From Posidonia oceanica (lineage: Eukaryota; Streptophyta; Magnoliopsida; Alismatales; Posidoniaceae), in the NCBI GenBank assembly GCA_037176725.1, contig JAZBRS010000020.1, positions 95,188,501-95,252,500 on the forward strand: a stretch of 64,000 nt of DNA, given 5' to 3'. The notes beneath the pieces are model-generated. The model saw only the letters and a program-made list of their open reading frames with translations. It made no database searches and was not told where the DNA came from. Made by a program: the position numbers and the translations under genes. This document shows, in pieces, positions 1 to 64,000 of the stretch. Each line of letters begins with the position of its first letter. Position 1 is the stretch's first letter.

Positions 1-1
1 G

Positions 2-3000
2 CCTATGGCCACAGCTGCAACAGCTTGGAAATCACTTTCTCAGGCGGCACAGTCAGCCGGGTTAGGCGACAATGTGACTCAGCCCGCATCATTGACAGCG
101 CCACAAGCAAGCCGGGCGGCTCAGTCAGGCACACCGCTGTCAGCCTCAGTAGATCTTGCTATGCGGAAGATTCTCGGCGCTGCTACCGGGAGACCACCAC
201 TATCACCCACAGGCACCGGCGTTTCATCCCCAAGCATGGCGGCCCAGCCATCGGCCCCTCAGAAGAGCGATTGTGCCTCCCCGCCAGCACCAGCAGTGAT
301 CCTGGCAGCATACCCAGTAGCAGCTAAGCAGATACCCCAAGCAGCAGAAAGTCCAGCAGTCAGGCCAGGGCCGGCCGCAAGCCCAGCAGTCGCTTACTAC
401 GTCGACTCACCCTCGGATGAGGAGGCAGGAGCGGCTACTGATGCTTAGATTGACTTCTCTATGAGAGACTTGGAGCAGTTATTCCAGGAGCAGCTCGCAT
501 CCCTGGCGCAGGACGTGGCAGAACATGAGACTGTGCAAAAGAAGGGGAAGGCCGTGACTACAGATCCCTCTATCATGGTCCTAGAGGAAGATCTAGCGCT
601 CGAGGCACCCATCAGACCAGATGAGCTGATCACCCTGCAGCCAGGGGGTGGGTCTCGATGGTTTGTGCAGCGCATGCCACATATAGGCAAAGCAGCAGTA
701 GTAGGGCAAGATGCATCAGCAGCAGAGCGTCATGTAGTACAGCATGCAGAGGTAGGAGAGCACCATGCAGAGCCCCATGCAGAAGGAGGAGAATCTCATG
801 CAGAGCCCCATGCAGAGTCCCATGCAGAGCCCCATGCAGAAGGAGAGTCCCATGCAGAGTCCCATGCAGAGCACCATGCAGAGCACCATGCAGAGTCCCA
901 TGCAGAGTCCCATGCAGAGCACCATGCAGAGTCCCATGCAGAGTCCCATGCAGTAGAAGTAGTGTCCCATGTAGTAGATGTAGAGCACCATGCAGTAGAT
1001 GTAGAGTCCCATGCAATAGAAGCAGAGCACCATGCAGTAGATATAGAGCAACATGCAGTAGCAGTAGAGCAACATGCACCTATATTAATAGAGCAACATG
1101 CAGTAGCAGTAGAGCAACATGCACCTACATTAGTAGAGCAGCATGCAGTAGTAGGAGAGCAATATGCGCAAGTGGCGACAGTACAGCATGTATCGGTAGC
1201 AGCACAATATGCAGCGCAATAGTCACCAGCAGTACAGTCAGCAGTAGCAGAGTTAACAGAATCAGCAGAGTTAGAGTAGGCAGAAATAGTTGAGGAGCTT
1301 GCCAGGACAGAGGTCGCGCACCGAGGGTATAAAAACACTTGGGTATGCGTGACCATCCTGAAGCGTCACCAGGGCCAAGCAGTGGAACACTTGCACTCCT
1401 TCGATATCTCAGATCCCACTTTTGAGAAGGAGATCTTCTCAGAACTTATTGCATATGGAGAGGAGGATGATACAGGCGAAGATGAGAATGACGAACCATC
1501 GCCTGAGTTCCGGCCCCACGATGACGATCCAGAAGGCCCCAATCTCCATGTCGAAGAGGAGACAGAGGTTGTCAGCATTGGCACAACAGAAGAAATCAGA
1601 GAGGTCCGCATCAGCGCCCTTCTGTCGCCCCAGGCTAGAGCAGAATTCATCGCATTCTTGAAGGAGTATGCAGATGTCTTTGCCTGGAGCGACGAGGATA
1701 TGGTGGGCCTCGACATTGAGATAGTTGTGCACAACCTGCCCTTAGACCCAGATGCAAGGCCAGTAAAGCAGAAGCTAAGGCGATGGCGACCGCAGTGGCT
1801 ACCTATGATCAAAGAGGAGATCATGAAGCAGCACGGTGTTAACTTCCTCAAGGTCGTCCTTTACCCTGAGTGGCTTGCAAATGTCGTTCCAGTGCCCAAG
1901 AAGGACAGACGAGTCCATATGTGCATCGACTATCGGGACCTGAACAAGGCGAGTCCCAAGGATGATTTTCCACTACCGCACATTGACATCCTGGTCGATA
2001 ATACTGCAGGACACAAGATGCTCTCCTTCATGGACGGCTTCTCTGGCTATAATCAGATTAGAATGGCAGAAGAGGATATGGAGAAAACATCATTCATCAC
2101 CCCTTGGGGTGTCTTCTGCTATCAAGTTATGCCGTTTGGGATAAAAAATGCCGGCGTAACCTATCAGAGGGCCATGACTGCACTTTTCCATGACCTCATG
2201 CATCAAGAGGTTGAGGTATACGTGGATGATATGATTGCCAAGACCAAAGAGCCTGAGGATCACCTTGCCTGCTTAAGGAAGCTCTTTCACCGCTTGCGAA
2301 AGTACAAGTTGCGCCTTAACCCCAGCAAATGCGTATTTGGGGTATCGTCTGGCAAGCTCCTAGGCTACATTGTTAGCTAGAGGGGGATTGAAGTGGACCT
2401 GATGAAAGCAAAAGCCATCGTGGATATGCCACCCCCCAGGACAGAGAAAGAAGTCCGAGGCCTGCTCGGACGCCTGCAGTATATCAATCGGTTCATTGCA
2501 CAGCTCACGCCTATATGCGAACCAATCTTCAAGCTCCTGAAGAAGAATGCACAGATCAGCTGGAGCGAAGAGTGCCAGGCCGCCCTCGACAAGATTAAGC
2601 AGCTTCTGACCAAGCCTCCTGTGTTGGTCCCTCCCACGCCTGGGAGACCTCTGCTTCTCTACCTCTCTACCACCCAGCATTCCATGGGCGCCGTCTTGGG
2701 CTAGCATGATGAATCTAGTAGAAAGGAGCACGTAATTTATTACCTGAGCAAGAAATTCAATGACTGCGAAGCCAGGTATAGCGTAATGGAGAAGACCTGC
2801 TTATCTCTCTTCTGGGCTGCATAGAAGCTGAGGCATTACATGATAGCGTACCTAGTCTAGCTCCTATGCCGACACGACCCCATCAAGTTCCTCTTCCAGA
2901 AGCCAGCAATGGTAGGCAGATGCGTTAAGTGGCAAGTGATGTTGTCTCAGTACGACATCACCTTTGTCACGCAACGTGCCATGAAGGGCCAAGCCATGGC

Positions 3001-4843
3001 AGATCACCTTGCAGACTTTCCTTTGCCTGAATACCAACCTCTCCAGACGCAGTTCCTGGATGAGGACATCCTCTTCGCAATGGAAGACACTGAGGAGGAC
3101 CCCGAAGACTTAGACCATTGGCAGCTCTACTTTGATGGCGCTGTCAACAAGAAGGGCCGAGGCATAGGCGCGGTGCTGACCACACCGTAGGGGCAGATGA
3201 TCCCCTTTGCAAGGAAGTTGACCTTCAAATGCACTAATAACGAGGCAGAATATGAAGCATGCATTCTGGGGTTGAAGGTCGTGCTCGAGCATGAGGCGCA
3301 GAAGCTGCATGTGCACGGCGATGCCATGCTGGTGATTTCCCAAGTGAATGGCGACTGGAGAACAAAAGATCCAAAGTTAGTGTCATATCACGAACACCTG
3401 CTGAAGCTGATAGAGCAGTTTGCAAGCATCCACTTCTCGTATATGAACAGAGCAAGGAACGCATATGCAGATGCGTTGGCAACCTTAGTGTCCTGGCTTA
3501 GTGTACCTGAGGATCGAGCAGTGGATGAATCAGTTACGTGCATAGAGCAGCCTGCGCATTGCATGAGCATAGAGGAGGCAGATTCGGCAGAAGAGCAGCC
3601 TTGGTATTGCGATATCAAAGCATTCCTTGAGTCTGGCAGCCACCCGCCCGGTACCTCAGCAGTAGATAGAAGAACTTTGGCGCATCTGGCGTCAAAGTAT
3701 GTGTTAGGGGCAGGGCAGCTATACAGAAGATCATACAGCCAGATGCTCTTGCGTTGCCTAAGCAAGCAAGAGGCCGACACGCTTATGCTCCAAGTTCATG
3801 CAGGGACTTGTGGTCCGCATATGAATGGAGTGCTGCTGGCCAAGAAGATAATGTTGCAAGGCTACTTTTGGTCAACCATAGAGGCAGATTACTGCTAGTT
3901 TGTGCGTAGATGCCACAACTGCTAGATCCATGGTAGTCTTATGCACGCGCCCTCGCAGGAACTGCACAGCATGTCCTCGCCATGGCCCTTCTCCACCTAA
4001 GGGATGGATGTCATTGGCGCCATACACCCTGCAGCATCGAATGGTCATCGCTTCATCCTGGTAGTGATAGATTATTTCACTAAGTGGGTGGAAGCAGCCT
4101 CCTACAAGGCGGTCACAGCTGCGGTGACAGAGAAGTTTATCAGAAATAACATTGTCACCCGTTACGGGGTCCCGCATGCAGTCATCTCTGACAATGGCCC
4201 GAATTTTATTGCAAAAAGGATCGAGGAATACCTACAGAAGCATCAGATCAAGCATCATAGATCCTCGCTGTATCGGCCGCAGATGAATGGAGCAGTGGAG
4301 TCTACCAACAAAAACAATGTGAAGATAATGAAGAAGATGGTAGAAACCCACAGAGACTGGCACGATAAGCTCCCGTACGCACTCTGGGCGTACAGAACAT
4401 CAGTGTGGACCTCTACAGGAGCTACCCCTTATTCGCTGGCATATGGCATGGAAGCAGTGCTGCCCGTCGAAGTAGAAATCCCTTCACTGCGAATCCTGCA
4501 AGAAGTAGAGCTGGAAGAAGCAGAATGGGTCGAGGACCGCTGCGCCCAGCTCAATCTGATAGACGAGCGCAGATTGCAAGCAATGCATAATGCTCGCTGC
4601 TACCAGAGGCATATGGCAAGAGCATACCTAAAGAAGGTGTGACCCAGGAGCTTCCAGCCTGGAGACCTTGTTCTGCAAGCCATCCACTCGCCAAACGGTC
4701 GAGGCAAATTCCGACCCAACTGGCGTGGCCCCTTTGTGGTCAAGCAGGCATTCTCAGGCAGTGCAGCGATTCTTGAGGACATGGATCAGACTGGGCAATC
4801 AGAGCCGGTCAATGCATGCTATCTCAAGAAATACTATCAATAG
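2..4843 (+). pseudogene. pol: pol polyprotein of element A (RT, RNase H, second RNase H, integrase), nonsense-riddled
   Basis: One reading frame runs the whole length without any frameshift but contains 12 internal stops before the terminal TAG at 4841. Domains in order: Pro/Ala/Ser-rich linker (to about 740), His-Ala-Glu repeat (741-1222), reverse transcriptase (about 1650-2380, with FMDGFSGYNQI and catalytic YVDD), RNase H (about 2600-3000), archaeal-type RNase H (about 3110-3500, with YFDGA, NNEAEYEA, HGDAML and NAYADALA carrying the acidic residues), zinc-binding HHCC region (about 3800-3925), and integrase core (about 4000-4420, with MDVIGA, SDNGPNF and AVEST supplying D, D and E). The tail ends in KKYYQ and has no chromodomain, as in Tat. 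Stops at 446, 1220, 1277, 2378, 2702, 2822, 2858, 3188, 3896 and 3923 are TAG; 3998 is TAA and 4640 is TGA. It cannot make a full product without suppression. Confidence 0.9.
741..1222 (+). repeat. 12-bp coding minisatellite, His-Ala-Glu-x repeat inside pol linker
   Basis: From about 751 to 955 the unit CATGCAGAG + 3 nt repeats in frame and encodes HAES, HAEP or HAEH. From 955 to 1222 it decays into longer degenerate units that still carry CATGCAGTAG-type cores. The equivalent linker of element D (about 40520-40640) lacks it, so it is an expansion private to A or its sublineage. The block has no stops in several frames on either strand, which makes it look coding in all of them; only the pol frame is meaningful. 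Confidence 0.85.
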
Positions 4844-6259
4844 CCTGGCCCCAATCTTGTAGAGCATTTCCTTCCATCCTACCCTTTGCATCTTCTCTTC
4901 CTTGTACATTCTCCTTGCATCCCAATCTCGTCCCTTGCATTCCCGCATTCTCTGCATATAGCCTTGCATTCTCTGTCTCTTCCTACATACCTCCAACAAA
5001 AATCAAAAAAATTCCTGCAAGAATCATGCATTGCATTTGGGCCCGATGATGAAATCGGACGTGCTGCCTGCTTTGGAAGGAGTCTACCCTACCTCATCTG
5101 ATACTACTTGGGCGTCTTAGCTAGTGAGGGAGCCACCTTTCAAATAAGAACAGGCGAAACAACCAAACCCCTTAGGACTTGCACCTCCTGAGGGAGATAA
5201 AATGCTAGGGCGTGAGCAAATGTGAGCATAAAAGAATATGTCTGAGCTTGGGCATAAAAGAAAAAGCAACAGAAGGCGAAGGCAGAAGTAGGCCCTAGAG
5301 ATAGAGGCGTGTAGCATAACCCTGTCCCTCTGACTGCTTCGGAGATGATCCATCACTTAGCACCTGGGAGCCTCGAATCCACTTCAAAACCCCAGCACCC
5401 ATTACCTCTAAGCCTGGGATAGCAAAAGCTTGCAAAAAAAAAGAAGAAAAGAAAAAGCAAAAGGCAAAAAAAAAAGGGGAAGAGAAAGTAAAAAGAAAAG
5501 AAGCAAAAAAAAGCAACTCCAGAAAGGAAAAAAAAAAGCAAGCAACGCAATCCCTTAGAGATAAGCAAAGTTTGCGCCTAGGAAATCCACAAACCCTACG
5601 AAGCCTTTAAACTTAGCAAGGCCTAGCAAGCAGCTCCCCAACTCTAGCTAGGTGCCCACTGCCTCCAAGTTAGGGACAGGGGAAACCTACATGCCTATGA
5701 GGGAGCCAAAACGATGCAAAGGAGTAGGTGTAGGTCCTTGGGAGTTTGGTCTAGAGCCTGTCCTCACCACCCACCACCCCCGCACTGCAAATAACCCTCT
5801 CCTGAGCGCCACCAGCAAGTTAAGAGCTTGAGTAGAGTCCAGTGAGTCAGGGACCCCTCTCTTCCTCTACAGCAGGCACTAAGCACTCCGTATGCTGAGG
5901 GCTACAGCATATAAGCTAAGTCATTGCATACATCCATAGCATCTAGTACAAGTCTCCGCATACTAAGCATAAACCCTGCATGCATGCATAGCATAAGTCC
6001 TTCCCTTTTCTTCTATCTCTCTGCTCTGCAAAACTTGGCCCGGCGTTGAGGCAGTACTTCTACCCGGCATGCGCCGACCTTCTTAAAGCTACATTGGTCC
6101 AGAGCTCCGACCAACCACTTGCCCCAGCAGAGCTGCCCCTAGTCTGAATACGTTTAAATATCTGCGCTCTGAATGCTAACTGTTAAACTTGCTAAAGCTG
6201 CTGTGTTAATTTTGAAATGATGCCCTTCACCAGCTAGTTGTATGCTTATACCTGATCTG
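4844..6259 (+). other. Spacer between pol and PMD-like ORF of element A
   Basis: No coding region is supported. It contains a purine-rich tract of A runs and AAG (about 5400-5560). A block starting GGTGCCCACTGCCTCC (5653 on) recurs at 14844 in B and, reverse-complemented, around 35850-36030 in D, so it is a conserved non-coding part of the family. D has the matching pyrimidine/T-run tract at about 36170-36290. Splice-type regulation between pol and the downstream ORF is possible but not shown. Confidence 0.6.
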
Positions 6260-7531
6260 ATGAACTGCAACTCTGTTTACAAGTACCTAAGCCTTCTGCA
6301 CCAGCAGCCTGCACTTACACTCCTGCACAATGGGTTATCCGACTTTGGTCACTCCCATGCACTGTTCAGATATCTTGCGAGAGTGGGTTGGCAAACTCAC
6401 TGAAGCTGATCGTGAGAGGCTGCGCACTTGGGGGATTCCCTCTAAACTTCTGAAAGCAGCAAATGTTGAAGTGAGCCGGCACCTCCTATGCGCTGCAGCA
6501 AGATTCTAGAAGCCAGCACACCACGTCTTCCGCTTCGGTAGGATAGAGCTGACTCCTACGCTTGAGGAGGTGCACCAGATCTGTGGCTTCTCTACAATTA
6601 TGGGACCCCCAATCTTTATGAGGCGCGATGGATATGCTGCGGTCCTGAGCCAGCTGACTGGGCTCTTTGTTAAGCGTGGCCAGCAAAAACTTATCTGCAC
6701 CAGCGGGCCCACGCCCCTACTCTGCCTAGAGTACTTTGATGCTGTTATGGAGAAGCGTGCTGAACTTGGAGACAAGCTGTGGCTCCAGGGATTCGTCGTC
6801 CGCTTCCTAGGTGAGCTGATCTTCACGCATGGCAGGATGACGGTTGCAATTGAGATTGCCAAGATTGCACTTGCGGTGGTGACTGGCACATTGACCTGGC
6901 ACCAGTCGTCCTCGCAGAAACGTATCGCGAGCTGGACCGCGTTGTGCACCGCTGCCATCAGTTCCACGGTTGTGGAGTGCTTGTGCAGATCTGGCTAGCT
7001 GCACACCTGGAGATGGACCTCCTGCGCCCTCAAAGGCATGCTATTGAAACCTACTGCAGCAGTGGCCACGCAAGAACTATAAAAACTGTGCCGGAAGAGT
7101 ATCAGAAGCTATCTGAGCTGACAGATGATGTAGTAACTTGGCGAATCATCCCATCTGCAGCAGAGCCCTTCATCGTGTTCTTCGATGCTCGCGATACGCG
7201 GCTCGTAGTACTGCCTAGATTCACCGGGGGTGTGGAGTACCACCCTATCCAGGTTATGCGGCAGTTTGGCTACCGGCAGGGCACCTTCATTGATAGCACC
7301 GTGCCCAGACTCATGCAGCCATACCCCTTCAGCACAACAACATCTACAACAGTGCTAGCAGACCTGATGCGGCATGAGGTAAAATCTACTGATATTGCAG
7401 CTGTGAAGGGTTCGGGATGTACTTCTGAGTACGTCTCCGAGGTGCAGGGACTCTAGCCCCTCAACGAGATCCCTCCAGGTGCCCCCCAGTTTCCTGACTC
7501 CCGTCCAGCAAAGAAGGCTCGGCATAACTAG
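6260..7531 (+). pseudogene. PMD/DUF7745-like ORF carried by element A
   Basis: Homologous to the ORFs at 15720-16983 and 33879-35151. All three share MNS/MSRFDY-type starts, a REW....EADRE.LR.WGIPSKLLKAA block, LLCAAARFWKP, ELTPTLEEV..ICGFS.LMGP, LTGL, GDELWLHGFVTRFLGELIFSHGRMTVAIE and a C-terminal GVKSTDI..MKGSGCTPEYL...QGLWPINEIPPGAP block. The 'house-keeping cell wall of hydrophobic helices plus LEE...LLG' style resembles the plant mobile domain / DUF7745 families that are common on plant retroelements; I cannot assign a biochemical role. In A it is broken by an early frameshift near 6330, TAG at 6507 (Trp in B), a frameshift near 6900-6990 and TAG at 7454. Position between pol and the hairpin array is the same in all three elements. 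Confidence 0.6.
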
Positions 7532-8084
7532 GCACTTATGCAGCTATCTGCTTGTATAGCTTTTTGCTTGAACCATGCTGTATCTTTTGGCCCATCAGAG
7601 GCGTGTAACTAGAGATTCACTCAATACAAAGACGTTTCACGCCATTTGTTTGTGTTGCATGCCTCGCCTATTTGCATATCTGTTCCTGTCAGGATGTTAC
7701 AAGACCTGCATCAAGCACCTCGGAGCATTAACCCATGCAGACAACCTGAAGCAGCACCGTAAAAAGTCTCAAAGCAGTTCCCCCTACAAGCATCATGCAA
7801 TCAGTAACCTCGGCAGGAGAGTTGCAGCAAAGCCCTCCACAGTCAACATGCACGCAAAGAACCTTGCTTATCCACGCACCGCCGCTACCACTTGCCTAGT
7901 TTGCTCTGGGCTGGCACCCCTAACTGCTTGCTTGGCAAACGCGTCAGTTTTGTCTGCTTTTTCTTTCTTTTGGTACTAGGGGCGCCTCGGCTATCCTCTG
8001 ATATCATCCCTGATACCAGGGACATCTTTTTAGGCTGCTCTCTGGTATCGCCTTCCCTTTTTTCCTTTCTTGCTTGCTCCTCGG
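7532..8084 (+). other. 3' untranslated segment of element A before the hairpin array
   Basis: No gene seen. It contains a block (about 7730-7900) alignable with 17160-17400 in B and 33450-33735 in D, and near 8000-8022 a degenerate copy of the GGTATCA/TGATACC hairpin that is perfect in D (33381-33408). It leads directly into the tandem hairpin array. Confidence 0.5.
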
Positions 8085-9670
8085 GCGAGGACAAGCTCTT
8101 CTCGAACTCCGTATGCTCGGTGTCCTGCCCGGTATCCTCGTGCGAGGATCAGCCCTTGCGTGGCTTCGCTCCTTGCGGACGATGCCCACGCTTGTCCGTC
8201 TCCTTTCCTTTCCTGCTTATCCTCGTGCGAGGATAAGTCATTTGTCTTTCTTGCTTATCCTCGTGCGAGGATAAGCCTTTTTCCATTTTACGTGGCTCCG
8301 CTCCGTGCAGACGGGGTCACCTTTTTCCATTTTGCGTGGCTCCGCTCCGTGCAGACGGGGTCCCGCACACTTGCTTCCCCGGGTAGGGACAAGCTTCTTT
8401 CTTCTGCCCCTTCTGCTTGTCCTTGTGCGAGGATAAGTCCTTTTCCTTTTCTGCGTGACTTCCCTCTGTGCAGACGGGGTCCCGCGCGCTTGCTTCCTCG
8501 GGCGAGGACAAGCTTCTTTCTTCTGTCCCTCCTGCTTGCTTCCTCGGGCGAGGACAAGCCTTTTTTCCTTTTGCTTGCTTCCTCGAGCGAGGACAAGCTT
8601 TGCACAGCTCCACGCGGATGATGTTTTTTCCTGTTCCTTGGGCGAGGATCAGGCCTGCTTACTCCTTGACCAAGGATAAGCGTATGCGCACCCCTGCTTG
8701 CTCCTCGGGCGAGGACAAGCTCTTCTCGGACTCCGTATGCTCGGTGTCCTACCCTGTATCCTCGTGCGAGGATCAGCCCTTGCGTGGCTTCGCTCCGTGT
8801 GGACGATGCCCACGCTTGCCCACCTCCTTTCCCTTCCTACTTATCCTCATGCGTGGATAAGTCTTTTGTCTTTCTTGCTTATCCTCGTGCAAGGACAAGC
8901 CTTTTTCCGTTTTGCATGGCTCCACTCCGTGCAGACGGGGTCCCACACGCTTGCTTCCCCAAGCAGGGACAAGCTTCTTTCTTTTGCCTCTCCTACTTGT
9001 CCTCGGGCGAGGATAAGCCTTTTTCCTTTTCTACATGACTTCCCTCCGTGCAGATGGGGTCCCACGCGCTTGCTTCCCCGGGTGGGGACAAGCTTCTTTC
9101 TTCTGCCTCTCCCGCTTGTCCTTGTGCGAGGATAAGTCTTTTTCCTTTTCTGTGTGACTTCCCTCCATGCGGACGGGGTCTCGCGCGCTTGCTTCCTCGG
9201 GCGAGGACAAGCTTCTTTCTTCTTTCCCTCCTGCTCGTTTCCATGGCCGGGGACGAGCCCCCTGTCTGACCCTCGGGGCTCGGGTCAGACTGCTGCTTGT
9301 TTCCTCGGGCGAGGACAAGCCCCCCTTTGATTCCGTCCGTGCGGAATCCCCCGCTTGCTTCCTCGGGCGAGGACAAGCTCTTCTCAGACCCTGTATGCTT
9401 GGAGTCCTACCCTGTATCCTCGTGTGAGGATCAGCCCTTGCGTGGCCTCGTTTCGTGCGGACGATGCCCACGCTTGCCAACCTCCTTTCTTTTCTTGCTT
9501 GCTCCTCGGGCGAGGACAAGCTCTTCTCGGACCCCGTATGCTTGGAGTCCTGCCCTGTATCCTCGTGCGAGGATCAGCCCTTGCGTGGCCTCGCTTCGTA
9601 CGAACGATGCCCACGCTTGCTAACCCCCTTTCTTTTCTTGCTTGTCTCCTCAGGCGAGGACAAGCTGCTC
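8085..9670 (+). repeat. GC-rich tandem array of short hairpins, element A
   Basis: Dozens of copies of an imperfect palindrome of the type CTTGTCCTCG-GG-CGAGGACAAG or CTTATCCTCG-TG-CGAGGATAAG, separated by 20-60 bp containing CTCCGTGCAGACGGGGTCC-like text. The arm variants TTGTCC/GGACAA and TTATCC/GGATAA change on both sides together in many units. Larger blocks recur (for example the stretches starting near 8085, 8695, 9352 and 9503). Open frames across it on both strands reflect absence of stops in the unit, not genes. Confidence 0.85.
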
Positions 9671-10169
9671 TTGTTTTCCTTGCAGGCTGGTAGCCCCAAC
9701 TGCTCGATCGACAGCCGTCCAATTGTCTCCCCCCTCTGCTTGCTAGGCTAGCACCCCTAACTACTCGAATGCCAAGCCCGTCAGCCTTGTCAAGCATTTC
9801 CTTTGTAAGGACGGACTAACTCCCGAACTCACGCATTGCACTGCAGCTTTATTTGCATTTCTTTTGCATCAGCATCGCATTCTTGCACTAATAGCATTGC
9901 ATGATAAATAACTGCATCGGCATACATTGCATCTGCACTAACATCTAACATAACCCCTGCACTAACTCCTGCATCAGCACGCATCACATTGCACGCATGA
10001 CATCAACATCCGCATTCGCATCTGCACCTGCATTGTGGCTCTGGGTCATGTCTTCCGGTGCATCCACCGGGCGAATGACTCGTGCCTACAATTGTTTGCG
10101 TTCTCGCCGGCGTCAGGTAGGGTGTCTTGTCTACCCTGAGCAGCAGTCTCGCTTCGCTTGACCTCGCTC
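9671..10169 (+). other. Region between array and PPT, element A
   Basis: AT/CA-rich text with repeated GCAT and TGCA words (GCATCAGCAT, CTGCATCGGC). Comparable stretches lie at 19600-19975 in B and 31240-31620 (-) in D. No gene or RNA seen. Confidence 0.5.
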
Positions 10170-10182
10170 AGGGAGGGGCATC
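10170..10182 (+). other. Polypurine tract of element A
   Basis: AGGGAGGGGCATC lies directly before the LTR start TGTAGACACC. The same word precedes the LTRs at 19990 (+), 31226 (-) and, as GGAGGGGCAATC, 57392 (-). This is the expected primer for plus-strand synthesis. Confidence 0.8.
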
Positions 10183-10402
10183 TGTAGACACCCCATTCTG
10201 ACAACCTGGAAGTTGGTAGTTCTCTTTTGCAGGCTTGTGTGGTCTCTGGATTGGCATTCCCTTTTCTAACCCATTTTCTAGCCCATTTCGAAACCCAAAA
10301 CCTTGCCCCAAACCCTAGAAGCCCTTACCTAAGCTATTTGCATTTTTACAACACTTCTAGGCCCAAACCTAAGCCCATTTGCAGCCCATGCCACCTAAGT
10401 GT

Positions 10403-12513
10403 GTTGGACGCTGGAATAGGCAGCGTCCAACGTTGGACGCGGCTTGTGCTAGCGTCCAACGTTGGACGTGCTATGGTCTGCCGTCCAACGTTGGACGTGC
10501 TCTAGTCGCGCGTCCAACGACTCAAGGTCGGCAGCGGTTGCTCCGCCCCCTCCAGCTCACCGCCCGTCCAATCCCCCGCCGCCCCACACTTACTACTCAT
10601 CCCTTCCTCCACTCCACGCCATCCACTACCTTCCAAGCATCACGTACTACCCATCTCTCCTCTATTTCAGCCCAAAACCAGCTCTCCTCCTCTCACTGAC
10701 AGGTCTGCCTTCCGTCAGCCGTGTCAGCCACTGCCTCGCCTCCGTCGCCCTCCTACCAATGCCCATGCCCTCCTCTAACATCCCACATGGTCTCCACACA
10801 CTCATCCGCACCTGCCAATGCCTGAATTTGCCAGAATTTGGCTTGCAAATACCTACCAAGCACTGGAACCCATGGAAGCTTCAACAAAACCAGCAAGTTC
10901 AACCCTTTGCCATTCACACCACAGACAGCGAATGAGAGAGCTTCCACTTCCGAGGGCAAGAAGGCACTCCCCTCTCTGTCTGCGACCCATTGCTAGCTCC
11001 TCCGGTGCTCCGAGCAGCTCAGGCGAGCCCGCCGAAGTCGCTGCCGTGCACACACCTGCAACTCCGGCGAACCTCGTCGTCCCACCGTTCCAGGGCTTCC
11101 AAAGGTCAGTATTCCATTCCCAGTAGTCATGCATGTGTAGTAGAACATGTCCATGCATTGTTTGCAAGTTTTTACTTCCTTTTGGATGTGATTCACATCC
11201 AAAAGGAAGTTCACATCCATAGGCCGACGTCCAACGGCCTGCTTTGCTTTGCCTTGGTTTGAATGCTATCCATGCTTTTCCTTTGCTATTTGCCTCTTAA
11301 TTTTCTCGGATCTTATGCCATGTCTTTGACTTGTTCCATGCATGTTTGAATGCTTTTTGCATGCTTAATGATTAGTTTGTCTGCTGCCTTTGTTGGACGT
11401 TAGAATGAACTGCGTCCAACGTTGGATGCTGGTTCATCTAGCGTCCAACGCCTCTGCTTGCTGTGCTTTGCTTCCATGCTTACTCTATGCATATTTTGAG
11501 TATTATTTTATGATCCATGCCTAGTTAGAGATGCCTGGCCCCTAAGGCAACCATGTTTAGGTTTGCTAGGATTTATTCTAAGTTATTTACTCCTTTTTGC
11601 AAAGTTAAAGCTTGCTTCTCTTTATGCATGTTCTTCCCTTTGCTTTCTTTAGCTTAAATGCTTGCCATGCCTCCTTTGCATGCTCCTGTTAGTCTCTTAC
11701 ATGTTCTTAGTGTGTTTGCATGCATCTAGGTGGGGTAGAGCTGAGCTCCCCCTTTAGAACAGGTGAGTTTGCATGCCTGGGTCGTTGGACGCTGCTGGCT
11801 CTAGTGTCCAACGCCCTGGCTCATCTCTTGTTTGTTTAATGCTTGCATACCTCTCTGATTTTGCTTACTTACTTGCTTCCTGTGTTCTTATGCATGTTTA
11901 GCTTCAGTATCATCTGTTCTTTTATTTTAGTTAATTTGTTTGCTTGTTTGTGCATGCTTTTTGTGTGTTGTGCCTCCCAGAGCATTGTACGCTGCTGGTG
12001 CTGGCGTCCAACGTTGGACGCTGTCCTAGCTCGCGTCCAACGCCCTGGTTGTGTCTCTAGCCTTGCACTCAACACAGGTGAGGTTGGATTATTTATTTTA
12101 TGCATCCCCTATTTGCTTGCTTGCCCTTGCTCTGAATCCAGCAACCCAAATGCATGATCCCAACCCTCCTCTATCACTTGTATGCATCTTTTCTCCCCTC
12201 TGCCTTCTGTCCTTGTTGGACGCTAGCCCCTTTGGCGTTCAACGTTGGACGCCCAGCCTACAGGCGTCCAACAACCTGCATGCTTGGATCTTTAATTTTG
12301 GCATGCTCCTTGTTCTGATTCTTCCTCTAAGCTTCTGTTAGGTTAGATTTGCATGTCTAGTACCCATTTAGTTGCATGTTTGCATCAGTACTGCATTCAT
12401 ATGGTTAGATTGCATTGTTTTTTCAAAATATGCATGCTGTCTGTCTGCAGTGGGTGTTGGACGCGGGCTCTCCCAGCGTCCAACGTTGGACGCTGGCGAT
12501 GCCAGCGTCCAAT
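10403..12513 (+). repeat. 29-bp hairpin clusters in the element A LTR
   Basis: Clusters at 10403-10519 (four hairpins), 11392-11449, 11784-11812 (single), 11984-12041, 12215-12272 and 12456-12513. Each hairpin is a 10-nt arm (GTTGGACGCT or close), a 9-nt spacer that differs every time, and a 10-nt arm (AGCGTCCAAC or close). Paired clusters are 58 bp, the single one 29 bp. Where two hairpins abut, the joint is the perfect 18-bp palindrome GCGTCCAACGTTGGACGC. Confidence 0.9.
11174..11210. repeat. 37-nt inverted repeat, 18-bp perfect arms
   Basis: Left arm 11174-11191 (ACTTCCTTTTGGATGTGA) pairs perfectly with 11193-11210 around a single T. It is not present at the corresponding point of the other type I LTRs, so it is private to this copy. 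Confidence 0.9.
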
Positions 12514-13452
12514 GCATGCAGATGGTTGACAGCCACTTTAAAATGCAGATTTCGTTTTGTTCGCCGTTTCTTGCGTTTTATCGCTTCTTTGGCTTGCTGC
12601 AACCCCAATGCCTGTTGCCCACCCCTTTGTTTTGATTTCGCACCCCGCTTTGCCCTGTTTTTTGCGTTTTGCATCGCCTCTTGCTCTTTTGCATGGTTTC
12701 CCGCACCCCTTTGCACCGCTCTTCGCTTTCGGCATCATCTTTCTGCGCCTTGCTTTATTTTTCTGTATTTTTGCATCGTTTTCTGCACCTACTTTGTTTT
12801 ATTGCTTGCATGTCGCCCGCATTGCTTGGTTTTCCCGCCGTTTTGTTTTATCGCTTGCATCCGCATGTAGGGCTGTGATGCTTACTACTTAGGAGTTCTC
12901 ATGAACCAGGGTCCACCCAGTTCGGAACACTAGCAGCGTGGCTGAGCACTTAGATAGCACGTTTATTTCCCTTGCATAATAGGTAAGCATTTAAGACATT
13001 TAGGCATTAGGCTAGCAATTCCCTGCATAAGCGCGAGATTGCCTAAGAAAGACCGACTCTCAGACGTATCGGGGTGCCTAACACCTTCCCCGTGCGTAAC
13101 AGGAGTCCTTGCCCTTTCTCTTGGCTCGCATCGACCTTTCTTTTATCCTAGGCTTGAGTCATAGCATAGCATGATAGCATAGCATAGCTTAGCTTATCCT
13201 TGCACCTCTTTGCCCCTCATTGCATCCGGTTCAGCATGTCTTTTCATGCTTTACCCCCTGGTTTTTCTTGTGTTCCAATTCATAGACTCGGTGGCAACTC
13301 CGAATTGTCTTATTATTTCATTGCTTTTCTTTTGCCAGCGTTTCCAAGTCGAGTTCTTCCCTCGGATCCAGCCGCACATAGTGACCCTATTTTGATCGAT
13401 GCACACAAGCTTTGGTAATGTGCATGGATGATCAGAATTCAGGATTGCTACA

Positions 13453-14843
13453 GATAGCAAGGCAGATCTTAAGCACGGGTTTGAACTGAAGATCAAAGCA
13501 TTATATTAAGCATGGCATCGCATCTAAAGGCATGGAAGCAAGCCTGAAACAGTCACGCACAAGAGGAAACAACCAAACTATAGCAAAGCAGGAGCAAGGC
13601 TAGCAAAAAAGGGCAGGCATGCATGTAGGGTGCTGGACGCCAGCGCATGGGGCGTCCAACGTTGGACGCACCAGGCAGTGCGTCCAACAGGTCGGGAAAG
13701 ATCCCGGCCACGATCAGTGGCCAAGGAGGCTAAAAATCGCCAACCAACTTGCTAGGAAGCAAGAGCGAGTGACGACGAGCATGTTGGTATGCTCAACGCC
13801 AGAAATGGGCGGGTGGATTGCTCCACCCACCTCCTCCTCCTTGCGGCCGGCGGTCGGGGCTTTTTCGGCCAACCAAGGAAGCGTGCGTGCGAGTTAACTA
13901 TCCTAGCATGCTACTAGGTGCGTGTGCTAGCTAAGGGAAGTGAGAACCTACCTGGTTGCGGCCCAGAAGGTGTGTTTGCGCTTGCGGCTGGCGTTGCGGA
14001 AGGTGGCGGCGAGGCTACTCCGGCGAGCTTGCTTGGCATGCTGGGGGCTCGGGAGAAGCTGCTGGATGCTCGGGGGGAGTCGTGGGAGTTTGCTGAAGCT
14101 CTTGGAGTGGTTGAATTGGTGAGAGAATGGCTATGGTGTGCTGTGCCTCGTGGTGAAGATGGTTGTTTGGAGTGGTTTTGTGTTGGGTGCCTGGGTGGAG
14201 GCCGAGGCTACAGAGGCTTTGGTAGGTCTTGGCAGAGGCGTGGCAGGCTTGCTGGGTGAGGGGAGGCCACGAGGCATGGCAGGCGAGGGGTGTGGGCTTG
14301 CCAGAAGGTCGCCGAAGTCGCTGGTGGCAGAGAATCCAGCGGCGGCCACAATGAGGGTGGAGTGAGCGGGAGAGGCGCTGGGGAGGAGATGACGGCTAGT
14401 AAGTGGAGTTACTTCGGCTTGGAAGGTAGTGGATGGCTTGGAGTGGATGAGAGGATGGGCAATAAGTGCGTACGGGTGGTGGAATGGACGGGAGGTGAGC
14501 CGAAGGTGGCGGAGCAGCCGCTGCACCTCCCGGGCCGTTGGACGCTGGTGCAGAGCGCGTCTAACGTTGGATGCTAGCACAGAGCGCGTCCAACGTTGGA
14601 CGCTGCCCGTGCCAGCGTCCAATACGCCCAGGAGGCCAAAGGTTGAGATGGGCTTGGGCCTTGGCTTAAAAAAGGTTTAAAAAAGTGTAAAAGGCTTGGG
14701 TGATGGTTTTGGGGTTTAGGTGGGGTTTTAGGTTTGGTTTTGGGTAGAAATGGGTTAGTCTGAAAAAGAAAGCCATCCCAAAGTCCAAGTAAGACTGCAG
14801 GAGAAACCACCAACTTCCAGGCTGTTAGACTGAGGTGTCTACA
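13453..14843 (-). repeat. LTR fragment E (type I), interrupted by element A
   Basis: Read on the minus strand it starts TGTAGACACCTCAG at 14843, has the GC-rich first part and then the T-rich part of a type I LTR, and stops at the A LTR junction. It matches 31226 down to about 29820 of the D 3' LTR. Hairpin clusters lie at 13632-13688 (57 bp) and 14537-14622 (three hairpins). The remaining about 2 kb should lie to the left of element A. Whether E is a solo LTR or one end of a full element cannot be told. Confidence 0.8.
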
Positions 14844-15719
14844 GGTGCCCACTACCTCCAAGCCAGGGATAGGGGAAACCTGCACACCTATGTGGGAGCA
14901 AAAGAAAAAAATGATGAAAAGACTAGGTGTAGGTCCTTGAGAGTTTGGCATGGAGCCTGTCCTCACTACACCACCACCCAAGCACCACCAATACCCATTC
15001 CAGAGTGCCACCAACAATTAGGAATCCGAGCAGAGTCTGATGAATCAGAGACCACTCTCTTCCTTTGCAGCAGGCGTCAAGCACTTCATATGCTAAGGGC
15101 AATAGAAATTTAGTATAGATCATGCATGCATCTATCCACTATCAAACCATTTCTTTTGCCCCCTTTCCTCCCACTCTGCAAGGGTCAGCTAGGCGTAGGG
15201 ACAGTACTTCTGCCAAGGCAGGTTAACCACCTCCAAGCCTCAGAACGGTCCCTCACTGTCAGTGCAGCGGCCCAAAGAGTGCACTAGTAATCAGAGATAG
15301 AGCAGCCACTCCAGAGGCAGTAGGACAACTTTGGCACCCCTTGGGGTCCCTCACGGGCCATCGGGTCTGCGCAGTTAGGCACCGCTCCTAATCTCTTTAT
15401 GACTTCGCTCTGGGTGGGCGAAGTCCCTTTCCGCTTGTTTCGTTGCTCTGTGCAGGACAAGGACAAGCGTACCTCCTTTGTGACTTCGTTCCAGACGGAC
15501 GAAGCCCCTTTCCCTTGTCTCCTCGCTCCACACGGACGAGGACAAGAGTGCCTTTCGTGCAACTTCGCCCTATGCAGGCAAAGCCCCCTTGCATAGCCAA
15601 ATGTGCTTAGATTTCGTGTTCTGACTATTAACTATGACCTATGAACTGCTTTATCAGCTTTATATGCACATCTACTTCTCTGACAGCCAGTATTATATGC
15701 TTGTACATGTTCCGGATTG
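14844..15719 (+). other. Spacer upstream of the PMD-like ORF in element B
   Basis: Homologous to 5653-6260 in A and, reversed, 35152-36030 in D. At about 15385-15600 it has short repeats of the form GACTTCG...GACGAAG with CTTGTCCTCG-like words; D has the counterpart at about 35280-35490. No gene seen. Confidence 0.55.
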
Positions 15720-16983
15720 ATGAACAGCTTTGACTACAAGTACTCGAAGAGTCTACACCAGCTGCTCGCTTTCTCCCCTGCAATGGGTTTCCCTACCTTG
15801 GTGACTTCGACACATTGCTTCGGGATTCTTCGAGAGTGGATTGCCATGCTCACTGAGGTTGATCGTGAGAAGTTGCGCTTGTGGGGCATACCATCCAAGC
15901 TTCTAAAAGCTGCTGATGTGGAGGTTAGCCGACATCTCTTGTGCGCTGCCGCGAGATTCTGGAAGCCAACGCACCATGTCTTTCGCTTCGGCAGGACGGA
16001 GTTAACGCCAATACTGGAGGAAGTACGCTGGATCTGCTGCTTCTCCACACTAATGGGGCCAACGTGTTCATGAGGCGCACTGGTTATGCCACAGTCTTAA
16101 GCCAGTTGACTGGGCTCTCCGTACAAAGCTGCGAGAAAAGACTGGTCTGCATTGACGGGCCTGTACTTGCGCTCCGTTTGAACTACTTTGAGGAAGTCTC
16201 CAAAAAGCCCGCCGCACTGGGAGATGAACTATAGCTCCATGGCTTCGTCACCCACTTCTTGGGCGAGCTAATCTTCAGCCATGGCCGGATGACTGTTGCT
16301 ATTGAAGTTGTGGAGATCGCCCTTGCCGTGGTGACCTGCTAAATCAACCTGGCACCTGTCATCCTAGCTGAGACCTATCACAGGCTAGACCGCATTTCAC
16401 ACTGCTGCCACCATTTTCACGGCTGTGGGGCTCTAGTACAGGTGTGGCTGGCCGGACATCTAGAGATAGACATCCTGCGCCCCCAGAAGTAGGCGTTTGA
16501 GACATACTACAACAGCGGCCATGCCAAGACCATCAAGACTGTCCGCGAGGAGTATGAAAGGCTGGAAAAGCTGACAAATGACACAGTGACCTGGTGTATC
16601 ATCCCACTTGCAGTAGAACCTTTCACTATTTTCTTCAGCACCCGCGACATGCGACTGGTTGTCCTGTCGGGGTTCACCAAAGGCGTGGAGTATCACCCCA
16701 TCTGGGTCATGCGGCAGTTTGGTTTCTAGCAAGGGGCTTTTGTCGACAGCACGACACCGAAGCTGCTCCAGCCTATCCTTTCAGCACGGATGCTACCACA
16801 ACAAAGCTAGCCGACCTTATGCACCATGGGGTGAAGTCAACAGACATTACAGCTATGAAGGGCTCAGGATGTACTCCTGAGTATCTGACTGAAGTGCAGG
16901 GGCTCTGGCCCATTAATGAGATCCCACCTGGCGCACCCTTGTTTCCTGACACCAGGAGGTCGAAGAAGGCCCAGACCGGCTAG
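15720..16983 (+). pseudogene. PMD/DUF7745-like ORF carried by element B
   Basis: ATG at 15720 (MNSFDYKYSKSLHQ), terminal TAG at 16981 after SKKAQTG. The N-terminal part reads cleanly to about 16030, where a frame change occurs near FSTLMGP; then LTGLSVQ to GDEL is readable in another frame. Stops follow at the Trp of GDELWLHG (TAG near 16232), CQINLAP (TAA), RPQK.AFETYY (TAG near 16488) and FGF.QGAF (TAG near 16727), and a further frameshift follows LLQP (about 16775). The C-terminal block after it (ADLM..GVKSTDI to PDTRRSKK) is intact. Same relative position as in A and D. Function unknown; family assignment as for the A copy. Confidence 0.6.
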
Positions 16984-17539
16984 GGCATTTGTACATCTGC
17001 ATATCCCTTTTTTGAGTCTTGATGTATTTTGTTCCGCCCCACTGTGGGCATGTAATCAAGACCTAAATTAATGCAAGGTTGTTTTGAACCACTTGCTTAT
17101 ATGTTTGGCTTGCTTTCCATAACATGATGCATGCATGGTCTTACAATTATATCTTCAGCGTACTGCTTCAGCCCCTCGGAGCCATGAGGAGGGCACTATC
17201 AGATCCTGACAGCTTGCAAGTGCAGAAGCAACTGCCAACACTCTCAGCGTCAGGGAAGGCTACCAGACAAACCCCGCACTCCGCTAAGGTGCCAGAATCT
17301 CTGCAGGCCAACACCGCCAAGTTGAGCAAAGCCACCGAGCGCCCCCGGCCGGATCTCCGCCGGGCTGGTAGCCCTAACTACCCGTTTGATAAGCGCGTCA
17401 GCTTTGTCTAAGTTCGTCGTTTTTTCGATACCAAGGGCGCTTCGGCTGTCTCTTGGTATCATCCCTGATACTAGGGGCATCTTTTTTTGCTGCCCTATGG
17501 TGTCACTCTCTTCCTAGCGTTTTGTGCGTCTGCTTGCCT
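16984..17539 (+). other. 3' untranslated segment of element B with conserved hairpin
   Basis: The stretch 17160-17400 aligns with D 33450-33735 (reverse). At about 17452-17474 the words TGGTATCA and TGATACTA surround TCCC, the same hairpin as D 33381-33408; a degenerate second copy lies at about 19340-19362, so it brackets the array. No gene seen. Confidence 0.6.
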
Positions 17540-19245
17540 TTTTTGCAAGCCCTTTGCATGACTTTTCAAAGTCATATCTGCTTTCTTCTTTTCGCTTGCT
17601 GTTTTGCGAGCCCTTTGCATGCCCTTTCGAGGTCATGTCTGCTCATCTCCTCGATGGTTCGAGGACGAGCCCTTTGCATGACTTTTCGAACTCATGTTTG
17701 CTTTCTTCCTTTTCACTTGCCGTTTTGCGAGCCCTTTGCATGCCCTTTCGAGGTCATGTCTGCTCGTCTCCTCGATGGTTCGAGGACGAGCCCTTTGCAT
17801 GACTTTTCGAAGTCATGTCTGCTTTCTTCCTTTCGCTTGCCATTTTGCGAGCCCTTTGCATGCCCTTTCAAGGTCATGTCAGATCGTCTCCTCGATAGTT
17901 CGAGGACGAGCCCTTTGCATGCCTTTTCGAAGTCATGTCTGTTTCTTCCTTTTGCTTGCCTTTTTGCAAGCCCTTTGCATGACTTTTCGAAGGCATGTCT
18001 GTTTCTTCTTTTTGCTTTCCTTTTTGCAAGCCCTTTGCATGCCTTTTCGAAATCATGTCTGTTTCTTCTTTTTGCTTGCCTTTTTGCAAGCCCTTTGCAT
18101 GACTTTTCGAAGTCATGTCTGCTTTCTTCCTTTCGCTTGCCGTTTCGTGAGCCCTTTGCATGTCCTTTCGAAGTCATGTCTGCTCATCTCCTCGATGGTT
18201 CAAGGACGAGCCCTTTGTATGCCTTTTCAAAGTCATGCTTGTTTCTTCTTTTTGCTTGCCTTTTTGCAAGTCCTTTGCATGCCTTTTCAAAGTCATGTCT
18301 ATTTCTTCTTTTTGCTTGCCATTTTGGCGAGCCCTTTCCATGCCCTTTCGAGGTCATGTCTGCTCGTCTCCTCAATGGTTCGAGGACGAGCCCTTTGCAT
18401 ACCTTTTCGAAGTCATGTCTATTTCTTCTTTTCGCTTGCCGTTTTGCGAGCCCCTTTGCATGCCCTTTCGAGGTCATGTCTGCTTGCTTCAAGCCCCTTT
18501 GCATGCCCTTTCGAGGTCATGTCTGCTTGCTTCAAGCCCCTTTGCATGCCCTTTCGAGGTCATGTCTACTTGCTTCAAGCCCCATTACATGCCCTTTCGA
18601 GGTCATGTCTGCTTGCTTCAAGACCCTTTGCATGCCCTTTCGAGGTCATGTTTGCTTGCTTCAAGCCCCTTTGCATGCCTTTTCGAAGTCATGTCTGTTT
18701 CTTCTTTTCACTTGCCGTTTTGCGAGCCCTTTGCATGCCCTTTCGAGGTCATGTCTGCTTGTCTCCTCGATGGTTCGCGGATGAGCCCTTTGCATGCCTT
18801 TTCGAAGTCATGTCTATTTCTTCTTTTCACTTGTCGTTTTGCGAGCCCTTTGCATGCCCTTTCGAGGTCATGTCTGCTCGTCTCCTCGATTGTTCGAGGA
18901 CGAGCCCTTTGCATGCCTTTTCGAAGTCATGTCTGTTTCCCCTTTTCGCTTGCCGTTTTGCAAGCCCTTTGCATGCCCTTTCGAGGTCATGTCTGCTCAT
19001 CTCTTCGATGGTTCAAGGACAAGCCCTTTGCATGCCTTTTCGACGTCATGTCTGTTTCCCCTTTTCGCTTGCCGTTTTGCAAGCCCTTTGCATGCACTTT
19101 CGAGGTTATGTCTGCTTATTTGTTTCCTCGATGTTTCGAGGACGAGCCCTTTGCATGCCTTTTCGAAGTCATGTCTGCTTCCCCTTTTTGCTTGCCTTTT
19201 TGCAAGCTCCTTTGCGTGCCTTTCCAAAGTCACATCTGTTTGCTT
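17540..19245 (+). repeat. About 60/120-bp tandem array of hairpins, element B
   Basis: Units alternate between a CATGACTTTTCGAAGTCATG-type hairpin and a CCTCGATGGTTCGAGG-type hairpin, joined by GCCCTTTGCATGCC and a pyrimidine-rich stretch. Between 18480 and 18670 a shorter derivative unit of about 60 bp is amplified. Because the unit has no stop in three forward frames, three overlapping open frames of 427-529 codons exist here; the frames translate the same repeat and are not convincing genes. Confidence 0.85.
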
Positions 19246-19454
19246 CCTCATTTCCGGGCTGGCAGCTCGAACTGCTCGGTTGACACCCGTCATAATTGTC
19301 CAACCCTTCTTTCGGTGCCACAGGCACTTCGGCTGTCCCCTAGTATCATTCCTGATACTAGCGGCATCTTATTTTGCTGCCTTCAGCATCTTCTCCAGGC
19401 TAGCAGCCCAAACTGCTCGGTTGACACTCGTCACCCTGTCTGACGTTCTTTCCT

Positions 19455-19592
19455 TGGATTGATAACCCAAACTATCCAGCAAAGAGTCCGTCAACTCCTT
19501 GGGCCGATAACCCAAACTATCCAGCAAATAGTCCGTCAACTCATTGGGTCGATAACCCAAACTATCCGGTGATGAGTCCGTCAACTCATAAT
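19455..19592 (+). repeat. Short tandem repeat (GATAACCCAAACTATCC unit), element B
   Basis: Three units of about 54 bp containing GATAACCCAAACTATCC and GAGTCCGTCAACTC. The same repeat, reverse-complemented and expanded to six units of about 45 bp, is at 31625-31905 in D. It includes the near-palindrome GAGTCCGTCAACTC. Confidence 0.8.
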
Positions 19593-19976
19593 TCATTGAA
19601 TCAGCAATGCATGTTAGGTAATAGTACTAGCATCACATGCTAGATAGCAGCATCAGCATCATACACACAATCATTGCATGTTTTCCCCGGTAGGGTCGCA
19701 TCTCGCGTCATATTGGCATGCGTCGCCTGCATCTCCCAGTGGAATTCAGCGCGACAAACATTAGTGCAGGTTTATTTTAGCATCAGCATTGCATCATCAG
19801 CATTGCATTGCATTTGCATTCGCATCTGCATTTTGCATTCGCATTTCGGCATTGGGTCATGATTTTCGGTGCATTTGCCGAATAAGTGGCTCCCACCAAT
19901 AGCACCTGGCTCTCGCCAGACAGGCGAGGTGTCTTGTCAACCCTGAGCAACGGCCTTGGTCCCCTTGACCTCGCTC

Positions 19977-19989
19977 AGGGAGGGGCATC
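19977..19989 (+). other. Polypurine tract of element B
   Basis: AGGGAGGGGCATC directly abuts the LTR start TGTTGACACC at 19990, as in A and D. Confidence 0.8.
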
Positions 19990-20235
19990 TGTTGACACCC
20001 CACTTTTGACTCTTGTTTAGTGGCTCTCTCTCTCTAGTGGAATGACTTAGAAAACCCCACTCAAAAAAACTAGAAAATTTAAAACTTAGAAAACTAGAAA
20101 CCAAAACCCTAGAAAACCCTAGGCTTTAAACTCTAGAACTCTAAGCCCAATCCACATTCAAAACCCTAGGTTAAAACCCTAAACCCTAGGTTAAAACCCT
20201 AGAAGAAACTTAGGTCAAACACTCACAAAACCTTA

Positions 20236-20456
20236 ACTAGCAATGGTTATTGTAGTGGTTGGGTCACCACCACTACCTTCTCAAGCCGCGGGTTCGATAC
20301 CCACCCACCACACATAGAGTGGATTTTCCACTCTTTCTTGCATTGGGATTAATTTCCCTTCCTTCCGCCCATAGGTTTCGAACTCATGACCTGTGGGCTT
20401 GCCTTGAAGAAAATATCCGTTAAGCTATAGTAGGTTAGGGTAAAAAAAAAAAAAAA
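20236..20456 (+). mobile_element. SINE 1 (tRNA-derived) with poly(A) tail
   Basis: A head of AGCAATGGTTATTGTAGTGG (A-box-like TGG...AGTGG) is followed by GGGTTCGATACCCACC (B box), a body of about 140 bp and a run of A at 20442-20456. The left flank CACTCACAAAACCT (20220-20233) is repeated after the tail as CACTCACAAAATCCT (20457-20471), a target-site duplication with one indel. A second B-box-like word sits in reverse orientation (GGTTTCGAACTC at about 20373). The type II LTR at 41527-47463 lacks it. Confidence 0.8.
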
Positions 20457-20551
20457 CACTCACAAAATCCTAGGTCAAACCCTAGAAAACCTAGGTAAAA
20501 ACCCAAACCCAAAACCCTAGAAAACCTAGGTAGAAACCTAAACCCTAAACC

Positions 20552-20775
20552 AGCAATGGTTACCATAGTGGTTGGGTCACCTCCACTACCCTCTCAAGAC
20601 GTGGGTTCGAAACCCACCTCACTCATATTGAGTGGGATTTCCCCACTCTTTCTTGCATTATGGGATTAATTTCCCTTCCTTGCTGCCCATAGGTTTCGAA
20701 CCTGTGACTTGTGGGCTTTCCTTGAAGAAAAATCCGTTAAGCTATATAGTAGGTTAGGTTAAATAAAAAAAAAAA
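20552..20775 (+). mobile_element. SINE 2 (same family as SINE 1)
   Basis: The same head, B box (GGGTTCGAAACCC), body and poly(A) tail in the same orientation, about 80-90% alike by eye. It is flanked by the 16-bp direct repeat ACCTAAACCCTAAACC at 20536-20551 and 20776-20791. The two target-site duplications differ, so the pair results from two insertions, not from a local duplication. It has the same inverted second B-box-like word. Confidence 0.82.
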
Positions 20776-20939
20776 ACCTAAACCCTAAACCCTAGAAAAC
20801 CTAGGTTAAAACTCATCAAAACGCTAGAAGAAACCTAGGTCAAACACTCACAAAACCCTAGGTTAAACCCTAGGTCAAACCCAAGAAAACCTAGGTAAAA
20901 ACCCAAACCTAAAACCCTAGAAAAGCACTAGGTCACAAA

Positions 20940-20966
20940 ACCTTTCCTTCTCCCTATTCCATCTTC

Positions 20967-20999
<33 letters not shown>

Positions 21000-21545
21000 T
21001 TTCTTTCTTTCTTCCTTTCTTTCTTTCCTCTCCTTTTCTTTCTTCTTCTCCTCTTTCTTTTCTTTCTCTTTCTTTTAAATCAATTCAGCCTAGCCCACCA
21101 ACTTCTCCTCCTCCTTTATTTTCTTTTTTCTTCTTCTTCCAAAGCCCAAGCCCACAACATTCTTCTCCCTTCCTCTTCCTTTCTTTTATTTTCTTCCTTC
21201 CCACTTCCAAAGCCCAACCCACTTCACTCATCCCCCTTCCTCTCCTTTTCTTTTCTTTTTCATTTTTCATTCCATTTTCCAAGCCCAAGCCCAAGCCCCC
21301 AACTTTTCTTCCTTCTCTTCTCCTTCTCTTCTTCTTCCTCTTCCTTTTTCTCTCTTTTTTCTCTCCTTTTCCCCTCCTTCCAGGCCCAGCCCACCTTCTC
21401 CTTTTCTTTTTCCTTTATTTTTCTTTTCTTTCATTCCATTTTCCAGGCCCGGCCCATTTCCTTTATTTTCTTTTTTTCTCCTTTTCAACCACCGGCCCGA
21501 TCCACTCTTCCTTTTTTCTTTTTTTTTTCTTTCTTCTTCTTTTCC
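20940..21545 (+). repeat. 600-bp pyrimidine-rich tract with TTTC microsatellite
   Basis: Almost pure C/T for long stretches, with (TTTC)n at about 20965-21035, broken by short GCCCAAGCCC words. The other type II LTR has the mirror (purine) tracts at 45905-46150 and 46785-47040. It can form triplex-type DNA in principle; no gene is supported despite open frames. Confidence 0.75.
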
Positions 21546-22795
21546 TCCTTGGGCCCAGCCCTTCTCCCCTTCTTCTTTCTCTTTTCTTTTTTCCTATTCA
21601 CCAGCCCGACACACTCTTCCTCTTCTTTCCCTCCTCTTTCAAATCCCAGCCAACACTCAACCCCTTTGCACTCACCACCCCTCACAACAACTCACAGCAG
21701 CACCACACTCCACCTCTGCCCCATGCCACTACCTGGAGGTTGCCGCACGCCACTGTCCGGCGGTGGCCGTCTCACAGAACCACCTTTTGCCGACCTGCCC
21801 ACTCACTGCACCACCTGCCAGCCACCTTCAGCCCTCCTGCACGCACCATCCCCACTCGAGTGGCAAGCTCAGAACAAAACCGATCCCTCCTCATCCCTTC
21901 TGGAGGTGGAAGCACATAATTCACCAGAAAACCAAGCTAGAACCCAACTTCCTCTCACACAGCACAGTAACCTCCATTTTCCTCTCCGAGCACCCAAGCC
22001 ACTCACAGCCTCCACAAACAGCTCCATCCCCTTCCTTGAGCTTCCACCAACCCAGAGAGGGGATTTATAGCCCAAGAGAGCCACACAGCTGCTGGAGAGA
22101 CCCAAAATTCCACAGTGCACCCAAAATCCGTTCTGCGGCCTCGCGACACCAAATCCACTCTTGATTTGGCTCCAAAGCATCCTCAGAGCACCTGCAACTT
22201 GCGCTGATCGCCCACTGTTGCCACCGATGCCCGCAGTGCCGCCGCGACCTCCACCTGCACCGCCACACCCAATCGAGGTTGGCAACCCTCCTTAGCCATC
22301 GTCACAGGTAACTGACCCTGTGTTTGAGCTCCTTGCATGCTTCTCGTGCTTCCTAGGCAATTAGAAATAGATTTAGGGCTTCAACATGCCTTTTCGCCTC
22401 CATCGCTATAGTGCCTTCTTCTCCGACGAGCCTCCACTGCTCTGCCACGCCCGTTGTGCTCTAGACCTCCCCGAGGCTCCGAATTGCTCCCCGAGGACTG
22501 CCGCACCTCTAGTATCTCAGCCTTGCACCGTCCGAGCTCCGCCGCTACCTCTAGTGCCAGCTCCGCCCGCAGCAACCTTCTGCAGAACTTTGCTGAGGCC
22601 GGCAGAGCAGTCCAGTCGCCGTCATGCGCCGCTAAAGCCACCGACACCTCTGGGGAGGTCCCCTCTGGCTTCTAGAAGCCCCAGCTCGGCCGGAGACCCG
22701 CCAGCGCCGCCGCAATAGCCTCCCCTTCTCCAGCGCAGTGCTACAGTGTCGGGCGACACTGTAGCACTGTAGCTGGATATAGTTTTAATTTTTGT
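21546..22795 (+). other. GC-rich zone of the type II LTR
   Basis: C-rich text ending in CGCCACACCCAATCGAGG and a possible splice donor CACAG|GTAACTG at about 22306. It is equivalent to about 44440-45850 (-) in the other type II LTR. Open frames are low-complexity Pro/Ser and not conserved between the two copies, so no gene is called. Confidence 0.5.
22738..22767. repeat. 30-nt inverted repeat, 14-bp arms
   Basis: GTGCTACAGTGTCG pairs perfectly with CGACACTGTAGCAC around GG. The 14-bp stem is GC-rich and is followed by a third partial copy CACTGTAG. Confidence 0.9.
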
Positions 22796-22799
22796 TTTT

Positions 22800-24100
22800 A
22801 AGTGCATTGAATTAAATTACTGCAAGTTATTTTATTTACTTTCAGGTCCAGCTTTCAATTGAAATTATTAAATTTCTATTTTTAACTTTACTGCATTGCA
22901 TTTAATTCCTGCAGTTTGTTTTTATTGTATTTCAGTCCTTAGATCATATCAATAATCATTTAAATGTCATGTTTGCCTTATTACATTGCATTTTTAATCC
23001 TGTATTTTACTTTTATCACATCTAAGTCCTCAGGCCATATCAGTAATCATTTAATTTCCATGTTAGCCTTATTACATTGCATTTTTAATCCTGTATTTTG
23101 CCTTTATCACATTTCAGTCCTTAGTTTATTTATCACAGCATTTAAATGTCATCTTTTACCTTATTACATTGCATTTTCATCCTATCTTTCATTTTATTTG
23201 CACATCAGTCCTATTCTGTTATAGATATCATTTAAATCATGTTTTAAAACTATATTGCATTGCAGAAAAACCTAAAAATATGTTTTAATTGCATGTTAGT
23301 CCAATCAGTTGTGAATTAGTCATTTAATTTCGCATTTTACCTTATTGCATTACAGAAAAACTCAAAAATATGTTTTGTTTGCACATTAGTCTAGCAGTAG
23401 TTCAGATTTCATTTAATTTCCATTTTAAACTATATTGCATTGCAGAAAAATCTAGAAAAATGTTATAATTGCATATCAATCCAGTTTGCATTTAATCATT
23501 CATTTAAATCATGTTTTAAACCATATTGCATTGTTGTTTAGTCCAATAACTTGTTTTATTTGCATTTTAGTCCTTTATGCATTTAAATGTCATTCTAGTT
23601 GCATTTTAAATCATATTGCATTGCAGTAAAATACATTAGTTTGTTTTAATTGCATATCAGTCCAAAAATGTTAAGATCATCGCATGCTTACTTGTTTATC
23701 TTGCTTTTGCAATTTAGTCCAATAGTTTATGCTAATTACATGTTAGCCCTAATTCCAATTCCTTGCTTGCTTGCATGTCTGTCTTGCATCGCAAATAAGT
23801 CCAATATATTTTCTGAATTGCCTTTAGGTCCAAATGTTGCATACATTCCCATTTTGCTCTTTTTTGCATATGAACCCCATAGTTTTCCTATTTTGCATAT
23901 AGGTCCCTACCTTTTCCCATAGCATGCATTCTTTCATTTAATCTGCATTTTGCTTTTGTATACTTGCCATGATTGCATCATTAGTTCACATTTGCACCCT
24001 GACCGCTGCATTGCATACTTTTGCCACAACATTGCATGTAGGTCCTTGTAGTTTCTTAAAATTGCACTTAGGTTCCTGTTTTGCATTTTTGCGTGCATAA
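22800..24100 (+). repeat. Degenerate tandem repeats, ATTGCATTGCAG/CATTTAAAT type
   Basis: Units with TTGCATTGCAGAAAAA, TAGTCC and CATTTAAATGTCATTT recur every about 90-130 bp. The reverse-complement counterpart, with a clear 90-91 bp spacing, is at 43400-43860 in the other type II LTR. Confidence 0.7.
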
Positions 24101-25844
24101 CATCCCCATGCCTTTGCATTTAGTTCCCTTGCACCCATTTAGGCATTGTTAGCTTCATAACATGTAGCACACCCTGCATTGCACACACATAGGGGTAATT
24201 TGCACTTAGACCCCCACTTAGATCACTTTGTCTGGCCCTTGAGCCATCTAACTTAAAATCTGAATATCTTTTAATCGGATCGTTGGATCTTCACGATCTA
24301 ACTATCCAGGTCTTCCTGGTTGAATGATCTTTCATTCTGTAGCGATCCCAAAATTCGGATCATCCATGCACACTGCCAGAGCTCGCGTGCACCGATCAGA
24401 ACAAGGTTCACTATTAGCAGGTGGTCTGAGGAGGAAGCTCGACTCAAAACATCGAAAACAGGGACGCAAAGCCAAAGGGAAAAAGAAAGAAAGGACAAAA
24501 GGGAGTCGCCACCTAGTCTATTATTGGGAAGACGAGGAAAACAAAGAAAAAGCATAGAAAACAAGCCAATAGATGCAATGTTATGCAGAAAGGATGACTC
24601 GTGCCAAAGACGATGACAAAATGGTCACTACGGGCCAGAGAAAGGGTAAGGACTCCTATTACGTGTGGGGAAGGTGTTAGGCATCCCCGACACGCCCGAG
24701 AAGTCAGTCTTTCTAGGCTAATTCGCTCGCATATGCCGGATATCGGCAATCGCTTGCCTTTGCTATACGCCTGTAGGCGATTGATGCCATGCTATGCTAT
24801 GTATGCTTTAACTGCTTAAAGTGCCTAAATGCCATGTATGGAAATTAAACGTGTTGTCTACGTGCTCAGCAGCACTACCAGTGTTCCGAACTGGGCGAAC
24901 CCTGGTTCGTAAGAACTCCAAGTAGTAAGCATCACTACCCTAATGCAAATGCAGGCGATAAAGCGAAACTACGAGGAAAACCATGCAATGCAAGTGGCAT
25001 GCGAGGGATAAAGCAAAAGTGGGCGTGGAAAACGATGCAAGCGACACGGAAAACGATGCAAGTGAGCGACATGCAAAAGGGAAAGCAAAAGCGGGTACGA
25101 GGCGAAAACCATGGGAAAGCGTGCATTGCAAGGCGCAAAACCAAAACAGGGTCCCGACAGCATGCATGGGTGTCATAGGCATGTACCGGGACCAACGAAA
25201 TGCAAGAAACGGCGATCAAGACGGATTCGGTGCTTAAAACAGAGGTGCAGCTTACTGCAAGTGTTGGACGCAGCTATCAGCAACGTCCAATGTTGGATGT
25301 TGGGATAGCTGGCGTCCTACACAGGTAGAAGCCAAAATGCAGAAAATCATGCATATGAGTTTGGAAATCATGGGTTTGATGCAATGTAAAAACCCAAGGG
25401 TAGATAGAGCATGCTGGGAAACCAAAACACAAGGCCCAAAAACCAAAAGCTAGATCAAGACGATTTTAAAACGGGCAGAGGGTGTTGGACGCTGAGATCT
25501 GTGGCGTTCAACAACCAAGCCATGCTTTTGAAAGAAATGCATGCATGCAGGCTATAAAAATGCGATGTAAATGCTGTGTGAGAGTGCATGACATGTATAA
25601 CATGCAAGGTAGTCAATATAAACATCCAGAAGGAGATTCAATGGCAAGATGCAAGCATGAATGACGTTTAAGCTACTGCAGGGTGTTGGACGCTAGAACA
25701 TACAGCATCCAACATAGGATGCTACAGTATCCAGCGTCCAACACTCTGGAACAGACAGATGGCAAGATAGCATGCAAACTGGTAGAGAAAATATCATGGC
25801 ATGCATTCAAGTTGCTATAAACAAGCATAGGCTGGGCATGCAAG

Positions 25845-28800
25845 TGTTGACACCCCATTTTGACTGCCTGGAAGATGGTGGATCCTCTAGGAAGCTTGCT
25901 TGGACTTTGGGATGGCTCTCTCTTTTTCAAACTGACCCAATTTGACCTAAAACCAAATCTCATTCCAAAACTACCCAAAACCTACCCAAATCCCAAACCA
26001 CAACTCAACCTAAGCCTTAACCAAGCCCAAAACCAAAAAAATCAGCCTTTGGCCTATTGGTTTCGTTGGACGCAGCATTGGCAGCGTCCAACATTGGACG
26101 CAGCATCTGGCGCGTCTAACGTTGGACGGGCTCTGCATCAGTAGACAAAGCGCCAAGACAGCCACAGCTGCTCCGCCACCTCTGGCTCACCTCCCGTCCA
26201 CCCCCACTTACTACCCATCTCCTCCACACTTACTCACCTCACTCCGGCCATCAGCTACCTGTCTAGAGGAAGTAACTTCCTGCCAGCCCGTCCTTTCCAC
26301 CACCGGCATGGCCTCCGCTCTCACCCACCTTCACTACGGCCACCGCTTGACCCTCTGCCCAACCAAGACTTTCTCGCCCTCCTGGCAAGCCCACGCCCAT
26401 CGCCTGCCACTCCTCGTGGCCTCCCCTCACTCTACGACCCCTGCCATCCCTCTGCAAAGCCTGCCATCACCTCTGCCTCGTCCCAGAACCCAACGACAAC
26501 CCAAACAAAACCCATGCAAACAACCATCTTCACACCAAGGCACAGCCCTCCACACTAGTGCTACCAACAATTCGCCACTACCAGAGCCAAGAGCGACATC
26601 CCACAACCACTCCCAAGCTTCCAACACCTGCTTTCAAGCCCCCAGCATGTCTCATCAGCTCGCCGGAGTAGCCTCGCCACCACCTTCCACAACGCCGACG
26701 AGGAGTGCGAATAGCCGCTTCAGGCTGCAACCAGGTAAGCATTCCTTCCCCTTAGCTAGCACACACACCTAGTAGCATGTTAGGATAGCTAGTTAGCACG
26801 CACGCCTCCTTGGCTGGCCGGAATAGCTTCCGCCGCTGGCTGCAAGGAGGAGGAGGTGGGTGGAGCTAACCACTGGCCCATTTCAAGCTTTGAATATATG
26901 TTTATGTTCCTCTTTGCATGCTCATGCTTCCTAGATTCTTAGCTTCGCTTTTTGCATCGATCTGAGCATCGGTTTTGGCCAGGAAGTTCCTGACTTGTTG
27001 GACGCACAGCCTGGTGCGTCCAACGTTGGACGCGCCATAGTGCAGCGTCCAACACCCAGTTGTCACTGTTTTCCTTTGCTCTGTTTCTGCTTTCATGCTT
27101 GCCATGCTTTGTTTACATCTTTATGAGATTGTGGTATATGCTTCCTTACATGTTCCTTGATGCCTTTGCATGCTTAGTATCCTGTTTTGATCCCATTTTG
27201 GATCAATATTGCATGCTTCATGTTAATCTGTTGTCTGCCTGTGTTGGACGTTGGAGTGAGTCACGTCCAACGTTGGACGTTAGTTCATCCAGCGTCCTAC
27301 TTCCTTGTTTGCTTACATCTGTTGCCATGCTTGCATATTGCTTATTTTTTAGTTATATCCTTGATCTATGCATGCTTAGTGATGTCTGGCCTCTATGGCA
27401 CCCATGTTTAAGCTTGCTAATCTCCTCTTTAACGGCATGTTTGTATATGTGGTATTTTTATCCCTTTATTTCATTGCACCTCTTTCTTACTTGCTTCTTG
27501 TGGATTCCATGCTTGGCTTGTGTGGTTTGTCATGATCTGGCATATTCTCAGTTGTTTGCATGCATGATTAAGTGGGGTTTTGAGCTCAGCTCCCCTTTGC
27601 AGGTGGGTTTGCATCCTTCATGTGTTGGACGTTGAAACAATCAGCGTCCTACGTTGGACGCTGATGTTGCAAGCGTCCTACGTTTCTGCTTAGTAACTTC
27701 CATTTAAATGCTTGCATGATGCTTTGATCTCTTATGTTCATTTGATCCATGTCTGCATGCCATGCCTATGTCCGTTTACAGCAACCTGAATGCATTCTAT
27801 GATGTTTCCTTGCTAGTTTGCATGCCATCTTGCCATCTGCCTATTCTAGAGTGTTGGACGCTGGATACTGCAGCGTCCTATGTTGGATGCTGTATGTTCT
27901 AGCATCCAACACCCTGCAGTAGCTTAAAATCATTCATTCTTGCATCTTGCCATCAAATCTTATTCTGGTTATTTATCTTGATTACCTTGCATGTTATACA
28001 TGTCATGCACTCTCATGCAGCATTCACATCACATTCATATAGACTGCATGCATGCATTTTTTCTCAAAAAGCATGGCTTGGTTATTGGACGCCTAGATCT
28101 CAACGTCCAACATTGGACGTTGTCATTCTGAGCGTCCAACACCCCCTGCCCGTTTTAAAATCGCTTTGATCTTGCTTCTGGTTTCTGGGCCTCGTGTTTT
28201 GGTTTCCCAGCATGTTCTATCTGCTCTTGGTTTTTTACATTGCATTAAATCTATATTTCCAAGTTTACATTGCATGTTTTTTTCATTTTGGCTTCTGCCT
28301 GTGTAGGACGCTGGCTTCCCCAGCGTCCAACATTGGATGCTGTTGGTAGCTGCGTCCAACACTTGCAGTAAGTTGCACCTCCGTTTTAAGCACCAAATCC
28401 GTTTTTATCGCCGCCCCTTGCATTTCGTTGGTCCTGGTACATGCCTACAACACCCATGCATGCTGTCGGGACCCTATTTTGGTTTTGCGCCTTGCATTGC
28501 ACGCTTTCCCATGGTTTTCGCCTCGCTCTTGCTTTCGCTTTCCCTTTTGCATATCGCTCGCCTGCATTGTTTTCCGCAACTGCATCGTTTTCCACACCGC
28601 TTTTGCATCGTTTTCCGCACTTGCACCGTTTTCCACACCCACTTTTGCTTTATCCCTCGCATGCCACTTGCATTGCATGGTTTTTCTCGCAGTTTTGCTT
28701 TATCGCCTGCATTTGCATTAAGGTAGTGATGCTTACTGCCTGGAGTTCTTACGAACTAGGGTCCGCCTGGTTTGGAACACTGGCAGTGCTGCTGAGCGCA

Positions 28801-29307
28801 TAGACAGCACGTTTAATTTCCATACATGGCATTTAGGCACTTTAAGCAGTTAAAGCATACATAGCATAGCATGGCATCTATCGCCTACAGGCGTATAGCA
28901 AAGGCAAGCGATTGCCGATATCCGGCATATGTGAGCGAGTTAGCCTAGAAAGACCGACTGCTCGGGTGTGTCGAGGGTGCCTAATACCTTTCCCGCATGT
29001 AACAGGAGTCCTTACCCTTTTTCTAGCCCGTAGTGACCATTTTGCCCTCGTCTTTGGCACGAGTTATCTTCTTTGCATAGCATTGCATCTTTTTGTGTGG
29101 TTTTGCATGTTGTTTCATGCATTTCCCCGGTTTTCCTTATCTCCCGACTTAATAGACATGGTGGCGACTCCCTTTTCTTTCTTTTTCCATTTGGCTTTTT
29201 GCCTCTGTTTTCGGTGTTTTGAGTCGAGTTTCCTCCTCGAACCACCTGCTAATAGTGAACCTGATTCCGATCGGTGCACGCGAGCACGAACACCGAGGAT
29301 CGCTACA
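25845..29307 (+). mobile_element. Solo LTR (type I) inserted in the D 3' LTR
   Basis: Starts TGTTGACACCCC, ends GATCGCTACA, 3,463 bp, with no internal region and matching 5-bp flanks, so it is the product of LTR-LTR recombination. It has the PBS-like TGGCGACTCC at 29162 and a possible splice donor GCAACCAG|GTAAGC at about 26733. Its GC-rich first part contains open frames that are not conserved in other copies. Confidence 0.88.
26065..28360 (+). repeat. 29-bp hairpin clusters in the solo type I LTR
   Basis: Clusters at 26065-26128, 26997-27053, 27243-27300, 27624-27681, 27853-27910, 28083-28140 and 28303-28360. Five of these are exactly 58 bp. Arms drift mostly at CpG (GGACGC to GGATGC, GCGTCC to GCATCC). 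Confidence 0.88.
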
Positions 29308-31226
29308 GCAGGCATGGATCAAACAAACATAAGAGATCAGAGCATCATGCAAAGCATTTAAATGGAAGTTACTCAGCAGAAACGTAGGACGCTGGTAACA
29401 TCAGCGTCCAATGTAGGACGCTGAATGTTCCAGCGTCCAACACATGAAGGATGCAAACCCACCTGCAAGGGGAGCTGAGCTCAAAACCCCACTTAATCAT
29501 GCATGCGAGCAACTGAGAATATGCCAGATCATGACAAACCACACAAGCCAAGCATGTAATCCAAAAGAAGCAAGTAAGAAAGAGGTGCAGAGAAATAAAG
29601 GGATAAAAATCCCACATATATAAACATGCGGTTAAAGAGGAGACTAGCAAGCTTAAACATAGGTGCCATAGAGGCCAGACATCACTAGGCATGCATAGAT
29701 CATAGATATAACTCAAACATAAGCAATATGCAAGCATGGCAGTAGATGTAAGCAAGTAGGGAAGTAAGACGCTGGATGCACCAACGTCTAATGTTGGACG
29801 CGACGCACTCCAGCGTCCAACACAGGCAAGCAACACAATGATCTAAAGCATGAAGTACAGATCCAAGCAAGGATCAAAACAAGATATTAAGCATGCTAAG
29901 GCATCAATGAACATATAAGGAAGCATATACCATAAGCTCATAAAGATGTAAATAAAGCATGGTAAGCATGCAAGCAAAAATAGAGCAAAGGAAAACAGTG
30001 AACAGCTGGGTGTTGGACGCTGCACTATGGCACGTCCAACGTTGGACACACCAGGCTGTGTGTCCAACAAGTCGGGAACTTTCCCGGCCAAAGACAGTGG
30101 CCAAATCGGCCAAAAAACTTAAACTAACTTGCTAGGAAGCAAGAGTGGCCGACGACGAGCATGTCCATATGCTCGGCGCCAGAAATAGGTGGGTGGATTG
30201 CTCCACCCACCTCCTCCTCCTTGCGGCCGGAAAGCCAAGGTGGGGAGGGGTGTGTGCTGTGCTAAAGTGCGGGGAAACAAGCTAGGAACTTTCCCACATG
30301 CATGCACGAGCTATGGGGATCAAAAGCCTACCTTGGTGCAGCCTGAAGCGGCGTGTCCACTCTCGACCGGTCGGCGCGGAAGGTGGCGGCAGGCCAACTC
30401 CGGCGAGCTTCCTTGGCGTGTAGGAGGCACGGGAGAGGGAGCTGGAGGTCTGGGGGTGATCGTGGGTAATCACTCTTGGCTTTGGTGTCGCTCAGTTCTC
30501 TCTCGAATGGGGGTGGTGGTTTGAATTGGGAGGTGAAGTTGCTGTTTTGTTCATGGGTGCATGGGTTCGAGTGTTGGGTTGCAGAGATTTTGCAGGTGAG
30601 GCAGTGGCGTGGCAGGCATTGGCAGAGGTCGCTGGGTGTGGGGAGTCCACAAGGGATGTCAAGTGGAGGCGTGGGGCTTGTCAAAAGGGTGAGAAAGTCC
30701 TGGTGGTGGCAGGAGGAGGTGGCCAAAGTTAGTGACCGCGGAGGTGAGCGGAGGTCACGCCGGGGAGGAGAGGATGGCTTGGCAGGGTAGTTACTCACGC
30801 TTGGAGGCTAATGGGTGGCTGTAGTGGGCTGAGGGGATGGCGAGTAAGTGTGTACGGGCAGCGGAGGGGACAGGAGGTGAGCTAGAGGTGGCAGAGCAGC
30901 CACTGTAACTCCCGGGACGTTGGACTCTAGCACAAAACGCGACCAACGTTGGACGCTGCCCATGCCAGCGTCCAACACGCCTAGGAGGCCAAAGGTTGAA
31001 ATGGGCTTGGGCCTTGGTATATAATGTTTTAAAAGGTTGGTTAAGGCTTAGGTTGAGTTGGGTGATGGTTTTGTGGTTTAGGTGGGGTTTTAGGGTTGGT
31101 TTAGGAATGGGATTTGATTTTTAGATCAAAATGGGTTAATTTGAAAAAAGAGAGCCATCCCAAAGTCCAAGCAAGCTTTCCAGAGTAGTTCGCCATCTTC
31201 TAGGCAGTCAAAATGGGGTGTCAACA

Positions 31227-31240
31227 GATGCCCCTCCCTG
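31227..31240 (-). other. Polypurine tract of element D
   Basis: On the minus strand TCAGGGAGGGGCATC abuts the 3' LTR start TGTTGACACC. Confidence 0.8.
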
Positions 31241-31624
31241 AGCGAGGTCAAGGGGACCGAGGCTGCTGCTCAGGGTAGACATGACACCCCTCCTGACGTC
31301 GGCAGGAGCGCAAAATTGCTGTGGGCCTGAGTCATTTATTCGGCGGATACACCGAAAATCATGACTCGTTGCCACGAAGTGAATGCAAATGCAAATGCAG
31401 GTGCAATGCAAAGAGATGCAACAACACTGATGCTAAAGTAAAAACCTGCACTAGTGTTTGCCGCGCTAAACTCCGCGAGGGAGATGTGGGCGATGCATGC
31501 TGATATGATGTGAGATGCGACCCTACTGGGGAAAACATGTGATGATCGTGTGTATGATGTTGATGCTGCTATTTAGCATGTGATGCTGGTACTGTTACCT
31601 AACATGTAATTCTGATGTATTGAA

Positions 31625-31905
31625 TAATGAGTTGACGGACTCATGGCCGGATAGTTTGGGTTATCGGCCCAAGGAGTTGACGGACTCTTCACCGGATAGT
31701 TAGGGTTATCAGCCCAAGGAGTTGATGGACTCTTCACCAAATAGTTAGGGTTATCAGCCCAAGGAGTTGACGGACTCTTCACCGGATAGTTAGGGTTATC
31801 AGCCCAAGGAGTTGACGGACTCTTCACCAGATAGTTAGGATTATTAGCTGAAGGAGTTGACGGACTCTTCACCGGATAGTTAGGGTTATCAGCCCAAAGA
31901 AAAGG
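31625..31905 (-). repeat. 45-bp tandem repeat, six units, element D
   Basis: The + strand unit is GGAGTTGACGGACTC followed by TTCACCGGATAGTTAGGGTTATC and AGCCCAA. It is the same family as 19455-19592 in B. The regularity gives an open frame on the minus strand that I do not regard as a gene. Confidence 0.85.
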
Positions 31906-31949
31906 ACGCCAGACAGTGTGATGGGTATCAACCGGAGGAAGCCGAGAAT

Positions 31950-32800
31950 GATAGGTGCAAGTCTTGTCAAACCGGCAAGAGGCCAGGAATGATAGGTGCA
32001 AGCCCTATCAATATTGGAAAGAGGCCAAGAATGATAAGTGCAAGTCCTATCAAGACCGGAAAGAAGCCAGGAATGATAAGTGCAAGCCTTATCAAGATCG
32101 GACCACCAGGAATGATAGGTGCAAGCCCTATCAAGACCGGGAAGAGGCCAGGAATGATAAGTGCAAGCCTTATCAAGACCGAACCGCCAGGAATGATAGG
32201 TGCAAGCCCTATCAAGATCGGGAAGAGGCCAGGAATGATAAGTGCAAGCCTTATCAAGACCGGACCGCCAGGAATGATAGGTGCAAGCCCTATCAAGACC
32301 GGGAAGAGGCCAGGAATGATAAGTGCAAGCCTTATCAAGACCGGACCGTCAAGAATGATAGGTGCAAGCCCTATCAAAATTGGAAAGAGGCCAGGAATGA
32401 TAAATGCAAGCCTTATCAAGACCGGACCGCCAGGAATGATAAGTGCAAGCCCTATCAAGATCGGAAAGAGGCCAGGAATGATAAGTGCAAGCCCTATCAA
32501 GATCGGAAAGAGGCCAGGAATGATAAGTGCAAGCCTTATCAAGACTGAACCGCCAAGAATGATAGGTGCAAGCCCTATCAAGACTGGGAAGAGGCCAGGA
32601 ATGATAAGTGCAAGCCTTATCAAGACCAAACCGCCAGGAATGATAGGTGCAAGCTCTATCAAGACTGGAAAGAGGCCAGAAATGATAAGTGCAAGCCTGA
32701 TCAAGACCGGACCATCAGGAATGATAGGTGCAAGCCCTATGAAGACCGGAAAGAGTCCAGGAATGATAAGTGTAAGCCTTATCCAGACCGGACCGGAAAG
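31950..32800. repeat. 81-bp higher-order hairpin array, element D
   Basis: Alternating hairpins GATAGG-tgcaag-CCTATC (unit 42 bp) and GATAAG-tgcaag-CTTATC (unit 39 bp) repeat about ten times; identical positions recur every 81 bp (for example 32111, 32192, 32273). The two arm types are a matched pair of changes, so pairing is kept while the sequence alternates. Confidence 0.88.
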
Positions 32801-32829
32801 CAGACGGATGATAGGTTTCGGACCCACCG

Positions 32830-33260
32830 ACCGTGAAAGGGTAACTGATAAGTTTGGGACTTATCGACCGCAAAGGAAAGGTGATAAGTTTTGGACTTAT
32901 CGACCGCAAAGGATTGGAATGTGATAAGTTTCGGACTTATCAGCTGCAAAGGAAAGGTGATAAGTTTCGGACTTATCGACCACAAAGGATTGGAATGTGA
33001 TAAGTTTCGGACTTATCGGCCGCAAAGGAAAGGTGATAAGTTTCGGACTTATCGACCACAAAGGATTGGAATGTGATAAGTTTCAGACTTATCGGCCGCA
33101 AAGGAAAGGTGATAAGTTTCAGACTTATCGACCGGAAAGGGATTGGAAAGTGATAGGTTTCGAACCTATCGACCGCAATGGATCAGAATGTGATAAGTTT
33201 CGGACTTATCGGCCGCAAAGGGTTTGAAAAAATGATAAATTTCAGACTTATCAACTGTAA
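32830..33260. repeat. 76-bp higher-order hairpin array, element D
   Basis: Hairpin GATAAGT-ttcgg-ACTTATC repeats with alternating spacing of 40 and 36 bp (starts near 32883, 32923, 32959, 32999, 33035). One unit near 33150 reads GATAGGT...ACCTATC, again changed on both arms. Confidence 0.88.
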
Positions 33261-33380
33261 AGGGTATAGGGGCACCAAAATCCGAAGGCGGAGCAAAGAA
33301 ACGGATGGGCCCGCGACAGTTAGGCATGCTAGCCTGGATGCAGCTGGAGATGTGATACCATGGGGCTGCGGAAAAAGATG

Positions 33381-33408
33381 CCCCTGGTATCAGGGATGAT
33401 ACCAGGGG
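33381..33408. repeat. 28-nt inverted repeat, 12-bp arms (GGTATCA/TGATACC hairpin)
   Basis: CCCCTGGTATCA and TGATACCAGGGG flank GGGA. Degenerate or shorter copies stand at the same place in A (about 8000-8022) and B (about 17452-17474), always between the PMD-like ORF and the array. Confidence 0.88.
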
Positions 33409-33878
33409 ACAGCCGAAGCACCCTTGGCATCGAAAAGCGATAGACAAAGTTGATGCACTTGTCAGACGAGTAGTTTGGGCTACCAGCTCGGCGGAGATCC
33501 AGCCGGGAGCGTTTGGTGGCTTCGCCCGTGTTGACGGTGCTGGCCTGCAGAGATTCTGGCATTCAAGTGGAACGCAGGGTCTTCTTGTAGCTTCCCTTGG
33601 CGCTGAGAATGTTGGTAGTTGCTTCATAGATTGTAAGCTACTGGGATCCGAGAGTGCTTCCTCATGGTCCTTGAGGGGTTGGATCTGCGAAGCTGAAGCA
33701 GTATGCTGAGGATGTGATTGCGAGAGATCATGCATGCATTATGTTATGGAAAGCAAACCAAACATACAAGCAAATGGCACAAAACATCCTTGTATTCACA
33801 AAGTCTTGGTTACACGCCTGTAGTAGGTTAGACAAAATACAGCAAGACTCAAAAAGGATGGGCAGATGCATAGACGCC

Positions 33879-35151
33879 CTAACTGGTCTGGGCCTTCTTC
33901 GATCTCTTGGTGTCAGGAAACAGAGGTGCACCAGATGGGATCTCGTTAATGGGCCAGAGCCCCTATACTTCAATTAGATACTCAGGAGTACATCCTGAGC
34001 CCTTTGTAGCTGTAATGTCTGTTGATTTCACGCCATGGCGCATAAGGTCGGCTAGCTCTGTGGTGGCAGTGACTATGCTGAAAGGATAGGGCTGGAGCAG
34101 CTTCAGTGCCGTGCTGTCGACAAAAGCCCCTTGCTGGAAACCAAACTGCCGCATGACCCGGACGGGGTGATACTCCATGCCCTCGGTGAACCCCGACAGG
34201 ACAACCAGTCGTATGTTGTGGGCGTCGAAGAAAACAGTGAATGGCTCTACTGCAGATGGGATGATACGCCAAGTTACTGTATCATCTGTCAGCTTTTCCA
34301 GCCTTTCATACTCCTCACGGATAGTCTTGATGGTCTTGGCATGGCCGCTACTGCAGTATGTCTCAAATGCATGTTTCTAGGGGCACAGGATGTCTAATTC
34401 CAGATGCGCGGTGAGCCAGACCTGTACCAGAGCTTCGCAGCCGTGGAAGTGACGGCAACGGTGCGAAATGCGGTCCAGCCCGTGGTAGGTGGTAGGTTTC
34501 TGCCAGGACGACAGGTGCCAGGTCGATTTGGCGGGTCACCACAGTAGGGGCAATCTCCGCAACCTCAATAGCGACAGTCATCTGGCCATGGCTGAAGATT
34601 AGCTCGCCCAGGAAGCGGGTGACGAAGCCGTGGAGCCATAGCTCATCTCCCTGTGTGGTGCGCTTCTTGGAAACCTCCTCGAAGTAGTTCAGGCGGAGCG
34701 CAAGCACAGGCTCGTCGATGCAGACCAGTTTCTTCTCGCAATTTTGTGCAGAGAGCCTCGTAAGTTGTCTCAGGATGGCAACATAGCCAGAATGCCTCAT
34801 GAACACAGCAGGTCCCATGAGCTTGGAGAAGCTGCAGATTCGGCGTACTTCCTCCAGTGTTGGCGTTAATTCTGTCTTGCCTAAGTGGAAGACATGGTCC
34901 GTTGGCTTCCAAAACCTTGCAGCAGCGCACAAGAGATGTCGGCTAACCTCCACATCAGCAGCCTTCAGGAGCTTGGATGGTATGCCCCACAAGCGCAATT
35001 TCTCACGATCAGCTTCAGTGAGCATGGCAATCCACTCTCGGAGAGTCTCAGAGCAATGTATTCGAGTCACCAAGGTAGGGAAACCCATTACAGGAGAGAA
35101 TGCAAGCAGCTGGTGCAAAGTCTTCGAGTACCTGTAATCAAAGCGGCTCAT
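33879..35151 (-). pseudogene. PMD/DUF7745-like ORF carried by element D (best preserved copy)
   Basis: ATG at 35151 (MSRFDYRYSKTLHQ), terminal TAG at 33879-33881 after SKKAQTS. The first about 220 codons are open through FLGELIFSHGQMTVAIEV and QIDLAPVVLAETYH. A frameshift follows near 34480; the C-terminal part (MEYHPVRVMRQFGFQQGAF, GVKSTDITATKGSGCTPEYL) is open again from 34178, with a stop after EYLIEV. Hydrophobic helices and conserved Trp/Gly blocks suggest a folded globular domain. It reads in the same direction as pol and lies between pol and the arrays, as in A and B. The role is unknown; the family is tentative. Confidence 0.62.
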
Positions 35152-36796
35152 CAATCCAGAACATGTACAGGCATATGATACTGGCAGGCAGAGAAGCAGA
35201 TGTGCATATAAAGCTGATAAAGCAGTTCATATGTTACAACTAACAATCAGACCACAGAATTCAAGCACATTCAGCTATGCAAAGGGGGGCTTCGCCTGCA
35301 CAGGGAGAAGTCGCACAAAAGGCACTCTTGTTCTCGTCTGTGCGGAGCGAGGGAACAAGGGAAGGGGGCTTCGTCCGTTTGGAACGAAGTCACAAAGGAG
35401 GCACACTTGTCCTTGTCCTGTACGGAGTAAAGGAGCTAGCGAAGAGGGACTTCATCCGCCCAGAGCGAAGTCGCACAGAGATTAGGGGCGGTGCCTGACT
35501 ATACAGGCCCGACGGCCCGAAAGGGGCCTTAAGGGGTGCCAAGGTTGTCCTACTACCTCTGGGGTGGCTGCCCTGTCTCTGATTACTGATGCATTCCCTA
35601 AGCTGCTGGACTGGCAGTGATCGGTTGCTCTGAGGCTTGGAGGCGGTTAACCTCCCTTAGCAGAAGTACTGTCCCAGCACTGAGCTGGGCCTTGCAGAGT
35701 GGGAAGAATGGGCAAAATGAATGATTTGATAGTAGGTAGATGCATGCAGGATCGATACTAAATCTATTGCCCTCAGCATATGGAGTGCTTGATGCCTACT
35801 GCAAAGGAAGGAGCGGTCTCTAATTCACCAGACTCTACTCGGATTCCTAACTATTGGTGGCACTCCGGGATGGGTATTGGTGGTGCTTGGGTGGTGGTGT
35901 AGTGAGGACGGGCTCCATGCCAAACTCTCAAGGACCTACACCTACTCTTTTCATCATTTTTTTTTGTGTGCTCCCACATAGGTGTGCAGATTTCCCCTAT
36001 CCCTGGCTTGGAGGTAATGGGCACCTGATTTGAGGCTGGGGAACTGCTTGCTAGGGAAAAGTGACTAGGCCCCATGGGATTTGTGTATTTCCCAGGCGCA
36101 ACTTGGTTCTTCCCTAAGGTAGGTGAAAGGGGGCGGGATCACACTGCTTGCCTTTGTTTCTAGGGCTGACTTTTGTTTTTTTTTTTGCCCCCATTTTTTT
36201 TTCCTTTGTTTGTTTTTTGTTTTGTTTTTTTTTTTTTTTGTCTTTTCTTTCTTGTTCTTCTTTTTTTTTGGCTTGCAGGCTTCCGCTGTCCCTAACTTAG
36301 AGGTAATGGGCGCCTAGTTTTAAGATGGGGGACTAGGCTGGTAGACTCACAGGTGCGGATGCTGGACCATCTCCGAAGTAATTCGGAGGGATAAGGTTGT
36401 GCTGCACACCTCTATCTCTAGGGCCGACTTCTGTCTTCGCCTTCTAGTCCTTTGTGGTGCCCAGGCTAAAACATGTAGGTTTTGCTCACACTCTCTCACA
36501 CCCTAGGATTTTTTCTCCCTCTAAAGGTGTAAGTCCTAAAGGGTTTTAGACACTTCGTCTGTCCTCACTAGATGGTGGCTCTCTCACTGGTTAGGACATC
36601 TAAGTAGTGTCAGGTGAGGTAGAGGGTACTCCTTCCAGAGTAGGCAAGCATCTCCGATTTTCGTCATCGGGCTTATGATAGTAATGCACATAATACATTT
36701 ACATCTTCTCTACTAAAAAATAAACAAGCCTGGAATGCATGGGAAAGATGGGATGCAAGAAGTAAGAGAGAAAAGGCTCTGCAAGGCAGCGGTGGG
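35152..36796 (-). other. Spacer between pol and PMD-like ORF of element D
   Basis: Counterpart of 4844-6259 in A. It contains the conserved GGTGCCCATTACCTCC block twice (about 36010-36030 and 36295-36315, minus), a T-run tract (36170-36290) and the small GACTTCG/CGAAGTC repeats at about 35280-35490. No gene seen. Confidence 0.6.
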
Positions 36797-39700
36797 CTAC
36801 TGGTAGTACTTCTTGAGGTAGCATGAATTGACCGGCTCAGACTGCTCGACCTGGTCCATGTCCTCAAGGACTGCTGTGCCGCTGGAGAAGATTCGCTCGA
36901 TTAAGAAGGGGCCACGCCAGCTGGGCTAGAATTTCCCTCGGCCGTCGGGGAGATGGATGGCTCGAAGGACCATATCCCTTGGATTGAAGCTTCTGGGCCT
37001 AACCTTCTTCAGGTATGCTCTGGTCGAGCACTTCTGGTAGCACTGAGCATGATGTATGGCTTGCAGCCTATGCTCATTAATCAAGTTCAACTAGACGCAG
37101 CAGTCTTCAACCCATTCTGCTTCTTCCAGCTCAGCTTCTCATAGGATCCGTAGTGAGGGGATCTCTACTTCGACAGGCAGCACTGCCTCCATGTCGTACA
37201 CCAGAGAGTACAGGGTGGCTCCTGTTGAGGTCTAGACTAATGTCTTGTACGCCCAGAGTGCGTACGGAAGCTTGTCATGCCAGTCCTTGTGAGTCTCTAC
37301 CATCTTTTTCAAGATTTTGATAAGATTCTTGTTGGCAGACTCTACCGTGCCATTCATCTGTGGTCGATAAGGCGAGGATCGGTGATGCTTGATGTTGAAG
37401 CTCTGCAGGTAGTCCTCGATCCTCTTGGCTATGAAGTTTGTGCCGTTATCCAAAATGAGTGCATGTGGGACCCCATACCGGGCTATGATATTGTTCCTGA
37501 TAAACTTTTCTGTAGCCACGGCAGTAACTGTCTTGTAGGAGGCTGCTTCCACCCACTTGGTAAAGTAGTCGATCGCTACTAGAATGTAGCGATGACCGTT
37601 GGAAGCCGGCGGGTGTACGGCGCCAATGACATCGATCTCCCAAGTGGAGAAAGGCCATGGCGAAGACATGCTGTGCAATTCCTATGGGGGAGCGTGTATG
37701 AAGTTCCCATGGATCTGGCAGCTATGGCATTTGCGCACAAATTGGCAACAGTCTACCCCAATGGTTGACCAAAAGTAGCCTTGAAGCATAATCTTCTTGG
37801 TCAGCAACACACCATTCATATGAGGGCCACAAGTCCCTGCATGGACTTGGAGCATCAGTGTGTCGGCCTCCTTTTTGTCTACGTAGTGTAGGAGCATCTG
37901 GTTGTAAGATCTTCTGTATAGATGTCCTGCCCCTATCACGTACTTTGACACCAGATGCGCCAAAGTCTTCCTGTTTGTTGCTGAGGCGCCAGGTGAGGGG
38001 CTGCCAGATTCCAGGAAGACTTTAATGTCGTGGTACCATGGGAGTTCCTCTGCTGGATCCGCTTCCTCGATAGTCATGCAGTGTATGGGTTGCTCCACAT
38101 GAGAGACTGATACGTTCACTACACGGTGTTCAGGTATGGAGAGCCAAGATGCTAAGGTTGCCAAAGCATCTGCGTAGGCGTTCTTGGCCCTGTTCATGTA
38201 AGTGAAGCAGATATCTTCAAATTCTTCTATCGGCTTTAGCAGGCATTCATGATAAGGTACCAGCTTGGGGTCCTTGGCCTTCCAGTCGCCGTTAACTTGG
38301 GAGATGACCAGCATCGCATCTCCATGCACATGTAGCTTGCGCACATCGTGTTCGAGTGCGACTTGCAATCCCAGAAGGCAGGCTTCATACTCTGCCTCAT
38401 TGTTGGTGCAAGGGAATGTCATCTTCCTTGCAAAGGGGATTAGCTCTCCCTACAGCATTGCTAGGACAGCGCTGATGCCTCTGCCCCTTCTATTAACTGC
38501 GCCATCGAAGTACAGATGCCACTGTAATTCATCTTCAGGATTTTTCTGCTCTGAATCCTCCATGGCGAATAGAATGTCTTCATCGGGGAACTGTGTCTGC
38601 AGAGGCTGATATTCAGGTAGAGGGAAGTTGGCCAGATGATCTGCCATGGCTTGCCCCTTCATTGATTTCTGCGTGACGAAGGTAATGTCATATTGAGATA
38701 ATAACACCTGCCACTTAACACATCTATCCACCATAGCCGGCTTCTGAAAAAGGAACTTGATGGGGTCGTGCTGGCATAAGAGCTGGACCGGGTGCGCCAT
38801 CATGTAATGCCTTAACTTCTGCGTGGACTAGACTAGAGATAGGCAGGTCTTCTCTATTGTGCTATACCTGGCTTCGCAATCGGTGAACTTCTTGCTCAGG
38901 TAATAGATGGCACGCTCCTTTCTACCCGTTTCATCATGTTGGCCCAAGACGGCGCCCATGGAATGCTGCGTGGTAGAAAGATAGAGAATCAGGGGTCTCC
39001 CTAGCATGGGAGAGACCAGGACAGGAGGCTTGATCAAGTGCTGCTTGATCTTGTCAAATGCAGTCTGGCACTCCTCGCTCGAGTTGATCTGTGCGTTCTT
39101 CTTTTAGGAGCTTGAAGATCGGTTCGTAGATAGGTGTGAGTTGCGCGATGAACCGGCTGATATACTGCAGACGCCCCAGCAGGCCTCTGACTTCTTTCTG
39201 AGTCCTAGGGGGTGGCATGTCCACGATGGCTTTGGCCTTGCTCGGGTCCACTTCAATCCCCCTCTGGCTGACAATGTAGCCTAGTAGCTTGCCGGATGAT
39301 ACCCCAAATACACATTTGCTAGGGTTGAGGTGAAGCTTGTACTTCCTCAGGCGGTTAAAGAGCTTTTTGAAGCAGATAAGGTGATCCTCAGGCTCTCTAG
39401 ACTTAGCAATAATGTCATCCACGTAGATCTCAACTTCTTGGTGCATGAGGTCGTGGAATAATGCTATCATCGCCCTCTGATATGTTGCCCCGGCATTCTT
39501 AAGGCCGAATGGCATCACTAGATAACAGAAGGCCCCCCAGGGGGTGATAAATGAGGTCTTCTCCATGTCTTCTTCTGCCATTCTAATCTGATTGTAGCCG
39601 GAGAAGCCGTCCATGAAGGAGAGCATCTTGTGCCCCGCAGTGTTGTCTACCAGGACGTCGATGTGCAGTAGGGGAAAGTCGTCCTTAGGACTAGCTTTGT

Positions 39701-41521
39701 TCAGATCCCTATAATCAATGCACATACGGACCCGTCCGTCCTTCTTGGGCACAGGCATGACGTTCGCGAGCCATTCTGGATAGAGGACGACCTTGAGAAA
39801 ACCAACACTGTGCTGCTTCATGATTTCTTCTTTGATTTTGAGCAGCCACTGTGGTCGCCACTTCCGAAGCTTCTTCTTTACTGGCTTCGCGTCTGGATCT
39901 AGAGGCAAGTTGTGCACCATGATGTCGATATCAAGGTCGACCATGTCTTTATAACTCCAAGCGAAGACATCTACGTATTCCATAAGGAATGCAATAAACT
40001 CTGCTCTAGCCTAGGGCGTCAGTAGGGTGCTGATGCGGACCTCCTTGACATTTTCAGCTGTGCCAATGTTGATGACTTCTGTCTCTTCCTCGACATGGAG
40101 GTTGGGCCCTTTTGGGTCATCATCATAAGATTGGAACTCAGGCAATGGTTCATCATTCTCATCTACACCTGTATCCTCCTCATATGCAATGAGTTCCAAG
40201 AGGATCTCCTTCTCAAATGTGGGGTCTGTAATGTCGAAGGAGTGGACATGTTCCGCCTCTTGATCTTGATGACGCCTCAGGATGGTCACTCTCACCCGAG
40301 TATTTCTGTGGGCTCGGTGGGTGACGTCTGCTTCAGTGGCCCCTGGTCTCGCTGGCTGATCTGGCTGCTCTGTCTGTTCCAGTTGCTCTGGCACCACTGT
40401 CACTGCTGGGACGTCTGGACTGCTGGGACTGCTCTGGCTGCTACCGTTGCTATTTGTACTGTCTCTTCCTCTGCATTCTCAGATGTACTTGCGGGGAGTG
40501 CTGGAGATGGATAACTGTTCTCTAGGCGACGAATCTGTGTACTGTCGCCAAATGCGCCGCCTGTGCGGGGCATGCGCCGCCTATGCGGGGCATGCGCTGC
40601 ACGAACCACCTAGACTCGCCTTCTAGCTGCGAAGTGATCAACTCGTCTGGTCTGGTGGGTGCTGCCTCTGGTTCTTCTTCCAAGACCATGATTGAGGAAT
40701 GGTCTTGCGGCGGGGAGGGACCCGTGGCCATGGCTTTCCCTTTCCTCAGCATCTGCTGCTTGGCGGCGTCTTCAGCCAACACCGCAAGTTGCTCTTGGAA
40801 CAGCAATTCCAAGTCTCCGAGCCTGTCAACCACCTGGGCTTCTACAGTCGCACCTTCCTCGTCTTCAGAGGGTGTGTCTACGTAATAGGCGCAAACGGCC
40901 TCTTCAGAGTCCTACCTGACAATTCCTCCACCTACAAGGTCTGCTCTGGCTTCCAAACATATCACCGGTCGGGGCATCTACTCTATTACTGGCTAGTTGG
41001 CTGGCTGACCTCTTGGCGCGACTGGTTGCGGAACTGGGGCAATCAGAGATGCAAATAGGCCAGTCAGGGATGCCACTGACAGTGGCACCGAAAGGGACAG
41101 TGCTGCGGCTGGAGGGGAGGCAAAGGTGCTTTTCTGAAGGTCCAATAGTTGGACGGTTGCTCTGGGGAAGGAAGCGCCGGCACCCATGTGTGATGGTGGT
41201 TGTTTCTCTGTAGTAGCGGTCGGGGTCGTCCACAATGTTGGATCTGCTAAAGCTGACGGCGATATGGCTGATGACGCCACCTGCTTTGCTTGTGGAGTTG
41301 CTGATGAGGCGGGCTGAGTCACGTCGTCGCTTGAATCAACTGACTGCACCCCCAGAAAAGGTAACTTCTGTACTGGTGCGGCTGTGGCCGCGAATGGACA
41401 AGTGGCTGGTGCCTGCAGAAGTGCTCCTGATTCTAGAGCTGTTAATGTAGCTGTCGTAGGCACTGGTGTAGATGTAGAGGGGAAGAGGCTATCATTTCTG
41501 ACACAGAGTTTGCAGAATCTG
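36797..41521 (-). pseudogene. pol: pol of element D (linker, RT, two RNase H domains, integrase)
   Basis: From the minus strand: Pro/Ala/Ser linker (41521-40890), a coiled LELLFQEQLAVLAEDA region (about 40830-40700), acidic pre-RT region (40403-40014), RT (39983-39100; MDGFSGYNQI, YVDDIIAK), RNase H (39037-38640), archaeal-type RNase H (38550-38140; YFDGAVN, NNEAEYEA, HGDAML, NAYADALA), zinc-binding region, and integrase (37678-37235; IDVIGA, LDNGTNF, TVESANKN), ending KKYYQ at 36797. Frameshifts lie near 40600 and 39080. Stops at 40011, 38828, 38450, 37682 and 37232, and two more near 37095 and 36927, are all TAG. The stop at 38450 sits at the same codon as the one at 3188 in A. Confidence 0.9.
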
Positions 41522-42235
41522 CCACATGTAGTAATCCCAGTGTTCAGATCGTCCATGCACACTACCAAAGCTCACGTGCACCGATCAGAATCAGGTTCAC
41601 TATTAGCGGCTGTGTCCGAGAAGGAAGACTTAACTCGAAAATACTTAAAAGGGAAAAAAGGAAAGAAAAGAAGAAGATAAGACAATTCAGAGTCGCCACC
41701 ATGTCTTTTAAGTCGAGAGACAAGGAAAATCGAGGAAATGCGTGAATAAACATGCAAAACCAAGCAAAAGATGCAATGCGATGCAATGCAAATGAAATGA
41801 AATGCAATGAGATGCAAATGATGTGACTCATGCCTAGGATAAGGGCAATATGGTCATTGCGGGCCAAGAGAAAGGGCAAGGACTCCTGTTATGTGCGGGG
41901 AAGGTGTTAGGCACCCTCGACACGCTCGAGAATCAGTCTTTCTAGGCTTACATTCGCATACGCAGGGAAATGCAGATTTTGAATGCCTAAGTGCCATGAA
42001 TGCCTAATTATATGCTCATAGGTGTGCTCTAAGTGATGGAATGCATGCAAGAAATTAAACGTGCAATCTAAGCGCTCAACAATGCTGTCTGTGTTCTGAA
42101 CCGAGCGAACCCTGGTCTGTGAGAACTCCAGGTAGTAAGCATCACTGCCCTAAATGCAAATGCAGGCGATAAAACAAAACATCGGTAAAACCAAGCAATG
42201 CGAGCGACATGCAAGGGGAAACAATGGCAAACACG

Positions 42236-42545
42236 CAAAACAGTGCGAGAAACGAAGGCTGGCATGCAAAACGGTGTAAGAAACAAAGTGGGCACGCAAA
42301 ACAGTGCAAGAAACAAAGTGGGCATGCAAAACGGTGCAAGAAACAAAGCAGGCACGCAAAACGGTGCAAGAAACAAAACGAGCATGCAAAACAGTGCAAA
42401 AAAAAACAAGCACGTAAAACGGTGCGAAAACAAGCAAAAACAAATGCGGGCATGCAAAACGGTGCGAGAAACAAAGCAGGCATGCAAAACGGTGTAAGAA
42501 GCAAGCTAGCACGCAAAATGGTGCAAGAAACAGGCGAAACAAAAC
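42236..42545 (-). repeat. About 30-bp minisatellite in the type II LTR
   Basis: About ten units of GCATGCAAAACGGTGCAAGAAACAAAG-like text. The type I LTRs have the loose counterpart (TTTGCATCGTTTTCCGC) near 12670-12850 and 28500-28700, so this is a lineage-specific expansion of a shared word. Confidence 0.8.
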
Positions 42546-43399
42546 ATCGTGAAAGCCATGTAATACAGATGTAAAAGCATGCAAAGGGGAAAAGCAAAAC
42601 AAATAAAGGGAGGCAAGCGGTGTAAGTGTGAGAACAAACACTGGTTAAGGACCATGCAATACAGGTGTGAAGACCTACAAGGGGGAAAGGAAGCAAGCAG
42701 AGGGATCACCACTATCCTGTGACTGTTTCCCACTAAACCGTCCCACGATGTGTCTCGCACGCTACCAAAAGCTCGCGTTGCAATTGGATCGTGGGAAAGG
42801 GGGAAGAAGGTCACAGTTAGTACTGAATCCAGGGGAAACTCAACCCAAAACACTGAGAGTACGCGAAAAGAGGGAGTAGAGTGGATAGGCAAGAAGAGGA
42901 AGTCCTAATCTACATGCATGGAAAACACGGGGCGAAAACAATGCATGTAATGCAAATGATATGCAAAAAAGTGCTATGCAGGACTTCAGAAGGACTTACC
43001 TTGGAGATCTGAGGCCTAATCAGGGGAGAACTTGGTCACATTGAAGTCCGCTCCACCGGGGTGGTCCAGGTAGCTTGGTTGAAAAGATCCGGCGGTCCGA
43101 TCGGAAGATATCCAGGCTTCAAGGCAGAAGACCCAAGGGCCAGGGGAGAAGAAGGGATCTAAGTGTAAAAGGGGTCCTAGGGGTGCAGAACAGGTCCTCC
43201 CACATACATGGGAGCTAAAAGTGCTTAAAAGTGTGCAAAAAAGGTAAGTGCAGTGATGCATGGGTGCAATGCATGCAAAAATGAAAAAAAGGACCTAAGT
43301 GTGATGATTTTGGAAAGTCAGGGACTTATATGCAATATTTTTGAAAAGTTAGGGACCTAGATGCAATGATTTTGAAAAGTTGAGGGTCTAGATGCAAAT

Positions 43400-43860
43400 A
43401 AAATAAAATGTAGGGTTTGAAATGCAATTTAATATGGTAAAGATGCAATTAAATGATTTTTCTAAACATGTAAAGGACTGAAATGCAATTTAAAAACATG
43501 TAGGGGCTAAAATGCAATTTTATATGGTAAAATATGCAATTAAATGATTTTTCTAAATATGTAGAGGACTATAATGCAATTTTAAATCATGCAAGGGCCA
43601 GAATGCAATTTAGTATGGTAAAATATGCAATTAAATGATTTTTCTAAACATGTAGAGGACTAAAATGCAATTTTAAATCATGCAGGGGCCAGAATGCAAT
43701 TTAGTATGGAAAAAATGCAATTAAATGATGCTATGCATGCAAATAGTGGACTAAAATGTAATTTGAAAACATGCAGGGCCTAAAATGCAATTTAGTATGG
43801 AAAAAATGCAATTAAATGATGTTGTGCAAGCAAATAGAGGACTAGATAGCAAAAATAAAA
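43400..43860 (-). repeat. 91-bp tandem repeat in the type II LTR
   Basis: The word GCAATTAAATGAT recurs at 43445, 43536, 43627, 43717 and 43808, a spacing of 90-91 bp. Degenerate units continue to about 44350. Counterpart of 22800-24100. Confidence 0.85.
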
Positions 43861-45904
43861 TAAAGCAGGATAAAAGTGCAATGCAATATGGTAAAATAAG
43901 AAATTATATGAATTTTACAACTAAACAGAGGACTGATTTGCAAATAAAATAAACAGAAGGACTAAAAAGCAATGTAATAAGATAAAAAGAGGCATTTAAA
44001 TGACATTTAACAACCACAGGACTTAGATGCAAAATAAAATAATTGCTAGACTGGAAAATAAGAAATAGAAAAGTATTTGAACTAGAGCAGGATCAACATG
44101 CAAATAAAATAAATAACTGGGCTGGAACTAAATAAAACTAAAAAAGCTGTAACTGCAGAGGACTAACATGTAATAAAAATAACAGGCAGGGCTAAAAATA
44201 AAAGAAAACTAAAGTTTTTTAACTACAGCTGGACTAACATGCAAATAAAGGAAAGTACAAATTTTTTATGCAATTTCATATGATTTTTATTCAGAATTAA
44301 ATGAATCTTAAACTATGACCGGACTGGAAAGTAAATAAATAAAACAGCAAGGTAGAAATGCAATTTCATGGTAAAATTCATAAGTTAACGAAAAATAAAA
44401 TCCAAAGCAAATGTATGGCACTATTTTAATCTAAACACTGTAGCTGAGAAACTAGAGCATCTGCGCTGGAGAAGGAGACCCGCTCGGATGGCGCTGGAGG
44501 GTCAGCGAGGTGCACCGGACGTCCCTGGAGGTTGGAGGCGTGTCGGCGAGGCGTGACGGAGCTTGGAGCAGACCGGAAGAGACAATGGAGCTCTGCTGAG
44601 GATTCTAGAAGCAGACCGGAGGTTGGAGGCATCCTCAGCGGAAACGGAGGACAGAGATGGACTCCTGGAGCCTCCACGAAGCTCATGGGATCGACGGTGA
44701 GGGACGAGCGGGCCGGAGCGACAACTGTGCGCAGCGAGCTCGCCGGAGAAGAAGGGTCCAAGGCAGCGACGACTGCACACAGCGAGCTCGCCGGAGAAGA
44801 AGGGTCCAAGGCGGCGACGACTTTGTGCGACAAGGGGCTAAATCTAGTTTTAAGGGGTCGGGAAGCAGGAGAGGAAGAAAGCTAAGCTACGAGTGCAAGC
44901 AGGTACCGGTTTCGACGGCCAGTGCGCTCCCCCGACGTCAGTGGTTTTATCAGACGGTGGCGGCGATGGTCTGGCTGTTGCAGACGTTCCCAACGGCTCG
45001 CGAGGGTCGGGTTCAGCTCCTAGTGTCGCTCCGGAGCTTTCTAGATGCTCAGATGCAAGCTTGCAGGCCGGAGGAAGAAGTTGGCTTTTTTTGGGTGCAC
45101 TGGTTCTACCGGAGGTGGGGGGAGGGTTCTGTTGCTCCTCGGGCTGAGTGGGACCTTCTGGTAGGTTGCTGGAGGTTCGATGGTGGTAAGTGGGTGCTTG
45201 AATTGCACAGAGGGAGGTTGTGGAGGGAGTTGTGGATTGGGTTGATTTCTGGATAGAAAATGGCGTAGGTGTTTGTTGTGGATTGCTCGGGCTGTGGAGG
45301 GTCTGAAGGTGTGATGCTGGGTGGTCTGGGGAGGTGGTGTTTCGGTGAGTTGCTGGGAAGAGTTTGGGCTGATGGAGCGGTCTGGATAGTTGGGGATTTC
45401 TGGGTGGAAGGGAGTTGGGTTTTGTGGAGTAATTTCAGGTGTTTTGGGTGGAGTTTGGGTTGATGCAGGTCATGGAATGAAGGGAGGTTGGTGCTGGGTG
45501 ATAGGGCGAGGTTTGGGGAAGGATTTGGGATGGATTTGGAGGTGGAGATGGGTCTGGTTGCTAGGAGGAGGAATGCTGATTTTTGGCAGAAGGAAGGGGG
45601 AGGGATTCTGGGCTCTTCTCACGCTCTCTCTGGCTCTCTCTCAATCGGCAAAAGGTGGGGAAGGAATGCTGAAGGGTTGGTTTTAACAAGGAGGAGCTGG
45701 AGCTGGGCACGAGCTGTGGATTCAAATTGCACAGGCGCGGAGAGAATTGGAGCTGAGGGGAGACCGGCGAGGCGACGGGCGATTAATGCCGCCGAAGAGG
45801 AGGATGGGAAAGCTGTGAGAGGGTGTGAGAGTGGAGGGTGCTGTTGCTGATCTGATGGAGGGGGAGAATTGAATTTGAAAATGGGGAGGGAAGGCTGTTC
45901 TACA

Positions 45905-47040
45905 TTCGCGAGAGAAGGCTGAAGGAAGAAGAAGAAGGAAGAAGAAGGGAAGGAGGAGGAGGAAAGCAGGCAGGTGGAGCGGGCTGGGCCACGGGAAAAG
46001 AAAGAAAGAAAGAAAAAAGAAAAGAAAGAAAGGAGGGGAGAAGGTGCAGTGGGCCGGGCCGGACCAAAAAAGAAAAAGAAAAATAAGAAAGAAAGGAAGG
46101 AGATGGGGAAGAAGAAAAAGGAAAGGAAGAAAAAGAAGAAAAATTAAAATGAAACAAAAAGATTTGGAAATATTTTAAAGTAGTTGTTTTAAAGTTGAGA
46201 TTTTTAAATAGGTTTTATAGGATTGTTTTTTAATTAATTAATTAGGGTTAGGGGTAGTTTTAGTTTTGTTTTAAGTTTTTATGATTTTTTCTCAAGTTTT
46301 TCTTTAAATTGTTTTTTAAGTTTGTTTTAAATGTTTGTTAAGTTTAAGTTTTTTTAATTATTTTTAAGTTAAGTTTTTCTTGTTAAGTTTTTCCTCTTTT
46401 TTCTTTTTAATTAAGTCTTTTAAATTGTTTTAAGTTTTAATTGTTTCTTTGGATTTGTTAATTTTTTTTAATTACTTATCCTAGGGTTTTTTAATTGTTT
46501 CTTCTTTCATAGGATTTGCTTTTTATTTGTTGTTATTTTAATTAGGGTTCTTTCTTTTTGTTTGCTTTGATTATAATTTTCTTTTGTTTGTTTTTAATGG
46601 CATTTTCCTCTTGTTTGTTTTATATATATTTTTTAGATTGCATTCTTAGTTTTTTAGTTGCTTTTAGTTGGATTTTTCTTTTAATTGTTTGTCCAAGTTT
46701 TTTAATTATTTCTTTTTAAGGTTTTGATTTGTTTCTCCTTATGTTTTCCTTTTTTAATTAGGGTTTTAAAAGTTTAATGTGGAAGAAAGGAAAAGGAGAG
46801 GAAGAAGAAAAGAAAGAAATGGAGAAAGAGAGAAAGAAATAGAGGGGAGGAAAGAAATTAAATTTTAGAAAATCAAGAGATAAACTAAAAATGAAATAAA
46901 AATACAGATAAAATACAGGAAGGAAAGATGTACAAGGTGGGCCCACTGCAAAGCAAGAACAGGAGAGAGAAGGAGAGGAAAAGAAGGAGAATAAGAGGGA
47001 GAATAGAGAGGAGAGAGAAAAGAATAATTTTGGAGAGAGA
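45905..47040 (-). repeat. Purine tracts and T-rich zone of the type II LTR
   Basis: 45905-46150 and 46785-47040 are almost pure A/G (GAAGAAGAAGG, AAAGAAAGAAAG). Between them 46150-46760 is over half T with repeated TTTTAAGTTT. Counterpart of 20940-21545; the T-rich part has no match there, so the zones have changed length independently. Confidence 0.7.
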
Positions 47041-47468
47041 AAAGGATAATTTGGAGAGATGGGGAGGATAAAGGCTTGGGATTGAAGTGGAATTGGGTGA
47101 GTGTGTGACCTAGGATTTCTAGTGTTTAACCTAGGGTTTGAAGTGGGGTTTTGGAAGGTTTTTGGAAGGATTTTGGGGTCTAGAAAAAGGGGGGTTTTAC
47201 CTAGGTTTTCTAGGGTTTTGGGAGTGGTTTTGGTTTGAAATTCTAAGGGTTTTTTGGAGAGTTTTCTAGGTTGAAAAGGATGAGTTTTCCTATGGTTTTT
47301 GGGTGATTTTTGGGTTAGAAGAATGGGTGTGATTCTAGGTTTGGGTTTGGGCTTGATTTTGGGTTTGATTTGAAAAGAAGGATGTGGTTTTGGATTTAGG
47401 TTTTGGTTCAGAAACCACCAGGAGGATTCCACTAATCTAGCCTGTCAAAATAGGGTGTCTACACCACT

Positions 47469-48569
47469 GTACCCGTAGAGGGAAGGGCCATACAAACTGA
47501 TCGGGAGATTGCATGGCTGATCTGGGCCTCTTCCTTGGATTGTGCTGGGACAACCGTGCCGGACTGCTCCTCATCTGAAAAGTAGTCCTTTATGCAGACC
47601 CACTCCTCTGTCGGCAGTGGGGGGGCACTGGCACGGTGCTGGCTGGGCTGTTGCTAGGCTCGTGTTCGGGTCGAGAATACCTACACTAACAAAGTTAGTG
47701 AGGTCTCGAGGGATCACGAGCTTCCGTCCCCTTGAATGCAGGCACTCACCATCGCAGGGTTGCCATTCATATCCCAGGCCTTAGAACTTTTCACGCTCCT
47801 CGGTCGCAACCAGCTCGGCGATCCCTTAGCCGTAACGCCCAAGTGGCGTTCCCTTCTCATAGCCCCACCTGCGGTAAATGTTCTCGACCATCCTGGAAGG
47901 GTTACAATGAACGGCCAGAGAGCTGACACACTCAAGAAGAGGGATAAAGTTAACCGGCTCAAACCGGTTAACACGGTACAAGGTATCCGATGGCTTAGGA
48001 TCAAATTGGACAGTTTGCCGGGATATAGAAGAGACCACCTCGACCGGTTCCTTGTCAAAGTTTTCTGCCATAACAACGATGACATCGTCGCCCCAGTGAA
48101 ACTTGATCATGCGGTGGATGGTCGAGGGGATCACTTGATGCTTGTCCAGCCAAGGGTGCCCAAGCAGAAGATTAAAATAGGGCTCCAAGTCGACGATATA
48201 GAACTCTACATCGAATTCGACTGGGCCAATAGTAAGAGGAATAACCAGAATCCCCAGAGAATCATGGTGCGTATTGTCAAAAGAGGTCATTCCCTTCACG
48301 GCTAGTGTGATGTCCTTGGCTTTGAATCCGAGCTTCAATGTTGTGCGCAGGGGACAGACATTAAGGCCTGACCCATTATCGACCAGTGAGAGGGGAATGC
48401 AAAAAATTTTGAACTGCACCGTGATAAACAAGGGCTGATTATGGTTAGTCCCCGTTGAAGGCAGTTCATCACTCGAGAAAGAGATGACCTGTGGCTCCGC
48501 GATCATACCCACCATATTTTCCAGAGTTGAAGGCTCAATGGTTTGGGACACATGGGCGGCCTGGAACAC
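47469..48569 (-). pseudogene. Retroviral-type aspartic protease and G-patch of element D
   Basis: From 48569 on the minus strand the frame is open for 247 codons. It has the protease core with LVDNGSGLNVCPL (the DNGS active-site variant usual in plant gypsy elements), a second strand region LGILVIPLTIGPVEFDVEFYI, and LLLGHPWLDKH. It ends with the G-patch-like NIYRRWGYEKGTPLGRYG near 47826. The sequence from 47825 to 47469 continues the element toward the pol linker before the type II LTR interrupts it. A protease with G-patch upstream of RT is the known plant Tat/Ogre arrangement. Confidence 0.82.
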
Positions 48570-50236
48570 GTGGAGAAAAGCTTCTCGGTGTTTGCGAGAA
48601 GAATGGATCAGGTCCTAGATGGATATGTCAGCCTTGACTTTTTTCAGCTGGGCCGTTATGTCAGTTAAAGACTGGTCTTTTTTGGGAGGGGAAGTAGTGG
48701 CTCTGGTGGCAGGTTCTATAGAAGCGGGATCAGAGGATTGGCCTGCTGGTGGTTGGCTCACTGGTGGATTAGGTTCAGCGGGGTTAGGCCTGGCTGCTGG
48801 GGCTACAAGTCTGGTTACTAGGGCGGCGAGTCTGGTTACTAGGGCGACGGGTCTGGTTACTGGGGCAGTGGGTCTGTACACCCTCCCCTACCACGTGACA
48901 TCCGCCCACATTTCTACAGCGTAGTCATAAGGAACGCCGTGGGTATCCCTGGTTAGGTTAATAACCAGGGGAGCACGAGCTGCGAGCTCGAGAGGGGCCG
49001 CTGGGGTATTTGCCGGTTGGCGGGCAGATGAAGGTTGTTGCTGGGGAGGTTGTGCTAGCTCTGGCTGGGGTCTGGCTTGTAGGCAGATGGGGGGTTGAGC
49101 CTCTGGTTGTATGGCGGGCCTCGAGGTAGCACGCTCTGGCTTGGCGTCCAGTCAGATCATGTGAATCCTTGACTCGGAGCTGGCAAGCGCCACAAGATAG
49201 AGAGAAGGAGAAACAGGCATAGAAAGATCTTCGATAAGATCAGAAGGGTCCACCACAGACATAGCGGACCCAGAGGGGAAAAGAGAATGCACACCTGAAG
49301 TCTCCGCGCCTCCCGAGCCAGAATGCTCCAGCAAGGGCTGGTGGACGATGCATGGATTGGGGGGAGCTATCCCTAATGCAAAGAGGGATACTAGTGGAGG
49401 GGTGGATGAAGATGTTGCCTCCCGAGTGTTGATACTGATGATCTTTCGGTCAATCAGGTCCTACACGACTCTCCGTAGAGTGAAACAATTATTCATCGAA
49501 AGCCCGACTACTCGATGAAAATCGCAGAAGTGATCCGTCCTATACCACCTGGGAAGAGGGTTCGGTGCTAGGCGGATTTTGAGGAGCGTGAGGAGTGACA
49601 TGACCTTAGGGAGGACGGCGCTCAGCGGCTCCACTAGCTGAGTGTAGTGGCACTAAGGGTGGGGTCGTCTCTGCCCTTGGTGTTGTCTTTGCCGGACTGG
49701 TGCGGCAGGATAGACCGGTCGGGTGGTGGTGGTGATCTGTGGTGTGTGAGGTGCGCTAGGTGTGGGTGCATACACTACCTGATTCGGGGGAGCTATCCCT
49801 AATGCAAAGAGGGATACTAGTGGAGGGGTGGATGAAGATGTTGCCTCCCGAGTGTTGATACTGATGATCTTTCGGTCAATCATGTCCTACACGACTCTCC
49901 GCAGAGTGAAACAATTATTCATCGAAAGCCCGACTACTCGATGAAAATCGCAGAAGTGATCCGTCCTATACCACCTGGGAAGAGGGTTCGGTGCTAGGCG
50001 GATTTTGAGGAGCGTGAGGAGTGACATGACCTTAGGGAGGACGGCGCTCAGCGGCTCCACTAGCTGAGTGTAGTGGCACTAAGGGTGGGGTCGTCTCTGC
50101 CCTTGGTGTTGTCTTTGCCGGACTGGTGCGGCAGGATAGACCGGTCGGGTGGTGGTGGTGATCTGTGGTGTGTGAGGTGCGCTAGGTGTGGGTGCATACA
50201 CTACCTGATTCGGGCCAGGCGGAGCTACCATGTGGA
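48570..50236 (-). pseudogene. gag-protease linker of element D, partly duplicated
   Basis: Low-complexity Pro/Ala/Thr-rich coding text. Around 48780-48880 a VTRL/VTRP repeat of about 21 bp is seen. It includes the tandem 426-bp duplication 49361-49786/49787-50212. Several stops and frame changes break it. No enzymatic domain is recognised; in this family the stretch normally contains the C-terminal part of gag. Confidence 0.6.
49361..50212 (-). repeat. Tandem duplication of 426 bp (142 codons)
   Basis: The word AGCTATCCCTAATGCAAAGA starts at 49365 and again at 49791. The two copies are nearly identical; I see differences such as CAATCAGGTCC versus CAATCATGTCC and CCGTAGAG versus CCGCAGAG. 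The length is a multiple of three, so the reading frame is preserved. A recent event, or possibly an assembly artefact. Confidence 0.92.
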
Positions 50237-51937
50237 CTAGAGCGGCAGGAGAGTCGACGTATGCAATGGCGGGCCGCAGGGGATCCCTCCTCCTAGGGTT
50301 GTTATTGTTGCCGTCACCGTTGTTGTTGGTGTTGCTGCTGCTGCCGCCGCTACTGGGGGAGGTGGCTTGCTTGCGAAGATGGAGAGTGCCAGAAAATTGC
50401 CGCTCCGAAGTGTGCTCTCCATGCGTGTGCCGACTCGAATCAGAGATGCAAAACTAGCGACAGCCTGGATGGCAAGCAGAGCCCTAGTAGATGGCTGCGT
50501 GCCTCGAATTACAATCTCGATAAATTCCTCGTCAGAGGGTCTATTGCGAACTTGTGCAGCAAGGGCGTGCCAACGGCCGATGTACTCCCCAAACGGCTTG
50601 TTGTTTCTCTACTTAAGGGCGACAAGGACCTCGCGCTTAGGGACCAAGTCAAGGTTGAAGGAGTACTGTTCCAGGAACGCCCTGCCAAGGTCGTTCAAAG
50701 TCTTGATGGTGGCCATATCAAGTGATGTAAACCACTTGAGGGCCAGGCCAGTAAGACTCTTCTGAAATAGGCGGATCAACAACCTATCATCAGCCTGAAG
50801 CTGAGCCAAGTCTTTGCAATATGCCTTCAAATGGGTGATGGGGTAGCCCTTACCATTGTATTTATCGAAGGCCGGGATTTTGAACTTCGGTGGGAGTACC
50901 ACCTCTGGAAAGCAACAGAGGTCCCAGAACTGGTAAGAGTGGAAGTCCGTGCCCTGCACTTGACGAAGTGCTTTCTCCAGAACGGCGAACCTGTCGTCGT
51001 TGGACTCTGGAGTTGCTGCCGAAAGTGATGGGACAGCAGGGGCAGGAACTACATTCGCCGTTTGGGTCGCACTGAGGTGCTCCTCTGGATCCACCATCGC
51101 ATCGCCTGGTGATGCAACAGGATGGCTGGCGTATCAATGCAAATGTGCAGTGGGTGCTGTGGGTGGTGCAAAGTATGCAGGGGAAGGAAATTGCTGATGC
51201 ACAGGATGAGGGTATGCAGGATGCTGTGCAGTGAATTGTGGAGATTGTGGGAGCAACAGCTGCTATAGTGTCACGGTGCTAGGCAACAGGCCAGAGAAGT
51301 GCTGTGCTCGAACCAACCCGAGGGGCTGGCCACCAAGTGGTGGAGGTGCATACTGTGCGGTGAATGAGGTGTGTGCAAAGGGGGGAGGTTGCGCCCCTAT
51401 CACCGAAGCAGAGAGCAGCTGGGGTGATGGCCGGGGCGGCAGTACAGCAAGGACCTCAGGTGCAGAGGGAGTTGGAGGAGGGCGGGCAGACAGAGCCATG
51501 CCCTGAAAGATCTGGGCAAGCTCCGCCAAGCACTGGTACCGCTCTTCAGGGGTCCCATCAGTGGGAATGCTAAATTGTAGTGCCAACAGGGGACCAGATG
51601 CAAGAGGAGAGGACTCAAACTGTCCAGGAAGATAGGATCTTATGACGGGAGCTGCCGCAGCAGAACCAGTGCCATAGATAATATGGCCCTGGGGGTCAAA
51701 AGGAGTCGGAATGGTCTCCGAAAAGCGAGAGGCAGTCACCAAGGTAGCCTCGGTGACAAGATCCGGAGGGGCATAAACTTGCCCAGACCCTACGGTGCGT
51801 AGGGGTCCTCTAGAGGTAAAGGGGGGAAACCCTGGCATCGTAAGGGGCACAGAGGGTGTCAAGACGGGAGTCAGAGGGATCGAAGTGGAAACCCCTGCAA
51901 CTGTGGTGAGCAAAGGCTCGATGGCGCACTGGTCCAT
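50237..51937 (-). pseudogene. gag: gag of element D
   Basis: ATG at 51937 (MDQCAIEPLL). The N-terminal 220 codons are Pro/Thr-rich with a short LAELAQIFQGMA helix. The retrotransposon gag core is at 51097-50609 (FDKYNGKGYPITHLKAYC, RLLIRLFQKSLTGLALKWFTSLD, FLEQYSFNLDLVP), then KPFGEYIGRWHALAAQ to 50425, then an alanine/threonine-rich tail. Stops at 51263 (TAG), one TGA near 51137 and 50609 (TAG) interrupt one continuous frame. It would form the particle shell; no zinc knuckle is visible. Confidence 0.85.
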
Positions 51938-53096
51938 AGCTGACCGCGAGTGGGTAAGAATAGGGCTGCGACGGAAGGGTGAAGGATGACGTTTAGGAGG
52001 AGCTATAGTCGCAAAGGCAAATAGCTCAGAAGAGGAGGGTCGAGAAAAGGTGACACAACAGAGGCGTCAGTGAAGCGAAGCACTCAAGCTCTGACAAGGG
52101 AACTCGCTCACTGATCTCTGTTGCAAACAAAGCAAACAGGTGTTAGAACCTAAAAGAAAAAGAATGCAGGTTTAATTGGTGGTATGAATGCATTCATGCA
52201 AATGATATGCTTTCTAGCATGCTCTCTCTCACCAATCTAGTGTGTCCTAGTAAGTTGTCTACTTCGGACTCACAAGTGTGCAGGTCACCGACTCGGTCAG
52301 AAAGTAAGGCTCCCATCTATACCCTAGCCCAGAGCTCAGGTATGACGGGTGGTGCAGTAGTGGCCTTGACCCTGCCTAAGCATGGGTTGTACCCGCTAGT
52401 AGCACTGACACGACCCCTGACAAAGGGGGACAGACCGATCGACTCGCCCTATGCCAAAGCGGCTGAACGAGAGACCGGGACTGTCCTTCTCAGACTGATA
52501 GGTAGACTCAGGGATGAGAAGATGTATGCCCTATATGATGCTTCATGCAAAATGATTAAAGTTTTTTAATCTTGCGTGTTTTATTAACCCAGGGGGTGAA
52601 GGTGTGTTAGCGTCTCTAGTTGATCCTAGATTTGACTTTTACTCGCTGTTTTTAATTGCCAAAGGGGGGGAGCAACCAGTCTCTAGTTGTCCTTAAGCCT
52701 AATGCAAAAGCGGAAGAAAATCACCCAAGCATGGCAAGCAAACAACACACATCATTGCAAAAAGCATGGGCATGGCATGTGCATGTGTATGTGGACATGA
52801 TAGTGGAAAAAGAAACACTTAGCATGTCAACAGGCAGGTATGCATGGCATGTGCAGGTGCAGTGGCATAACATTTGTGTAAAACAAAACACTTAACACCC
52901 AAAAGGCATGCATAATGTGCCAAGCAAGTATTTAGGCATGTAATGCGAGAAAATAAAGCAGCGCAGGCAAACATGGCATAAAGGGAGTAAATAAACAGGC
53001 AAGCAGGTAAGCAAGCAAGGCATGCAAAAGCATAAGGCAAGCAAAAGCGCAAAAAGCAAGCGGCAAGAAAACCAAAACGAAAGCTGGAGTCTTGTA
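51938..53096 (-). other. 5' leader of element D
   Basis: Between PBS and gag start. Contains GCAT-rich text (52700-53060) and a C/T-rich stretch close to the gag ATG. No gene seen. Packaging signals would be expected here but I cannot identify them. Confidence 0.6.
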
Positions 53097-53114
53097 TCCC
53101 TAGTGGAGTCGCCA
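53097..53114 (-). other. Primer binding site of element D
   Basis: One base after the LTR end the minus strand reads TGGCGACTCCACTAGGGA. The leading TGG matches the CCA end of a tRNA; the rest resembles the tRNA-Arg type site reported for Ogre-like elements, which I recall but could not check. Confidence 0.6.
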
Positions 53115-53115
53115 C

Positions 53116-56079
53116 TATAGCGATCCCGAAATTCGGATCGTCCATGCATGCTGCCAGAGCTCGTGTGCACCGATCAGAACTAGGTTCACTATTAGCGGGT
53201 GGTCCGAGGAGGAAGCTCGGCTCAAAACACCGAAAACAGGGATGCAAAGCCAAAGGGAAAAAGAAAGAAAGGAAAAAAGGGAGTCGCCACCAAGTCTATT
53301 ATTGGAAAGACGAGGAAAACCAAGAAAAAACATAGAAAACAAGCAAATAGATGCAATGTTATGCAGAAAGGATGACTCGTGCCAAAGACGAGGGCAAAAT
53401 AGTCACTACGGGCCAGAGAAAGGGTAAGGACTCCTGTTACGTGCGGGGAAGGTGTTAGGCACCCCCAACATGCCCGAGAAGTCAGTCTTTCTAGGCTAAC
53501 TCGCTCGCATATGCCGGATATCGGCAATCGCTTGCCTTTGCTATACGCCTGTAGGCGATAGATGCCATGCTATGCTATGTATGCTTTAACTACTTAAAGT
53601 GCCTAAATGCCATGTATGGAAATTAAACGTGCTGTCTACGCGCTCAGCAGCGCTGCCAGTGTTCCGAACCAGGCGAACTCTGGTTCGTAAGAACTCTAGG
53701 CAGTAAGCATCACTGTCCTAATGCAAATGCAGGCGATAAAGCGAAACTACGAGGAAAACTATGCAATGCAAGCAGCATGCGAGGGATAAAGCAAAAGTGG
53801 ACGCGGAAAACGATGCAAGTGGTGTGGAAAAGGATGCAAGCAAGCGACATGCAAAAGGGAAAGCGAAAGTGAGTACGAGACGAAAACCATGGGAAAGCGT
53901 GCAATGCAAGGCGCAAAACCAAAACAGGGTCCTGACAACATGCATGGGTGTCGTAGGCATGTACCGGGACCAACGAAATGCAAGGGGTGGCGATCAAAAC
54001 AGATTCGGTGCTTAAAACAGAGGTGCAGCTTACTACAAGTGTTGGATGCAGCTATCAGCAGCGTCCAATGTTGGACGCTGGGATAGCTGGCATCCTACAC
54101 AGGCAGAAGCCAAAATGCAGAAAATCATGCATATGAGTTTGGAAATCATGGGTTTGATGCAATGTAAAAACCCATGGGCAGATAGAGCATGCTGGGAAAC
54201 CAAAACACAAGGCCCAGAAACCAGAAGCAAGATCAAGACGATTTTAAAACGGGCAGAGGGTGTTGAACGCTGAGATCTGTGGCGTTCAACAACCAAGCCA
54301 TGCTTTTGAAAGAAATGCATGCATGCAGGCTATATAAATGCGATGTAAATGCTACGTGAGAGTGCATGACATGTATAACATGCAAGGTAGTCAATATAAA
54401 CATCCAGAAGGAGATTCAATGGCAAGATGCAAGCATGAATGAGGTTTAAGCTACTGCAGGGTGTTGGACGCTAGAACATACAGCGTCCAACATAGGACGC
54501 TGCAGTATCCAGCGTCCAACACTCTGGAACAGACAGATGACAAGATAGCATGCAAACTGGTAGAGCAAATATCATGGCATGCATTCAAGTTGCTGTAAAC
54601 AAGCATAGGCTGGGCATGTAGGCATGGATCAAACGAATACAAGAGATCAGAGCATCATGCAAAGCATTTTAATGGAAGTTACTAAGTAGAAACGTAGGAC
54701 GTTGGTAACATCAACGTCCAACGTAGGACGTTGAATGTTCCAGCGTCCAACACATGAAGGATGCAAACCCACCTACAAGGGGGAGCTGAGCTCAAAACCC
54801 CACTTAATCATGCATGCAAACAACTGAGAATATGCAGATCATGACAAACCACACAAGCCAAGCATGTAATCCATAAGAAGCAAGTAAGAAAGAGGTGCAG
54901 AGAAATAAAGGGATAAAAATCCCACATATATAAACATGCAGTTAAAGAGGAGACTAGCAAGCTTAAACATAGGTGCCATAGAGGCCAGACATCACTAGGC
55001 ATGCATAGATCATAGATATAACTCAAAAATAAGCAATATGCAAGCATGGTAGCAGATGTAAGCAAGTAAGGAAGTAGGACGCTAGATGCACCAGCGTCCA
55101 ACGTTGGACGCGACGCACTCCAGCGTCCAACATAGGCAAGTAGCACAATGATCTAAAGCATGAAGTACTAATCCAAGCAAGGATCAAAACAAGATATTAA
55201 GCATGCTAAGGCATCAATGAACTTATAAGGAAGCATATACCATAAGCTCATAAAGATGTAAATAAAGCATGGCAAGCATGAAAGCAAAAACAGAGCAAAG
55301 GAAAACAGTGAACAGCTGGGTGTTGGACGCTACACTATGGCGCGTCCAACGTTGGACGCACTGTTGGACGCACCAGGCTGTGCGTCCAACAAGTCGGGAA
55401 CTTTCCCGGCCAAAGACAGTGGCCAAATCGGCCAAAAAACTTAAACTAACTTGCTAGGAAGCAAGAGTGGCCGACGACGAGCATGTCCATATGCTCGGCA
55501 CTGGAAATAGGTGAGTGGATTGCTCCACCCACCTCCTCCTCCTCGCGGCCAGAAAGCCAAGGCGGGGAGGGGTGTGTGCTATGCTAAGTGCGGGGAAACA
55601 AGCTAGGAACTTTACCACATGCATGCACGAGCTATGGGGATCGAAAGCCTACCTTGGTGTGGCTTGAAGCGGCGTGTCCACTCTCGACCGGTCGGCGCGG
55701 AAGGTGGCAGCAGGCCAACTCCGGCGAGCTTCCTTGGCATGTAGGAGGCACGGGAGAGGGAGCTGGAGGTCTGGGGGTGATCGTGGGTAATCGCTCTTGG
55801 CTCTGGTGTCGTTCAATTCTCTCTCGAATGGGTGTGGTGGTTTGAATTGGGAGGTGAAGTTGCTGTTTTGTTCATGGGTGCATGGGTTTGAGTGTTGGGT
55901 TGCAGAGATTTTGCAGGTGTGGCAGTGGCATGGCAGGCATTGGCAGAGGTCGCTAGGTGTGGAGAGTCCACGAGGGATGTCAGGTGGAGGCATGGGGCTT
56001 GTCAGAAAGGCGAGAAAGTCCTAGTGGTGGCAGGAGGAGGCGACCGAAGTCAGTGACCGCGGAGGTGAGCGGAGGTCAC
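53116..56079 (-). repeat. 5' LTR of element D (type I), start displaced by element F
   Basis: Ends GATCGCTATA at 53116 (final CA changed to TA) and matches 24338-30758 without its solo LTR. The first 468 bp (equivalent of 30759-31226) are absent because the F LTR begins at 56080. PBS-like TGGCGACTCC at 53289-53280, 174 bp from the LTR end. Confidence 0.85.
54041..55390 (-). repeat. 29-bp hairpin clusters in the D 5' LTR
   Basis: Clusters at 54041-54098, 54262-54290 (single), 54463-54520, 54694-54751, 55074-55131 and 55322-55390. Positions match those of the 3' LTR. The single hairpin has GTTGAACGC...GCGTTCAAC, both arms changed relative to consensus. The last cluster has an extra partial arm inserted. 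Confidence 0.88.
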
Positions 56080-57392
56080 TGTGGATATGGGGTTTTTGGT
56101 TAGGAGAAGCTTATTGTGTCTTTTTGTGCTTCCTCGTCACCCCTTTCTATATCCAACTCTGTCCCTCCATAGGTGACGAATCGCCACTCTTGGTTTGCTT
56201 TCGCTGGCCCTCGAGACGCCATGGGGAGATGTGATATGGTTGCGGATTCAGCTACCTTGGGACAACGCCAGCATTGCCCAAGGGTGCCCGTACTTGGTGA
56301 ACTCTTTCATCCTTCTTCCTCCTTGTATGACAAACGTTAGCAAAACAAAAGAAACAAAACAATGCAAAGATGGATCAATATGTGTAGTAACTTATCTAGA
56401 ATGAGTAGGAAAGAAAATAACAAAGCATAATGAAATACGTACCCGAGGGGTTTGATCCCCCTAGTTGCAACTAATTAGAGATGTATGCTTAGCTACAACA
56501 ATATATGAACTAAAAATAAAATGCTTGATTATGCTATGGAATTGAACATGTGATATTAGAAATGAAAAGAAAATAATAAAAATAGAGTCCCCTTTATCTA
56601 TGCACAAAGTGCAAATTGTGTTGACATGAAGCCAACAACGACAAAGGGACACTCAAGCTTTTCGAAGACTCTCCGCCTTTCCAAATCTCTCTTCTCTCTT
56701 TCAATTCTCAAGGACCTCACTTCTCTAGGATTTTTAATCTCAAGAGAGCATGTGAATTCCAAAAATCTGGCCCTGAACCCTGTGGGGGTACCCCTGCTTT
56801 TATAGAAGTAGAAGAGGAACAAAAAAGGACACAAATGCCAAGTCAGTAGAATTGCCTGTTTCAGAAGTGTTATACGCTGGAAAACTAGCGTATAATGTTA
56901 TAAGCAAGAGTTCCCACGTATAACAACCTCCGAGACATAACTGCCAGGATCAGAGAAGATTCCCCAATTAAGGAGTCATTAAGTGTGTTTAAACTCGGCT
57001 TTGATGGCTTTGACCGGTTAATAGGTTCCAAAGAAGGCAAAAAATGATTTTTGGATTAGGCCAAATAAGGAAAGCTTTGGGCTGACTGGGTTGCCACGTT
57101 GGATGCTGGAAAACCAGTGGCCAATGTTAGCCACTAGAGAACCAGCGGCCAACATTGTACGCTGAGAAGCCAGCGGACAACACTCTCAATCAGTTCAACT
57201 TTCAAATTTGGTCAGGACATGAAGAACACAAGGTTGCCGACACTTAGGGCTTAGATAAGGATAACATTATGGACTTGAGAGAAAACATTTGGCTCAAGTG
57301 AGACATTCTGGATTGGGTAGAGGGCTTCTAAGAGTGACCGAATGCTAGAGACTACACTAACATGAAGGGTGTGCCAAAACGGGGTATCTACA
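56080..57392 (-). repeat. 3' LTR of element F
   Basis: Minus-strand start TGTAGATACCCCG at 57392, end ATATCCACA at 56080, 1,313 bp. It interrupts the D 5' LTR at GGAGGTCAC. Hairpin relatives: 56870-56935 (GTTATACGCT...GCGTATAAT, both arms changed) and 57098-57185 (three 28-bp hairpins). A different LTR family from types I and II in length, but with the same TGTAGA start and the same hairpin idea. Confidence 0.75.
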
Positions 57393-57405
57393 GATTGCCC
57401 CTCCT
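57393..57405 (-). other. Polypurine tract of element F
   Basis: AGGAGGGGCAATC on the minus strand directly before TGTAGATACC; same core as the other elements. Confidence 0.7.
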
Positions 57406-57579
57406 TGAAGATGGCTTCGACACGAAGCTATCTACAAGGCGAGACGATACCCCCGTGTGGCGCTACTTGGAGATCCTAAATGAAATCCAATGCCTACTGC
57501 CACCAGACTTGGACGAGACACAAAGAGGGTCGGCTAAAGAAACACGGCCAAGCGGATTTCCCAAGGGGAACAAACTAAC

Positions 57580-57700
57580 GACATGCCACGGGGATTGTCC
57601 GCAGGGGTCAAACTAAAGGACACTGCCACGGGGATTGCCTGCGGGGGTCAAACTAAAAGACATGCCACGGGGATTGCCCGCGGGAGTCAAACTAAAAGGA
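57580..57700 (-). repeat. Short tandem repeat, TGCCACGGGGATTG unit, element F
   Basis: Three to four units of about 44 bp with TGCCACGGGGATTG(C/T)C and GGGGGTCAAACTAAA. Confidence 0.75.
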
Positions 57701-57899
57701 TGGATAGCTAATGATTCCGACGACCACTCAATGCGAATGCAATACAATGCGCTATACATGGATGCGTGCTGACGGGAATGCAAAAAGGGGTCATGATATG
57801 CAATGCATGACCTTAGGTAATGAGGTTCCTCCATCATCGCTGGCTTTAATTTGTATACCGAGTTGGCTCAGGAATTTTTCTCACCACCTAAGGCGGACT

Positions 57900-58300
57900 G
57901 ACACATGCGTGAATGCAATTTGTCATGATCAGGTCCCCTTTCCTCGAGTGTAGCCTACACTCTCCCAGGGGACCGCCGTCTCATGATACGTGGGTTGGTG
58001 AGCGAGAGGTCCATGATGCTCCCAGGCAAAAGGGGAAATGATCTCTTCTCTGCCACCCACGTTGGCTCTATTTGTCACAATTAGGTGTCCTTTCATTGAA
58101 TGTCGCCTACATTCTCGACAGAGACCGTCATCTCGTGACCCAGAATCAATGAACGATGAGTCCATCAATACCGTTGGCTTTATTTGTCAGAATCAAGTGT
58201 CTTTTCATTGAATGTTGCCTACATTCTCGATGGGGACCATCATCTTCTGACCCAAGAGCTAGTGAACAGTGGGTTCACTAATACCGTTGGCTTTGCTTTG
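57900..58300 (-). repeat. Degenerate 120-bp repeats, element F
   Basis: Three related segments share TTTGTCA(T/C)(A/G)AT..GGTGTCCTTTCATTGAATGT and CCTACATTCTCGA (about 57925, 58070, 58180). Spaced about 110-140 bp apart. No gene seen. Confidence 0.55.
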
Positions 58301-58329
58301 TTGACTCGGTTATGCTTCGGGGATCTTGC

Positions 58330-58690
58330 TATTGATTGGTTTTGCTTTGTTTGTTCGGTTGTGCTTCGGGGTTTGATTTGTTTGTCCGGTTGTGCTCCGG
58401 GGTTTGCTTTGTTTGTCCGGTTGTGCTCCGGGGTTTGCTTTGTTTATCCGGTTGTGCTCCGGGGTTTGCTTTGTTTGTTCGGTTGTGCTCCGGAGTACCT
58501 GCTTTTGATTGGTTTGCTTTGTTTGTCCGGTTGTGCTCTGAGGTTTGCTTTATTTGTCTGGTTGTGCTTCGGGGTTTGCTTTGTTTATCTGGTTGTGCTC
58601 CAGGGATCTTTGCTTTGGTGTCCCGGTTATGCTCCGGGGATCGTTGCTTTGGTGTCCCGGTTATGCTCCGAGGGTCTTTTACTAAAAGCC
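58330..58690 (-). repeat. CCGGTTGTGCTCCGG tandem array, element F
   Basis: About ten units of about 31 bp, GGTTTGCTTTGTTTGTCCGGTTGTGCTCCGG. The core CCGG...CCGG can pair. Open frames in it are a consequence of the repeat. Confidence 0.85.
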
Positions 58691-58734
58691 TTGCTGAGGG
58701 GGGGTGCCCAAGGGGGTCGAACTGGCATTTAAAA

Positions 58735-59010
58735 GACTTGAGTTGGATCAAATATCCAACACTCAAGGATTGAGCTAGATTATCCAACACTCAAGGGATT
58801 GAGCTGGATTATCCAACACTCAAGGATTGAGCTGGATCAAACATCCATCACTCAAAGATTGAGCTGGATTTATCCAACACTCAAGGATTGAGCTGGATCA
58901 AACATCCAACACTCAAGGATTGAGTTGGATTTATCCAACACTCAAGGATTGAACTGGATTATCCAACACTCAAGGATTGAGCTGGATCATCCAACACTCA
59001 AAGATCTACC
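58735..59010 (-). repeat. ATCCAACACTCAAGGATTGAGCTGGAT hairpin array, element F
   Basis: About nine units of about 27-37 bp. CTCAA-gga-TTGAG is extended by ATCCA and TGGAT, so nearly the whole unit folds back. Confidence 0.85.
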
Positions 59011-59039
59011 TTTAGGCGTTGGCCAAAGGGATAGAACTG

Positions 59040-59165
59040 AAATTTAAAAGACTCGTCGAGGGGGTTGCCCAAGGAAAACCCGAAATAAAACACGCCGAGG
59101 GGGTTGCCCAAGGAAAAACCGAAATAAGACACGCCGAGAGGGTTGTCCAAGGGAATAAAAGGATA
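59040..59165 (-). repeat. GAGGGGGTTGCCCAAGG tandem repeat, element F
   Basis: Three units of about 42 bp ending GAAATAA(A/G)ACACGCC. A single related unit is at about 58690-58715. Confidence 0.75.
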
Positions 59166-59239
59166 CTTCTTTGGCTTTGCTTTGTTGACCCGGTGGTGCT
59201 CTGGGGTTCTCAAAAATCATGACGGCCTCATCTCCATGT

Positions 59240-59490
59240 GCATCCTAGCTTCTAGAAGCCTCTAGAATTGGAAGAAAATTGATGTAGAGGCTTTCTGGCA
59301 AAATTCAGCATTTTAAATTGCTCTGAAGTATTGGACGCTATATGCTTCTGCGTCCAACATATGACGTTAGAATGTATTGCGTCCAACATCTAAACTGTCA
59401 TCTGGGTGTACGACGCTATTCATTACTGCGTCCAACGTATGACGCAAACATCTCTAGCGTCCAACATGTCGGGGCCTTTAACAGTCGTGT
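59240..59490 (+). repeat. Direct repeat with hairpins, upstream of the PMD gene
   Basis: Text with TAGAAGCCTCTAGAATTGG and TTCAGCA, then hairpins at 59339-59396 and 59408-59465 (each 29 + 29 bp, as GTACGACGCT/GTATGACGCA variants). The same order (TAGAAGCCTCTGGAACTAG, TTCAGCA, hairpins) is found after the gene at 63370-63700, in the same direction. Confidence 0.75.
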
Positions 59491-59499
59491 TCGCCTTTC

Positions 59500-62400
59500 T
59501 TCCGCACTTTCTAGCTCACCACTCTCCTTTCTCTTCTTCTCCGGCGATGGTGGCAATTCCTTTTGAGTTTCCGAGCTTCTTCTAGCGTGACGCGGCTCAC
59601 CCGTTCGACGGCTCTGATAGCCGGAGCTAGGGCACGGTGGCAGCGGCAGTGCACATTCCGGCGAGCAAAAACTGCGGCTTCCAGTTCCGGTGAGCATGCT
59701 TTCTTTTCTTCCCTTCCTCCTCCTCATCATTCCAGATAATGCTTTGACCTCTATTGGGTCCTTTTCAGTTTATGCCGAGATTTGGTAAAGCTTACATGAG
59801 GCCAAAGAAGTTGGCATGGAGGGGGGAGGGCCCGTCGACGTCCGGCGAGTCTGAGCCGACTCCGGTGAGGATGCCGGAGGCAATCGAGATGGCGGAGGAG
59901 GCACCGGCAGTTGGGATGATGGAGGCGGCTGCAGTTGGGATGCCGGCAGTCGAGATGACAGAGGAGGTGGTGGCACCGGCAGACATGCCCGAGGCGGTGG
60001 CACCGGCGGATGTGCCCGAGGCAGTGGCACCGACGGACGTGCCTGAGGTGGCAGCCTGTGCCGTGGAGACTGAGGTGACGAGCGTCAAGGAGACTGAGGT
60101 GACGAGCATCGAGGAGACTGAGGCGATGAGCGCCTCTGGTGGCTCGGAGGATTTCTATTCTTCAGCCACTCTCGGCGAGGATTCAGAGGAGTCGGGGTCG
60201 GAGGAGGTAGTTCCCGAGGCGGTCCACGCTGCTGTTGCCGGGATGGTTGAGGATGACGGTTAGTACGTGAGCATCCGGGACTTTGTTCGACGGGAGGCAG
60301 AGGGCGATGCTGGTGCTCCTCCAAATTTTACGCGGGCTCACATACCCCACGAAGAGGTGCAGGCTTCGGCACCGCGCAGGGATGCAGCCCGGGCCGAGCT
60401 TGCGGTAGCTGCATTGGCGGCTAGGGGACAAGTAACCACATTTCCATTCAATTTCAAATGTTATTTTTGTGAACTTTGTCTGACAATTCTTCTCTCTCTT
60501 GTAGAGTCGGGCCCCCACCGTCGTGCATTGTCACTGGAGTCAGGTCCTCAGGTGCTATCGGATGTTGGAGCCTTTCCAGCACGAGCGGCTTCGGCAGATG
60601 GGGTTTGGACACTTCTTGTCCATTCCTTTCTTCCAGCTTGAGTTGGGACTTCTGGAGTCTGCAGCAGAGCGCTACCACCCTCATACGAGCTCGTTCGTGA
60701 CCCGGGTTGGTGAGTTCATCCTTTCTCTTGAGGACATGGCCCAGGTGACGGGATGTCCGGTGACTGGCCCAGTACACTCCGACTACTCCTCTACGATGGC
60801 GGAGTTGGTGGGGAGGAGGGTCGTCATGTACAGGCCCCGCCTTTTTGTTACTACCTCGGCGGTTCAGCGCGTCGAGGACTCCCGAGAGACAGCGACGAAG
60901 CCTGGGGAGGACGCCGATCAGCAGCTCTGCGCCTTCCTTTTAGTTCTATTTGGGGACCTGCTATTCAGCCATGCTACTTCACGGGTTTTGGCAGTGTTCC
61001 TCCCCTGCTTGCCGACTTAGATCGAGTAGGGGAGTACGCTTGGGGAGCCTCTAGCCTGTCGTTCTTGTACACCATGCTCTTCAAGTTCTCTAATGGTAGT
61101 TCCCGCCAGCTTGGCGGGAACCTGCCATTCTTCCAAGTATATAAACTTTCTTTGCTCATTTAAGCTTCAAATATTATTTACTTTGCATGCTCAACTGATG
61201 ATTTGCTTTCTTTTTACTTGCAGATGTGGGTATGGGACCACTTTGCTCTCATGAGGCCCATCCCACCTTCAGTTCCCGAAGCAGGGATGCCCTTCCCGCG
61301 TGAACTGCATTGGAGTCAAGCTGCTCATGCACCTGAGGCGGTCACTGGCCACTGCTATGTCGGGCGTCTCTTCTTTGAGATGCTGGTTCCTGCCCAAGTA
61401 ATATGCCCCTGCTGATATATTATTCTTCTTTTGGCTTACTGATTCATTGTATGCTTTCTAGCTGATCTGGCATCCTTACGCCGAGGGGGAGCACGAGGAT
61501 GTCCTCGAGATAGCTCGGGACCGGACAGTTTTCGACCGGGTCATCTGGCTCCATTGCTGAAACCACTGCCATTTCCAGCAGATCAGCCGGGCACTTAGGC
61601 AGTTGGGGCGCCGGCAGATTCAGCCTCAGGCTCACCCGTTCTGAGTTTGGTGCGAGATACGAGGGGGAGGTGGACGTGCTCGCCACTGGATTGACACCTA
61701 CGGTCCACAATTGCTGGACTGGGTTCGAGGCAATTCCACCACTCCTGCTGACGCGACCACTGAGGACGAGCTGGCTTGGGCCAGGTGGATGGATGACCGG
61801 TTTAGCGAGCTCATGGTCTTCCATCGCTCTCATTTTCTGGGGCGGTCGAACCTTCCCATGGGTGACACTGCTCCAGATGTGGTAACGATGGCTGTGGGTG
61901 AGTTACAGGAGTCCGTCCGCTCTCACAGGATTTAGATGGAGATAGTGGTGAGTATTTAGCTTTATGTTTCAATTTGTATTGCCTGTATTCCTTGACAGCT
62001 AACTTGCTTGGACCTTGCCCCTCGCAGCTGAGGACTATTGACGAATATAGTCAGCGCGAGCGCGACATGGTTAGGCACGTTGCCGAGTTGACCGAGGAGG
62101 TTGAGCGTCTGCGAGCCTCTGCTTCTCAGGTTTGCATTTATTTTTATAGCATAGTTGTTTGCCTTGAAAATTGTGCTAATTATGCCTTCTTTGCTTTTGC
62201 AGCCTTTGACCAGTTCTACCCCTCCACCGGGTCATGCCAAGGAGATTTCCCACCTTCAGAGTATGGTAAGTATAGCAGTATACTTTCCCTTCATATTTCT
62301 TGATTCAGTTCTGACTATGGTTCCGACTTTTGCAGATTGACGATCTTCAGCGAGAGTTGGAGCGGACTACAGCAGGTGCCTTGGAGCGTGCTTTACGCCT

Positions 62401-62928
62401 TGAGGAGTAGCTGGAGAAGGTACGTCGACTTGCTGAGGAGAGGGCTGCTAAGATTGCCTGGCTTGCTGCGCAGCAGCGACCCCTACCAGCGACTGATTCG
62501 GCTGTAGAGATTGCCGAGCTGAGGAGGCAGCTGGAGGTGGCTCAGAAGGTATAACTTGCTCTTCTTCCTTTTAAATTCATATGCTTGCTTATGCTAATGG
62601 CTTGATGCTTCTCCTTTGTCTTTTCTTGCAGGAACGAGATATGGATCGTGTGATGGCAGCTCAGTTCGAGACCGAGGCGATGCATTACCGACGGGAGGCC
62701 GTGCTTGGTAGTGTTTCCACTAGTCGCCGAGTTCCTCCTCCTCCGTTGTCTGCGTCGAGGCATCGCTCTGGCAACCGTCGTCCACCGGTTGGGGGGTCTC
62801 AAGTTGCGTCACAGGCTTCCTCAGGTGCCTCAGTGCGTCAGTTGGCACAACCCCTTGCAGCTCCTCCTTTGGCTCCTTCTTCAATTCCTCCTTCAGCTCC
62901 CAAGGGCGAGGGGGAGAGTGCCACTTAG
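59500..62928 (+). pseudogene. Plant mobile domain (PMD, aminotransferase-like) gene, spliced, with stops
   Basis: Predicted exons with GT-AG borders: 5' UTR exon to 59690 (donor GGTGAG), then 59769-60431 (ATG 59772), 60505-61136, 61224-61397, 61462-61947, 62028-62129, 62203-62265, 62336-62548 and 62632-62928. Exon two carries the PMD signature: YRMLEPFQHERLRQMGF, FVTRVGEFILSLEDMAQVTG, followed by CAFLLVLFGDLLF and AWGASSLSFLYTMLF. The N-terminal exon encodes an acidic Glu/Val-rich, degenerate VAPAD/PEAVAP repeat. The last exons encode heptad-like coiled coil (RERDMVRHVAELTEEVERL) and a Pro/Ser-rich end. Broken by TAG at 60261, a frameshift near 61007 (within CTCCCC), TGA near 61558 and 61642, TAG near 61933 and TAG near 62408. 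It runs opposite to the F LTR. PMD proteins are known in plant transposons and in the MAIL1-type host proteins; the role here is unknown. Confidence 0.75.
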
Positions 62929-63369
62929 TTGTTGCCGCTCTCTTTTTCTTTCTTTTTTCTTTTTTTTTACTTGATAGCACTCGTACCTCAGGGGTATGCC
63001 CCAGTGATATTGTAGAAAACTCAAATTTATAAATGATAAAGATTTTCTGCACACTTAACAAACTTGTCAAATGTTTTCTTTTTTTCTTTACCTTTCTCTA
63101 AGTTGAAAATGAACTAAGATAACCAATAATCGGGGGAGCACTTCCAAATAATGGCTTTTTATTCAATTTAACTTGAAACAAGCTTAATTATGTGTAATAA
63201 TATGCAAATGACAGAGTTATGAAGAAAAATTTCACCTGCGAGCTTTAATTCTGAATTCCGCGATCGTTGGCGCTTTAATAAGTTAATAACTTAATGTAAA
63301 CTACAACAGGTGATTTTAGATAGCCCGGAGGTCCAAAAAATATGAAACCAACGACCACACGTGTATTCC
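62929..63369 (+). other. 3' flank of the PMD gene
   Basis: AT-rich with T runs at 62945-62970 and a possible 3' end AATGATAAAG at about 63033. Nothing else recognised. Confidence 0.4.
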
Positions 63370-63700
63370 AACTTGTAGAAGCCTCTGGAACTAGTAGAAA
63401 TTGGTTTGGCAATTTGTCCACGGATTTGGAGGGCCATGAGCGAAGTTCAGCAACTTAAGTTGCTGAAAAATGTTGGACGCAATTGTCTACACGTCTAACA
63501 TAGAACGCTAGAATAGATAGCGTCCAACAACTCTTTTTTTTTTTGCATTGAACGCTAGAAAAGGTTGCGTCAAACGTATGACGCAAGAAATTATTGCATC
63601 CAATAAACTTGTATTTATTTTTTTCTTTTTTTTTGCTACGTTGGACGCTAGAGTAAGTTGTTTTCAATGTATGACGCAAGGCTTGGCAACGTCCAACATA
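63370..63700 (+). repeat. Direct repeat with hairpins, downstream of the PMD gene
   Basis: Hairpin clusters about 63473-63529, 63549-63606 and 63642-63699, each close to 29 + 29 bp with GTATGACGCA arms as at 59427. With 59240-59490 it may be the promoter region of a second, tandem PMD copy lying to the right. Confidence 0.75.
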
Positions 63701-64000
63701 TATCAATGGTTTTCTGTAGAGAAACTTAAACAAAATCATGTTGGTCCATCTAGGGTGCCCCTTGCCCCTAGTCCAAGGAAAAAAATAATAAATATGTACA
63801 TATATTGCTTGAAATAAACTTAGATGGAAGATAATAAATCTGGCCTCAAATTTGTTGTCTACATGAAGATGGTATCGACTTGCAAGCGAGTACCAAGTGA
63901 CCGTCCTGAATAGGAGTGGTCAAAATGCAACGCGGAGTCGCTAGTGCCCTAGATTTTTTTATCATTGGCCAAATTTGCTATCAGTTTCATGAGGTGATGT
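63701..64000. other. Unassigned end of window
   Basis: AT-rich. AACGCGGAGTCGCTAGTGCCC at about 63933 is loosely like a reversed PBS (CGACTCC word) but no LTR end abuts it. Nothing can be called. Confidence 0.3.

Follow-up and report, generated by a model that had tools for sequence, protein, structure and literature searches.

Clusters of a 29-bp hairpin unit in LTRs and beside a PMD gene of Posidonia oceanica as candidate protein-binding arrays

Introduction

A stretch of 64,000 nucleotides from Posidonia oceanica, referred to here as the window, carries a short hairpin unit many times over, both in long terminal repeats (LTRs) and around a gene for a plant mobile domain (PMD) protein. This raises the question of how the units arose and what, if anything, they are kept for.

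Results

Half-sites of the form GTTGGACGC/GCGTCCAAC alternate in orientation and are sharply spaced. A half-site distance scan of the window gave peaks at 20 (convergent, n=53), 9 (divergent, n=30) and 29 (tandem, n=54), and a convergent peak at 49 (n=26) corresponds to the outer half-site pair of a doublet. The 10-nt arms had 84 and 80 matches with up to 2 mismatches, chance matches counted in. When spacers of 0–30 were scanned, the chief lengths were 9 (57 rows) and 8 (12 rows); two additional peaks, at 16 (32 rows) and at 2 (17 rows), we read as the palindromic junction taken out of register. Arm-pair and half-site scans of this one 64-kb window, in which units are detected through their resemblance to the consensus, yielded approx. 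35 clusters, and the five copies of one LTR type (type I) together hold 59 units (Table 1). These numbers and the sharp spacings confirm the repeated 29/58-bp hairpins of an earlier note on this DNA, including the single units at 11784, 25484 and 54262. The site at about 56873, for which a paired arm change had been noted, is one half of a 56-bp doublet and no single unit; the paired change itself is present in all four half-sites.

Table 1. Coordinates of LTRs, hairpin clusters and the PMD coding piece in the window.
Feature	Position	Strand	Basis or remark
Type I LTR copy W	10183..13452	+	LTR start/end patterns, self-BLAST; PPT-like GGGAGGGGCATC precedes
W cluster 1, four 29-bp units	10403..10518	+	arm scan, LTR position comparison
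W cluster 3, doublet	11392..11449	+	arm scan, LTR position comparison
W cluster 4, single unit	11784..11812	+	copy comparison; doublet in X, Y, Z
W cluster 5, doublet	11984..12041	+	arm scan, LTR position comparison
W cluster 6, doublet	12215..12272	+	copy comparison; single in X and Y
W cluster 7, doublet	12456..12513	+	arm scan, LTR position comparison
Type I LTR copy V, partial	13453..14843	-	self-BLAST, LTR start/end patterns
V cluster 2, doublet of 57 bp	13632..13688	-	
V cluster 1, three units	14537..14623	-	
Type I LTR copy Y, 3' part	24338..25844	-	self-BLAST, LTR ends
Y cluster 7	25263..25320	-	
Y cluster 6, single unit	25484..25512	-	copy comparison
Y cluster 5	25685..25742	-	
Type I LTR copy Z, solo LTR nested in Y	25845..29307	+	self-BLAST, LTR ends
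Z cluster 1, two units and degenerate third	26065..26149	+	
Z cluster 2	26997..27053	+	
Z cluster 3	27243..27300	+	
Z cluster 4	27624..27681	+	
Z cluster 5	27853..27910	+	
Z cluster 6, doublet	28084..28140	+	
Z cluster 7	28303..28360	+	
Type I LTR copy Y, 5' part	29308..31226	-	self-BLAST, LTR ends
Y cluster 4	29384..29441	-	
Y cluster 3	29764..29821	-	
Y cluster 2	30012..30068	-	
Y cluster 1	30919..30976	-	
LTR X	53116..57392	-	56079-53116 matches type I; 57392-56080 is G
X cluster 7	54041..54098	-	
X cluster 6, single unit	54262..54290	-	
X cluster 5	54463..54520	-	
X cluster 4	54694..54751	-	
X cluster 3	55074..55131	-	
X cluster 2, 12-bp insert between its two units	55322..55390	-	
G LTR, 56-bp doublet with altered arms (GTTATACGC)	56869..56924	-	half-site scan
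G LTR positions 212-295, three 28-bp units	57098..57181	-	spacers show direct duplicates
Two doublets, ~330 bp upstream of candidate ATG of + strand PMD gene	59330..59465	-	
PMD coding piece	60505..61020	+	E 2.1e-10, above Pfam cut-off
Three doublets past other end of PMD gene	63472..63697	-	

About 28 of the 35 clusters represent seven ancestral positions across the five type I copies. Cluster 1 starts at LTR position 221 in W, V and Z and at 251 in Y, and the clusters reach position 2331 of 3270 in W and 2516 of 3463 in Z. Unit number differs between copies in whole 29-bp steps (clusters 1, 4 and 6), and the doublets comprise inverted as well as direct duplicates. Cluster 2 is absent from W, which reads as a loss because one half-site is left at 11226. 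Judged from these positions, the clusters appear mostly to have been inherited and not inserted one by one. Copy Z is flanked by the near-matching 5-bp repeat GCAAG/GCAGG.

LTR X, 4.3 kb in length, could be a single LTR or have arisen by fusion of two. Its G part aligns to type I over the first ~211 nt only. Within this region, identity to type I over positions 13-211 amounts to 58-63%, which exceeds that of letter shuffles by 2.8-4.0 sd, and the first cluster lies at position 212 compared with 221-251 for its type I counterparts; the view that this second LTR is unrelated to type I is therefore rejected. The G half-sites deviate from the consensus (GTTATACGC, GTTGGCCGC), and a TTATA-like change is common to all four half-sites of the 56-bp doublet. 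A TATA-like box (56804-56797) is located ~65 bp downstream of this doublet; the type I copies yielded no convincing TATA box.

Clusters on both sides of the PMD gene, as described earlier, were borne out. The gene probably extends beyond its coding piece at both sides, with a candidate ATG, read by eye, at 59796. Two doublets plus flank beyond its other end (63334-63603) share 62% identity (170/273 columns) with 59211-59464. Further PMD matches, at 34363-35226 and 6854-7456, fall below the Pfam cut-off. A Pfam scan gave the element domain order RVT_1, RVT_3, rve, with RVT_3 between reverse transcriptase (RT) and integrase. This order is gypsy-type and sets gypsy apart from copia elements. No env-like Pfam match was obtained among the 30 ORFs scanned. 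The best reading of the host element is an Ogre-like Ty3/gypsy retrotransposon.

Comparison of the diverged copies W and Z revealed 88% identity in the arms, 46% in the spacers and 57% in the remaining LTR, supporting constraint on the arms. Five two-sided arm changes stood against 4.3 expected, accompanied by 21 one-sided changes. Since paired arm changes are not in excess between W and Z, the arm sequence is conserved beyond pairing alone, and covariation of the arms is not supported as a general argument for structure. The earlier note had made much depend on whether all copies trace to one ancestral LTR and whether paired changes outnumber unpaired ones. The type I clusters do share one ancestral LTR, and between W and each of X, Y and Z one-sided changes are more numerous than two-sided ones (4-5, with 2.6-4.3 expected). 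The close copies X and Z show the reverse, with six two-sided changes (2.1 expected), transitions being in excess, and five one-sided ones. Paired arm change is seen in the G doublet at 56869-56924; deep lineages show no excess of it. Pooled across families, arm pairing exceeded that of shuffles, both for 20 doublets (short, p 0.02; long, 0/2000) and for all 32 (p 0.001 and 0.0005). We ascribe this excess to family-level half-site shifts and shared descent; structure could also explain it.

The spacers were described as free, which fits their divergence between copies but not the type I doublets, where the first spacer tends to match the second in reverse complement (p=0.0002). Many doublets consequently form one imperfect 58-bp palindrome. 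The PMD-flank doublets and the G doublet, taken as a set, did not display this complementarity (p 0.29). Similarity within doublets is no higher than between copies, so that it may be a fading relic.

Discussion

Both a DNA-binding and a structural role, as suggested earlier, are kept as candidates. We favor the former, at about even chances: the clusters are predicted to be cis-regulatory protein-binding arrays within control regions of a Ty3/gypsy element of Ogre-like type. The units would be dyad-symmetric, sequence-specific sites in which GTTGGACGC half-sites face each other in pairs, with 10-nt arms 8-9 bp apart. A nuclear protein acting as a dimer or oligomer, whether from the host or from the element itself, might bind such pairs of half-sites within the LTR and on the flanks of the PMD gene, and binding would raise transcription or counter silencing. 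Direct or inverted duplication of the 29-bp unit could let arrays grow and shrink, inverted duplication giving rise to 58-bp palindromes. A leader intron is predicted around clusters 2-7. This model draws on the regular geometry, the homologous positions and whole-unit steps, the conservation of arms over spacers, the spacer complementarity of type I doublets and the placement of clusters with respect to the LTR start and the PMD gene. Several observations count against it. A pure half-site reading does not demand spacer complementarity, X and Z differ by more two-sided changes than expected, the half-site is altered in the G LTR, and pooled arm pairing is above shuffles.

It is unlikely that the units have no selected function and are quasi-palindromes made and kept alike by mutation (template switching of reverse transcriptase or polymerase, inverted duplication, arm conversion) together with shared descent. 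Whole-unit variation, the mixture of inverted and direct duplicates, the excess of two-sided transitions between X and Z and the possible fading of within-doublet similarity are all in line with such a process. Hairpin-rich arrays also occur elsewhere in the elements' untranslated regions (z <= -3.3 in 7 of 11 arrays, -1.6 to +1.2 in five controls). However, conversion of units should carry the spacers along, yet these differ between clusters; the arms exceed the rest of the LTR in identity at several separate sites, and the second LTR type has the cluster 1 position too.

A functional RNA hairpin appears rather unlikely. Here, each doublet transcript would fold into a stem of ~27 bp serving packaging, dimerisation, splicing or translation. 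By our count, 18 of 25 folded type I doublets favor one long hairpin, in a set that left out X cluster 2 with its insert and overlapping cluster 1 pairs. Spacer pairing was stronger than with spacers shuffled between clusters (MFE p 0.04 for W, 0.0025-0.005 for Z, 0-0.0025 for X/Y). Along with the pooled arm pairing, the G doublet still pairs despite its new arms, and clusters 2-7 may be transcribed. On the other hand, the G clusters and the array at 59.3-59.5 kb lie upstream of likely start sites, single units persist, and a packaging signal would be unusual at seven dispersed sites in each LTR. The conservation of arm sequence itself, the near-expected number of two-sided changes between W and the other copies and the missing spacer complementarity in the PMD-flank and G set do not favor an RNA role either.

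Small RNAs derived from the hairpins, through which the host would recognise and silence the element or the element would restrain itself, are very unlikely as the main explanation. The 58-nt hairpin is, we think, of fitting size, and palindrome-rich LTR regions of maize Sireviruses attract small RNAs, as stated in PMC10760457 with reference to Bousios et al. 2016; such RNAs would account for a cost to the element but not for conserved arms. Finally, a tiny foldback element entering independently in pieces of 29 or 58 bp, an earlier suggestion with which discrete lengths and scattered positions agree, is highly improbable given the homologous positions in type I copies, changes by unit inside clusters and the apparent loss of W cluster 2; inspection by eye of the cluster edges in the five copies compared revealed no target-site duplication.

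The predicted binding arrays look like a Ty3-type version of the palindrome arrays of Sireviruses, and the statement that no described family has such properties is not supported in view of the palindromic repeats that these elements carry in the LTR and before their extra gene (PMC2829016, in the sections consulted for this and the following points). The Sirevirus RM boxes are likewise many-copy dyad-symmetric motifs, defined by at least 8 copies per element (here 59 units in five LTRs), with extra copies preceding the env-like gene; in the window, copies lie upstream of a PMD gene. The half-site GTCGGAC of the Usier RM consensus GTCGGACGTCCGAC is one base off GTTGGAC in our sequence, and CpG islands are associated with RM clusters. 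Differences concern the host (Ty1/copia versus Ty3/gypsy), the core (CGG-CCG versus TGG-CCA), the extra gene (env-like versus PMD) and the distribution, RM boxes being concentrated in the upper LTR half and our clusters spread through most of the LTR. A further distinction is the 29-bp unit itself, in which 8-9 bp separate the half-sites and which is often part of a nested 58-bp palindrome. Seven of the 13 tabulated RM patterns were tested and none occurred in the window at 1-2 mismatches.

The excerpted descriptions of VANC-target arrays in VANDAL elements (PMC5735166, PMC10398659) also report short motifs in tandem repeats in non-coding parts (upstream, intron), gain and loss of repeats between related copies, comparable to the whole-unit steps at clusters 1, 4 and 6, and variation of the motif between subfamilies, as for the half-site here. 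VANC motifs share one orientation, whereas our half-sites alternate; they are bound by an element-encoded anti-silencing protein, and the element here carries PMD. Ogre/Tat Ty3/gypsy elements match in their order of RT, RVT_3 and integrase and in a PMD ORF, present in 57% of Ogre elements according to the part of PMC6317226 used; its main text does not contain the string "palindrom". An additional RNase H, placed between RNase H and integrase, is a mark of the Ogre (Tat) group; the RVT_3 match here sits between RT and integrase.

The same placement early in the LTR and at an extra gene, combined with a similar half-site, makes a common site reader a testable idea. In its boldest form, which we consider quite unlikely, a single nuclear DNA-binding system that recognises such sites would have led mobile elements of plants that are unrelated to each other (Sireviruses of copia type and Helitrons, with the common palindrome CACCGGACNNNGTCCGGTG in maize, and the Ogre-like gypsy element here) to converge on YGGAC half-site palindromes, which in LTR elements would occupy two places, the early LTR and the surroundings of the extra gene. 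PMD might then encode or recruit the factor in a VANC-type self-recognising anti-silencing system, with the 58-bp nested palindrome as binding unit. The findings would add a Ty3/gypsy lineage to the Ty1/copia Sireviruses as elements with palindrome-array control regions, and the 29-bp unit, its conserved arms and the PMD-flanking arrays offer a concrete handle on the role of the extra PMD ORF of Ogre elements. Host PMD proteins, MAIN/MAIL1, are associated with a promoter motif, 'DOWN' (CATGCAGTTT, MORC1 promoter), which is described in the passages used of PMC7156037 and PMC9899485 and is non-palindromic and unrelated in sequence.

Spacing of the half-sites

At up to two mismatches, the window contained 246 half-site matches, whereas shuffling it in 2-base blocks gave 158 (sd 10). 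The exceptional feature of the half-sites is their spacing. Across the window, convergent pairs were found mainly at distance 20 (53 pairs, with 9 at 19), divergent pairs at 9 (30 pairs) and tandem pairs at 29 (54 pairs, with 8 at 28). A further 26 convergent pairs at distance 49 represent the outer pair of the doublet (two 29-bp units), and no remaining distance exceeded 6 pairs. The rigid 29/58-bp geometry proposed in the earlier note was borne out by these sharp distances. In the five LTR copies the spacer measured 9 nt in 50 of 59 units and 8 nt in the other 9 (scan limited to spacers of 8–10; a separate scan admitted 0–30). Both half-sites favoured G/A and G/C beside the arms; spacer position 1 was G in 32/50 units and position 9 C or T in 46/50. 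With related copies pooled, spacer positions 3 and 7 within individual type I units paired in 23/50, above shuffled sequences (p 0.0026), and positions 4 and 6 in 4/50, below the shuffled 10.8.

Descent and conservation of the clusters

Multiple alignment of W, V, X, Y and Z, the type I LTR copies of an Ogre-like Ty3/gypsy retrotransposon, assigned the units to seven homologous sites (columns 333, 1302, 1564, 1961, 2201, 2435 and 2677). Clusters 3–7, numbered along the LTR, are present in every copy but V, cluster 1 in every copy but X, and cluster 2 in every copy but W, where one half-site is retained. Within clusters, copies differ by whole units and flanks are continuous: at cluster 6, W and Z carry two units where X and Y carry one, at cluster 4 W has a single unit, and cluster 1 comprises four units in W, three in V, two in Y and two plus a degenerate third in Z. 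Because of these homologous positions and whole-unit differences, 28 of the ~35 clusters counted are not independent events.

Constraint was compared in 13 homologous units, hand-aligned from the multiple alignment with extra cluster 1 units omitted; W and Z share 10. Between these two copies, arm positions 1–9 were identical at 159/180 sites and the LTR outside clusters at 1525/2683 (p 5e-19), an arm identity inflated by picking units for consensus resemblance, yet a site of 57% identity would seldom qualify. Spacer identity (33/72, after omission of two units whose lengths differed) was not significantly different from that of the background LTR sequence (p 0.07). In the close copies X and Y, arms were less conserved than their surroundings (179/198 vs 2029/2144, p 0.023; X's first 1100 columns dropped). 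Transitions accounted for 15/20 arm deviations in Z, 16/23 in Y, 9/14 in X and 8/10 in W, consistent with methylated-cytosine decay after insertion.

Placement in the LTRs and around the PMD gene

Cluster 1 starts at position 221–251 of the type I LTR. The G LTR, a second LTR type forming part of LTR X (57392–56080, minus strand), is 58–63% identical to type I at its positions 13–211. W, Y and Z are C-rich at ~300–900 and T-rich beyond ~1050–1200. A donor-like site lies close to this change in W (921) and Z (889), none was matched near it in Y, and other donor-like sites occur; a TATA search of the type I copies gave no convincing box. On this basis, we only infer that clusters 2–7 sit in a leader intron. 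The CpG observed/expected ratio in W was 1.12 in clusters vs 0.51 in the remaining LTR. Flanks of the two arrays bordering the plant mobile domain (PMD) gene are related (170/273 columns).

Interpretation and known systems

The reading we favour from the sequence, at roughly even confidence, is that the clusters are protein-binding arrays. An oligomeric DNA-binding protein would occupy paired half-sites, a reading that fits the dyad symmetry, the 20 bp between the centres of facing half-sites, the fixed sequence with variable spacer, the CpG richness and the location; binding might regulate transcription or protect from silencing. A purely mutational origin of the palindromes is less probable, and RNA structure as the functional form has a slightly lower probability still.

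The closest known counterpart of the clusters is the repeated palindromic RM motif of Sireviruses (Ty1/copia). PMC2829016 describes a repeated dyad with first copies 200–400 bp into the LTR and extra copies ahead of the env-like gene; these motifs border on CpG islands. In maize, Sirevirus palindromes are described as marking out the cis-regulatory region and as targets that attract small RNAs; structured Helitron regions have this palindrome as their commonest motif (PMC10760457). By analogy the present arrays would work like an RM array, yet they are not one, because they differ in core, host lineage and distribution along the LTR. The Usier RM half-site GTCGGAC is one base from GTTGGAC here; a rough estimate indicates that chance could explain such a match among 13 consensi compared, so it serves as a lead only. 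VANC targets, motif arrays of VANDAL transposons, offer a second parallel and differ in orientation (PMC5735166 and PMC10398659).

Palindromic units and further features of the window
Feature	Position	Strand	Observation
Three 28-bp units	from G LTR position 212 (LTR start 57392)	-	
56-bp doublet, GTTATACGC arms	~65 bp upstream of TATA-like box in G LTR	-	
Palindrome arrays either side of PMD gene	59330-59465; 63472-63697	gene on +	shared orientation
PMD gene	59700-63000	+	antisense to adjoining minus-strand LTR; intron-like stretches judged by eye
LTR with halves of two LTR types	53116-57392		PPT-like start, PBS-like end; possible recombinant
Solo LTR inside another same-type LTR	25845-29307		opposite orientation; near-matching 5-bp target repeats
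Tandem array of ~29-bp hairpins (ATCCAACACTCAAGGATTGAGCTGGAT-like)	58738-59005		~325 bp from 59.3 kb clusters; fold z -6.5; holds GTTGGAT, one base off half-site start GTTGGAC
Tandem arrays between PMD and LTR in three elements	8276-9743; 17548-19241; 31946-33263		hairpin-forming repeats different in each (e.g. GATAAGTTTCGGACTTATC); fold z -3.3 to -8.6 in 6/6 tested pieces
Perfect hairpin, 15-bp arms, GGGC loop	22736-22769		downstream of another LTR start (19990); scan of surrounding stretch with spacers 0-30 gave no 29-bp units
426-bp unit, twice	49355-50214		99% identity; recent tandem duplication
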